Assembly (NCBI GenBank): GCA_026874595.1
Contig: CM049311.1
Coordinates: 38,212,676 to 38,276,675 of the forward strand
Length of the DNA: 64,000 nt
Direction: 5' to 3'
Origin: Sipunculus nudus
Taxonomy: Eukaryota; Annelida; Sipuncula; Golfingiida; Sipunculidae
A program made the translations under genes and the position numbers. This document shows positions 1-64,000 of the stretch, piece by piece (position 1 is the stretch's first letter; each line of letters starts with the position of its first letter). The notes under the pieces are model-generated. The model had not been told where the DNA came from. It was given only the letters and a program-made list of their open reading frames with translations, and did not search any database.

Positions 1-157
1 AGCTCATATCCATCTCAGAGGCATTATCTGAACTTTACTTAACAGGAATTGCCAACAGCTGATTCCTATGTACACAGAGTAAACCAGAAATCACAGAACC
101 TCTACAGATAAGGCAGGTGATAATTCAGCTTTAACCCTGAGCTGGTGAGCCACTTAC

Positions 158-409
158 CCTGCGCAGCTTCTTCGCCATCTTCCTGAGCGTTGGTTCGTCG
201 TATTTACACCGATGAAGCAGGTGATGATTGGCTGCTTTCCTCAGCTGCATCAACATGGACGACATCTTTGAGGCTGCAGTACCAGCTTTATCAGCCTCCT
301 CTAGATTGCTGGTAAACTGCTGCTTTAGACTGTCATACAGCTCCTGCTGGGGGAACGCCAGAGACACAAACTCCACTTTTTCTATTTTCTCTGGCATCTG
401 TTTTATTAC
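158..409 (-). CDS. SMARCAD1: SMARCAD1 exon 16, start of helicase lobe 2 (residues 732-815)
   Basis: Begins [14 protein letters not shown] and includes [18 protein letters not shown], the start of lobe 2. It ends at AGG|GTAAGTG. This is the last exon inside the window; motifs IV-VI of the ATPase must lie to the left. Confidence 0.97.
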
Positions 410-3400
410 CTGTAAGAGAAAAGAAATCATATGAAGATTCTAATCTGTTACAATGCTATATATTATATAACAATATCAATATATATACAATGATACAATG
501 AACTAACACCTAAATAATATATAATAATCTAATCTAATACTCACTGTAATTCATGTATTAAAGGCTCTTCTGCTCTCAATTTACTGCATATAAAATGTAT
601 GCAGGACTGTATTGTAAGGGAGTAACTAAGGTCAGGCCAATCAAGGATTCAAATATCAAGTAATTGATATATATTTTTAATTTCTGTGATTTTACATTCA
701 TATAAGAATCTATATAATAATAGCGTAAGGCGATTTTTGTAATTTTCCGTATCTCCTCTGATACCACCGTACGGATTGCCGTGATTTTCGACATACATAT
801 GCTCCCGGTGTGTCCTAAGAGATTCCCCCCATTTTTATTTGCAATATTTGTGTATTACGTGCATAATTAATAATTTTAATATTTGCTCCCCCGCGGGCGC
901 CTCTTTTCTTTGTGTCTTCGGGCCCAAGTAACACAATGGGCATAGAGTGTGTGTTGGCAGAACAGAGTTTTACTCCGGTGGCCCTATCTGGGTTATTTGT
1001 ACATTTTGCGGTCACCGGCCTGAAATAATCCACTTCTCAAAAGGATGAAAGAATTGTTTGGTAGGCCTTCCTGAAACATGGGAATCGCACGAAGAGGGCT
1101 TATACCTGCGACCCCCTCACATGACCTGATATGCTTGAATGCACATGTATCACGTCCAGGGTGTTTGACAAAAGAGCGAGTCACATGCGACTAAAATTGT
1201 GTCCCGCGGTCATACAAACCAGTGTTTATCGCATTTGGTTTGTCGCACCCGTCTTTCATGTGCGTTCAAAGGAAGGCAACCATGAGGCAAAACATGACAC
1301 ATACAAGCGTCAAACAGGTGACAATAAGTCGTTTTGTCCTTTCATATTAAGATTTATGCCTGTAAACCTAAATGATATTTCATTAAAGTATAACAAATAA
1401 TTATGTTTTAATCAAATTAATGTGGGATAGGACACCCCCCCCCCCCCCACACACACACACACAAACAATTGTCCTGGCGATCATTCTTAACGCTTTATTT
1501 TGCTTCCACTTTGAATGTCACTATTTACTGCATCAGATTCATTGTTGCAATTTTTCAGTGATACATGGTAAGATGCATGTTGAGTGTCATAGACATGATG
1601 ATGCTTCCCTACAGTTATTCCCCTTCAATGAACTTTAATACTCAGATTTTGGTAATGGAAGTGAGGGCTTCCCCGATTTTATGCACATCATGAAGTGGAA
1701 TCCCCTGTGCGTTAAACGGATGCGTTCATCGCAAAAATCGAGCAGGATTCAAGGTCTGCGATAAACGCAGCTGATAATCGTTGCCGGAGGTATGTGTCAT
1801 GTGATATTGAAAATATAGTGTCAAAATGTTTACATGGATGCGATGAACGGATGCGATGAACGGATGCAAATAAAAGTTGGAATGTGTCACCACCTTTTTA
1901 TACGGTGCGATTTCGTCGCAAGAAAAATCAGAGGGCAACTTAAAATAGCGATGTTCAACATAATATATTTTCATATAAAAATGATTTTATTTATCATATC
2001 ACCTTCTCTGAAAAAAAATCTCCAACCAATACCTTGGCTTCAATAAAATTTTTTTTGCATAACACCATACATGTGTCTATATATTAATTGCGTAACATGA
2101 TTTGTGTGATTTTCCGTATCTCCTCTGATACCACCGTACATATTGCCGTGATTTTCGACATACATATGCTCTGGGTTTGTCCGAAGACATTCCATCATTC
2201 GTACCAGAACGTATTCGTCCAAGTCATCCTGACTCAGACACAAGGTCAACTCAAAGACAAAACACTTACACCAAATGTCGTCTTTAAAGAGATCTTATGA
2301 CGGTAACATTGTACAACCAAGACCTTCAACTATGAAAGACTGATTTTACATCAGAACTAACTGCTCGCCCAAAACCGTGAGTAGCACAGGTAATTGCTAG
2401 TGTTTGTATATTTCTGAAAGAATGCACTTTCATGCATGCTTCTTTTAAGTGCTGAAATTGACAAATATAACCTTAAAATTGTAAAACATCAAAATTGTGA
2501 TGTGATTACTTTAACCAAGAGAAACATATGGCAAATTTTGTGTAAAATATTAAATCCACAGCTCAGAAAAGCTATTTCATATATCTGTGTCTGTATTAAA
2601 AAAAGAAAGTAATAATTCTTGTTAAGCTGAAGCTGTCTTTATCATAAATTATATCTGTCCTGAACCAACATTTGTGAACACAAATATGAATATCTTTAGC
2701 CTGTGACCCTGAACTCTGACCTTCTAATCAAATATCCACTATAGTTTTGGTACAATATACTGTGCAAACTGAATGTACTTGTATCTTATCTTAATAATTG
2801 ATGTATTTGATTAAATACTGTAAAAATACAACAAAAACATATTCATATCTGTCATATGCTCCATGCATCTAGCCTTCTACTAAATTAAACTTCAAGTGTG
2901 TACCAATACTACCTAATTCCTAACAACTTTAGTGACAGCTTCCAGTGTTTCAGTTCCTTCTAAGTAATAGAGTTTTCTGTAGACTGTAGGGACAACATCA
3001 TGTAAGAACTCTGATATATTAATACCGGTAAACATTACTAGCACACGTAACCATTTATTTATTTTAGTTGAGCATTTGTATTTGATGCCTTTTATCTGTA
3101 TTTACTCACTTGTATTTGGTTGTTCTAACCCAGCATATTTGTATTTCTATTTGTATTTGACATTGTTCTAACCCAGCAAATTTGTATTTCTATTTGTATT
3201 TGACAAATTGCATTAGACCTAAACCCTGCATGTCATACTCCAGTAAACATACAAACCTCAGACTTAAGTCTCCTCAGGACAAAGGGTTTCATTATACTCT
3301 TGGCATGAGCGATAGTGTCTTCCTCGTATCCAGATCTCTTTCCTTCTGCTCGACCCTGAAAACACAGACCTCATGATCAAATCAACGTAGAATATTACTG

Positions 3401-6400
3401 TTTTTTCACAAACTGTGTTCTAAATTACTAATATCAACAATATATTAAACAAGATATTGAAATTATTTATTCTTAGTGAAACAATATCATGTAAACGACC
3501 ATGACAATGATATCTGGTATTTAATTAAGTTTGCAGCAGCAATACAGTGACATAAGTCCTTAAAATCTAATATCTGATAATCAGGGACATCTTTCCTGCA
3601 ACCACTATATATACTGTATTTCTTTTGTTTTAAAAGGCATTTCCAAATTAAACAGCATGCAGACTTTACCTAACTTACCGAGACTTTCGTGAACATGTCT
3701 TTGAGGTAGTCCTGTTTCCCATCAAACAAATCTGGCATGATGAAGTTAAGAAGTGACATCAGTTCCAGAAGGTTGTTCTGTAATGGTGTCCCTGTTAACA
3801 GTAATCTTCTGTGGGACTTGTAAATAAAAATTGAAATCTTATAATTAGCACTTAGTTAAACTGAATAGTGTATATATAATCAGGCTGGTTCATCCTACAC
3901 TAATGGGCAAACGCTTATGATTTAAAACCCAACACATCACCTAAAAAGGACATCTCTTAATAGTACAAAATCTCACCACTAGCAAGCACCAGTGACAGTG
4001 CTTACTACAATGCTGGGAGACAGAAGTACAACAGAAAAACAATCTAAGATACCTCCATTACACTTATGACCTGAGTGTCTGTGATTTGCTAAAAAAAACA
4101 TGATTTTTTTGTGACTGATCATGTTTCAAGATGGAGTCTGCAAAGCAGTATAAAAGAAAAAGCTAAAAAAAACATGTCTACTACAGTACCTTACATACAA
4201 TTTACACGTCTACTGCAGTACCTTGCATACAATTTGCAACTTTCTCTTTAGCTTTAAAACATATCATGCTTAAAACAAGAAATAACTGTTTAAAATAAAT
4301 TAGCCTACTTCTGAATACGTATAAATTTTTCATTTGATTTAACAGATATTTTACCAATAACTGAGTTCTCTGGCTTGTCTCAAGAAATGTACACTCAAGT
4401 CAATATACACATACAATACATATATGTCATAGAAAGATTATAATCTAGTAGGGTGGGAGTTCTACAAGTAGAAACTCCAAATGTGAACTCTGTTAGAAAC
4501 TATCATAATAAGGATATCTACTAACCTGCATCTAGTTAAAATCAATATCTCAATCTCTAATAGGAGCAATTAATATTGTTCTTTATCTACTGTTCCACAT
4601 TAAATGGAAATCCAAACAGTTGTGTTTACAAGTACAATTCATTAAAACAATTTATCACTTTTTAATTGAAACCTCTGACAGAGGGATGATTCCATCATGA
4701 TAAAATGTTCACAAATTAAATGTAAATTACACAACCAATTAGTAAATTTATTAATAGATAAAACTCATGTTAAAGCTTCAAACAACATTAGCTGATCAAA
4801 TGCTAGGAACTTACTGTCAAACTCTGGATTACAATGTAGATCTACAGGTAAGTGTCATGTAAGAATTTAACCACTCCAATAATGGACTTTGGATATAATC
4901 CACATCCATTTATTATGAATTACCTATATTTCATTAATTTGTGTACAAACTAAACTAGAAAAGGCAGGTGAATTGCTGGCTGTTATGCACTGTGAAATGC
5001 ACTAACAGCAGGGCCATTTCTCACCTTGATTTTCATTAGACTCTGATACCGCTGAGATGCCATGTTTTTCAACATATGTCCTTCATCATAAACTGCATAA
5101 TAGAACTTCAGTTTACGAAACATGGCTCGATCATCTTTGCTATTGGTTGCAATGTTGTAACTTAAAAAAAGATAAAAAAACAAAGGTTAAACTTAACTAG
5201 TTAATTAGTCAATTAAGTCATTATAAATGAACAGGAGATATGTGTATATCTCATATACATATCAAATCTTTACATATCACAGATTTCTGATTTAGAATTA
5301 ACAAACATGTGGTGCCATCTTCAGGCATTGACTTAAAATGACACATAACATCTTTTTTGCTCCTGACAAAATGCAAGCTGAATATATATATGGATATGTC
5401 ACTGTTACTTACATTGAAATTCTTTAAGAAATATTTTTTTTTCAAAAGTGAACAAACAATAAAACACAAGCTGTTCTAGCCACAACTTTTGTGCTTCCAC
5501 AGCAGATGTCAACATCTGAAGCTCATAAACAGAGAAAACAGCATTTAATGAATTTAGAGCATCAATATACAACTTAAGACTTTACAATATCTGATCTGGA
5601 TTTACACTCAAAGGTTCAAAACACAGAAAACTAACTTGTTAGACTAACAATTTTGCCTCTACAAGGAGGGCATGCATTCATCCCTGTTCGTGTGTGTATA
5701 TGTGTTTATATAGAGATGTAAGAATAGCCATAATGGTTCATTGTATAGAAAAAAGGGAACATGAATACACAGAAAAGCCAGTTCACTGCCAAAGTGTGTT
5801 TGGTTATAACATAACTCACATAATCATGAATGGAATTTCATAAAATGTTCAGGATAATTCGGTAAAGGGCCATTAAAGAAGCAATTAGATTTTTGAGTGG
5901 ATTCGGCCTGATTCAGATTCAGGAAAATCATAAATGAACATTTACCAGTGTAAAGTCACTTATGCACAAATGAACTTGGGAATATGTGCCAAATGAGTGA
6001 ATGAAAACATGGGTTGGGGAGCATCCCACCATAGGGACCCCGAAAGGGGGGAGGCTTGCATTCTAATTCTAGTCTAGTTGTTCTAAAGTCTCACTAATCT
6101 TTGGGGTAACCTGTGTGAATAGTTGCATGAATGTAGTGGTCAGTGATACCTTGTAACTACCACATGGAATTCATCCATATAGCCATCCATGATCTGACAC
6201 CTGATGTCCCGTCTTTCTTCTTGAGACCCATAATACAGCAGAACTTTAAGGTCCGGGCACCACTTGCGTAGCTCCTTTAACCAGTTATCTAAACAAAATT
6301 ATTGCACTAAATGGATCATTTGTTACACTCATGTTTGGAACTGAATATGACACAGGATATTACTTTCATATGTACTACAAAGGTACCAGAATGTACATCA

Positions 6401-9400
6401 TGAGTAATTAAAACACCTTGTTTGTTTCTGACTTGTATTTGTGTATTTGATGTAGTAGCTGTTATTGCTCAGCAAAGGAATAGTTTTTGTCAACCTTTCG
6501 AGGCCCATAACTTATTAAATAATTAAGCAGGAGCTCTGAAACTCCAAAGAGATAACAAGGACAGAAACCTGTCTTATTTAGCCATAAAACCCAAAGAAGC
6601 ATATCTTTCATGCGTATTTCTTACCACATTATGATGACTAAATAAATTGTGAAGCAGAAAAAAAGATGAAAGAGACTCAAATAAATTATTACCTGTGACT
6701 TGAACAACTTTAAATCATACAAATTAACATCACTTGCAAGAACATTTTTTTAATCAATAATTAAACAAAAATACAAGAATGTGTATTACTTATCCAAGAC
6801 TGAGTTTCTAATGGCATTCGCCATATTTAAGTGCCATGGAGTTTTTCAGGATCTCAGAACTTGTAAAGCCATCTATGCATTATTAAAAAAATTCTGAACT
6901 GTAACAATATAAGTGTTCTGAAAATCATATCAATATTTAACCATATCAGTGGTTTGTAACATAAGCAGCCACAATACTCTGAGTCCTAACCTCTGACCTA
7001 TTGATTTACATACCAATGGTTGATGTGGGTGTGACCACCAGATGGGGCCCCCTGTTGCCATGTTCCAACAAATATCCTAGCAATGCTACTGTCTGGATGG
7101 TCTTACCCAGTCCCTGAAAATAAAGGTAACATCAAAGCCAATCAGGGTGGAACAATGGAAAACTAATGAATATCCTAGGAGTTGTATACACAGTGTATTA
7201 GAGGCATATCTAATATCATCAGTATCTGTATGAAGAAATGAAGATAAAAGTAATAATTATGTTCATTCAACAAGGATATCTGGTGGCAAAACAGCTGAAC
7301 CAAAGTTTGCAAAGATCATTATGCAACTAGTGACTGTTCAACTTCCGCATATAAGCAACAAATCATCTTAGGTTACATGGTCTTCCCGTTTGTCAACATT
7401 GCTGTGTTTACTAACAGTTCATATAACCATCACAGCAGCATTATAAGAATTTTCCTCACAGGCAATACCTAGAGTACATATATATCAAACACAGGTTACA
7501 GTAAGCCAGAAGTCACATTCTATAGAAAACATAAGTGAATAGCTGACTTTAAATAACTATGACATGCCGTATCACAAATCTCTCACTGAGACTCACCATT
7601 TCATCAGCAAGAATTGAGTTAAGCTTCTGTTTGTGCATTAGAACCAGCCAGTTCAGCCCCACCATCTGATAGGGTTTCAGAGACAAGCTGAAAGCAAAAT
7701 CATCACTTGTGAAAAGGAACATCATCCCTGCAAAAAGTGTAAAGCTCAAAATAACAGCAAGTGCTCTAGAATTACTTTCTTGAGCAAAGTGAAACAAAAT
7801 CACAACATTAAATCTTAGCTGCAACTCAGACTAATTGAAATACCTGATACACACATGTGTAATATGTACATAGGACAAGACACAAAATAAATGGGTAGTC
7901 CATATTTCTTTATATGCAAATAAGGGCATATTAATTAAATACTGAACACTTGAAAATAGAAAAAAAAATGTTTATGTCCCATTCTTGTTCTTACTGGACT
8001 GAATCACAGAAGTGCTAGAGCTAAATTTGCTTTTGCTGTAACAGTAAAACAAAGCTTGATGCTTAGCTGAATTTGAAATACAATTACTGATATTATGACC
8101 CTGTGCAGTATATTTATTACACAACCTTGAAGAGGGACAGAATAAGTTCCAGAGTGCTCAGAATCATGCTTTTGCCATTAAAAAAAGTTAACATTGACTT
8201 TATTCAAGGTTTCAAAGAAGATTTTAGGGGGGCCTATCTAAATCTTAATTGAATTAGAAGTTTCCAGGGCCAATTATTAAGATTTGTGCCCGTCTGAGTT
8301 ATAGGGTTATCAATTCATTCTTTGACATAGCTTGCAAACTACTGGTCACAGTGACCTCATTTCAGCTTTCCAAAGATTTAACGCAGAATATAAATCATAG
8401 TGACATTTCTTTGGTTGTCCAACAAGACTTTACAAATGACCTCCCTTTCCATATTGTTTACAAGAAGATTCTTTAAGTGCCTGAATATAAATCTGATTAT
8501 CTTAAAAAAAACACTTCTCCATCAATGAGTTTTATAATTAAGCCTTCCTCCTAGGAAGGAAAGGCTTAAAGGGGCTTATGAGTTTATTTCTATATCCATA
8601 TTTAAACAAAATATGTTGTGGTGCAAAACCATCAATTTCATATTTTTTTCTTTTTCACTTGCTTCTGTTATTTTCTGTTTGTGCTTGATCTCCCATACAG
8701 CTGATTTTCAAAAGCTGAAATTTGGGCATACTATTAAACCTAGGTCAAAGATTTGCATCTGATATCTATTTTTTACTTCGTTCTTACTCATATGTCATAC
8801 AAGGAAGAGCCGATTCCCCATATTTGCTCAGTTGCAGGTAGGCAGTGGGGTTAGGCTTCCAGTGATTGCTGGACGATCAGATACATCATGCTCAAACAAT
8901 ACGTTTTATTTATTTCTCACTGAGCTCTCACCTGCTGTTCAGGTTACTGGGCTGTCTGGTTATCTGGACATCCGTCTTCTTCTTCGCTGATGAGGAACTC
9001 TCACTGTTTAGCGTGGTGCTGCTCATCAGCTGACCTACGACCTTCTCCATGACCTCTGATATTCGCTCACACTCCAACATCAACTTGCTGACAGCCTTCC
9101 TCAGTGACAGCAGCTCTGCCACTCCTGTGATGATACTCATCAACTTGGCTTCCATCAGCTTCTCAGCCTGCAGGATTGTCCACATCACACAATAATGGCG
9201 GGTAAAAAGGGCCTAGAGGCACAAATGGTCCCCCAACATGTATTTTACAAAAGAAGTGTGGCATCAGTGATACCAAAATATCCCCAATTTGATATTCTAT
9301 ACAAGGTTTCTAATATATTTAACTTTTTGAGCTTATTCAAAATAAATGAAAATTTTACCTTCTATATATGGATTTAGCCCACACCCTATTTCTTGTGACC

Positions 9401-12400
9401 AGCGAGGAAGCATTAGACATCAGTCTTGCAATCAAGCCAAGGTTGGCTCATAAGTGGCAAGTATATATTATTCTAGTAATAGATCTAATAGGACAGGGTG
9501 TCATGTGTAAACAAATGCATTTGCCATATATGGCATTGTTCCCAAAACTCTCGAATGAATGGGCCATATTCTGACTCAGAAATCAATTTTTCTTGTCAGC
9601 AGTCAATGGATTTAAATTACAAATTTCTCATTCCTAGATAGATTAAATGCTGTTTTGGGTATGAATTTGTTAATTTGTTAACATCCAACATCCAGATGGT
9701 CATAAGTATGACAGAAACAAGAAGGTGGCATGGCTGTTTAATTGTTGGCCATAATCTACTGAAGGACTTTGCGTGTCAAGTTTCAGCAATAATTTGCACA
9801 ACAGACACACAGTAAATCAAATTCAGAACTATGATTGGCTAAATATATCACATGGTATGGAAATCTAAGTGATAATATTACATATTTATGCATTTGAAAA
9901 TCTGAGGTGTTGGCTAGGGACTTGCCTGGTGCAGTAACAAAAAATGTTCAGAAAATCGGCTACAAATGGACTGCAGTGCCCCAAGAGGATTCTGATATAC
10001 CTACCATATCTTCCCAATCATCAAATGGACGGATAGCTTCCAGTTGGCTAGCTTTCTTTGTGGAGCAACCAGGCACAGCATCCAGCTCCTCTATTGTAGA
10101 TTCATTCAGGAATTTCAAGATGGTTAGATTCTCCTCTGAGGTATTACAGCTCTGCAAAGAAACAGCATGTATTGAAGTCCAGAGCAAAATGAAGATTTAA
10201 CCCTAAAGATGGTCAGTCACCAATAATCGATCTCATCTGAGAACATGGTAGGAACAATGTGTGTCAAACTTAATGAAAATATATTGAGTGGTTCAAAAGT
10301 TAGAGTGTTCACAAAGAAATTGTATTTTCTGCTGATTTGACTTTGAACATGAAGGTCAGGGTCACCAAATTTCGATCTCTCCTGAGATTTCAGTAGAAAC
10401 AATTTGTGTATCAAATTTCATAAAAAAATATTGAGTGGTTCAAAATTTATCTCATTCCCAAGAAATGACACAATTAGCACTGATTACAAGAATGGGAGGG
10501 GAGACATGAATATTAATTACCTCATCTTCTTCATCACTGCTCTCCTGTCCATTGTCTCCCTTTTCTGAATCAGACAATTCTATCACTTCCTGTACTGGCT
10601 TGGTCTTCTCTGAAACACACAGTTTTAAGTTTCTTATTTACACTCTGATAGCTATATAAAGTATTATGCAACTGGTTTCATGTCTTGTACATCGTTCATT
10701 TAGTCTGTAAGCTAACCTGTCTGTAACATTCTTTTAGGCCAATTTACTCCTTAGTAATATTTCTCACTCTGCATTTAAATGTAAAATTTATTTCATTGAA
10801 AAGGGCATTAAAATTACGTGTCAACTATCAGAAATTATCCAGGTTACTTCCATACAGATCAAGTGCACATGGCCATGGTAAAAATTCTTTTGCCACTAAA
10901 AGACAATTACTGTAAAATACATAATAGAAGTCGCATCCCTATTAGAAGTCACACACTGAATTTAGGGATAACACAAGGGGACAAAAAATGAGTCACAAGA
11001 GTTTCACAATTCTAACCAACAAATCATAACATTATATTTATACCACTCCAACTATTATACAGAATGCATATAAACTCACAAAATGTCTGTCTTGTAGAAA
11101 TTTTGTGAAAACAAGAAATAGGGCATTCCTAAAAAAAGGTTCTGCTTTTTTCCACAACATCTACATCACAAATTATCACTTTTATTAAGACCAACCTTTT
11201 TTTATTTCAGTAGCAGTCTTTTCATCCTCAGATAAATCAGCATACTCCATGGACTTCCTCTTCTTGGCTTGTTCACGCATCTGTTTAAAGGCTTTAATGC
11301 TCCCTACATTACTTGTCTGTGGTCCCATGCCTGATAAATAGGATAGGTATAATTTGACATTTTTGTCAAATAAAGCATTTTCTCAATTATTTATCACATT
11401 CTATTTGCAGTTGTGATGAATCCCTCCCCAGAAGGGGTAATCATAATAAGATATATATAAAATTTTAAAATTAACCATAATCACAATTTATAACATTTAT
11501 TTTAAAAAAAGTAACTTATTTTAATCAATTACTTTGCAAAGGTTAGTGCATTTGTGTCAGATCACAATAAATACTCCTAAATTTTCCTATGCTGGAATAT
11601 TTTCAATTATTATACACTTACATACTTTACATAAAGTTTTGAATAACCTCCATTTATATTAACAGTGTTTTGTTGGATTCTGTTTGTTTTTGTTTGGTTT
11701 CTTTCAGTGAGTGGATGTCATTTCCATCTCACCAGCCTTGGCCATCAGTAGGTCTTTGTCTGCCACACTAAGCTCTGCCACCGCAGCTTCTACATCACAC
11801 TTGTGGTCATCAAGGACAACCAACAAGACCTGAAGAAAAAAAAAAGACTCCTTCAGATGGCTAAAAATTCACATCAGAAAACAGTGGACCCTGCTTCTTG
11901 CAACCATCCTTTCTGCCAAAGCAAAATGGCTGGTAATTGCAGGTGGTCATAAACCAAAGCCATCAAAATTGGTCAAAATTTACCAGTGTACAACTTGTTA
12001 TTTCACCAGTCAGAAATTTGAGTAATAATCATAGTATTTATGCTAAATATAACTTTATGCTAAATTTAACTTTATGCTGAATTAAACTTTGAAAAAACTT
12101 ATGGATGGGTTCTCCAGGCTGTTTGTGGATGGTTTGCCCTGTGGCAAGGAAGAATCATGCCTGATTCTGATTGTCCCTTCATGTCAGAACCTACACTGGT
12201 TATGAAATTAACATGACTAGTGCAGACATATGGAGCACATATACTGGGATCATATATACAAAACAATATACAAAACTAACAAGCAAGTATTCAGTACAGA
12301 ATAAAATAATACAACAGCAAATTTGTTTATCTGGTTCTATATTTTGGCATAACCTGTTCAAGGAATATACAAAACTATCAAACAGGAACTTACACTGGTG

Positions 12401-15400
12401 TGTGTGTATGTATTGGAAGGGGGGGGTTCGATAAGTGAAGAGCATAAATTATTAGTCTTGGTGAAGGAGTCCATTGTGTTGATTCTGTCAGGTTTCCCCT
12501 TTATGTTTCTGTTTTAAGTTGGATACACAGCATTCTATAAAGAGCCCTCTAGTTAAATTTAGAAATCATGCTACAGCCACAAACCTCTATACATCCAGTA
12601 ACACTGATCTGAATATAGCATCCTACTATACAATTTGCAGATACAGGCTTGGTCATCTCAGTGTTCCTCCAGCTTCTACTCTACAAGCTCTCTCCACTGA
12701 TAAATTCTCACCCTGAGAATGTAGTCACAGTACTTCACTGTTGTATTTCTGTGCATTTATAAAACCCCCGAGTCCCTGACCTCACAAAATTTTCAAAACC
12801 ACTCAAGTGGCTGCCATATTGTGTACAAACTAAAATGTGTGTGTCAGGAGTCACATGCTGGAAATATGGGTATAATTCTTGTACAACTTTATGTAACATA
12901 TCACAAACCTCTTTTGGTATTTCCGGAAAAGCCCCGGAAAGGAATTCCATGTGAGAGTTGAGAGCTTCATCCTCTTTTGTTTTTTCATCTTCTGTATCTG
13001 GGTCATCCTGTCTTTTACCTTGACCTTTGGTTTGGCTGTTCTCCTGTGTGCTGGTCTCCTGGCTGTCATCAGACAACAGAGGTCGGGCTCGTTTTTTAGG
13101 AGGTTCCAGTATTTCTGATGAACTGCTCTCCTGACTTTCAAGCTTTATAATTCCTGATGAACTGGGTTTTGAACCTGCCATTAGTAAAACAATGCATTAT
13201 AGATGACAGCTATTTCTCATAAAACTTTTCTTTTCAAGTCATGTGCTGAAAGCTCAAGCATAATTCTGTCATATTTTTTACAATAATTTGTTTGTGTTGA
13301 TAACAGCAGTCAGAATTGGTTGAAAAATAATGTTTGATTATTGAAAGAAAACAACCAACCAATGATCAATTATTAATCCATAAATTGAAAAAAAAATGTA
13401 ATTGAATTAAATGATTGATAATTAATTGGTCATCTTATGTACCTTCTACATTAGTTTATATCATCGTTATATTTATACCTGTAATATTAACCTAGTATAT
13501 AAGTCTGACTTGTACACCACGCTGAAAGGTAAAGGTTATGGCCAAATTGCTGACACTTGTTCACTGCACAAGGTTCAGTGTCAACACTGTTCGCTACTTT
13601 TTGTCCCGTCTTTCTTATTTCTCTGAATGGATTTGAATACATTTTCTGGTTAACATGACTTCTTTGCATAAACATGCATAATAATTTGTGACAAATTATG
13701 CAAAAATGCATATCGACTAATCAATTATGAAAGAAAACAACTAATCATCAATTAATTAGCACACCACTAGCTGACACCTCCAGGAATTTAGTCATTGGAT
13801 GGATGAATGACAAATTTAAAAAGATATTTACAAAGTTTAACACTGATATGTGTTTACAAGGACTTTCATCAAATTCATTAAAAATATTAGTGAAAACACA
13901 AAGATTTACTTGTTCTTCTCAAGCATTCACTTGTTACCGAGTACCAACACATTTTGATATTGACTACCTGATGTGGAATACATTCTTTAATCATTTTTCC
14001 CACTGAGTTGAAGAGAATGGGGAAGAAAATGACTCTTCAGTTGTTGAACTTGTGTAGTGTTAATGTTAAGATATAAATCTAGAAATTATTTGACCTTTAT
14101 GTGCAATACTGTTTTCTCATGCGGTCTACCTAGATGAAAAACCACAAAAATTAAAAAATACAAATTTTATGACTCTCACACACCAAAAATTAACTCATCT
14201 GGCATACTACTTGCATTAAGTATTTTCATACACACCACTGGCACACACACATACAACTGACCTTTTTTGTGTCTACTCAGGTATTTGCCTTCCATGATCC
14301 AGTCGATTGCATTTTCAACGTTACCCGTTTCATTCAGAGCGTCAGTGAACAGCTGCTCTCTCATGTTAGGAAACATCGCCTTGAGTCTACGTTTTCCGAT
14401 CATCATCTCTCTGTCATCCATGGAGGATGTCTTACTTGTACTGAAAGATAACATAACTACATACACAGTGTTGTGAACCTCACTAAAACTACAAGTTTGC
14501 TGGTAACTGCAATATCTATAGTAGAATTGCTTTGTTTTTGCAGTAGCAAAAACAGATATATGTCTCCACCCATCTCCATTAAGACCCCTATCCCAAAATG
14601 GTCTCAACATAATTAAACTCTTTAAGGGTATGTTAACCTATTCCACATGTGTTTGTTGTGTGAATGGATGATTTCATCCAGATCCCAGACTTTGCCCTGA
14701 TTTGATTGGCTGGTACACATCATGTGACATCATGGACTGAATTTTATCAACAACTCAGATCTACTAATGCATGTTGTTTTCATTCTCTGCAGAAATTTTG
14801 GGACTGACAGTGGCAGACATACTGTGCTTTTACTGAGATCTAGAATTTTTAATCACAGGGGATTTCCCAGTGTGTGACATCACTGCCAAGTTGACAGTTC
14901 TCATTGATGTGCCAATAGTTATTGAACAAATCACACAACCTCATGTTTTTAGTGGAAAAATATATATAAAAAATGTTTTTCCTCCAGGAATTGGACTCTT
15001 TTTATGTAAAACCTATATTAATTTTTTTTCATAACCAATAATGTTATATGATAATATGGAATATGTTTGCTTGACCTTAAGGAAATGAATGTCTATGGCT
15101 GCATGAACCATATTTTTTAAAACTGTGGGGCAGGTTGAGTCACAAAGCCAGCCTTGTGAGCGTACCTGTCATGTTTAGCGTTTGCTGAGCTCCCGTTCAT
15201 GGTGGCGATGCCTTGCTCCTTGGAGAGCCACGGGGATGACGCTGCTGAATTCTGAGTCTGTGTGTCATCGTCTGATTCTGACTCGCTAATCCGTGGTCGC
15301 TTGTACTTCTTCATGCTTTTCTTGAACACTGGGCTTGGGCTACCTGCTGCTGATACTAAATCAGATTCTGAGGTTTCAGGGATACACTGTAAACCTGAAC

Positions 15401-17299
15401 AAAACATTTTATAAAAATCTTTATGACAGGTTAAATTCTTAATCTCCTTTTGTCTCATCAACACTTCGTACCAATAACTAAAGTATACACCTGTTTTCTT
15501 GGCTTTTTTTTGGGGGGGGGGGGGTGTTCTTAGATGGGCATGGAAGGTCAAATAAAATAGCATTAAAGAATCATGAATTAATCCATAGTTTTTGTCTTAC
15601 AACTTCTTTCCAGAAATCTAAGTCTGACAGGTCAAATGCGGCCCTGCAATACTGTTTAAGCGATCTTTGGTTTAGCTGATTTTTTTTTGGGGGGGGGGGG
15701 GGGGGGTATTTATGTTACATTGTTCTACCTGCACACATTGTAAAGTGACTATATTTGCATGTGACCAATGACCTTGGCTAGTATCAGTTTTATTGAAATG
15801 TTGTCCTGCAAAGACTGTTTTCTAAATTTCATTTAAGGTAGCATCCCTTGCGAACACAACTCCATTTTAAATCAATGCAGAAGCTGTAGACAATAGTATC
15901 ATGTATTATATTTTATCATATTAAACCTGGTGCTAAGTTCTCTGCTTTTTTTGTTTTTCCTTGGCTATGTTTTATTCTTGTTCAAAGATAAATTTTTATT
16001 TTTTTAAACAAAATTTAAAATTCAAGTGATGTGATGTTGCTCATGCTCAAACAATGATTTGCATACTTAACAGAAGTGCATTTTCTTCTCTATACATAGA
16101 TAAGTACTCCAAAGTTTGTTAAAAATATTATGAAATCTGGCCAATATAACATGGTCAAAGTATTTAAATATATATATTTACAAACTCTTTAAGTCATAAA
16201 TCTCAACAAGACCTATTTATAAATGTATAATACTTTCTATATGCACATAAACATTTAAGAGCTCTGTAGTCACAAAGAGTGGGAAAAAAGTTATCTCAAC
16301 TGCATGACTGATACAGGCATGAGAAGTAAGATCCTCATTAATAAAACAAATAGTTATAGGCAACAAGGAAAAAAAAAGAGATGGTCCTAGGGCTCCAACA
16401 TTATGCCTAAATCACAAAGGTTTGTCTGTTTTGAGAGAAAAAGCATGCTGCTGCAAGTTTTCACCAATTTGGCAGTTCTCCCTTCAAAATTTACCTTACA
16501 AGTTTCATTTGGCAGTCAGAGATTTCCACTTAATCAACAAATTTTATAAAAGCACACATTTACTGGAAATGTTTTAAAGTGGTATATCATATAATAGCTT
16601 ATTCTGCCATTATCAGAAGTGGATACCAGTACCGTTTTTAAGATACTGTTTTGCAAATGAAACATTAACAGATGGACAGAAAAACTGATCACAGTACTTC
16701 ACTTTCTACTGAGGCAAGAAAATAATGATTTCTGGATAATACTAAACCTTTTCTCTCCATATTCATTTTGGCAGGAGAATGAATATATGTTTGTGTTAAC
16801 CTTAAGATCCTTCTTAAGTTTTTTTTTATTTTCACAAATTTATAACTTTGCCGCACAACAAAATCTGAAAATATAAGTCATTTTCAGAATTGTAAGTTAA
16901 ATTATCATTTATCATGCATTCTCATGGTTTTATAAACTTCTAAGGTGGGCATAGTCTGAAAGAATTTAAAGTACTCAAACAGGGAGGCAGTTCAAACAGA
17001 ACTGCACTCGCCCCAACAGAGTATTTTGATTCACCTTGGGTGAGTGGGTTAACGTTGATGTCAAACCCTGGCTTTTGGAGAAAAAATTTGATCATTCTGT
17101 CCATTAGCCAATTAGAGTCTGCAGTTGGTTAGTTACAGGAACATCTCAAGTGTGACTGTAGGGTTCAGTTTACACTATCTCACCTACCATTCACTAAAGG
17201 TTTATCAGCAGAATTTCCTGTGCTGCCACGTGCTTTGGGCAGTTTATTTTGATCTTTCTTCTCAAATCTAAACTTCAACAGATTATTGACTGAGGCCAT
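158..17299 (-). CDS. SMARCAD1: SMARCAD1, SNF2-family chromatin remodeller (16 exons, 3' end off window)
   Basis: ATP-dependent nucleosome remodeller of the SMARCAD1/Fun30 family; family members act in the nucleus in heterochromatin maintenance and DNA end resection. Exons, 5' to 3': 17299-17188, 15394-15166, 14440-14262, 13174-12909, 11829-11733, 11330-11196, 10609-10521, 10151-10005, 9167-8932, 7687-7597, 7113-7014, 6288-6150, 5160-5025, 3816-3679, 3355-3257, 409-158. All junctions are GT-AG and keep one frame for 2445 nt (815 codons). Seen: N-terminal FRFEKK motif, two CUE domains (about 128-166 and 246-287), Ser/Asp/Glu-rich linkers, Walker A GLGKT (528-532), Walker B DEGH (632-635), LLLTGTP (657-663) and QLRKAANH in lobe 2. 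The human protein is about 1026 residues, so roughly the last 200-250 residues lie beyond position 1. The start has an ideal context (A at -3, G at +4). Confidence 0.97.
741..2193. repeat. Pair of direct repeats about 1.37 kb apart in SMARCAD1 intron
   Basis: Positions 741-826 and 2108-2193 carry nearly the same 86-base sequence (both include TTTTCCGTATCTCC, GATACCACCGTAC, ATTGCCGTGATTTTCGACAT). The interval holds a C16 run followed by (CA)n at 1434-1462 and copies of GATGCGATGAACG in both orientations (about 1717-1870). This looks like an inserted, decayed mobile element; no open frame is recognisable. Confidence 0.5.
3062..3210. repeat. Short tandem repeat of a TTTGTATTT-rich unit
   Basis: A 43-base unit (TTTGTATTTCTATTTGTATT plus TTCTAACCCAGCA) repeats from about 3138 to 3210, with a degenerate copy upstream. 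It lies in the intron before exon 16, close to exon 15. Confidence 0.5.
3257..3355 (-). CDS. SMARCAD1: SMARCAD1 exon 15 (residues 699-731)
   Basis: Encodes [20 protein letters not shown], the conserved linker between helicase lobes 1 and 2. Acceptor GTGTTTTCAG, donor GAG|GTTTGTATG; 33 codons in phase 0. Confidence 0.96.
3679..3816 (-). CDS. SMARCAD1: SMARCAD1 exon 14, motif III (residues 653-698)
   Basis: Encodes [20 protein letters not shown] and a MPDLF segment, i.e. SNF2 motif III and the brace helix region. Phase 0 at both ends; donor TCG|GTAAGTTAG. Confidence 0.97.
5025..5160 (-). CDS. SMARCAD1: SMARCAD1 exon 13, Walker B DEGH (residues 607-652)
   Basis: Carries [20 protein letters not shown], the SNF2 motif II with the catalytic DEGH characteristic of this subfamily. 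Acceptor TTTTTTTAAG, donor AAG|GTGAGAAA. Confidence 0.97.
6150..6288 (-). CDS. SMARCAD1: SMARCAD1 exon 12 (residues 561-606)
   Basis: Encodes [20 protein letters not shown] and [10 protein letters not shown] chose the donor AAG|GTATCA at 6150, rather than GTG|GTAGTT ten bases upstream, because only the later site gives VVVTSYNIAT with exon 13, matching the conserved VIVTTYN of the family. Confidence 0.94.
7014..7113 (-). CDS. SMARCAD1: SMARCAD1 exon 11, Walker A/motif I (residues 528-560)
   Basis: Starts with [19 protein letters not shown] and continues to [11 protein letters not shown], covering SNF2 motifs I and Ia (ATP binding). All residues of the P-loop are intact. Acceptor TATTTTCAG, donor GTATGTAAA; exits in phase 1. 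Confidence 0.97.
7597..7687 (-). CDS. SMARCAD1: SMARCAD1 exon 10, motif Q and start of Walker A (residues 497-527)
   Basis: Encodes [19 protein letters not shown] and ends in ILADEM. This is the SNF2 Q-like motif and the lead into motif I, which is completed by GLGKT at the start of the next exon. Acceptor GCTTTCAG, donor GTGAGTCTC. Confidence 0.97.
8120..8510. repeat. Degenerate copy of tandem-core repeat family C in SMARCAD1 intron 9
   Basis: Phrases such as GTGACCTCATTTCAGCTTTCC, TTAGAAGTTTCCAGG and GATTTGTGCCC recur in the units at 52.8-56 kb and 62.8-63.1 kb. This is an old, diverged fragment. Confidence 0.45.
8932..9167 (-). CDS. SMARCAD1: SMARCAD1 exon 9 (residues 419-496)
   Basis: Predicted helical segment ([19 protein letters not shown]) followed by a Ser/Lys linker leading into the ATPase domain. 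The acceptor was set at CCTGCAG before GCTGAGAAG because it restores frame with exon 8; the donor AG|GTGAGAG leaves phase 2, matching exon 10. Confidence 0.92.
10005..10151 (-). CDS. SMARCAD1: SMARCAD1 exon 8 (residues 370-418)
   Basis: Encodes [20 protein letters not shown] and an [10 protein letters not shown] end. This matches the conserved pre-helicase helical segment of SMARCAD1 (FLQDASIGEL...PQCSQKKA...LRPFNSWE in human). Phase 0 at both ends; donor GTAGGTATA. Confidence 0.95.
10205..10460. repeat. Two degenerate tandem units in SMARCAD1 intron 7
   Basis: The phrase ATATTGAGTGGTTCAAAA occurs twice about 150 bp apart, with flanking GTGTGTCAAACTTAATG / GTGTATCAAATTTCATA. Similar wording appears at 57.4-57.6 kb, so this is a fragment of the same dispersed family. 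Confidence 0.45.
10521..10609 (-). CDS. SMARCAD1: SMARCAD1 exon 7, acidic linker (residues 340-369)
   Basis: Short exon encoding a Glu/Asp/Ser stretch ([18 protein letters not shown]), comparable to the acidic DSEYDSGSDVG-type linker upstream of the helicase region in vertebrates. Acceptor GTGTTTCAG, donor GTAATTAAT; exits in phase 0. Confidence 0.92.
11196..11330 (-). CDS. SMARCAD1: SMARCAD1 exon 6 (residues 295-339)
   Basis: Basic then acidic linker, with [20 protein letters not shown] as its most structured part. No domain assigned. Acceptor TATTTATCAG, donor GTTGGTC; phases 1 and 1 match the flanking exons. Confidence 0.9.
11733..11829 (-). CDS. SMARCAD1: SMARCAD1 exon 5, second half of CUE2 (residues 263-294)
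   Basis: Encodes [20 protein letters not shown] and a short helix, completing the second CUE domain begun in exon 4. Acceptor TTTTCTTCAG precedes it; donor GTGAGATGG follows. It exits in phase 1. Confidence 0.93.
12909..13174 (-). CDS. SMARCAD1: SMARCAD1 exon 4, acidic linker and start of CUE2 (residues 174-262)
   Basis: Ser/Gln/Glu-rich linker with a PPKKRARP nuclear-localisation-like motif, ending in [15 protein letters not shown], the first helix of the second CUE domain. The open frame continues past the exon, but the donor GTTTGTGA and the fit to exon 5 place the end at 12909, in phase 0. Confidence 0.93.
14262..14440 (-). CDS. SMARCAD1: SMARCAD1 exon 3, first CUE domain (residues 114-173)
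   Basis: Contains [11 protein letters not shown] and ends in [12 protein letters not shown], the MFP-type entry and C-terminal helix of a CUE domain, a three-helix ubiquitin-binding fold. In human SMARCAD1 CUE1 mediates binding to KAP1. Acceptor TATCTTTCAG ends before 14440; donor GTCAGT follows 14262. Confidence 0.94.
15166..15394 (-). CDS. SMARCAD1: SMARCAD1 exon 2 (residues 38-113)
   Basis: Low-complexity Ser/Asp/Glu-rich segment with a basic KKYKRPR patch followed by [12 protein letters not shown], probably a nuclear-localisation and phosphorylation-rich region. Acceptor TTTGTTCAG abuts 15394; donor GTACG follows 15166. It enters in phase 1 and exits in phase 2, matching its neighbours. 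Confidence 0.93.
17188..17299 (-). CDS. SMARCAD1: SMARCAD1 coding exon 1 (residues 1-37)
   Basis: Begins at ATG 17299-17297 in context GTGAAAATGG. It encodes [15 protein letters not shown] and a basic, Gly/Ser-containing tail. The FRFEK segment matches the conserved extreme N-terminus of vertebrate SMARCAD1, which supports this start. Donor GT is at 17187-17186; the exon ends one base into a codon (phase 1). Confidence 0.93.
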
Positions 17300-17320
17300 T
17301 TTCACCTGTGAAAAGAAAGC
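17300..17320 (-). promoter_or_regulatory. Splice acceptor just upstream of the SMARCAD1 ATG
   Basis: Read on the minus strand, a pyrimidine-containing tract followed by TTTTCACAG ends six bases before the ATG. The exon would therefore begin at 17305 with GTGAAA, and at least one noncoding 5' exon should lie to the right. This is a sequence-based inference; no transcript was seen. Confidence 0.6.
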
Positions 17321-20300
17321 TATCATTATTTCATGTCAGAATTCCAATTTTAAGTTAAGCATACCTGAAGATAGATCTTTTGTATTTGTTTATCATTAAT
17401 GATTGTGCTGAAATAATTAGAGAGATAACAATCAAAACTTTACCATAGATCATTATAGTCTGTTCCACTACCCTTTCCACCTGATTTTTCTAGAGATTAT
17501 CTCCACATAAGACAAAATTGCGAAACATGGTTTGCACCAATGGCAGAGAGAGGAAAGGTGCTTAATTTTTGGTACCCTACCTGCTTACAATATAAATATT
17601 ATTCACTTTACAGCCTGTTTGACATGTATCATATACATTGGTGGTTCACGGCATCCTTAACAAGTGACCATTGTTTATCCTCCTTGGATATGGATATAAA
17701 TTAATGTGACGTAACAGTGAAGCGTGTGCACAAGGAGAATACAAGTCTCACTGTGCACAAGTGTCGGCAGCTCTTGACTATTGATTGAGTGGCTTTTTTG
17801 TGGGTCACATTTATTAGATGTCATCACTGTTCCCCGGGATGCCCATTAGATTGACTGTGTTGTGATCTGTAGGAACTCATTTCTGTGCAGTCATTGTAGT
17901 TTTTTGTTTCTTATGCATGTGTAGTAGTAGTAGTTTTTGTTTCTTTCTTTGTAGGTGATATGTTCAGTTTTCTGATGATTAAAGCCCTCGCTAGGGTTCA
18001 AGAGTGAATTTGAGTTATCCTTGCTATCTTCTCAATCACCACAGATTGTATGCAAGATGTCGCTACAGACTATTTACTCATAAATAGTTTTAAATTGTTT
18101 ACAGGAAAATGACATGAGGTAGGTTTTCATTTCCAAAATAGTTAATTACGCATTTTCCTCTTTCTGCTCTAGAAGCAAAAAGTTTTGGCGTTCTTCGACT
18201 TGTGAATAAATTATCACGAAAAAACAGGTGGACAGGGGTGGTGGAAAAGACTGCATAGTAAAGAACAGTACCTTAAATGTTGATTGGCATAGTGTTGTTA
18301 TATGTCAAGCTACAGCTGTATTACTGTGGTTGGTCTCCATAACTGAATATAATAATTTTAAAAGCACCCAAACATTAACAATATGACGATGACCTAGAAG
18401 AACAACAAAGGAGTGGAAAGTCCTATTCATTATTTTTGACAGCTAATATGAAATGTTTGATATTCACAATATGATATCAAGCATTGCTAAGGGGTAACAT
18501 AAAGGATGTGCTGTATTTAGTATTGACAATATTAATCTTCAGCCTTTTTTCCTGTGATCCGCTCACATGAACAGTCATTTTTCAGCGCACTAGAGCGACC
18601 GGGATACCTGTACTTGGTCACAGGAAGAGACGGGCTTCGTGAAACAGGGGTCTATGATCGTAGTTAATTAACACTTATCACTACACATTGAACACAGGGG
18701 TTAGGAACAGATTATATGTTTGTATGTGTAACACTTAATAATTCTTGTGTGGATTGTCACAGGAACATGATGAAAGTCAGTGAACTAGTTGATAAGCAGT
18801 GGTCTTAAATCTGTCCAATTTATGTAAACATAACCAGTTACCAGTATTATATACATATAAGCAACCCCAGTCGCTAGAATCAACATCTGCACTTGCTGTC
18901 ATGGCTATCTTCAGTATTCTTACTTGGTATAGGTCAGTAGCAGGCCGATGCTTGGCCATTATGACCACCTCGAAGTTGTGTTAGCCTTATGTCATGCATG
19001 TTAAGAATGCAACCATGGAGGTCAGACCCCTGTCACACAAAGATTAAATACTGCTACACAGGAAGTCAGACCCCCGTTGCCTACAGCACTGCATTAATTT
19101 TATTAAAATTACAAAGTCTTACCACAATACTCCACTAGTATTCTCAACAGACAATAAGGTATGATTTTACAATAGGTGTGACACCAGTATTAAGATCAAA
19201 TGGAAATGCCTGGCGCCTAAAAATGGTGATTAATAATGTTAAAAGTTTCTCTTCTATCTCATGTGATACATTCTTTAGTCCATTCCACCAACCATGTCTC
19301 TTATTTTTCGCGATATTTTGAATAGGAATTAACACAGAACAAAGACTTTTGGTAAGGATTTAAATTAGAATGCAACTAATGTTCACACTATGTTTTATGT
19401 AAAAAGGCCTATAATGAAAATAACCATTCACAAAAGCATGAAGCACCTGTAACATCAACAACTGATTTATTTGTCTAGAGGAAATTGTTGCATTAACAGC
19501 ACGGCAGACATCTTGCATTCGGTGGCAGTCCTGCATAATGCTTTTGGGCTGTGTACTATAATGTTCATATTTTCACTTCCTTGGTGCAAAGTAGTGCCTA
19601 TAATATAAGAACAGTAATGATTTTCAGTGGTCAAATGTACAATACACATAGATGTACAGAACATTAATCAATGGATATATGTTAAATCTAACAGTTATGT
19701 AAGGAGTGTTATAATCACTGATAACTGCAGGGGCAATCTACGGACTCCACATTGCGTCAGTCATGATGTAAGTTATTTTACATCAATTTCCGCTAACTTC
19801 ATACAAAATTAGGTCTTTTTTTATCAGCATTTGCCGTACTTCAGGTGTAAAAGATGTAGAGAAAGGGACTGTACCCCTGAAAGCTTGTGTCAAGAGTGAC
19901 AACACCAGCTAGTCTACATTAAGGTATCATATGTCTACTTCACTTACTCATATATACAGACTAGCACGGCAATTCAAACCTTATATACTGCTATGAACAC
20001 ACATTGGAAATCCAGGACGCGAGGTAGAGAAGAAAATGTGAAAAAACATAGCGACACGTTTGGTGGAATGGAGTACAGTATATCGCTAGTACTTGCTTTG
20101 TTTTTCTCTAGCCCAATCCTCTTTACTCCCTTTAAACAGTTTATTAAACCAAGGAGTTTACAGGACTTGAGTGTAAACTGTCAGAAGCCCCGCCAGGCCC
20201 CGAGTGTCAGTTGTGTGCTAATTGCAATTAAGACCTGATAAGCCCATTAACTCTATTGTGTGTCCATTGTGCCGCAGTGTCAGCCCAGCGGCGGCATGGC

Positions 20301-22185
20301 CTTTGATAAAGCGAGTCTGCTAGATGTTTCTTCCGATGTCCACTGTAGCTCGCTGAAGCGGAGAGGAAAATATATCCAGTAACTGAGCAGTAAATCACTG
20401 GAATAACATTGATCGGTATTATGAATGCGCAAATGGTTTGTTTTGTCAAGAATTATGCAAAAGAAATATATCTAGAGAGGTCTCATGTTGAGGAATCACT
20501 GGATCGATTTTGGCATAGATGCGGTCACTCTGCATCAACTTCTACCGAAATTCATGACAGATGACCGGTAAGTGTAAACCTTACTTTCCTTGAAAAACTT
20601 CCGAATTATAAAATTTTGGGTAACATTTCACACTTCTGACAGGATGACTTTCATTTTAATGGATAACAGTGAGCCATCGCCCGCTGTCACTGTCGGTGTT
20701 GTTCTCTTATTATCGCCCATGCTATAGCTGAAGCATCATTAGCAACGACAGCTACACACACATTTCACACACAAATGAAAATATGGTGTAAAATCTTACG
20801 ATTGTTCTAATATTTACATTAAATAGATTAAGTACTACCGGTGAAAACTCAGATATTAGACACAATGGGGGTCTCCAAGAACTAACGAGCTGTTCCGAAG
20901 TCACCCCGAAGGTGGGTCTCTCACGCTGTATCAATTAGTGCCGGGCTTATCAGGGGCATCTGTTTTTGCCTTAGAGCAGCGAGTTTTATGACCCCCGTCA
21001 GCAACATCAGACACCAGTGGACACGGCCAGACTCTCACTTGATACTCCACTGATCCCTGTAAACTCCTTGATTGAGCCATATATTATGTCCACCTATTGT
21101 AAAATAATTTATCAATTAATGGCATTTTCTAGCTTCAAATTATAAGTTAAATGAGTTTTTCGTCATAGATACCAAACACACTGGTGTTTCGTGGACCCCA
21201 GGTCACAGAACATTGGGACCACTGTTTCGTCTTGCCTTGGTGCAAGGCTGAGAATTACACACCAGGTGACCCGGGCTCCATACTCAGCCTTGAGTATGTT
21301 CTTACGAAATATCGTAGCGGTCCTTCTGATGTATCAGAAGGAAAGAATAAAAGAGTAATTAAGAATAAGATGCAGCTTAAACTATGTTCACTCTACCTAT
21401 ATATCCTTTATATATCAGTTTCCATACATGTGGAGTCTCCTGTTTATGTTATATATGATATAACAGCATTTTATCATGAAGAGAAAAGCAGAAGACCATC
21501 ACTGACACAGCCATGTTGCTGAGGCATGAACTCTGGTCACCCATGACCTGACCTGTGACCTGACCTCTGGTGTACCAGAGTAATTTATTGCTAATAAATC
21601 TATTAAAAAAATCTTATTTCATGAATAATACTTATGAGTAAATGATAATATATGGCTTCAATAAGTCCTTTATAAGTTTATGGCTATATCATTTAAGGTT
21701 TTAACAAATTTGCCTATGGAAGTTATGGAAACAATATTTACTATAATTTATTTGGAACAATAATCAGAGGACAACTTTTCTCATATCAATAAGGTCAAGG
21801 ACAGGGTCATGTGACAAAAGATAAACATGTCCGCATGGCAAGCTAAAAAAACCCACAGGAGTTGAAATCTTAACAATTACCTTATAAGGGCACTTCTACA
21901 TAATTTATTTTACTCCAGAACAGGTTATTAGCCATTATTGGTAAGAAATTTGCTAAATTGCCTCCATTTTCTTTGTTTATTTTGCAAATATCCCAATATA
22001 CCCCTGCTACGCTTTTCCATAAGAGGATCCCCATAACTGAAATCTCATTTCAGTTATGAACCCATAACAATGTTTCGTCTTGGTTTAGACGTAAATGATA
22101 TGATATATTCAAGCCAACATGTAAGCCCATGACTTACTCTTACCTTAGTTTCAACATAATAACAAAGATAACTGACTATACGTAC
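17310..22185. other. Intergenic or SMARCAD1 5' intron; no supported gene
   Basis: I see no conserved protein-coding segment on either strand. Short open frames here (for example near 20485 and 21184) have donor- or acceptor-like edges but do not join in frame. The stretch probably contains the first SMARCAD1 intron and its promoter. Confidence 0.5.
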
Positions 22186-22310
22186 CGGTATGGTCTCTCG
22201 GTTCACTAGATATGGTCCTTCTAAGATTTTGACATGCCGCGAAATGTGCGAGCTAAGCAAATGACCGGTGGGCGATATTTAGGGAATCCGTACGCACTGC
22301 AACCGGAAGA
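22186..22310 (-). promoter_or_regulatory. Candidate SMARCAD1 promoter and noncoding first exon
   Basis: A CpG-richer patch than its surroundings, containing an ETS-type CCGGAAG (around 22301) and, on the minus strand, a donor-like CCG|GTACGTA at 22185. A noncoding exon here would splice to the acceptor at 17306. This rests on composition and one splice-like motif only; the exon could be elsewhere. Confidence 0.22.
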
Positions 22311-22929
22311 CACGAGAGAAAATTATCCTTAATCTATGATTTATACATTTACCACTTAATTAAGGTAAATAAATGATAAAACAGAAAACTGTTAAATTAA
22401 ACTTCCTTGAGCCAAAAAAAAAAAATCCGAAGACAATGGTGGCGCATTCACTAACCTTCGGGATTTTTTTTTATCAGAGGCAGGTATGGTACCGAATGGT
22501 ATCAATAGTGTTTCCACGAACTGTAGTGAATCTGGTTTCTAAAACAGACACACCGTGGCGCTGCTTCACCCACCAATTGGCCACCCTTCCATCAGAGGTG
22601 TTTCTAATCAAACAAACCTTTTTCAGTTACACACTTTGGGACGGCCGGGACTACTTATCTCAACTGTCAAACTTTAAAAAAAATTCACATTTCAAGGAAA
22701 CTCCTTCACTTTAGATTTCACACGTGCATGCTTACAAAAAAAAATACTTATTCCGTAGAACCCTTACCATAAAAAACACCCAGAACAACAGCGTGGATAT
22801 CAGATATGGTGTTATAGAGTCCTTCTTTAATGACTCAAATCAACAAATCTAAATTAAGTATTGCCATCCAAATGAGTAGTCTCCTGAACATTTTGCATCA
22901 AGCTAAACGAGTCCAAAATATTCAGAAAT

Positions 22930-23246
22930 TAAGATTCAAAGGAGTCAGTAGATTTGTTTACATGGATGTTAAAGTCAAACGTATACATGATCAATAACTG
23001 CAAGTCTAACTGCGCATGTATTATTCTCTGATTTAAGAAGAACCTCAACCAGTTCGAAAGGCCAGTATGGTGAAATTGAGACTGGTTTTGATAATGATGG
23101 TAATGCCACCTCCTTTCCGACCAGACCTGAGAAATGAAGTACACATAACCACTGAGGTGGCGACAATTCCTGTACATGGTCATACTCCTTCAACCATAAT
23201 AGTTCTCTTTATGGCCATGCAGTCAATATCATTATCAACTTGGATG
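22930..23246 (-). pseudogene. Non-LTR retrotransposon endonuclease fragment (middle part)
   Basis: Minus-strand reading gives DNDIDCMAIKRTI followed by RSGRKGGGITIIIKTSL and, in another frame, VLLKSENNTCAVRLAVI. This is the GRGGGV-type region of the APE endonuclease of CR1/Jockey-like LINEs. It is broken by stops and frameshifts. It continues the fragment at 25232-25322, from which it is separated by an inserted repeat. Confidence 0.6.
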
Positions 23247-23457
23247 TCTGCAGCGTAAACATGAATGTAGGTGGAAGCACCTGTCATAAAATCAAGAAAG
23301 CTGTCCAAGATGTATAAATTTAAGGTGGATAAAGGCCAAAACACACTGGCACGGGCGGCACGCGGGTGGCAAGCGGTCACGCAGCAGGTACGCGGCAGTT
23401 TTTAAACACACTGACGCGGGCGGCAAGCGGCAATTCCAGTTCGAGTGGAAGACCTCG

Positions 23458-23610
23458 ATGAAGGTCATATATTTGGCCTACATACATAAGATAGGAAGGA
23501 TGAACAACAGTCCGGAGCCTGAATCAAGTGATGAGGATGACATACTTCTACCATATCTAATCCGATTAAAATCTATGCAGAAAAGGAAACAATTAACATT
23601 TTATATATAA
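23458..23610 (+). pseudogene. Possible N-terminal remnant of Harbinger transposase
   Basis: Short frame of 50 codons with PEPESSDEDDILLPYLIRL followed by a Lys/Arg patch, resembling the acidic, Leu-rich N-termini of Harbinger transposases. No DDE catalytic region remains. Its position near the left terminal repeat and its plus orientation fit the usual layout. Confidence 0.35.
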
Positions 23611-23629
23611 ACATTAACATTAAATACAG

Positions 23630-23739
23630 TGGGGTCAATTGTTCTTCCAGGGTGGGGGGGATGACTTTGTTTATATATACAGACACGCATATACATGTAT
23701 ATATATATACCTTTTTCAGTGCCCCCGAGTTACATTCAG

Positions 23740-23791
<52 letters not shown>

Positions 23792-24068
23792 GTAACATAT
23801 ATATAATTATTATATATAAAACTTAATCTTATTTCAAATAATTATAATGATTTAGAAATAAGTTTTTTTTTAATTCTAAGCAAGGTTAAGATATAACATC
23901 TTTTAATAAATGGATCCAAAGCCTTTTAATTTTGTTTTTTAATTTATTTTATATGCAATATTATAATATTATTCTCTGAAAAGTGGGGGGGATGATTTCA
24001 TTGACCATCCCCCCCTTGCCAAAAAGTGGGGGATATATATACCCCCCATCCCCCCTATATTGACGCCC
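23630..24068. mobile_element. Inverted-repeat insertion with (TA)n tract inside the Harbinger element
   Basis: The left edge, GGGGTCAATTGTTC followed by GGGTGGGGGGG, mirrors the right edge, CCCCCCTATATTGACGCCCC. A (TA)n microsatellite lies inside at about 23742-23786. No coding capacity is visible. It is probably a small nonautonomous DNA element. Confidence 0.45.
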
Positions 24069-24152
24069 CTGATTAAATATATTGCTGTCCACATGCTGCT
24101 TTTGGAACCGGTTTGCTGCACGGCAGACGGAGTACACAGGTTACATACTTAC

Positions 24153-24294
24153 CAGACACACCTAATTCTGTACCAATGGCGTTCCATATATTCACTGCCT
24201 TCCCTACGTCTCGGTAGGAAGGGTCCTCGCAGTTACATAAGGAAGGTCTCTTTTGGACCTCAATAATTAATCTGTCAATCGGAACATTTGACAT
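24153..24294 (-). pseudogene. MADF-domain (Myb/SANT-like) exon of the Harbinger element
   Basis: From ATG 24294 the frame reads MSNVPIDRLIIEVQKRPSL, continuing through YRDVGKAVNIWNAIGTELGVS to a clean donor G|GTAAGT at 24152. The IIEVQKRPxL...YRD...W..IG pattern is the N-terminal half of a MADF DNA-binding domain. PIF/Harbinger elements typically carry a Myb/SANT-like accessory gene besides the transposase, which fits. The downstream exon is not found. Confidence 0.6.
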
Positions 24295-25231
24295 CTTCCC
24301 CACGTGTCGATGTGACGACCTTGTTGGTAACACGTGACTAGGAAAACCCTATTTTTCTTGTAATGTGACGTCAGTATCGGAAATCCCCCACGCGACAAGC
24401 GCGCGGCAAGCGGCAAAAATCGCTCCGGGAGCGATCGCAGACACTCGCCGCGTGGCCGCCTGCGTGCCGTACGCGTGCCGCACGCGCCAGTGTGTTTTGT
24501 CATAAGTCATATATAGGGAAGCGATTTTTGCCGCCCGCATGACGCACGCGTGCCGCCCGCGCCAGTGTGTTTTGGCCTTAAGTCAAACCAATGCCAAGAT
24601 ATGAGTGATTTTATCCCAAGGCAGATGAACAGATGGACGCTGAACAAAAATGGTTGCAGGTGGCGCCACCAGTTTTGCGTATGATAAAGAGCTATACACA
24701 TGCAAAATTTCGGCCCAATCGGTCAAACGGTTCCCGAGATATGAGCTTGGATGTCTGCAACGTAAACGTGAATGCAGGTGGCGCCACCTGTCATAAAATC
24801 AAGAAAGCTGTCCAGGATGTATACACATGCAAATTTCAGGTGGATAAATCTAACCAATGCAGAGATTTGGCAGATGAACAGATGGACGCTGTGCAAAAAT
24901 GGTTGCAGGTGGCGCCACCATTTTAGCGATGTTATAAAGCTATCCAAGGGCTACATTTGTGCAAAATTTTTAGCCTGATCGGTCAAACGGTTCCCGAGAT
25001 ATGTGGGTTTATGTGTGGAAAAAGACGCATAAATGGACGCTGGGCAGAGAGGAAAGGTCAGAGGTCAACCAAAAATTAGGGCGCAGCAGTTCACATCTGA
25101 CCCTATCATAATTCCGAATTTCAAAAAATTCTGCCCAGTGGTTACGGAGGAATTCTCCGGAAACCTTTGCGGCGGCGTCCGACTGAAAACATAGTATCCG
25201 CAAAACTCTGCTTTGGCGGATATAATAATAG

Positions 25232-25322
25232 ACCTAAAATCAGTCAGGAGATCCAGTTCATTTCGCACAGACCTAGCATTTATCAAACAGAAAGAAAGGG
25301 GATGAAAAATCGCGTTTATCAT
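25232..25322 (-). pseudogene. Non-LTR retrotransposon endonuclease, N-terminal fragment
   Basis: Minus-strand frame reads FCLINARSVRNELDLLTDFR, the highly characteristic LNARSVRNKLD start of the APE endonuclease in CR1/Jockey-like LINE ORF2. It is cut by the family B element on its left. Bases to about 25665 may be further 5' LINE sequence but show no recognisable domain. Confidence 0.65.
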
Positions 25323-25664
25323 GACAATGACTATTATTACTTCTATTTGTGATTCTAACCGGGATATTCCTAAATCTTGTTATACCAGTAGCGGCCCCTC
25401 TATGGCTAGCCGGAATTCTGTTCATTTTGATAGAGATCGACGTAACTTACTCATAACTTCTGCTGGTAATTTCAAGTCCGCAGCAGTCACTGATTCTCTG
25501 ACGCTCCTCAGGAATATGGTGATATTTGATGTAATACGTTTCGCAGTGGCACTGTCGCATAATGAAACCGTGATCCAAACCCCACGAGCAATAGTCCGCC
25601 GTGTAGGTTAGAGGTAACACTTGAGTGAACGTGAATAATATCGTCGAAAATCCATTCATGGTCA

Positions 25665-25944
25665 CAGCTCAAATTCTCGGGAAATTTTAGATGAAAACAT
25701 AAATACTAAAGCCCTGGTAGGGCTATATGGCAACCCATGCCATCAATCCTTAGTTATGTAAGGGTTTGGTTCCTTTTCGTCCTAAATTGACTGTTTCAAG
25801 GGAGATAAACGGACGGTGGCTCGTATAGGACACACAGGAAATTGGTTTTATCTTGTTCCCACTCGATAATTATCCCGTTCCTACGCGATAGTGTCTACGC
25901 GATAGAATCTCGTTCGCACGCGATACATACATATACATATATAT

Positions 25945-26015
<71 letters not shown>

Positions 26016-26340
26016 GACAATACAGTAAGACCTGCATCTTAAATCTTTAAGGCATGTTCATATTTCTCTACATTGGAATAAGATTGAGGTCGATTTAATT
26101 GCAAACATATGGATCGGGCATTTAAACGCTGAGACCTTAAAGCGTGCAACAGCAACCCTTACGACACTAATTGGCCATGTTTGCTTAGAGAATGTGTGGA
26201 CGGGGTTAAAGGAGTAGGGATATAACATATGCCAAACTAAATTTTCATACTATCAGATGCAAAACTGAAACATTATTGAGGAAAGATCTGAGGGGGGGAA
26301 ATTGAGCAATTTGCTCATAATCGCCATTTAAAAAAAAACA
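25665..26340. repeat. No gene; CGCGATA-type short repeats and a long (TA)n tract
   Basis: Around 25855-25925 several phrases end in CGCGATA (for example TACGCGATAGTGTC, CACGCGATACAT). A near-pure (TA)n run spans about 25926-26012. Nothing coding was recognised. Confidence 0.5.
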
Positions 26341-26357
26341 ATATATTCCCCGAAAGA

Positions 26358-26717
26358 GTGTGGGGAAAAAGGTACTTGGTGGCTCACTACCTCCCCTTGA
26401 AAAGAGAGAGACTCTCTACAAGGAAGCAAAAAGAACCAGACATGTTTTATGACAACCAGGAAGAATGGGCAGATTTTAAGGTTTATTTTGAAACCATTGC
26501 GGAGTGGAATGGCTGGACGGAAGCCGAGAAGGCCTTGCAACTGGCTACATGTCTGTGGGGTAAAGCACAGAGGATACTTAGTGAAGTATCTGTGGAGAAA
26601 CGGCATGATTACTCGGCCTTAAAGGATGCTTTGGCTAAAAGGTTTTGTCCACCTGGCAAAGAGAGAGCGTTTCGGGCGAGGTTCTGCGAGCGTATTAGAG
26701 ACACTAAAGAAACCTAA
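26358..26717 (+). pseudogene. Gypsy gag fragment
   Basis: Frame with EWADFKVYFETIAEWNGWT, EKALQLATCLWGKAQ and ALKDALAKRFCPPGKERAF, the typical capsid-domain pattern of gypsy Gag (W..YF..A..N.W....KA..LA..L.G.A). It ends shortly after the junction near 26700 where the frame shifts into integrase-tail sequence. Confidence 0.65.
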
Positions 26718-26961
26718 ATGGACAACAGAAGTGAGGTCTCTCGTCTTGCGCAGAGGGCATACCCAGCGTTTGGCTGTGATGTCAGCTCGTTCGAAGCCGA
26801 AAGTGGTCCATGTGGATCAATTGAGACTGTATCCACAGGGGAACGACGGAGAAGACCCTGTAGATTGGAGCAAACCATCCTACGACCAAGTGGTGCTTGA
26901 ACAAGAGATGAGTGGAGATGAATCCGACCTGGGCTCGGAGTCGGGCGATGAGTTCATGTGA
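26695..26961 (+). pseudogene. Gypsy integrase C-terminal tail fused behind gag
   Basis: In the frame offset from gag, LKKPKW...KPKVVHVDQLRLYP is followed by an acidic tail (DESDLGSESGDEFM) and a stop. The KVVHVDxLxxY motif is the usual C-terminus of gypsy integrases. The direct gag-to-integrase junction indicates a large internal deletion. Confidence 0.55.
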
Positions 26962-27397
26962 TAGGGAGACTCCCATTAGTCCTAAAGAGGTCAACGTGAG
27001 AGATGCGTGAGAGGAGTTAGGGCGAGGTAAATGTTATTGGAAGCCTCTGGAACGCTTAGACTTATAGAGATTAGGGGCCTCCAGATCATAGTTGGTTCCT
27101 CTCTTATGTTGTAGACTTGTGATGATAGACTGGCAACCCTAGGAGAGTGACTGGCTGCAGAGACTGGGCTACCGCTGAGGATTAGGTCGGGAGTAAGGAT
27201 CCAGGATCCAGATGTGACTCAAGGAACACCATGGATCCGCATGGATGAGACACCCTTTGGAGTCACAAAGGACACTCGATGTGTTAAAAGCTGTTTTATG
27301 GACTTGTTTTATGTGTGAACTAATAATGTTAAATGAGTAATGTTATTTATTAGATGATTTCTGATCGGGGACGAACACTCTATAAAAAGGGGGGAGT

Positions 27398-27627
27398 TGT
27401 AGCGTATTTGGGGAAGGGACCGGGGAGGGGAGAGAGAGGCCAGTCCACACGGGACGTTGAGGTAACGCACTAGTGAGCCAGGAGACGGGTTGAGGAACGC
27501 AGGCAGCTCAAGACAAACTGTTTTGGTGGACATGTGTAGTGAGGTAGACGACAGAGCAGGCTGCTGTGGAGCAGCTGTGTACTTGATAAGCTAGGTATTA
27601 TGTTGTTGCATTAAACTTATTGTTACA
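27398..27627 (+). repeat. Probable 3' LTR of the gypsy remnant
   Basis: Begins TGTAGC directly after a purine tract and ends near GTTACA, giving imperfect short inverted termini. ATTAAA near 27610 could be its polyadenylation signal. There is no second copy in the window to confirm the ends. Confidence 0.45.
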
Positions 27628-27639
27628 GTTGATCTGTGG

Positions 27640-28815
27640 TGGTTGTTTCTGCCTTCGCCAAGAACCCCCCCCCCCCCCCCCATAATTTCGTTCAGCCCGA
27701 GTTATCGTCCAGCCAGATGGCTTACGAGGATATGTACCTTCCCAGGAATTAAAGAATAGGCTTGGGAAGTCGGTAACAAGGTACACCCCCTTAGCCTACA
27801 ATGAAGTTTTTGCTGTAAGCTTTTCAAACAAAGACATAGCACAAAGCGACAGGTTGTTTTTCTTAACCCTAAACTAAAATATGTAAGAATTTCCTGGAAT
27901 ATAAAATACAAAGGGACATGTACTCTGAAATTTAGAAAGCATTCAGTGCATCCACGTCCATGGCCGAACCACCCACACTCTTATCTCAAATGGTTTTCTG
28001 GGTTCTTTTTGGGGTGATACGGGTTCTTTACGGAACCCTTTGTGACAACAGAACATCAAGGTACCTATATCGGTTTTAAAGGTTTCTAAAGCCTTCTTTG
28101 ACACCAATGAGGGTTCGTTATACTGCAAATATGGGGTTCTTTGAAGAATCAGGAGATGTATGAATTATTCATATTGAGATTTACAGAAAAGAATACAATA
28201 TATTTAATATATTAAACTACAACAGGTTATTATGATCAATATAATTATTTCAATAAAATCAATAATCTTTTTCTTTTTTACCCCAGGAATTTATATAAAG
28301 TTTTTTAACTGTGTTATATGTACATAGTAATAAACTGATCCAATTAGCCAATCACAAGGCAGTGGATTTTAAACTGCCTTCTACAGCTAGTATTAAAATG
28401 GGGGTTAATTGAGTTATTCTCTCCCTTGGAATCGAGCAGTGGACCTTGAAGGCTGACGCAGCCCTCTGTGGCAGCCAGGGTATAGCTTTATTCACCAGGG
28501 TCGGTTAAGCCTGTGTCTACTACCTGGTGCGGCCACCAACTTAAAGCAGCAGTCATTAATTTTTTTCTAGCTGGGTATGTACATTTCCTACCTCATATTT
28601 AACTAAATCAGAAACATTACAGTTTTGATCATTTGAGAGATTAGAGTTTAAATTATATTTCAGTTAAACAGTGTTATTTTATTTCCTTTAATTATGCACA
28701 CACTGTTCAGTCCCCATTTCCCCCCAGAATTAGAAAGCAAACTACACTACAACAGGCGCGTGGACCTAAGACCAGGCGGACCCTACCCTTCAGCGACTGG
28801 CTGTATAGTAAAAGG
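27640..28815. other. Gene-free stretch with GGTTCTTT-rich repeat
   Basis: After a C15 run near 27666, the segment 27960-28145 contains GGGTTCTTT three times and related phrases. The inverted counterpart (AAAGAACC) is clustered at 34110-34370. The rest shows no coding sequence. Confidence 0.4.
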
Positions 28816-28822
28816 GGTGTAG

Positions 28823-30842
28823 GACAAAGGCCCACCCTGACAAAAGCCCACCCAGACAAAAGCCCACCGGACAAAAGCCCACCCCAAAAAGTGCAGATCT
28901 GGACAAAAGCCCACCCATGACTTAAATATATAATTAAATAATTTTACAATGTTCTTCTAAAGTTTTTTTTAAATACTACTGTATCATTTTCTAAATGTAT
29001 ATAACATTTTTTATATTAATGATTTAATTAAATAATAATATAATTATATAATTTTACAATGTTTTTCTAAAGTTTTTTTAAATACTACTACTTCATTTTC
29101 TAAATGTATAAAACATTTTTTATATTAATGATTTTAATATGTTACATATTTTATTAGTTTATGTGTTCATATACATGCTTATATATTTATTATGAAGTTA
29201 TCTGTGTTATATGTCTGTGTAGCTTGATAAAACATATATATATAAGTATATATATATATATGTGTATATATATGTTATATTTATATTTTTTATAGATCAT
29301 TTAATAGATCAATATATAATATTGTTGAATATGCCCTGCGAGTATTTCGCACATTCAAAACACGGTACTAAGGACACAAGAGCAGCTTTAAAAACGAGAA
29401 ATACAGAAACAGCATCACGTTCAGCCAGTATGTATGGACCCTGAAGGACGAAAAAAAAACCATATGCCATCAGTTGGAAAATACTCGCGAAACGCAGGGC
29501 ATATTCAACCACTACTAAGAAATGTAATTTATGCAACACGGAGAAATATTTCATCATACGAGACCGTAACAGAGCACATTAACTAATAGAAGCAAACTGA
29601 CCTCCACATGTAAACACAGGGCCAAGCACCTGCTGTGTAATATCAAGTAATCCTACAAATCCCCACCAAATAAACACAACAGCTACCTGGACCACGAAAA
29701 CCTTAACGAACCCAATAACCCAAGCTTAATCCAGCTAATTTAAACGGACAAATTTCACACATTATCATTTCAGATTGTACCTGAGGAGAGGGCCGGCTAG
29801 CAAGCTGAACCCACAAAACAGTACTGTAGTGCATCATGAAATGAAGCAAACTATACACATAGTATAATATTATTAATGCTCCCCGTACGGTAGAGCATTT
29901 TCACTGTGATGTATTGAACCTTAATGTATTATATTGATTATATTCATGTATATATATATATATTATATTGTATATATATAATATATAATGGTGTATATTT
30001 CCTGCAAATACAATAATGTGAATAGGCTAAGCAGTTATAATATAAATTATTTGTTAATCATAATAATATAATTTATATTTTAATTATAATTATATATAAT
30101 CTTGATCATTAAGTTCAACACAGGCTCATATACCACACACAGGGGAATGTGACACCAATCTCTTGAGCAATAATCAGGGTAATGAGCTAGCTAGTTTCTG
30201 ATGCGGGTCTCCACAGCTAAAGTTGTGCAATCAAAACAAACACAAACATCAAAGAGATTACCTGGGGTTCTCCTAAACTATTAACTTCATAGTTAAAAGA
30301 AATGTTAAATATATTTTATATATAATATATTATATATTATAAAATAATATAATCATAAAAGAATGATAATTGTACAAAGCGTATATACATGTAATTAAAA
30401 ATCCAATATATTATACATGTATATTTAAGTAAAATTACTATATTAATTATAATTAATATAGAATATTAATATATAATATAATGTATATATATTTCCTGAA
30501 AAAACAATAATAGTAGTGGGTTTTTAGGTAATAGGTATAACATACACTTAAGTTATATATATATATATACTTTTTATATCTGTTTTAGCAGGTTGCAGAC
30601 AGATATATAACAGATATATAAGCATGTATATGAGCACATAAACATATACAATACTTGCCTTTAGTATAAAAAGTGTTATATAAATGATAGAGTAGTATCA
30701 AAACAGAAAAACATCGCAAAATCATTTAGTTTTATATTTTAGTCAAGGGTGGGCTTTTGATCATGGAGGTCTGCGCACTTTTAGGGGTGGGCTTTTTTCC
30801 GGTGGGCTTTTGTCTGGGTGGGATTTTGTCTGTCGCCCCCGT
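28823..30842. mobile_element. 2-kb AT-rich element with GACAAAAGCCCACC terminal inverted repeats
   Basis: The left arm (28823-28920) has four to five tandem units of GACAAAAGCCCACC and an AAAAAGTGCAGATCTGG block. The right arm (30745-30840) is the inverted equivalent. The interior is very AT-rich, with a 110-bp tandem duplication (from about 28930 and 29040) and an internal inverted repeat (29323-29350 versus 29480-29516, core GAATATGCCCTGCG). No intact frame was found. The superfamily is unknown, and I could not settle a target duplication. Confidence 0.55.
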
Positions 30843-31069
30843 TGACAGAAAGCAATCTGGGTCAAATACACTGCAGCTTTTTCATTCTGCAGTCCCCTGC
30901 TTTAGCTCCAGGCAGTTTTTACAAATCGAAATCATGTTTGTACTCAGAATTTCTGTTCATTATACATCACAACCTTAAGAACAAATTTGCAAAAGCTCGA
31001 CCAAAGATAAATTTAATTTTTTTTGCAGAATGAGATGACACTGTCATATTATTTCCAAGGCGAACACAG

Positions 31070-31809
31070 GAACTACAATCTGGAGTAGATAGCATAGCAG
31101 AATGGTTTGCTAAAAACCGACTTGCAGTCAATATTGAAAAGACATATCCTTTATTGTTTAGATCACGTCATATGCAGAGTAATAGTGTTTAATACTTATT
31201 TCTTGTATTAAATGAATATTTAAATTGAGCAGAGCAAACCGAACAGATATCAAGTGCATCATCTTCTAAAATCGGTGCATTATTCAGAATCAGCAGATTC
31301 CCACCTATAAGGATGTACTTCTTAAGATCTATAAGGGCCTGATTCAGCCAACTGTTGACTATGGCATGACGATATGGGGGGTAACAACTGCTTATTTATT
31401 TTAACAAAATGCAGAAATTTCATAATTGTGCCCGTTCGTATTATCAGCCAAGTATTTGATTATGAATGTAATGTTAATGACCTTAGAATAATGCTGGGTA
31501 TATTCAATCATTAGAAGAACGACGCAAATGCCTTACCTGCTTGTTGGTTTTCAAACGTTTAAACAATAAGTACCCTTCATACATAACTGACCAATTCACA
31601 TATATACGCGGAGTGTACATACATATTGCACCAGGTCACATTCGACAGGGGCACTCCGTTTACCGATGACCCGGACAGACTATTTAAGAAATTCATTTAA
31701 ATTCATGGGCCCCAAACTATGGAATAGTCTACAAATAGAAACTAAAGAAGACCTTTCCCTACATACATTTAAGAAACGCATCAAGCACTTGATATCAGAG
31801 GGTCACTAA
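31070..31809 (+). pseudogene. Non-LTR retrotransposon ORF2 C-terminal fragment
   Basis: Plus-strand pieces: ELQSGVDSIAEWFAKNRLAV followed by NIEKT...LLFRSR (end of the reverse transcriptase palm/thumb), KIGALFRISRFPP, and at 31705-31809 GPKLWNSLQIETKEDL ... FKKRIKHL and a stop, the usual GPKLWNSLP...FK..L end of CR1/Jockey-type ORF2. Several frameshifts and stops show it is dead. Confidence 0.65.
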
Positions 31810-32298
31810 CGAACATGTGACATCTAGAATTTCTACTGAAATCATCTGATATTTTAACTTATATTACATGTTGCACGCATGTACTCAATTTTACCTCATT
31901 TCATATTCTGATAGTTTTACAGCTATTGTCTTTTTAACCAGGGCCATGTGGATTCGAAGGTCAGGCTATGCCTGAATATGTCACCCTTTATAAACATTTG
32001 CTTATAAATAATAAATTTGCTGTTAATAAATAAGCGTTGCTGAAGATAAGTGCTGTCGAAACACATTCATACATGTAAGTAAAGTTATTAAAAACTTATT
32101 TCCATCATTATATGATGTAAATCATCAACCATTTTTTAAACTTTTTAGATAAATGATGTCATCATTGACACCATAGAAACGATGTGATTTTTAATTTAAT
32201 GGGTAAATATGCAAAGTTTCAAAGGAAATATAAATTCGGAGTAAAATCTCAGATAACAGCTGCAAAATAAAATAGAGAATTAACCATGAGGATTAATC

Positions 32299-32568
32299 AT
32301 GCTTAATTCTTATTACGTGACAACATATATACTATTTTTTACATTTGTAGGAGGCAGACAGCTGTGTGGCAACCAATCTTCAAAAAAGGGGAAGAACACC
32401 CGCTTAAATCTAAGACAGCATCTTTGGCCATGGACAGAGTTCTCATTGTGGAAGAAACAGACACCGATATCAGTTGCGGTATACCGTGTCCTTACTCTTT
32501 GCAGCCTAATTGTAGTTTTATACTGCGTGTATGTGATCAAATATAAGCTGCGTGTGCACTTAGAATAA
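32299..32568 (+). CDS. Unassigned 89-codon open frame, one predicted membrane segment
   Basis: Has a hydrophobic stretch near its C-terminus (VLTLCSLIVVLYCVYVI) flanked by basic residues, and an acceptor-like ACATTTGTAG before codon 18. No family recognised, and it sits among repeats. It could be a chance frame. Confidence 0.15.
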   Translation: MLNSYYVTTYILFFTFVGGRQLCGNQSSKKGKNTRLNLRQHLWPWTEFSLWKKQTPISVAVYRVLTLCSLIVVLYCVYVIKYKLRVHLE

Positions 32569-32836
32569 CGCTTATCATTACAAATTATCCTGAAATTTAA
32601 TATGGTCTTTTCTTCTAAGTCTGTTGTTGAGTTGAAATTAAAATTGTTGCATGAACGTGATCGAAAAAGATTAGAAATGACACATTGCATTAGATTTCCA
32701 TCTTGCACCAACGGACTAAAAAAAACAGGGCAAAGCTACACATGGTACTTCATTGACGGATAAACCGTCATGTTTTGCAAGTTTCAATTAATCTTCCTTG
32801 CATCATACCAACAATTCACTGCAGTCTCATATTTGT

Positions 32837-32974
32837 TGTAACGGGTTGACATGAAAGCGGACCGAACTGTCTCGCTAGTGAAGCGGTTGGTACGCCAGAC
32901 TTGTGCGCCACCGTTATGGGTTCGAATCCCGGATCGGCCCAATGTTTTCCCCTGAACAATTTGTCTTCGTTACA
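32837..32974 (+). repeat. 5' LTR of the TRIM, with tRNA-like core
   Basis: About 82 bases (32858-32939) can be drawn as a tRNA-like molecule: GGACCGA near the 5' side pairs with TCGGCCC at the 3' side with one mismatch, and GGGTTCGAATCCCG sits at the T-arm position. Whether pol III transcribes it is unknown. Confidence 0.65.
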
Positions 32975-33094
32975 AAACGGGGGCTCGTCCGGGATGACGG
33001 TAAAACTTTGTGGCCCAGGGAATAAGCTTACCAAAGTGTGACTTATGGGATAATTAGTCTTGTTCTGATAGCAGAACGCTTTTAAGAAGGGGTG

Positions 33095-33250
33095 TGTTAC
33101 GGTGTGCCATGAAAGCGGACCGAACTGTCTCGCTAGTGAAGCTTGCTTTACTGGCGAAGCGGTTGGTACGCCGGACTTGTGCGCCACCGTTATGGGTTCG
33201 AATTCCGGATCGGCCCAATGTTTTCCCCTGAATAATTTGTCTTCGTAACA
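33095..33250 (+). repeat. 3' LTR of the TRIM, with an 18-bp extra segment
   Basis: Matches the 5' LTR closely but contains roughly 18 extra bases between AGTGAAGC and GGTTGGTACG, and GAATTCC instead of GAATCCC in the B-box-like motif. The differences show the two ends have diverged since insertion, or that the LTRs are polymorphic. Confidence 0.65.
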
Positions 33251-33257
33251 TTGTTCA

Positions 33258-33860
33258 ATGATCAAATTGAGCAAACAGAGTCCATATAGCGTATATATAT
33301 ATATGCTGAGGATGGTCAGATACGAAAATGCTAATGAATATCTGGCTGAATCACGCTTGCCTGCATTTATAAATAAATGGGCTTCCGGCTGTGCCAGCCA
33401 GTGTTTTTTCACCTCCATTTACACGAGAAACTGCTTGCATTGGCGATATCCCGCATTAAAAACACAATGCAGCTCCTTAAACATTGTATATACTGTGTTG
33501 CTGTGCTCAGGATGCATAGTCACTTGGCAATGGGTCTTAATTCATGACACATTTTCACTTCGGAAGGGTAATGTTTTCATGGACACATTAATTAATTTAG
33601 AAATATTTCAACAACCTGATGATCCGTATGAAGTTGAACTTATTAACAGATCGAAACCATGCTTAATATTTTTTCTCCTGTCAAGGAAACAAAAAATATA
33701 TAAAGATATATGCTCCTTGAGTCAGAAGTTTCTTTCATATTGCTATTGTAATAATTCACATAAACACACTATGTTTGAACTATGTTTATATTTACATACT
33801 ATATTAGTTAACATGTTTGAAGGTTTTGTTATAAACAGGAATTGCTTGACTGTAAGCTAG
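33258..33860 (+). CDS. Unassigned 200-codon open frame beside the TRIM
   Basis: An uninterrupted frame of this length is unusual for AT-rich noncoding DNA. The product is Cys-, Phe- and Ile-rich with several hydrophobic stretches (for example IVYTVLLCSGCIVTWQWVLI) and no motif I recognise. It starts eight bases after the TRIM and no splice context is evident. It may be an exapted or degenerate transposon frame, or chance. Confidence 0.2.
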   Translation: MIKLSKQSPYSVYIYMLRMVRYENANEYLAESRLPAFINKWASGCASQCFFTSIYTRNCLHWRYPALKTQCSSLNIVYTVLLCSGCIVTWQWVLIHDTFSLRKGNVFMDTLINLEIFQQPDDPYEVELINRSKPCLIFFLLSRKQKIYKDICSLSQKFLSYCYCNNSHKHTMFELCLYLHTILVNMFEGFVINRNCLTVS

Positions 33861-34099
33861 TTGAATGATTTTAAACCATTCCTGTATTTTGTATCTCCTT
33901 CACTTGTTTTAAGTCACTTTTATTGGAAGGAGTACTTTGATGATGCCATCTTTATTTCACGTATTAGAAATCATATAGACATTGAGTCACATTAAAAAAA
34001 ATATTTACTGATATACATTGTAGTTGCTTATAAATGTAAACTTCAGAAACTAACTGAAAATAAACCCCTGATAAGAATACAATCTCCGTGTTATTTTGG

Positions 34100-34375
34100 T
34101 ATTTTGCTATATTTTATGGAAACCTGAGACACCTGAAAAAAAACAAAGAACCATATAACGATCATAAAATGGACCATTTAAGAACCCCATTAAGAACCTT
34201 AAAGATACCTAAAAAGAACCAAAAAAAACCTTTTAATAACCCTAAAGAATCCTTTGATTGTAATGCAAAGGTTCTTGAAGGATCTCTGAAGAACCATTCA
34301 AGAAACCTTCACAAGGTTCTTTAAAAGAACCCCTGGATACGGCTCTTTAAAGAACCCGTAGAAGTTCTGCTATTG
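34100..34375. repeat. AAAGAACC-rich repeat cluster
   Basis: Multiple AAGAACC / GGTTCTT phrases within 270 bases, with local inverted pairs (AAGGTTCTTTAAAAGAACCC near 34315). It is the opposite-orientation counterpart of 27960-28145. Confidence 0.5.
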
Positions 34376-34837
34376 GGACAAGCCAAAGATTCCTTAGACT
34401 GGCCTAGAGGTCTCATAATGAACCTTTCCTACCAAGAGTTCATTGCCTGCACCCTTGCACAAAGTTTTATCATCTTGAGGCAAATGTTGTAGTTACACTT
34501 CATTACAGGATCCACGCCAGATGTGCACTTGATTTATTGGATCCGTACAAACTATAAGCAATTGTACCTATATGTGAACGTCAGTATAAGTAACTTTTAT
34601 TCATGGAGTCAGATTAATACACACACATTGCCTATGTCGATCTGTCGTCTGTAAATAAAGAGATAATTCCTTGGACCTATTATAAAATTTGACCAGAAAA
34701 CTAACGCCGATCAAATCGTACACAGCCTGTTCGTTTTGACAAAACTTTTCTTATATCCACGTCAGTGACGTATTTGAATTATATATACAATGTATATATA
34801 AAGTTTATTGATTATATAATATTTTATTGTCCTACGC

Positions 34838-35046
34838 AGAAGCGGATGGGGGGGGGGGGGGAGAGGGGGTCCAGGGGTCCCCCTTTTAGACCGAAGCTAC
34901 CATTTTTAAGGGTTTCAGACTAATTTTGCGGCCAGGACCCCCCCCCCCCCCACTTCCCGGACCTGAGGACCTTTTTAAGGTTTTATCATAGTCCTCCTAG
35001 GTTGGACCCCTCCCCCTTTTCCTTAATCCTGGATCCGCCCCTGCTT
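34838..35046. mobile_element. Small inverted-repeat element, AGCGGATGGGG ... GGATCCGCCCCTGCT
   Basis: The edges mirror each other imperfectly (AGAAGCGGATGGGG versus CTGGATCCGCCCCTGCTT), with G13 and C14-C15 runs inside. A related fragment lies near 38630-38745. No coding content. The homopolymers make the exact length uncertain. Confidence 0.4.
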
Positions 35047-35189
35047 CGTATAATTATTACGTAATATATTAAGCCTTTTGAAAAGATAAATAATTTTTTT
35101 CTTTACCAAAAATAATAGTATACAGGACACGATGTCCCCCTCTCATATTGGTAATTTTTTAATATGCAAAGAGGACATTTTGAGGCACT

Positions 35190-35660
35190 TTTCACAGAAA
35201 CAAGTGACCCAGGGGTCATGACGCTCAGCCGACTAGGAAGATATTCACAAAAGTAGTTTAATCATCTGAATGCCATATTTTGTAGCTGGTATCCCCTTTC
35301 AACTGAAGCATAGCTCTGAGGATATGGGTAACAGAGACCTAATTTCAGCTTTCCAAAGAGATTTTTCATGGACCTTCCTGGATATCAAATAGGAAGATTC
35401 TTTGTGCAATGGTTACAATGTGTGCCCTGTTAACAGACGACAGTATCTTTCAAAGTATCAGAAATAGAGAAAAAAATTCGAAAAAATTCGAAAAATACAG
35501 GTGGCGCCACCAGCTTGCACGAACTTACGAAACACTCAATGATCAGTACATGCATGCAAAGAATTCTGGTGATCAATGCATTACTTGTTTAGATACTGAA
35601 GCTTTTGCATCAATTTTCAATTTTTTTTTTCAGGTTTCCTAGGAGAGTTTTTATGGACCT
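35190..35660. mobile_element. Tandem-core element, head family E with one core unit of family C
   Basis: Head phrase AAGTGACCCAGGGGTCATG then ACGCTCAGCCGACT, followed by a C-type unit with TAACAGAGACCTAATTTCAG and AGGTGGCGCCACC at 35499-35511. The same head begins the larger element at 52.59 kb. Confidence 0.55.
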
Positions 35661-35989
35661 CCCTGGAGGTAATACCATAACATAACAATCTTTATTTTCT
35701 GTCGGTTTTAAAAACAAAATTACATTAGCCAAAGGCTATTGATCACCGACCTGAGCATAACCCATACAAGCATACACACATAAAGAATGTATAAAAAACA
35801 TAAAATATGTGATGAATTAATAACTGTATGCAGAAATACATGTAACTTATTTTCAGAACATACAAAAGGAAATATAACTAGATATTTCTTGTTCTTATCC
35901 CTAGACAATTACCCCCCCCCCCCTCTTTAGAGTATAGGCCATCCATCTTCAGCAGCATATACTGACACTTGGCAAGCGACTTTGGTTTT

Positions 35990-37330
35990 TTCCATCTATC
36001 GTCTAGAGAATCAATATTTCCCCCAAATATGGGGGCCAATACGGTGAATCACCCTTGAGAAAAGGGGATTTATTCATACTATAAAAATTGTAAGTTAGGT
36101 GGCGCCACCTGTCTGGTTGACGAGAAAACTCTCTAAGATGGATGTACATGCCAAATTGGAGACCAAAACATTGAACGACTCTTCAAATATAAGCAATTTT
36201 CACCTTAAACAAATGGACAGATGGACGCCACGGCAAAACGATTGAAGGTGGTGCAACCATTCTTGAGTACAAGATCGAGGAGTTTAAGATCTATGGCTAT
36301 GCACAATTTCAGGCCAATGGGCAAATCACTCCTCAGAAAAGGGCATTGATTTATCTACAATAACGGGGAGGTAGGTGAAGCCATCTTCTGGTTTACGAGA
36401 AAACATTCATAGATGGATATCCATGCCAAATTTCACACCAATACCTTGAACCACTCCGGAGATATGAGCAATTTTCACCCGAAGCAAATGTAGAGATGGA
36501 CGCCACGGCAAAACGTTTGCAGATGGCGCACCATTCTTAAGTATAAGGTGGAGGAGACCATCAATTTCATCCCAATCTGTGCATTATTTTTAGGCTTATA
36601 ATGCTCACAGTACTGTCAAGTGGCAATGATGGGATATTAAAAGGCGCGAAAACAAGTAAAAAGACAGAAGGTGGCGCCACCTGTCTTCCGCATAAGATAA
36701 AGCTTTCCAAGATCTTCGGTCAATTTGATTTTTGGACCAAACCATGCATCCCTCTCCAAGATATTTATGATTTTGTGCGATTATTGCCATATATGGCAAT
36801 ATTCAAGGGGGCAAGGCCACGCTCATAGGAAGGGGCATGACCCCAATTTAAATATACATCATTCCATAATCCATGTCTATGTATCTGCATGATATGAAAG
36901 AAATCTGTCAAATAGTTTTTGACGTATAATGCTCACAGACTGTTAAGTGGCAATGATAGGGGTATTAATCGGCACCAAAACAAGAAAAGGATACTGGGTG
37001 GCGACACTAATTTCCGGTACATGACAACACTATCCAAGATCTTTAGTCAAGTTGAGTTTTGTATCAATCCATACAAGATTTAAAGATAATTAAGAATTTG
37101 TGTGATTTTCTCCCAAAATGGACCTATTCAAGGTCAAGGTCACTGTCCTTTTTAAGGCCATGACCCTATTTTTAATAGGCTTCGTCCTCTGAGCCATATC
37201 TATGCACATTTCAAGTTTGGTAAAGATCCATTAAACATTTTTTTGAGTTATAGAGTCCAAACGAAATCTCGGCGGCGGCGGCGCGACCGTGCTTAAACCA
37301 TAGTATCCCAACTTTGTCTGGGGATACAAT
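35990..37330. mobile_element. Tandem-core element, family D
   Basis: Units with AGGTGGCGCCACC at 36097 and 36669 and decayed versions near 36247, 36520 and 36996. ATAATGCTCACAG recurs at 36599 and 36926 (period about 326). It ends in the hairpin GTATCCC ... GGGGATAC at 37303-37327, preceded by GGCGGCGGCGG and CCATAGTATCC. This 3' architecture is shared with family B. It interrupts a LINE reverse transcriptase. Confidence 0.6.
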
Positions 37331-37990
37331 TATAGTGTTTACGCATATAAGTGAAAAAGGCATAAAGTCAAACTCCTTTGACAAGTCCATCAGTACAGTA
37401 CCGATGTAACTGCCTCTGCATGTCAAGTGCCTGTCGCCACTCCTCCGTCAGTCGCAGGAGGACAGACTGACAACCATGTTTCTTTCTGAATGCTGTAATA
37501 AATGGATGGAATATTTGACTTTGAAACGTTTCTAGCTGATTTGCTATCAGTTTTTCAAAAACCTTTGAGATAGAAGTCAAGTAACTGACCGGACGTTAGT
37601 TTTTCTTCATAAGAGGATTATCCTTTTTTAAAAAAAAACCGGTGCGACATTTGCATATTTTTTTTTATCAAATTAGGAAAGACACTGCTTCTAATTCAGT
37701 TATTGAACAAAACAGTGAGTGGAATATGCAAAATAGGATCGGCAATCTTAGGAACCTTAGCAGATAGGCCATCATAACCAGTGGCCTTCTTAGAATCTAG
37801 GTTTGTTAATAGTTCCATCATGTTATTATATTCGATATATGAGAACATAAAATCATTACACATGGTAAAATCATTTTCAATTACATTTATGCTCTGGTGG
37901 TTACTAAAATATGAAATTGACTAATCTATAAAACCTTTGACATCATAATCATATTCAGGGACACTAAAATCTCCTCCAATGTGGGCAGCT
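37331..37990 (-). pseudogene. Non-LTR retrotransposon reverse transcriptase fragment
   Basis: Minus-strand reading: SKKATGYDGL-like, HIPLTVLFNN, RPVSYLTSISKVFEKLIANQ, FITAFRKKHGCQSVLLRLTE, and in a second frame GTVLMDLSKEFD. These are RT fingers and the start of the palm (AFRKxxGCQ, LMDLSKAFD) of CR1/Jockey-type LINEs. Frameshifted, and cut at 37330 by the family D hairpin end. Confidence 0.7.
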
Positions 37991-37999
37991 ATATTATTA

Positions 38000-39240
38000 T
38001 AAACAAGGCCTACAGGCCTAATGCGAACCTGTGCAATGGTTTATACACCAGGTATAATGCTTCGATTCTGGGCCATTACTTTACAAGTAGGCCTACATGT
38101 CTTGTATACGACGAAGGTATCAGAGAAGTATACATATGCCCTATTTCAGGCTGATATCCCTTCCTGAGAAATAAGCAGGGACATACACTGTGCAAAAATT
38201 ATTGTAGGTGGTGCCACCAGTCTTGTTTACGACAAAGCTTTACGATATGTAATAATTTGCCCAATTTAAGCTGACATATGAAGTCGCAACCGTTTTTAAT
38301 CGTTTTGTATTTATTTTGTGGTGTTGTGCTCGTGGCAAGAAATTCATAAACCGGTATTTTTACTTTGAAGACTAAATTGGTGAGTAATGTTTACATTTGC
38401 GAACCAGAATGGGGCGCGGGGACATTCTGTAGTTCGATTATCTTTGACTGGATACGATTGCAGGACGTACAAAGAATAAGTTGATGTGAGGAAGACATGA
38501 ACGATGGATTAAATGTACGTTTTAAGGCAAGAAAAATATTCCTGAAGAAAGATACGGAAACATGCATACCTCGTTAGTAGCAGAAGGGGACCCAAATGAA
38601 GTCGAAACCGTTTTTAATCGTATCAGACCAATTGTGAGGCCTGGAAACCCCGCGTCCACCTATCCTCACCCCTGTTCCGGAAATTTAGACCTTTTATTAG
38701 GTTTTGTCATTAATCCCCCTTGGTTGAACCCCTTCTTTTCATAAAGCTAAAGTCATGTGTTTTTCACATTTACCGACCACGTGGGTCAGAGCCAAACATG
38801 CTTAAATCCCTAACTGTAAGAGAGTAGGGTTATTCACATACACCATAGACCTTAATTTAAGCCGCTTAATTGCGTGCTTGAGGGATTGTTGTGAATAACA
38901 AAAAGGTCGCATTCCGGTCTTTGCCAAAGGAAGTTCCGATGCTTTTGTTACATGGTACTCTCCCCGAAATATGGAAATCAGGGAATATCACTGAAAACTT
39001 TGTGTACATGAAACATTATTGATTGTCATCGCGGCCATGTCACTGCGGGAATAATAACCTTTTAAATGAGGTATGGCACAGTGTCATACGCAGCGTGGTT
39101 CTAGAGAACATTGCGAACAAAGGTGAAGCAAATTCCTTTTATAAGTATTACATATTTATATTTAAAATGTTTTGCAGGTTTATAACTCATATAGGCAAAT
39201 ACAGCAAACTGGCCAAGTTCAGCTTCCCGTAACTCAGCTA
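38000..39240. other. No gene; repeat debris
   Basis: Contains a degenerate GGTGGTGCCACC unit (about 38205), an AAGGCCTACAGGCCTAATGC phrase also found at 61457, and a fragment of the GGATCCGCC-type element (38630-38745). No coding sequence was recognised. Confidence 0.4.
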
Positions 39241-39299
39241 AAAAGCATTGAAACAAAACCACAAACTAGAATTATCATTATCAGAGGATAATTAATGTG

Positions 39300-40068
39300 T
39301 GAGATTTAAGAATTTGAACCAGTGGTTTCTGAGAAGAAGATCTTTGTAGCCTCTGAGCTAAAATGTGCTGCTATTGCATATGACTATATTCAACTACTCA
39401 TTACTCAGCCAAAAGTCACTAAACAGAGACCATTTGAACAAACTTCAGAAAGCTCTACCCTAGGATCATTTCTGTGTGATATTAAACAGTTTGGCCATAT
39501 GGTTTCAAAGAAGAAGTTCTTTGTAGTCCTCAGTATGATACAGGCACTGATGACCCCCGTACAAAAAAAGGCCGATGCAGGTGGCGCCACCAATACCTCA
39601 ATTTCAGATATGATTCATGTGACCAACATTGGCATAAAACTTGGTGATGATAGCTCCAGCCGTTTCTGAGATTGAACTTTTTGTATGTTTTTTTTTTTTT
39701 TTGACAGATGACGAAGTTCAACTTCCTGTAACTCAGCAAAAAATCATCGAACTGAAACCCTTCGAACAAACATGAGAGAGATGGTATAAGCTTATTTCTG
39801 TGAAATATTGAACAATTTTGCTGGACCGTTTTGAAGGAGAAGATTTTTAAAGTTTTTTTTTTTTTGCTTTTTCCCTTCAAAATCTAAGAAAATATAGTTA
39901 GCCAAAAAAAATAAGCAAAATCCGATATAGTTTTTCATATGGCTATTTTTTTTTTTTTTTGTATAAAATTTCGTGATGCTAGCACCTGTCGTTTTTTAGA
40001 TAGTATGGGTTAACGCACAGACGACGGACGACGCCACACCATCGCATTAGCTCACAGGTTCGCTAAAA
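39300..40068. mobile_element. Tandem-core element, family F
   Basis: Two core units about 323 bp apart (CTCAGCCAAAAGTCACTAAA at 39409, CTCAGCAAAAAATCATCGAA at 39732), one AGGTGGCGCCACC (39579-39591), and a 3' tail GACGACGGACGACGCC ... AGCTCACAGGTT. The same tail ends the copy at 61.6-61.98 kb. It lies inside the split LINE. Confidence 0.55.
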
Positions 40069-40079
40069 ATGTTCGTAAT

Positions 40080-40830
40080 GCCAGATACGTTTTTAGGGTC
40101 AGTCACAACACCATGATCATGTTCAATCAAGAGCTCCTGTGCACAGGCACCTCCTTTGTTTGTCATAAGCGATTTGCTTGTAAGCCAGAAGTCTACATTC
40201 TGGGGCCCATTTTATGTTTTGACCTTAAAATAATCTTTAATAGACTTCCTTTGAGATCTGTACGCTTCCCAAGTTTTGGGATTTGGACATTTCTTGTAGG
40301 GCCTCCAGAGTCGCCTCTTGTTAAGTATGGCTTGCTTAAGAGTACTGTTCATAAAAGACTTGTACCTTCTTTCTTTCGTGGGTATCCAAAACATCTGACA
40401 GTAGTTTAGATATCACCCAGAAGCTATCGTCACCATCAGTGACAACTTCTAACCCTGGGGGCACTGCATATCATCGCAGTATAAACCAGCATGTGCCCAT
40501 CACTGATATGAGTAGGCCTATTCACGGTTCCAGCGTGAAGAAAACGGGATATATGATTGGTAAGTATCACATCAATAGGCGATTTACCAGTTTTACGGTA
40601 AAACGTTGGATCATCAACTAAATTTGTTGAATCACATTAAATATCACATAAATCATGTAATTCAATGTTTGCATTTCCTTGTAACAGATTAAAATTAAAG
40701 TCACCAATTACTAGTACATGTTCAAAAGTTAAAAATAGACTGTCTAAAATAGAAGTAAGATCATTAAAGTTTCGTTGCGACACACTTGGTTATTCAATTG
40801 TAGCTACACAGGATGATGTATAGTCCTAGC
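40080..40830 (-). pseudogene. Non-LTR retrotransposon endonuclease end and pre-RT linker
   Basis: Minus strand: HVLVIGDFNFNLL (the GDFN endonuclease motif), then a stretch ending ISDGHMLV and TKERRYKSFMNSTLKQAIL followed by RRLWRPYKK (linker between endonuclease and RT). With 37331-37990 this is one LINE copy whose middle was displaced by roughly 2 kb of other repeats. Multiple frame breaks. Confidence 0.65.
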
Positions 40831-40849
40831 TCCCGTGCTCTCTTACAAC

Positions 40850-42480
40850 GCTACGCTGTGCGAAAGCCCTAGAAGATGATTTGGGGAAATTGGAGACATT
40901 CCACATGACAAATAAATTCTTATATTTCGTCTGAAAATTTCGTATTCGTTATAAAATAAAGATATTATTATCAAATGTGCATATAACATACTACTTAAAC
41001 AGGGTTTGCCCACTTTAAATGTTGATTAGAAGAATACATATTGTCCTAATAAACGGTGATACGCATGGAACGATGTCTGCTCTGGGGTCCCCCCGGTCCC
41101 CCCCCCCCCCCCCCCCCCCCCCAAGCCACGGCTGGCCGGCAGCGGCCTGTGTAACCAGTGGTAACGGGGCGTGTTGGCTCAGCGAGCAAAGGCCACGCAG
41201 TTCATTACTTCAGATTCTGAGACCATTTCAAGCGCCAGGGTTGCAAAGTTTAAACAAGGGACCCATGGGTCACGGCGCTCAGCTGTAATATATGATAAAT
41301 ATTATATAAATATATGATTTAGAAATGAGGCAAATGCTTGTTTTGTGTGGAAATAAATAAAAGCTGTATTATGAGTTGTGGGTGTTTAGCTTATGTATGA
41401 TTTTGATAGTGTCTTTGGAGACAGGGAAGAGGACTGATTTCATTTATTGTATTAACAAATGGAGTGCTATTGTCACACAGATTTTGACTTGGCCATATAA
41501 CTTATAAGCAGAACATATAATATAAGAGTTTAACTATTTATTAAAAATAATTACAAATTGTCCCAAATATAATTTTATTTAAAATAGTAAGCGAATCGTA
41601 TGATTTTTGAAAAATAAAATACAATTGAAATGATTATTAAAATAATATCAAAGAATATATTCATGAATGCATTCATGAATACGTTTTGAAAGTATTTGCA
41701 CTGGTATTCATATACTTTCATTTTTACCTGAATTCCCATTCTTATGCAAGAAATTTTATAATGGAGTACATATTCATATTCGTATTCAAATACATTTGCA
41801 AAGTATTCGCACCATGTGTGGTATTTATTCAGTTTTCACCAAACAAAGATGTTGAGAATCCAGAAAATACAAAATTCACACATTTAAATAATGATCATAA
41901 GTACCTGGTTTTATGGCTTTTATTCATATTAAAAAAAATAAATGTAATATATTCATTTTGGACTAATTTCACATCAATGTACACACTAGACACAGCAGGA
42001 ATCTATAGATTAATTTTAACAACTGCATCTTTGTCTATCATTAATTTCCTTCATATGATCCCTAATGATTAGTAATGAATGATATGATTTATTTTTTTAT
42101 CATTAAAATTGAACTGAAAAATACCATAGGTGACTGCATGGTGTTATTTGGAATACGTGACATTCTATCAATCGAAACAAGATTCTTATATCATCAGTAA
42201 CTACAAGTTAATTTCCTGTTATTATCAACTAACAAATTCCTTTTCCATTTTTCTTTAATTTGTTGATATAAACCAATAAAAATTTATTAATTTATTGTTT
42301 ATTGTTATGTTGTTAGTTAAAACTACTAGATGAGTTGGGTTGGACACCTGGATCAACTGTGGCCGGCCATAAGCTGTCTGGCTGCCCCAGTTTATGCCTC
42401 CCGTCAAGCGTGCATAATTTGATGAAAGGTCAACAAGGTCAACATACAGGTGACTCAAGAGGGGCTGGGGAGAGCTAAGG
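40850..42480. other. Gene-free stretch with C-run and family E head fragment
   Basis: A run of about 22 C bases lies at 41101-41122. The E-head palindrome GACCCATGGGTC occurs at about 41259-41271. The remainder is AT-rich with TATTCATATTCG-like phrases. An open frame at 41686-42072 is not convincing. Confidence 0.4.
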
Positions 42481-42489
42481 TCTGACATG

Positions 42490-43675
42490 GTCTCATAAAA
42501 ACATTAATAAAAGCTACAATTTTTTGCCAATTTCTTTCATCTTTCTAAACTAAAAAGCTGAAATCCCTATGTGTGCATGATATGAAAATTATATCAACAG
42601 TGCTCACAGGAAACAAACGTGGCAAAATTTAAGGTACTAATTTTATATTTATACTAATAACTTATAAAATTTGAAAAATTCAGAACTTGTTTTGGATAAT
42701 CAATTGAATCTTGATAAAATAATGTTACATCCCTGACAAAAAATCTCTCGCTTCAGCAATCCTCTTGTTAAGGGAGTAAATATATTTCTTGATTTTTTAC
42801 AAAGTGCATTATGTTTGGGCCCATAACTTAAAACAGTTTTGGAGACATCAAATTATATGCCAAATTTTAGGAACTGAGAGCTGAAGCTGGGGAGCTGAGC
42901 TCTTGCAAACTGCATAATACTAGCTTGATGTAAACAATATGTTACATGGTGCTTGAAAACTTGAATAAAATCTACAGTTTTTGATCAACTGGTTTCAAAT
43001 TTTTGGTGTTAACAGACAAAATGCTAATAAAAACATGCTGTGAAAATTAAATCCACAGTACTTACAGGAAAAAAACGTGCCATGGTCAAAGTTGGGCGAA
43101 CTTTAAGGTACCAAATTTTTATTTTTGTTAATATTTCAAAAAATTTAAAAGATTTTGATCTAATTTTGGGTATACAATTTAATTTTGATAAATTAAAGTT
43201 ATATTACTGGAAAAAAGTCCATAGCTTTAACATGTTTTGTGTTAAGTGATCAAATATCTTACCTGATTTTTTTTACAAAATGCATTATGTTTTGGCCAAT
43301 AACCTTTTTAAATTATATAATACAGACATAATTTCTGACATGTACATAGGAACTATATAGGGGAATATTTATAGTAAATATGAGGGAAAAAAGATGAGTA
43401 GTTTTGATATTAGGCAGTCCTGAATAGTGAAAATAGGTTTTTAATAAAAAAAATTAGGTTTTTCCTTAATTTCTCAAAGGAACGGAGTCGCAAAGACCCA
43501 GTTTATGGCTTGGTAGGAGATCTTGGGGACATCTAACATTATGCCGAATTTTGGATTCCTAGGTCTAACGGTTTCAAAACGTGCCACATCTACGGACGGA
43601 CGGACGGCAAGACGGACGGACGACGGACAATGGACCACGACTATAGCTCAGATGACTTATAGTCAGCTGAACTAC
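42490..43675. mobile_element. Tandem-core element with about 472-bp units and family E tail
   Basis: Two diverged units (GTGCATTATGTTTGGGCCCA near 42806, ATGCATTATGTTTTGGCCAA near 43278), followed by the E-type tail with GACGGACGGACG repeats and ATAGCTCAGATGACTTATAG at 43625-43655. No protein-coding content. Confidence 0.5.
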
Positions 43676-44179
43676 AAATGAGTTTTGTTTACATAAAAAA
43701 AATCATAATATTTAGCTGAATTTTAGCTGATTTTCTTGGTCATCCGAATTAATTACTATATCTTCCTTAGATTACTTAGTTTCCTTGTCATGAACGCAAT
43801 ATTTGATTTTACACGATTTTTTTCCCGACAAGGGTTTTAAGTTCTACAGTTTTCTCTGAAGCTTTTAATGCGGCGGTATCCAGGATCCGGGATATCGCCG
43901 CATTTAATGCAGTTAGATGATGTATTGTAAGCTACAATGGTATACATTCAATGTGGTTAAACGTTCATTCTGTAAGCACCCTACATGGCAAATCAAGTTA
44001 AAAGATTCCAAGTCCAGCGGTTACGATTTAACCCGGTTAAGGGACATCAGGGGGACAGCAAGACGGACAAAGAGTGATCGCTATAGGTCGGATGACTTTC
44101 ACTCAGAGCTAAACAACCAGTTCGTGCTGCCATCTGACGACCATCATGCACATTACAGGTACCCGTAACTTTTGAGACT

Positions 44180-44338
44180 TCCCCGCAAGCACCTGGCCAC
44201 CAGAGCGGAAGTTGCCAGATCGAGGCCGGTTGCTACCCTGGAAGCGTCGTGTCGCGAAGTGACCTGCACCCGTGTCCCAAAAATATAAGGACTTCAATTG
44301 GACCAAAATAAACAAGAACGTGACAGGCACCCAGGACG
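44180..44338 (+). promoter_or_regulatory. Candidate promoter of the five-exon gene
   Basis: A GC/CpG-richer patch directly upstream of the ATG. It holds an ETS-like GCGGAAGTT (44205), RFX half-site-like GTTGCC and GTTGCT (about 44211 and 44229), and TATAAGG at 44284. A start about 30 bases after the TATA-like motif would give a leader of roughly 25 bases. This is motif reading only. Confidence 0.35.
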
Positions 44339-44591
44339 ATGTTGGCAGCAGAGCGACCCCATCCGTTTCGACCCTACGATGTCCCCCTGCAGAGCATGTC
44401 CAACAGCGTCCGAAATGATATCGGTGACATGAGGACTGGGAGGGACTTCTATGTGACTCCCGAGGTTGACCGTCAGCTGGACCGGCTGGAACGTGGAGTC
44501 GCTCACATGACTCTGGACAGTAACCTTCTCCAGTCCTCGCCACAGTGGGCGGCATCGTTTAACCAGGGGAGCATATCAGCAGAAAAGACAG
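44339..44591 (+). CDS. Unrecognised gene, exon 1 (residues 1-84)
   Basis: Starts MLAAERPHPFRPYDVPLQSM and contains a predicted helix DRQLDRLERGVAHM. Donor ACAG|GTAATT at 44592; exits in phase 1. Confidence 0.85.
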
Positions 44592-47500
44592 GTAATTAAG
44601 ATATAATCTGATAATTCTGTTATGTGCAGCTCGTAATTACTTGAGGTCACTTCAACTCCAATTACTCACATTCCTTGCCAAAAAAAGTCAATGAGCCTAA
44701 ATATTGAAGGATGGAGGTTGGCTATTCAGATTCTGAATACTCCTCCGTTGCACCAAAGACCTCTCACTTTCCGTGCCACTTCCGATATCTGTCTAGAAAA
44801 AAATGCCAAAATTAATTAATTTATGATTTACTTAATAGTTCGTCCCAGAACCCTTGGTTACATCTATTTTCATAATAACTGTTTAGCAAATATACTTTTA
44901 AAATAATATTTGTCTTAACACACATTTGCAGATGTTTTGCTAATTTTGTGTAAAGTAATATTTCAATTAAAAAGTTTATACCTTGCGACCCTGTTGCATT
45001 AATTATGTCCATGCCCATGGGTTGATTATGGCATCTGTCTGATAGAACTAGGCAGTTGGTTCCTCCATGAAGTATACTTTTCATGTCATGTCTTTGGTTC
45101 CAGGAGCTGTTTATAATACAGAAATATAAATGATGTCACAAAGACATCATAATTAAAGGTCTGTCACATATGATGTTGCATTGTTTGATGTCATCAGCTG
45201 GAATGGTATTTTACTTTTTCCGTTCACGGGTGATGATTATGTTGCAAACACTGATGACTGTTCTGTCATATTTTGGATTATTTGTCTCAAACAAATTCAG
45301 GGCAAGGTGAGACATTAATTTTCACTTACCAGTAATTGGTCAACAGAATAGCTCCTGCCACCTTTTGCACAGAGATTTTCATACTGTCTCACATATGTAA
45401 ACAATCATCCTGGAAAAACATGCGGACACCAGTGCTGGGATGGACTAGTCCAGAACTAGACGCTGACAGGTTCATCAACATCCCCCTCCCCAAAACACCC
45501 CTCTGGACCTTTTGTCACACAGATGCTCTATACTTTTGTGAGGAATAAACAAGTATAATTTTAAATACAGAGTTGGGTTTGGGATGTTCTCAGTTTTTCA
45601 TATCATGACAATGACACAAAAATTTATTGTGATATATCATGATATCATAAGATCAAAATCTCTCAGTATTGCACTTGTCTTCATGTGTCAGTTGTCAGTA
45701 CTTTCCCCCATGTTTCTCGAGTTTCTTTTAAGCTTGAAAATACTCATTTACCTATATATTTTTTTATGTTATAATGATAACTTTTGCATAGAATTTCATG
45801 CAGTTCATTAAATCAAAGAATATCTTTGAAAAAAATTAATGATTTTCTAAACACAAAAAAACCTGGTGATGCCATTATCTGTAGTTAATAATCCTAAAAT
45901 GAAAAGTTTGTGTACTAAACCTGTGGACAGAAACACATCATGATAATTAGGAAGTTAACAATACCATTATCACAGCTGTCACATATGATGATAATAATCT
46001 TAGATTTCAGTTATCATCCAAACCCTACACAGAGTTGTCAAATTTATCTGAAAGCTAACATTTTTTCCACGGATATGGACTCACCAAAATATTTGGATTT
46101 TTCAGGAGCAGGTCAGGCAGTGGACAGAGCAGCTGCTGTTGTGAGCAATGTAAAAAATCAGATGACGAAACACAATGTCAGCAACATGCAGGACAACCAA
46201 GTCCGTGAGATGCACCAGTGGGCGATGTCCAGTCTCCAGAATGCTGAGCAGGTAAGGCATCTCATACACAAACTAGAAGTATGCATTCTAAGGAATTCAC
46301 TTATACCCATGGTCATTTGTGCATAAGTGACTGTACCTTTGTGAATATTTCTTGATGTTTCTGAATCTGGATCATGTGCTGAATCCACACCAGAATCTAA
46401 TTCTACCTTGGCCCATTCCTGAATGCCCTGAAAATTTCATAAGATTCCATTCATGAATGTGTGAATAGTGTTGTGAAAAAAACATGCATTAAAATACACA
46501 AACAAGGATGAAGGCATACCCCCCTGGCAGAGGCAATAAATACAGTCAATACAGTCAGTACCACCATGTGTATTTACAATGAACATTTGCATTAATGATT
46601 ATCATAATATTCTAAACTCTCTAAAAATTAAAATTTATGCAATCCATCCACAGGTCAGTATTAAAAATTTTAATTTATAGTCGTTATTAAAATTTTGTTA
46701 TGTATATCTTTTCCTCATATTTTGATTTAAAAGTACTTCAGGATATTAACATGAGATATTATGCATTTTCTTTGAGAAAAATAATCTTTGCCAAAATATG
46801 TATTCTGGTTAATATATTTTCAAACTGAAAGCCTCACAGAAAGGTGGTTACAAATTGTACATAAATGGAATATATATTCTAGATATAAATTATAATCTAA
46901 TGATTTGTATTAGAAATGTCAGACAATGGTTGAAAAAAGTATAATATATTTATGTATTTACTTTTTGCTAAGGATCTTGACCCTTACAAGACCAAAGCCG
47001 TGGAGAGAATCAGTCAGTTCTGTGATCGTGTTGGTGTGACAGATCGTTTCACAGGATATCGTCACAACCTGAACAGAGGTCGACTTGAGCAACCAAAACT
47101 TGGAGTTTATGACAGAAATGGTTTCACCAAACCTCTAAGTGTGTCCTGGGCCCCACAGTTATCTGCTTCAAATGGTAAGTTTTATTAGCTCAACTGGCGA
47201 TCATCCCTAACTTTACTTGCCCGTGTTTGCCTTTCTCAACAATAATTGGTACCATAAAGCTAGAAATGCCAGGTCAGCAAGGTCACATTTGGCAAGATGA
47301 CAGATCTTATCATACTCTTCATATATTCTTCTTATAAGATTGAAAATAGGGGACCATGCATTTATTTTTGTTCATTATGAGCACTTTTAAAAAGTTCATT
47401 TCAATTACTACAGAAAAAAACTTAACTGAAGTTTGTACATTACAGCATTTTTTTATCATCTCTCTTGGAGAACGGCAGCTCCAGCTATTTTTATGCAGGT

Positions 47501-49705
47501 TTTGTTTTTAAAAAACATGTTTCAAACAAATAGGCTTCTTTGCTCTATGGGTAGAGTGCAGAACTCCAAGTCAGGGGATGGTATGTTGCAAATCTCAGCA
47601 AAGGAGTAGTAGATTTTTTACTGTTGGCCCCCACCCAGGGTGAGAAAACTGCAGGCTTAATGAGAAGACTGTGCCCCACAGCCAGGTGTCACTCATAAAG
47701 TGTGCGTCTTTTGGGGGGTTCCTCAGTGTTATGACTCAGCAGTGGGGAAGATTGCACACCCAGCACCCTCTGGTTGGGCAAAACCATGATATAAAATGAC
47801 AGAAAGCAAGAAATGGAACTCTGCAGATATATTTACTTAGTTTACGAATTTGTCAACATTAACATAAAGGTGGTTACCTCCACAAAAGATATTTCTTATA
47901 AAAAACCATCATTAAATTTTATAGCTTTATTTTGTACTTAAAAACACCATATTAACATTTCTGTAATATTCTGAGTCAATTTTTACATTCTGTGTAAAAA
48001 TATTTTAATTCATGTTTACAGCTGATAACTCTTATTGATTTCTATTAACTGTAGGGGAAGTACTTTTCAATGGTAAATCTAGAATATAAAAGGGATGCCT
48101 TTCAGCTGTGCATGCAGCATTCTTTATTTGTCAGTGATTTACTTTACCTTGAGTAACTGCCATGATGGAAATTCTGTTTTGTTTACTCAACAGAACATTT
48201 TCCAGCACAACTGAAACTCTTCTTATGAATATGTTATTATGCATAATAAAACTGAACAGAACCAATCAAAAGTGACTTGTGACCTCAGGACTGGAGCTGA
48301 TGTCAGAGAGTAAATGATTCTGAGTTATTTGTTGTTCATGGAACCCTGAAACTGGTCAAAACCCTTGTGGAACCCTTGAGGTTGTGAATATACAAGGCCT
48401 TACTTAATTTAGAAGATGTTAATAAACACTGCTTTACTATTGAAGACAAGGGCAGCTATTTTGCAAACATTATTTCTTTATGTCACATTACAAGTCACAT
48501 TGTATGGCCCTGGAGGCGTGTGAATAATTTAACACATTTCAATCACATTTTCATTACAGACTATCATTCCACAAGACCAAGCACAGCTGCAAACACTTAT
48601 GAAGGTAAGACTATGCACAAGATCACCCAGCAGCACATTTAGGTTGCAGCATATGTACTGGTAGTTTAATAAGCAGCACACTTCATACTTCAGAAGTGGG
48701 CAAAAAGTCCAGAACTGGACACTGATTGTACGCTGTCTATCAGGGCTAAATAATTCTGATATAGATCTATACTAAATGACAATTATACATAAAGGAGCCA
48801 GAAAACAACCAAATAGTTACACTTTATTACAGAAAAAGTTTCTAAAAATAAAATCTTTCAGTGAGTGGGATTATCTTTTTTGACTAAACAAAACATATAA
48901 ATATGAATAAATATTTTACTAATGGTTATGGTGGAAATTACATATGTTACCAGTTGGCACAAGTTGCATATTCATAAGGAAATCCTATCAACATAAATAG
49001 CAAAATTCAGGGAAATGGATGCATGTTTATTGAGAAATAGTTGCCTTTTGTGTTAAGATTTACACAGAAAATAAACTAGTTCAGGTGAAATTTCACAAAT
49101 GCTTGCTCATAAGAACCTTGACCCTTAGTCAAGTCATTATGATGTGCTGAGGAGCTAAACATTAAACGGCATAAGGGAAAACCTCTTAGAGGTATCCGCC
49201 GCAATTGTATAGCTCTTGAATTATCATGTTTAGCTCAAAGACTGGCTGTATAGCATGCTTCAGCTTAATAATAATTATTCTAAAATAGGACATAGTGTTT
49301 TGCTTGTCAGTTTAAAGATAAACTGCTGTGTTGCTGTTTTAAGTGGGAGTAAGAATTATGATTATTGTATATAATTATATTATTTTTTTTGCAGCTCCTG
49401 GTGAGAAGCTGCTGTCATTGCGGAAGTCGGTATCTCAAAGTGCTCCAGTATCCAGCAGGTGCATCCAGGAACGCTGTGGGATCAATATGACATTTCCTGG
49501 AAACACAGAATACCAGAAACGCTACGTAAGACCACCCTTTGACCAACCCACCAAAGGCTTCATCGTAAACCCCATCCCGGATTACACATTACAAGGAAGA
49601 CCACTGGCCAAAGCATCCTTTGAACGGAGTAACACTGAATATAATTTCCGTTATGAATGGCCTGATGGGAAGAAGATTGTAAAACTACCCTGGCTAAGAA
49701 AGTGA
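44339..49705 (+). CDS. Five-exon gene for an unrecognised 318-residue protein
   Basis: Exons 44339-44591, 46106-46251, 46973-47174, 48560-48604 and 49395-49705; every intron is GT-AG and every phase matches (957 nt, 318 codons plus TGA). The ATG has A at -3 and an in-frame TGA 18 bases upstream. The protein is hydrophilic with no signal peptide or membrane segment. Residues about 85-130 look helical; the C-terminal third is rich in Arg, Tyr, Pro and aromatic residues (KRYVRPPFDQPTKGF, NTEYNFRYEWPDG, ending KLPWLRK). I recognise no named family. Short Tyr/Pro/Arg-rich blocks of this sort occur in some axonemal microtubule inner proteins, so a ciliary role is a guess, weakly supported by RFX-like promoter motifs. 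Confidence 0.88.
45090..45390 (+). repeat. Dispersed repeat family H, copy 1 (intron 1)
   Basis: Shares GAGCTGTTTATA, a TTCTGTCATATTTTGGATTA-type phrase, GTGAGACAT and ATACTGTCTCACAT with the copy at 50515-50830, in the same orientation. Confidence 0.55.
46106..46251 (+). CDS. Unrecognised gene, exon 2 (residues 85-133)
   Basis: Helical segment AVDRAAAVVSNVKNQMTKHN followed by EMHQWAMSSLQNAEQ. Acceptor GGATTTTTCAG, donor CAG|GTAAGG. Completes the split Gly codon of exon 1 and exits in phase 0. Confidence 0.88.
46973..47174 (+). CDS. Unrecognised gene, exon 3 (residues 134-200)
   Basis: Encodes DLDPYKTKAVERISQFCDRV and GRLEQPKLGVYDRNGFTKPL. Acceptor TTTTTGCTAAG, donor AATG|GTAAGT; exits in phase 1. 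Confidence 0.88.
47525..47800 (+). repeat. tRNA-derived SINE in intron 3 of the unrecognised gene
   Basis: The head looks tRNA-like: TTGCTCTATGGGTAGAGTGC (A-box-like), AACTCCAAGTC, and a weak B-box GTATGTTGCAAATC. A non-tRNA body of about 200 bp follows. The decayed B-box suggests an old copy. Confidence 0.5.
48560..48604 (+). CDS. Unrecognised gene, 45-base exon 4 (residues 201-215)
   Basis: Mini-exon encoding DYHSTRPSTAANTYE. Acceptor TTTTCATTACAG, donor GAAG|GTAAGA. Its phase (1 in, 1 out) fits both neighbours; skipping it would also keep the frame. Confidence 0.8.
49395..49705 (+). CDS. Unrecognised gene, exon 5 (residues 216-318 and stop)
   Basis: Begins APGEKLLSLRKSVSQSAPVS, carries the Tyr/Pro/Arg-rich end, and stops at TGA 49703-49705. 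Acceptor TTTTTTTTGCAG. Confidence 0.9.
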
Positions 49706-51510
49706 ATATTCTACATCAGAACATGCACAAGCTGATGTACTTAATGATTCTTATCTACAGAAATTTTTGAGTGCATTTCCATATAGGAGTGAATCTGTTA
49801 GGTACATATTTTATAAGGTATATTTTCAAACTGACTGTGCCCTAAAGCCATATGTGCAGTATTGTCCAAAGATCAGCTTGTTATCCCAGGTTTATTATAA
49901 AGTTTAAATATGTAGGTATATTTATTATAAATGTTTTATAACAAATCCTTGCATTTTTTACATAATCCAAATCTTTGCCTTACTAAGAAGTATTAGTCTC
50001 TTTTCATTTTCATTTAAACATGATGGTATTTATAGCTTATACATGCTTATTATAAACTACTTAAAATTATGGTGGTCTTGCTGTGAAATATTGTTACTGT
50101 ATTTTTCATGTTATATGATATATTAATCCTGCATTTGTTTGCCTGTGATACTTTGTATATAGTTAGTAGGGAGTATTTCTGCTTATGCAGGTGTGCATTT
50201 ACCTTATGAACTATTGTCATACAGAATTTATCAAACCATCATGAATAGTCTTCCATAAAATAACCTCTTCCTGTCATTTAATGTCCTGTTATCTTCATCT
50301 CCTTACATTCATCTGTATGTGATATCCAAATCTAGTGACAAATATTTTCTATCTGTGGACCAGGGCCATAGTCAGGATTTTGGACAGGGGGGGGGGAATG
50401 GGGAAGAATTTTGGATTGTCAGATTTTCTGCGGAGAATGCTTTTTTTGTAATTAACCTAACGACCACCGCCCCTTTGACATAATAATGCAAATAAGCATC
50501 ATGACACTTCTACTCAGAACACTTTTCATGTGTATGGTTGTGAGAGCTGTTTATATTATTAGACAATAGTACCTTCACAATGAAGTCACAAAGGTCTTTC
50601 GCGTATGACTTCACATTGACTGACATCATCAGCTTAAATTGCATGTTTATATCTCTAGCGATATAGTGATATATCAAAATCATTGTGAAGTGTTTTGTCA
50701 TATTTTCGATTATATGTCTCATACAAATTCAGTGCAAAGTGAGACATAATTTTTCACTCACTGTCAGTGGAATATCTCCTGCAACCTTTCAGGAAGCAAT
50801 TTTTGTACTGTCTTACATCCCAAACTATATCGGTCCTGTTGATTTTGGGAGAGTCGCCCAAATTGTGTAAATTTTGGGCTTGTCCAAGTAGTTGCCAAAA
50901 TTATGTAAATTTTCCGTTTGTCAAGTGATAGACTGTTTACATTGCAAAAGGTAACCTGTTGCTCTGCTCATGATTATTCATCTAAGTTGGTAATAAATAT
51001 GCTATTGTGGTCATGTATATTTCATGGTTAGGTCAATTGCTGCTTGGATGGGATGCGCCTTAAAGAGCCTGACTGAAGTTTAAAAAGTATATTAATATTT
51101 ATAAATGACTATAAAAGGGTAATGTAAGCACTAGTTAAAGTAATGCCCATGATTCAAATATGTCACTGTTATACATGTTTTTAATTGATCTTATACCAAT
51201 GGTTGTCAAGAGATCACTCGTTATACATTGTCTAACAATATTAAAATGTTATATTAATTTGTAAAGTTAATCATGCTTTTTGAGATGTCATTAATTTTAG
51301 CCATAGGGTAAATATTTAAATTTGTAAAACCCTTGCAAGTATATTGAAAACATTGTTACTGATGTGAAAGTTGAACACTTATCATTTCATGTTTTTAGGT
51401 ATCATACCAAGTAAAACTGTCACTTATCAGTATTACACTTTTGCAGTATTAAAGTTAAGTGAAAACAGTGTTTCTGGGTTTGTTCAAAATACAAATAAAC
51501 TTTCATAAAG
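49706..51510 (+). other. Probable 3' UTR and downstream flank of the unrecognised gene
   Basis: AT-rich, with AATAAA at 50992-50997 and 51494-51499 as candidate polyadenylation signals. It also contains a G10 run near 50389 and repeat family H copy 2 (50515-50830). The true transcript end cannot be fixed from sequence. Confidence 0.35.
50515..50830 (+). repeat. Dispersed repeat family H, copy 2
   Basis: Same order of motifs as 45090-45390: GAGCTGTTTATATT, GTTTTGTCATATTTTCGATT, GTGAGACATAATTTTTCACT, TGTACTGTCTTACAT. Confidence 0.55.
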
Positions 51511-52585
51511 AACATCCACTCTCCTGTAACAATTTGTTTTCAAGAGGTTTACAGCAGGATTAATTTACAAGGAAAATTTCAATATTAACATAATTCAAGC
51601 ACTTTCAAAAACATTGGAAATTAAATAAAATGTTTCAAGGATTTTTAAATATTCAAGGAAAGTTCAGGGAACCTTTGGGAATATATCTCATATGCATTAC
51701 AAATAGTAAAAGCTTTGACGTTTAACCTGTTAATAAAACTCAAGAAACCACACCATCACTTTCAGTATATCATTTAATTTCACAGATGCATAATATTGTA
51801 CATGTTTGTTGTCATGCTTTGCACACAAAGAAATTTTTATTTGCTTTGAACATTACACTCAAGAAATTATGTACAAATGATTTTTCCATTGCAGAGAACT
51901 TTAAGCAGGAGGGCATAACAGGCATTCTTATTAAACAATACAAAGTGTGATATATCTGTCCTTTAACCTTTTTACTCATCCAAATGAGGGCATACTTCTT
52001 AGATAAAGGTTTACCACAGGCTATATGCAGAAGAAGATATCATATGAAGAAGAATGGCATGTTGTTCTGTGACCTGCCAGTAGTGGTGTGCCTGTTAATT
52101 ACTTTATTGATAGTCATTTTCTTTCACATTTGATTAAATTGAATGCATTTATATAAATGACTGTGTGCACACATCCAAAGAAGTCATATGATCAAGATAA
52201 TTCTGCCATAGACAGCTCACAAAATCTGTGAACAGCATTATTAAATCTTTACCTTGTGCAATGAATAAGTGTCAACAAGCAGGATGTAGAAGACTTAATT
52301 TACTTGGCAATTATTTTACACCTTCCTATACAGTAGATTTCATGGTATTACAGAAGATTCATAAAATGATTGATAATTGATCATTGGTTGTATTTTATCT
52401 TTCAGTCATCAAATATGATTTTATAACTGTTTCCTACCATTTCCATCTAGCATGAAGCACCTTGCCAGTACAGGGTTAATCTTTGGAAATGTAAATTTAA
52501 ATTCACAACAAGGACCATCAAATTAAAGGCACATACAAACATTAAATAATACGGGGACTATCTCATGCTGTCAGTTCATTTGGCT
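51511..52585. other. Gene-free stretch
   Basis: AT-rich sequence with no recognised coding, RNA or mobile sequence. Confidence 0.4.
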
Positions 52586-52589
52586 GAAT

Positions 52590-55500
52590 AACAAGTGACC
52601 CATGGGTCATGACGCTCAGCCGACTGACATGTTGATAATATGTCCTTGCACAGACAACTAATTAAGATAGGTGGCATCATTGTTCATGCATATTAGCTTA
52701 AGTTCATCAAGACCCATAAGCACAACAAATTTGATGACAATCCAACCAGCCTTTCATGAGGAATCTGGTAATTTGAGTGTATTTTGCATTATTTCTGGGG
52801 TGCTCAAACATACCCCAAAACTTTGAGAATATAGGTCACTGTGACCCAATTTCAGGTTTCTGGGGAGAACTTTTGAGGAACTCTCAGCATGTCAAGTTAG
52901 AAGAATCTGTGCCCCATGGTTATGATTTGTGCCCTACTTTAGTATCAAATTTTCAATTATTCTGAGGGGTGCTTATAAGCCCTATAGCTCAGAAAATATG
53001 GGTAACAGAGACCTAAATTCAAGTTTCAAAGGAGACTTTTCACAGATCTCCCTGGTTATCAAGTTTGAAGATTCTAGGACAGATGTTTAAAATTTGAGCT
53101 CTGTTAAGGGATGACCGCATCTTTGAAGGTCTCAAAAATAGAGAAAAAAAATGTGTTGAAATTTTAGAAAAATTAAGGTGGTGCCACAAGTCCGCAAGAA
53201 CTGATGAAACACTCCATGATTCATTGGCATGCAAAGAATCATGGTGATCAATGCAATAGATATTTAGATAATGGAGCTTTTGTATCAAATATTTAGTTAT
53301 TCTAGGAGGTACTTCTAAGCCCCATAGCTCGGAGGATATGGGTAACAGAGACCTAATTTCAGTTTTCCAATGATTTTTTTATGAATCTCCCAGGATGTCA
53401 AGAAAAAAGATTCCAGGTCAAACAGTTTTGATTTGTGCCCTGTTAACAGACGACCACATCTATGAAGGTCTCAAAAATTAATGATGAAAATGCATAAAAA
53501 CTCAAAGAAGTCCAGCTGGCACCACCAGTCTGCAGGAACTGATGAAACCCTCCATGATGCATATGCATGCAAAGAATAATGCCAATCAATGCACTAAATG
53601 TTCAGATACCAGAGCTTTTGTATAAAACTTGATGGCATCTTTTAAGGTCTCAAAAATAGAGAAAAACTAGAATATGGGTAGTCGACAAGGGACTGTGTAT
53701 CCGCCAAAATGGGAGTGGAACAGGTGAAGTGAGGCATGGATTGAGTGGCAAGAGGAAATAGAGTGAGGTGTGTTGCACATTAGCATGGATGTATGTGGCT
53801 GAAATGTGTATGTAGGTTGCACCACCTACCACAAAATCCAGAAAGCTGTCCAAGTTGTATACATATGGAAAATTTTAGGCAGATAAGTCAAACCACTACA
53901 TGTATATGAGTGATTTTAGCCCACAGCAGACAAACAGAAGGACTTGTATGAAAATTGTGGCAGGTGGCGCCGCAAATTTTGTGTATGATTAAGAGCTGTG
54001 AGATCCATACACATGCAAAATTTCAGGGGGATATGTTCAACCAGTCCTGAGATATAAACCTGAATGTCTGCAGCTTTAACAGAAATGTAGGTGGCACCAC
54101 CTGCCAAAAAAATAGATATAATGTATAAACATGCAAAATTTTAGGCAGGCAAGTCAAACACTACTGAGATATGAGTGATTTAAGCCCGCGGCAGACAAAC
54201 GGACAGACACTGTGCAAAAATGGTTGCAGGTGGCCACTCCAGTTTTGTGCATGTTAAAGAGCTATGTGAGATCTATACACATGAAAATTTTTGCCCAATC
54301 GGTCAAACGGTTCCCGAGATGTGAGCTTTGATGCAGTGTAAACTAGAATGTAGATGGTGCCACCTCTCATAAAATCAAGAAAGCTGATCTAGATGTATAA
54401 AACTGCAAAATTTTAAGCAGATATGTCAAACCACTGCCGAGATATGAGTGATTTTATCCCACGGCAGACAAACAGATGGACACTGTGAAAAAATGGTTGC
54501 AGGTGGCACCACCAGTTTTGCGTATGATAAAGAGCTGTGTGAGATCGATACACATGCAAATTTTCAGGAAGACATGTCAAACCAGTCTGGAGAAATAAGC
54601 ATGGATGTCTGCAGTGTGAACATGAATGTAGGTGGCGCCACCTGTCATAAAATCAAAAAAGCTATCCAGGATGTATATGCATGCTGAATTTCAGGTGAAT
54701 TAGTCCAACCACTGCAGAGATATGAGTGATTTTAACCCAAGGCAGATGAACAGGTGGACACTGTGCAAACATGGTTGCAGGTTGAGCCACCATTTTTTTG
54801 TATGTTATAAAGAGCCACCATTTTTTTGTATGTTATAAAGCTATCCAAGGGCTACATTTGTACAAAAAATTTTTCCTGATCAGTCAAATGGTTCCTGAGA
54901 TATGTGGGTTTATGTGTGGAAACGGACACACAAATGGACACTGGGCAGAGAGAAAAAGGTCAGAGGTCAACACCAATTGGTAAGGCACCAGTTCACAGCT
55001 GACCCAATTCTTGGTGTAAGTTTTGGAAAAATCAGTCCAGTAGTCTCAGAGGAGTTCTCCAGAAACATTAGCGGTGGTGGCAGAGGCAGAACCCGGTCAA
55101 AAACATAGTATCCGCAAAACTTTGTTTTGGCGGATACAAAAATCGTAATAAAAATCGAAAAATACAGGTGGCTCCACCATTCTGCAAAAACTGATGTAAC
55201 ACCCCATTATCAATATCCATGCAAAGAATCACGGTGATCAATGCATTAGTTGTTCAGATACTAGAGCATTTGTAACAAATTTCTCATTATTCTAGGGGGT
55301 ACTTCGGAGCCCCACAGCTTGAAGAATATAGGTAACAGAGACCTAATTTTATCATGGACCTATCTGGATGTAAAGTTAGAAGATTCCAGATCCAGCATTT
55401 ATGTTCACAGATGATGGCATCTTTTAAGGTCTCAAAATATATAAAAAAATTGTAAAAAAAAAAAATACAAGTGGCACCACCAGTCTGCAGAAACTGATGA

Positions 55501-56060
55501 AATACTCCATGATTAATATCCATGCTAAGAATCATGGTGATCAATGCATTAGTTGTTCAGATACTTAAGCTACTGTATCAAATTTTTCATTATCCTGGGG
55601 GGTCCTATAGCTTGAAGAATATGGGTAACACAGACCTAATTCCAGGCTTCCAAGAAGACTTTTCATGAACTTCTCTGGATGCAAAGTGAAAGGATTCCAG
55701 GTTCAGCGGTTATGATTTGTGCCCTGTTAACAGATGACGGCATCTTTTGAGGTCTACAATTTTTTTTCTCTATTTTTTAGAGAAAAAAAATTGTAAAATT
55801 TGAAAAAATACAGGTGGCGCCACCGGTCTGCAGAAACTGATGAAACTCTCTATGATCAACATCTATGCAAAAAATCATGGTGATCAATGCATTAGTTGTT
55901 CAGATTCCAGGTTTCCAAGGAGATTTTTCATGGACCTCCCTGGATGTAATGTTAGAAGATTCCAGGTCCAGTGGTTATGATTTGTGCCTTGTTAACAGAC
56001 AGAAGGCCGGAAGGCTGACGGACAAAGAGTGATTGCTATAGCTCATATGACTTCATATGT
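52590..56060. mobile_element. Large tandem-core element: head E, core units C, tail
   Basis: Begins ACAAGTGACCCATGGGTCATG then ACGCTCAGCCGACT and ends GGACAAAGAGTGATTGCTAT then AGCTCATATGACTT. Core units repeat every 303-343 bp, with GGTGGCGCCACC or variants at 53177, 53515, 55167, 55470 and 55813, each with TAACAGAGACCTAATTTC, GATTCCAGGTC and GATTTGTGCCCTGTTAACAG. A family B element is nested at 53667-55140. It lies between the unrecognised gene and TIPRL. No coding content. Confidence 0.65.
53667..55140. mobile_element. Complete-looking tandem-core element, family B, nested in family C
   Basis: The 5' end CTAGAATATGGGTAGTCGAC is followed by TGTATCCGCCAAAA at 53696-53709. The exact reverse complement TTTTGGCGGATACA stands at 55125-55138 and also closes the 3' hairpin (55108-55137). 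Between them are about five dimeric core units. Both flanks are parts of a single C unit (CAAAAATAGAGAAAAA on the left, AAAAATCGAAAAATACAGG on the right), so it inserted there. Confidence 0.65.
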
Positions 56061-56099
56061 TCCAACAAAGACTTAATATTTCAAATTTACCCATTTAAC

Positions 56100-56932
56100 A
56101 TGTTATGGTCCTGTGTGTGAGTAAACAAAGTCCACATCTGTCAGTTTACCATAACATGACTTTACAACAGGAAGGCAAATCTTTCACATGCTCAACAACT
56201 CCCAAACAAGAATAAACATGGACATACTAAGTTGTGAAACACTAGTTGGAAGCTTTAGAAATTACTGTACATGAAATTGGGTGGTATAGCTAATAGGTGA
56301 TGTGCGCTCTATGTTTGTATTTTGCGCCACTGATTGTGTCCAGGGCATTTATATTTAACAAGAGTGCAGAAGTGAGCAATCATTTTAGAATAAAATGTTG
56401 CCAAAATATTTCCATGAGAAACACTATAGGTCATGTTTACTGGATATACCCGGAAACTAAATATGTATGTTTAAAATCAAGTGTTTTTTACCACTCTCTC
56501 ACAGGTACCTTTGGTCATTTAGCAAGAGTATATCCTAGACAAATGTACTGTGATTAGTAAAGCAACTGTCATGTCCAACTTCATTGTAAACTGGTGTAAC
56601 AGATTGCTGATGCACTGGTTGGCAAGTGGAGTTGACATTCAGATATGAGCCACATGGTCAACTGTGAAATATTAACTGGTGCTGAACATTTCTTAAATGT
56701 ATCTCTCTGCAAAAGCTTAAGCACTCATTCTGTCTGATGTTTGGTGCTCCCTGAGAAAAGAAGGCATAATTATCCAAGCAAATTTAGTTCTGTATCCGTG
56801 TCACAGCAGTTGTGTACAGGATATTTTTTTGGTAAATTAAATGTGAGCCTCCGATGAGAGAAGTAAAAGATGAGCTCTCAGTCTATGATCATAAGTCTAT
56901 GATTTAAATAGTACTTGTAATGTAACAGCAGG
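56100..56932 (-). other. TIPRL 3' UTR and flank
   Basis: Sequence downstream of the TIPRL stop with no other gene. No clear AATAAA was found on the minus strand, so the end of the transcript is not set. Confidence 0.4.
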
Positions 56933-57061
56933 TCACCTGATCACAGATGGTGATTCTGATTGGTTTGTTTGTTCAGGAAACTCCAGTTTCTCTAATCTTT
57001 CTTCCTTGAGAGTTAAGTATTGAATTATCTCATTTTGGTCTGTGAGTATGTGTAATGGAAC
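56933..57061 (-). CDS. TIPRL: TIPRL terminal exon
   Basis: 43 codons including TGA at 56935-56933. The [20 protein letters not shown] block aligns with human NEISQYLPIKE...EKLIFPE. The last residues are Ser/Gln-rich and variable, as in other species. Acceptor CTATTTTCAG. Confidence 0.96.
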   Translation of the reverse strand, partial: VPLHILTDQNEIIQYLTLKEERLEKLEFPEQTNQSESPSVIR

Positions 57062-60000
57062 CTGAAAATAGAAAATACAAGGAAGTTATTACTCTTGTTT
57101 CAACATACTACATAAGTCTAAGTATGCAATAAGTTTTTGTCCTACCAAAATCAACTGACAAAAGGGTAATGATGCTCAGCTGACTAGCATGACATTATAG
57201 GCTAATATTCACCTCAGAAATTTTATCATCTGAAAACCAAATTGAGATTAACTTCAGATGTGATCTTGACCTTAGACCTTCTAAAATCCAAAGTTGTGGG
57301 TTCTTTCTCAAGCAATGGGTCACACATATATATAGAGTGAATCGAAATCATGACTGGTCTATAAAGATATGCAATACTTCATATGTTATGGGGTTTACAA
57401 TAATACTGTATTATTTGGCTGATTTGACCTTGAAGATCAAGTTATGATCACCAGTTCTTGAACTCCCCTGAGAAATTGGTTGAAACAATTTGTCTGTCAA
57501 ATTTGAGGAAAATATGCCATTCTTCAAAACACAGACAGTTGAAAATTGGGGGTCACAATCCTATATTTCAACTGATATGACACTGAGGATCATGGTTTTT
57601 AAATCATATGAAAACTTGTAAAAACAATTTGTGTGTATTCAATGTGTGGGAACAAAGATGCAGTACTTCAAAAGTTATTTGTTCACAAGAAAACCTATAT
57701 TTTTCAGGATCAGACCTTGACAGTCAAGGTCATCAGTTTTCAAATTCATCTGCAATACTGACTGGAGCAAACTTTGAATCCAATTTGAGGAAAACATATG
57801 CACATCTTCAAACATTGTGTGACTTCCATGGTGCTCAAAAGCATGTTTTTGCTGTATAGTTCGCAGAAGATAGGTCACTTTGGGTGTCTTATGAGATTTT
57901 ACCAAGATCTCCCTAGATTTTTAGTTAGGAGTTTCAAGGTGTAATGGTTATGATTTGTGCCCTGCTAATGGATGGTTGGATGATCAGTCAGTCAGACATT
58001 TGGACAGGAGGAGAACGGACAAAGACCCATTGCTAAGGCTCAGCATGAAAAATTCAACTAGCTAAAAAACTAGAATACGGGTAGTCGACAAGTGACTACA
58101 TGTATCCGCCAAAATCAGAGTAGGACGGGTGAAGTGAGGCATGGATTGAGTGGCAAGGGGAAATAGAGTTACATGTGTTACATATTAGAATGGATCTGTG
58201 CAACGTAAACATGATTGTAGGTGGCGCCACCTGTTATTTGAATACACATGCAAAATTTCAGGTGAAAAAATCAAACCAATGCAGAGATATGAGTGCTTTT
58301 AACCCAAGGCAGACAAACAGATGGACGCTGTGCAAAAATTGCTGCAGGTGGCGCCATCATTTTTGTGTATGTTATTAAACTTTCCAAGGGCTACATTTAT
58401 GTAAATTTTTTTTCCTGATTGGTCAAACAGTTCCAGAGATATAAGCATTAATGTCTGCAGCATGAACGTGAATGTAGGTGGCGCCACCTGTCATAAAATC
58501 AAGAAAGCTATGCGGGATGTATACACATGCCAAATTTCAGGTAATTTGGTCAAAAGACTGCAGAGGTATGAGTGATTTTAACCCAAGGCAGACAAACAGA
58601 TGGACACCGTGCAAAACTGGCTGCAGGTGGCACCACCATTTTTGTATATGTTATAAAGCTATCCAAGGGCTACATTTGTGTAAAATTTTTTCCCTGACTG
58701 GTCGAACGAGTCCGGAGATATAAGCATGGATGTCTACAGCGTGAACGTGAATGTAGTTGGTGCCTCCTGTCATAAAATCAAGAAAGCTATGCGGGATGTA
58801 TACACATGCCAAATTTCAGGTAATTTGGTCAAACCACTGCTAAGATATGAGTGATTTTAGTCCAAGGCAGCCAAACAGATGGATGCTGTGCAAAAATGGC
58901 TGCAGGTGGCGCCACCATTTATATATATGTTTTAAAGCTATCAAAGGGCTACATTTGTGTAAATTTTTTTCCCTGACTGGTCAAATGGTTCCCAAGATAT
59001 GAGCTTGGATGTCTGCAGCATTAACTTGAATGTAGGTGGCGCCACCTGTCATAAAATCAAGAAAGCTATCTGGGATGTATACACATGCCGAATTTTAGGT
59101 GAATTAGTCAAACGACTGCAGAGATATGAGTGATTTTAACCCAAGGCAGATGAACAGATGGACACTGCAAACATGGTTGCAGGTGGTGCCACCTTATTTT
59201 GTGTATGTTATAAAGCTATCCAAGGGCTACATTCATGTAAAAAAATTTTCCAGATCGGTCAAAGGGTTCCCGAGATATGAGGGTTTATGTGTGGAAACAG
59301 ACGCACAAACGGACGCTGGGTAGAGAGGAAAGGTCAGAGGTCAAGGCCACTTGGTAAGGCACCAGTTCACATGTGACCTGATAATTTGTGTAAGTTTCGG
59401 AAAAATCCGTCCAGTAGTCTCAGAGGAGTTCTCCGGAAACGAACGCCGCCGCTACGGCGGAACCCGGTCAAAAACATAATCATTTAGTGGTTTCACAAAG
59501 ACCATTACTGCATATGCACAATGAATGGATGAGTCTACATGTGTGTTACTTTGTTGGTACAAAATCATTATCAATGCCTTTGTTTAAGAGTAAGCCTGGT
59601 GCTCACTAACTTTAAATGCTTAAGATTTAGGGTGCTTCTCTATATACCAGTACGCTTTATGCCATGCCTTTGCTGCACAGTAAAAATCCAACCAGTTAAT
59701 AAGCCATGTTATATCTCAATGAGTGTGTATGCTGCACGGCAAAGGCATACAAATGTTTGTATGGGAAAAGACTGGCCATGCAGCAAACACATGCATTTGC
59801 AGCACAGCAGAAACTGCAACATACATGAAAAAAACCAGCCTTTCTCCTAAGGAAGGTTGCTGAATACCATAAAACCTACTGATATAATTATCATTAAGAT
59901 GGTCTAAACAGTTAACCATTTACTTTATTAGACTGAAAGTAATAATTTCTTTTGATCCATTCCATACTTAAATATCCTACTAGTCGAAGGATAGTTAAAG

Positions 60001-63000
60001 TAACATGACTAACATAAAAAGTTATATTTAACTGACCTGTAAATCTTTGACAAGTTTTTCTTTGCTGGTGAACTCCCTGAGAATGTATGGCTTCCCACCC
60101 TGTAAAAGGCATGATAAGAAAACAGAAAATGTCTACTGCTGAACAGTTAACACACTTGGCTAAAGCTGGACCAATAAATATGATGCAAACAAGGGACTGA
60201 TGGGTCATGGCACTCAGCTGAATTTGTCAGTGACAGAAAAAATATCAAATCCTGGGGCACAGAAAAGAGGTTATAGTTTTTGTTATGTTGTTGCACTCCA
60301 AGTCCTAACCCTACAGACTTAGGCATTATTATTAATCATTTTTAGTTTGGTGGGAGAACTTAGGGACATTTAGCTGTATTTCATACTTTGGATTTGTATG
60401 TCCACCAGTTTCAATGTGTGCTGGCCAGTCTAACAGATGGACAGACAGATGGACAAAGAATCATTGCAGAAACTCAGATGACTTTAAGTCAGCTGGGCTA
60501 AAAATAGCTCACATTGAGTTTAAAACAGGCTGATACTGCACCAATCACTTACATATTATTTATTTATGTTATAATGTAAAAGGCAAGCCTATGCTTAAAG
60601 TCAGTATGTATGCGAATGTATGAAAGAAATTATAATGAAACAGATAAATAAATACTTGAAACCTCAAATTAATATACACTAGAACTCCTGCGTATGGTCA
60701 CTCCTCAAAAACAATCAGAGTTTCTAAAACAGCCAGATTTTCTGATTATATTTCATATTTGTTTGCTTGTCAATAGCAGCCACTCCTCTATTCTGTATTA
60801 TGGCTAGATCTCCCAATTCTGTAGGCCAGTAGGTGAGGCAAATACAATCAGTGGCCAAGTCAAGCTTCCACCGCTGACATTACATTGTCCTGTCTGTTAA
60901 TGAGTGCCTCGATAACAGTCAACCATTCAACCATGACTGAGTTGTTTGATATGTAGCAATGTTGCTATACACTGCTCAGCCTGATTAGTGTGCTCAAGGA
61001 CAATGGGTCACCCCTGCATTTGTTGTCTGGTGCGAGTAGGATCTGATTTGCAAGTTTTTTTCAATAAATTAATGAATAAGAACCAGCATGTCCCAATTAA
61101 AATGTCACATAACCACTTCAAGGCAAACTTTAAGCCTTTTTTTCTTTCTTTAATGTATGTGTGATCACATGAATATCAAACAAAAACAATGCGGCGAACT
61201 TTGCACAACTCACCCAACCTGAATAATTAAGGATGCAAAATAAGCATCACAGCAAACTCCATCCTGATCACTTTAACTAGTATTGCTACAAGTAAAGACA
61301 CGAACTTGCTCTCAAAGTAAAGGTAGAACTAACCGGGAAGAGCAATGGGAAAGCAACTGACTGCAGAAATCTATGGTGGACCACACATGGGACATTATGG
61401 AACAGTATGAAGAAAACGCAAATAAACTGATACGTCTACATTTGTATGCAAGGCCTACAGGCTTAATGCAAACCTGTGCAAAGTTTGGGAGTATGAATGG
61501 AGGTTTACTTTTAAAATTTGATATTGATCCTCTTATGTCATGCATATCTGAATTAGTCATTATGATTTCAGCAAAATGGATGTTTTGGACCTGCAAGTTT
61601 CGGACTAGAACATTTTAAAACTAGAATACGGGTAGTCGACAAGCGACTAAACTCGGCCAAAAATCTCTGAACTGGAACCATTCACACAAACTTGGGAGAG
61701 ATTGTTCTAGGGAACATTTCTGTGAAATTTTGGACAATTTGGCTGTACAATTTCAGAGAAGAAGATTTTTAAAGGTTTTTAAGCTTTTTCTCTATAAAAT
61801 CTAAATAATTGCAGCTACCCAATAATAAGCTCTAGGGCTCCAAGTTTCCCATGTGACTAATTCTTTCATGTAATTTGGAGCTGCTTGCTCTGACGGTTTC
61901 TGACTTACAGCAATGGACGGTGGACAGCCAACCTTGGATTGCGGACGGAAGACGCCGCGCCTTCACATAAGCTCACAGGTTAATAATGTTGGTAATAGTG
62001 ATAAATATAATCATGTATGCTGTTGATTGTAATAAACACTAATTTTTTTATGTTATATTTTAAACCTCCCGTCACTCCTGGTCAACTCTTGCATTACAGC
62101 CACTCCTGTATTATGGCCACTCTTATCCAGTCCCAATGGTGACCGTTATACAGGAGTTCTACTGTACTGATTTAACATTAACATGATGTGTTTGTAATCT
62201 TCATATTACAAACTCACAAAAGCCATGATGTTAGGAACACATTACATTGCACTAAATGTCATACACAAATATATTTCCTGACTTGAAACAGAACACTTGG
62301 AACTACAGAACTGCACTTAATTTTTCACCCATACAAGGCTGACCATTATTCTCATTATAAAGATCTTTATTCTACTTTTTACAGAGAGTAACTGGTGCCT
62401 GACCTCGTGGTAGAGTCTTGTATCATTGACCTTGATGAGAACATTGTCCACCCTCAAATAGAATCTCAGCAGGATGAAGAAGCTGGAGGGCATCACTCTC
62501 TGTGTGCATAAAACACATACTCTCAAAACTCATTCACATAAAATTCATTATCTGGGTGCAATAAACATAATCTCAAAACATGTTCACATAAAATCATTCA
62601 CTTGATGCATGAAACAATGTCAGATCATAACAAGTAGCCCATGGGCCATGATGCTCAGTTGAATATGACATACAGGTGATGTATGTATTAATTATTAATG
62701 TTATGTTCTGGAGGGAAAATATATGTTAAGAAAACTTGAACAATGGATAGAATGACTTCCCGAGTGCTCAAAATCAGGGTTTTTTTTTGTCCATAAGCCT
62801 TAGAAAATAGGAAAGAGCAACCTTATTTGGGGTTTCCATGTCCAACTGTTCTACCTCCAACTGCTAAAATTTGTGTACATTTAACTTATCTGATGCTTAA
62901 TACTCACTGAATATGGGCCACAGTGACCTCATTTAGGGTAACTAAGAAGATTTTACAGGGCCCTCCCTGGATCTTGATTAAATTAGAAGTTTCTAGGTCC

Positions 63001-64000
63001 AACTGCTACAATTAGTGGCCTCCTGACAAATAGGGTGCTGAAATTATGTTATATCACATAGCTCAGAGACTATAGTCCCAGTGACCTTATTTTGGTTGTC
63101 CAAGGAGACATGACAATAAATTTTTTTATCAAACATATAAGGTTATGGCCATGCCTGACTTTCTGGGTGCTCAAAATTAGGTTTTCCTCTCGTACCTCAC
63201 AGAATATAGGGCATCATGAGCTGATCTCGGGTGTTGAAGGAGATTTGCCCATGACCAGTTTAAATTTTGAGTATGGAGGACCAACCAATATTATTTGTGC
63301 TCATCTGACTTTTACAGTACTAAATTCAGGGGCACAGCCAGGAGCTAAAAATCATTACACTCCTTACACAGCAGTTAAATAGTGCAGTCGTTGCAGATCT
63401 CCTTCGTTTTAACCGCTGCTTTGTATAGCAAGATTCTCCAGGTTTTACCACCAGGGCTCACACAGAGCAAAGAACTGTAATCAGACCAATGACAGCATGG
63501 TATCGCATGGTACATCCAGCTCGAAGTTTTAAACCTGCAACACCCCCTTACCTTGCTCTGGTTCTTGGCCCTGTGCCAGTACAGGTGTACTTAGACCATT
63601 GCGAGCTGGGTGTCACAGGTTTAAACTTTGTGTACAAAACATACAGTCTTATACTTCATCCACATGTATAAAACACATGAACTTATACAAGTCACTCTGG
63701 GTGCATAAAAATAATGGGTAACAGCAGCTTGCCTGCATACAAATACATGTATACAGAGTTGGGTAAGGAAACAATTTGGTTCTGTATAAAGACTTAATAC
63801 CTCATATATTAAAAGAAAGTATCACCAATGAGTGAACAAAAATGAAGGCAAAACAGGAAAGAGTGTAAGAATTATGTACATTAGAAACTGCTCCTGCATT
63901 CTTCATGCAATGTCAAAATCCATGATGGAGGTCCTTACTATTTTAACACTGAGTGTGGAGCAGCCATTGTCTGCAAGCTCATCCTCAAACAACAAAATGT
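56933..64000 (-). CDS. TIPRL: TIPRL (TIP41-like), C-terminal four exons; 5' part off window
   Basis: Regulator that binds catalytic subunits of PP2A, PP4 and PP6 and acts in TOR and DNA-damage signalling (family knowledge, yeast Tip41). Exons on the minus strand: 64000-63939 (continues right), 62499-62404, 60099-60037, 57061-56933. All junctions are GT-AG in phase 0 and together encode about 115 residues to a TGA. Motifs match the family in order: [77 protein letters not shown] and LEKLEFPEQ. The human protein has 272 residues, so somewhat more than half lies past the right edge. Its introns hold several tandem-core elements. Confidence 0.97.
57155..58068. mobile_element. Tandem-core element with family E head and tail (TIPRL intron)
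   Basis: Head GGTAATGATGCTCAGCTGAC at 57166, units with TGACCTTGA and CAATTTGTCTGTCAAATTTG-type phrases (related to 10205-10460), tail AACGGACAAAGACCCATTGC at 58015. Immediately followed by a family B element. Confidence 0.5.
58070..59480. mobile_element. Tandem-core element, family B, in TIPRL intron
   Basis: 5' end CTAGAATACGGGTAGTCGAC and TGTATCCGCCAAAA at 58101-58114. Core palindromes (perfect or decayed) start at 58220, 58347, 58477, 58626, 58756, 58905, 59035 and 59182, giving alternating spacings near 130 and 149. The 3' end stops at AACCCGGTCAAAAACATA and lacks the closing hairpin, so it is 3'-truncated. Confidence 0.65.
60037..60099 (-). CDS. TIPRL: TIPRL 63-base exon
   Basis: 21 codons, [20 protein letters not shown] then Gln, aligning with the KTYMLREYTSRESKI block of human TIPRL. 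Acceptor TTTTACAG, donor CAG|GTCAGT. Confidence 0.95.
60185..60502. mobile_element. Short family E element without core array
   Basis: Head AACAAGGGACTGATGGGTC then ATGGCACTCAGCTGA; tail GGACAAAGAATCATTGCAGA then AACTCAGATGACTTTAAGTC and AGCTGGGCTAAAAA. At 318 bp with head and tail only, it shows the minimal form of the family. Confidence 0.55.
61617..61985. mobile_element. Family B 5' end joined to family F body and tail
   Basis: Starts AAAACTAGAATACGGGTAGT and CGACAAGCGACTAAACTCGG as in B, then continues with F-type sequence (GGAACATTTCTGTGAAATTT, GAGAAGAAGATTTTTAAAGG) and the F tail GACGCCGCGCC ... AGCTCACAGGTTA. The families therefore share ends. Confidence 0.5.
62404..62499 (-). CDS. 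TIPRL: TIPRL exon with RVMPSSF motif
   Basis: 32 codons, [13 protein letters not shown] to NDTRLYHE. Acceptor TGCACACAG, donor GAG|GTCAGG; phase 0 at both ends. Confidence 0.96.
62620..63120. repeat. Family E head followed by degenerate C-type units (TIPRL intron)
   Basis: Head ACAAGTAGCCCATGGGCCAT then GATGCTCAG at about 62629-62660, then phrases CAGTGACCTCATTTAGGG, TTAGAAGTTTCTAGGTCCAA and CACATAGCTCAGAGACTATA. No CGCC palindrome remains. No clear tail was seen. Confidence 0.45.
63939..64000 (-). CDS. TIPRL: TIPRL exon fragment with LLFEDEL motif
   Basis: Ends AAA ATA|GTAAGG at 63939. The LLFEDEL and STLSVKI blocks are the most conserved part of TIP41. The exon runs past the window edge; its first two bases complete an upstream codon. 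Confidence 0.95.

Follow-up and report, generated by a model that had tools for sequence, protein, structure and literature searches.

A 12-bp palindrome in the satellite-like cores of HINE-type elements of Sipunculus nudus and its possible role as an internal signal

The stretch of Sipunculus nudus DNA analyzed here (64 kb, hereafter the window) holds a series of elements and arrays, all on the + strand, whose core units carry the 12-bp palindrome GGTGGCGCCACC or variants of it. A B-type element in which no 5' end was found (24579–25229) contains perfect motifs at 24659, 24777, and 24908 and a 3' terminal hairpin region at 25186–25228. The D element is an F-family element (35199–35617), with an F-type 5' end (35199–35252) and one core unit (motif at 35500). 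An array of B-prime, a diverged relative of B (36034–36556; spacing 149 and 127), has motifs at 36098 (perfect), 36247 (two mismatches), and 36374 (three mismatches), and a C array of two units 327 bp apart (36574–37204) has motifs at 36670 (perfect) and 36997 (two mismatches). K-type units (38085–38290, limits by eye) include GGTGGTGCCACC at 38207, the preceding unit having left-flank sequence at the motif position. The sequence AAGTAGGCCTAC at 38085 was considered as a compensated variant and rejected; it is the left-flank junction of the K element, of which a 17-mer has 160 exact copies versus 1. An H-type unit (39540–39674, left limit by eye) has a perfect motif at 39580. Further downstream, an F element (52590–56054; 5' end 52590–52631, 3' end 56017–56054), with motifs or variants in core units at 53177, 53515, 55167, 55470, and 55813, is interrupted by a complete B element (53662–55143). 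The latter comprises a 5' subterminal inverted repeat (subTIR), a tandem 130/149-bp core with motifs or variants at 53815–54780, one of them perfect (54631), and a 3' hairpin. Another B element (58065–59478), without the last 3' hairpin, carries motifs or variants at 58220–59182, of which those at 58220, 58477, 58905, and 59035 are perfect.

An earlier note on this DNA had reported 13 perfect copies of the palindrome, each preceded by A, together with many near-matches. All 13 copies were recovered, with A as the preceding base in 13/13, which gives the 13-mer AGGTGGCGCCACC; 100 dinucleotide shuffles of the window yielded 0 copies. The near-matches were likewise confirmed, with 31 matches at ≤2 mismatches in the window versus 0.48 expected. 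Two of these 31, at 28526 and 37277, apparently lie outside the repeat families and are chance-like. The 1.43-Gb genome contains 111,729 exact copies versus 14 of the reversed word. When core units in the window and at 12 coordinate-chosen loci were located with motif-free queries, 34 of the 40 hits held the motif in place with ≤3 mismatches, while shuffled motif letters never came below five mismatches in these 40 hits.

The elements whose satellite-like tandem cores hold the motif copies are non-coding and built like HINEs (non-autonomous Helentrons), as observed for families B and F. Element ends were read for these two families. In B, 28 five-prime and 17 three-prime ends were located, with a 5' boundary common to the elements to the exact base, and end regions of both families recur at many loci. 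Aligned ends showed subTIRs of 13 bp in B (GTATCCGCCAAAA / TTTTGGCGGATAC) and 12 bp in F (GCTCAGCTGACT / AGTCAGCTGAGC), within the ~11–15 bp typical of HINEs. Stem-loops at the 3' end folded with z-scores of -5.93 (B) and -5.37 (F), a stability reached in 0/200 shuffles; some F arrays have a second right-end type. Next to the B 5' subTIR, GTAGTCG...CGACTAC also folds (z -3.34), and by eye the F 5' end has a short inverted repeat or palindrome, GACCCATGGGTC. At least four T residues directly precede 12 of the 28 B 5' ends, and at the F|B|F insertion no target-site duplication was seen by eye. Tandem core periods were 278–279 and 338 bp. The B elements at 53662–55143 and 58065–59478 contain no stop-to-stop frame of ≥110 aa, and the F array has one of 112 aa (53040–53378).

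At least 143 matches to Helitron_like_N were detected, some within frames of >2,200 aa. Six domain loci and the stretches on either side of four long frames yielded no autonomous partner bearing B or F ends; the only such ends there belong to a whole B element in L087, apparently a separate insertion. Nor did a motif-bearing autonomous partner emerge: at 12 of 14 loci with Helitron-type frames, no motif occurred within two mismatches; the other two were L087, with its B element, and L090, where two variants are separated by 331 bp. Orientation domains were considered and rejected. For B arrays they were pronounced over the first 3 Mb of C1 (3 runs in 43 clusters, p 5e-5). Those of F arrays were not significant (5 runs in 31 clusters, p 0.19), and 98 clusters of B five-prime ends over 35 Mb showed 46 runs versus 49 expected (p 0.29). 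A hammerhead or other known RNA was considered and rejected, as the whole window gave no Rfam match at gathering score; the only hits in 52500–60000, six in number, were all far under gathering scores. In print, the 12-mer turned up in one of the papers available, which deals with a chitinase.

Several described systems resemble these elements. The closest precedent is the oyster repeats Cg_HINE and BIV160/Cg170, which have two conserved segments in common. In Cg_HINE of Crassostrea gigas (PMC7492417), HINE flanks with subTIRs and a 3' palindrome enclose short central arrays that resemble satellites; some elements contain two arrays, and two conserved segments are common to clusters CL1/2/10/13 and CL4, the rest being dissimilar. 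Compared by description rather than by letters, the present case differs in that the 12-bp palindrome is found in eight sampled cores, also across different ends (B, F). The bivalve satellite family BIV160/Cg170 (PMC5139131), again compared by description, is old, retains two well conserved motifs despite divergence, and has a Helitron-type link; its junctions are reported to have no statistical link to the motifs. In the same source, the phBglII400 satellite and the DTC84 element show a palindrome of 12 bp within the monomer or a conserved one close to the repeat junction. Of 16 array breakpoints there, 13 fall in the longer palindrome; here, by eye, F right ends common to several loci lie away from the motif, while 4/14 F left ends precede one by 9–28 bp. 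DINE-1/HINE elements of Drosophila and mite (PMC4067079) are alike in their 12–15 bp subTIRs, 3' stem-loop, and central repeats, and insert in T-rich sequence without target-site modification; a multi-family core motif is not described in the available text of that paper, nor is any core motif in that of PMC8268682 or PMC11136912. The discussion in PMC7492417 treats satellite-like arrays of Helentrons as captured or self-generated repeats.

The core sequences of eight sampled families were compared by way of their consensi, four of which were built from small numbers of contexts (C 7, B-prime 5, K 3, G300 2). Common to all eight were the motif and, about 75 nt downstream of the 13-mer in the alignment, a weaker box of approximately TTCCTGAGATAT. 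Mean pairwise identity was 47% in the right flank, 35% in the left flank, and 98% in the motif, the last value being partly a product of construction, since families were first gathered as motif carriers and families lacking the motif would escape. The remaining core sequence thus does differ greatly, as the earlier note held; unrelatedness of the families was not borne out. Because a motif-free profile of seven families recognized the eighth in each leave-one-out test (8/8; 0/500 shuffles each), the eight core families are probably diverged relatives. Of the two boxes in the tandem unit at the center of several Helentron-like (HINE) families, the 13-mer AGGTGGCGCCACC comes first and varies least.

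Divergence and conservation of the motif were tested in units from the window, which was picked by the finding itself, and from loci L015–L026 (fixed coordinates), L033–L052 (motif-free B 18-mer), and L053–L062 (motif-free F 18-mer); L001–L014 and L067–L086 had been picked by the motif. Any unit in which <60% of a flank could be aligned was excluded. The pair test, in which the motif was masked, also omitted two B149>B130 units whose motif consisted largely of gaps. Of the 140 units, 113 are from the initial 3 Mb of a single chromosome, and pairs are not independent. Between close B units, the motif/flank divergence ratio at two junctions was 1.05 (0.52–1.61) and 1.08 (0.21–1.89), with wide intervals. 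Between B units 18–30% diverged in their flanks, it was 0.39 and 0.26, and the motif ranked 8th lowest of 114 and 2nd lowest of 132 windows. Distant F pairs pointed in the same direction without significance (0.74, 95% interval 0.37–1.23), the motif window ranking only 28th of 158. Single copies seem to lose the motif about as fast as their surroundings, whereas the jumping lineages as a whole have kept it.

Within families, the whole motif ranked only 42/160, 16/160, and 68/180 among 12-column windows. Its ten non-CpG columns in B exceeded the average non-CpG flank column by 0.076 and 0.061 in conservation, with intervals above zero. A CpG preserved amid decay, as the earlier note had it, was contradicted: in flank-chosen units the least conserved motif column was a CpG column in all three junction types (0.59, 0.82, and 0.56), and 45,683 copies genome-wide have a CA or TG center versus 111,729 with CG. 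Motif identity in the motif-chosen group, listed apart, was 0.941, 0.970, and 0.933. Centers other than CG occur often, in F apparently by inheritance, and the K center is CA. As subfamilies of F whose center is CA or TG seem to have spread, the CG center is apparently not essential.

These data bear on several explanations. Plain inheritance would require only an old common unit whose GC-rich motif, needed by nothing, changes slowly through uneven mutation or GC-biased conversion. Homology of the families agrees with this, as does the finding that 63/149 and 77/149 non-CpG flank columns within B are as conserved as the motif mean. However, the motif changes at about the flank rate in close pairs, which, though the intervals are wide, does not look like a cold spot, and divergence is greatest in its CpG columns; even so, distant pairs and families retain it. 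We consider this explanation rather unlikely. Repeated transfer of the motif from family to family by recombination or conversion at the palindrome, which corresponds to the exchange suggested earlier, is highly improbable. In its favor, one clam satellite is reported to have breakpoints at palindromes (PMC5139131), the K array in the window meets its left flank where the motif would stand, and 4/14 F array left ends lie 9–28 bp before a motif; against this, left and right flanks came from one family in 238/261 contexts. By inspection, the 23 exceptions look like cases in which another element has inserted, sequence has been deleted, or the unit has diverged, with no clear cross-family hybrid among them. 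Contexts near locus ends were excluded from this collection, and the family alignment omits five small clusters (7/261 contexts).

A host function of individual copies under purifying selection, as an insulator, centromere, or E2F-like regulatory site, would fit the very high copy number and the 8-bp core of the motif, TGGCGCCA, which PMC3734150 gives as an E2F motif. It is nevertheless very unlikely, as copies decay about like their flanks and 53 of 140 flank- or coordinate-chosen units retain a perfect motif. E2F/DP sites have a symmetric [C/G]GCGC[G/C] core between A/T-rich flanks. Although the perfect motif contains the GCGC core, the CA/TG centers that look inherited in F break it, and the outer GG/CC, which form the flanks beyond one T/A, are unexplained by E2F. 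Activity as a DNA or RNA hairpin is scarcely to be expected: the dyad is perfect and would allow a 4-bp stem with a GCGC loop, but the DNA folding z-score was 0.20. Symmetric TA-center variants number 633 genome-wide (64 for their reversed word), versus ~4,670 expected under independent center changes, although a slower second step after CpG loss would also lower this count. Maintenance of the palindrome by compensation is thus not supported.

Selection on the motif, proposed in the earlier note, is supported between element lineages by the low ratios of distant B pairs; selection on individual copies is not supported, although the wide close-pair intervals and the B non-CpG excess may be compatible with some constraint on them. 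The reading that we favor, at a probability of about one half, is that the motif is an internal signal in the two-box core unit of non-autonomous Helentron-like elements (HINEs), kept by selection among spreading element lineages. A single ancestral core unit would have given rise to the families, and persistence of the motif would reflect better spread of elements with a motif-bearing core, that is, by selection between replicating lineages rather than on resident copies. The pattern suggests that a retained motif helps jumping lineages spread. The most likely mechanism would be recognition of the motif within the element, perhaps by a DNA-binding protein that acts as a dimer, during element replication or mobilization; an element-encoded Rep/helicase complex and a host factor are candidate binders, and several sites per core could raise occupancy.

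More tentatively, the palindrome and the GAGATAT box, at a nearly fixed distance, might form an internal cis-signal besides the terminal signals, common to families with different ends, recognized by one protein, and required for efficient mobilization. If so, the tandem "satellite" core would be functional rather than filler. Decay of a motif in copies together with its persistence from lineage to lineage would show selection of the core itself for spread, and the motif would provide a concrete site for binding and mobilization tests. A motif of this sort could also explain how more than 10^5 copies of one short word accumulated without any host function.

All 13 perfect copies of the palindromic motif GGTGGCGCCACC that an earlier note had claimed for the window were confirmed in place, as was the A preceding each of them. 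Shuffled window sequence contained no perfect copy, and matches with up to two mismatches numbered 31 in the window, versus 0.48 expected. The chromosome-scale genome (1.43 Gb) held 111,729 exact copies, compared with 14 of the reversed word. In 20 extra stretches around exact copies, picked among 100 listed genomic places, all 22 exact copies were assigned by inspection to described repeat families (9 H, 6 C, 4 B, 2 B-prime-like, and 1 F-like).

Clustering of 261 contexts in which the motif carried no more than one mismatch yielded 13 clusters, of which eight (254 contexts) were taken as families: B149 and B130, the two units of the B core dimer (90 contexts each), F (43), H (14), C (7), B-prime (5), K (3), and G300 (2). 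Identity between the eight consensi was 98% in the motif columns, with CA as the centre in K, and outside the motif 47% in the right 88 and 35% in the left 37 columns. A motif-free profile of seven families recognised the eighth in 8/8 cases, with a score reached by 0/500 shuffles. The core families are probably related to one another. A second, weaker box around TTCCTGAGATAT, poor in K, lies roughly 75 nt downstream of the motif in the alignment. The families were originally collected by motif presence. Motif-free queries gave 40 core hits in the window and twelve loci chosen by fixed coordinates (L015–L026; 118 kb), and in 34 of these hits the motif was in place with at most three mismatches, while shuffles of the same letters never had fewer than five; this search was not fully blind, since its queries derived from families that bear the motif and the window had been selected for that motif.

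Independent B copies share an identical start base (window 53662 and 58065). Their 5' end consists of a short inverted repeat and a subterminal inverted repeat (subTIR, GTATCCGCCAAAA), their 3' end of a hairpin containing the inverted subTIR TTTTGGCGGATAC, and the core between them of tandem 130+149-bp dimers; 28 five-prime and 17 three-prime ends were counted in the window and loci L001–L086. F elements have different ends, a 12-bp pair (GCTCAGCTGACT/AGTCAGCTGAGC) plus a 3' stem-loop, which enclose tandem units of about 336 bp; some F arrays carry a second right-end type. Both families have the architecture of HINEs, non-autonomous Helentrons (PMC4067079, PMC7492417).

A complete B element (53662–55143) splits the F element at window 52590–56054. 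B also lies inside F arrays in L003, L008, L011, L013, and L036; its insertion point, a few bases before the motif, is identical in these five loci, which suggests that the F–B composite has multiplied as such. B 5' ends in L001, L006, L022, L034, L037, L046, L053, and at window 61618 follow a common flank ending in GACATTTT (or GAACATTTT, GGGACATTTT), and others (L001, L034, L039, L051) share a flank ending in CACAACACA; these shared flanks represent nested insertion into two further repeats. The left end of another element (AACAAGGCCTACAGGCCTAATGCGAACCTGTG), at window 38003–38088, meets a K-type core at the position of the motif; slightly altered versions of this end occur in L004, L034, and L053. 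Among the first 100 listed B places, in the first 3 Mb of contig C1, orientation was + to 1.08 Mb, - from 1.10 to 1.40 Mb, and + after 1.49 Mb (3 runs in 43 clusters, p 5e-5). Orientation order was not significant for F (p 0.19) or for 98 B five-prime-end clusters over 35 Mb (p 0.29; one "-" at 1.62 Mb), and the order in B is possibly a local effect. At window 28822–30832, a GGACAAAAGCCCACCC minisatellite and its inverted copy flank about 2 kb of AT-rich sequence and may form a separate inverted-repeat element with it.

The proposal that the motif is kept while surrounding repeat sequence decays was examined in 140 units that had been selected by their flanks or by coordinates, using queries in which the motif was masked; 113 of the units lie within the first 3 Mb of a single chromosome. 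Conservation was indeed higher in the motif than in its flanks, but the excess was only modest: 0.907 versus 0.858 at the first B junction (71 units; rank 42/160 among 12-column windows), 0.932 versus 0.879 at the second (44 units; 16/160), and 0.883 versus 0.863 in F (25 units; 68/180). Perfect motifs occurred in 21/71, 26/44, and 6/25 units, respectively. The motif mean was lowered by the CpG columns (identities 0.86 and 0.59, 0.82 and 0.86, and 0.56 and 0.76, respectively). The ten non-CpG motif columns exceeded the mean non-CpG flank column by 0.076 (95% 0.056–0.096) and 0.061 (0.013–0.096) at the two B junctions, where 63/149 and 77/149 non-CpG flank columns were equally or more conserved than the motif mean.

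Pairs of units from different loci, which are not independent, were compared at flank divergences below 11% (close) and of 18–30% (distant). In close pairs, motif-to-flank ratios were 1.05 (bootstrap 0.52–1.61; flank-window median 1.25, 31/113 windows equally low) and 1.08 (0.21–1.89; 1.33, 38/131) at the first and second B junction. In distant pairs they were 0.39 (0.25–0.53; median 1.05, motif 8th lowest of 114) and 0.26 (0.09–0.40; 0.85, 2nd lowest of 132). F gave 1.51 for only five close pairs and 0.74 (0.37–1.23; 28th lowest of 158) for distant ones. Finer bins showed the same trend, except B130>B149 beyond 28% (0.92) and F at 22–28% (0.92). In genomic copies, the motif appears to decay at roughly the same rate as its surroundings, but lineages that kept spreading appear to retain it, which points to selection among replicating elements rather than to the copies serving the host or to a mutational cold spot.

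Genome-wide, CG centres numbered 111,729, CA plus TG 45,683, and TA 633, versus about 4,670 TA centres expected under independence. Copies do not preserve the dyad, although a TA deficit would also arise if the second step following loss of the CpG were slower. In F, 6/6 units with CA (P 0.0024) and 8/10 with TG (P 0.05) shared their centre with the nearest unit from a different locus, so that non-CG centres look inherited there, but not in B. The apparent inheritance in F speaks against an E2F-type core, despite TGGCGCCA appearing in print as an E2F motif (PMC3734150). Folding of the motif as single-stranded DNA was no better than that of shuffles (z 0.20). Repeated exchange between families, which the earlier note had also considered, would fit the K array in the window, whose left flank is joined at the motif position, and the 4/14 F left ends that lie 9–28 bp before a motif. 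It is not needed, however, since left and right flanks belonged to the same family in 238/261 contexts and the other 23 resembled, on inspection, diverged units, deletions, or sites at which another element had inserted.

At least 143 Helitron_like_N matches occur in the genome. Six domain loci and the sequence to either side of four long frames revealed no autonomous partner with B or F ends of its own. At Helitron-type frames, L087 contains an entire B element, apparently inserted separately, and L090 a pair of motif variants at a distance of 331 bp. Helitron-type frames of >2,200 aa with their own nearby tandem arrays occur in L063 (69-bp units) and L066 (148-bp and 331-bp units), beside C11:50385293 and C4:36174940.

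Satellite-like central arrays of oyster HINEs are well described, including clusters that have two conserved segments in common while the remainder differs (PMC7492417). Two conserved motifs recur across BIV160/Cg170 satellites, and phBglII400 and DTC84 carry palindromes in or near repeat junctions (PMC5139131). The present motif-bearing cores belong to the kind seen in these systems. The parts of the literature searched yielded no description of a single palindrome that recurs in many cores of elements with dissimilar ends and that decays in individual copies while persisting in lineages. The motif would most likely be an internal recognition site for a putative, possibly dimeric protein, which may recognise it during replication or mobilisation of the elements.
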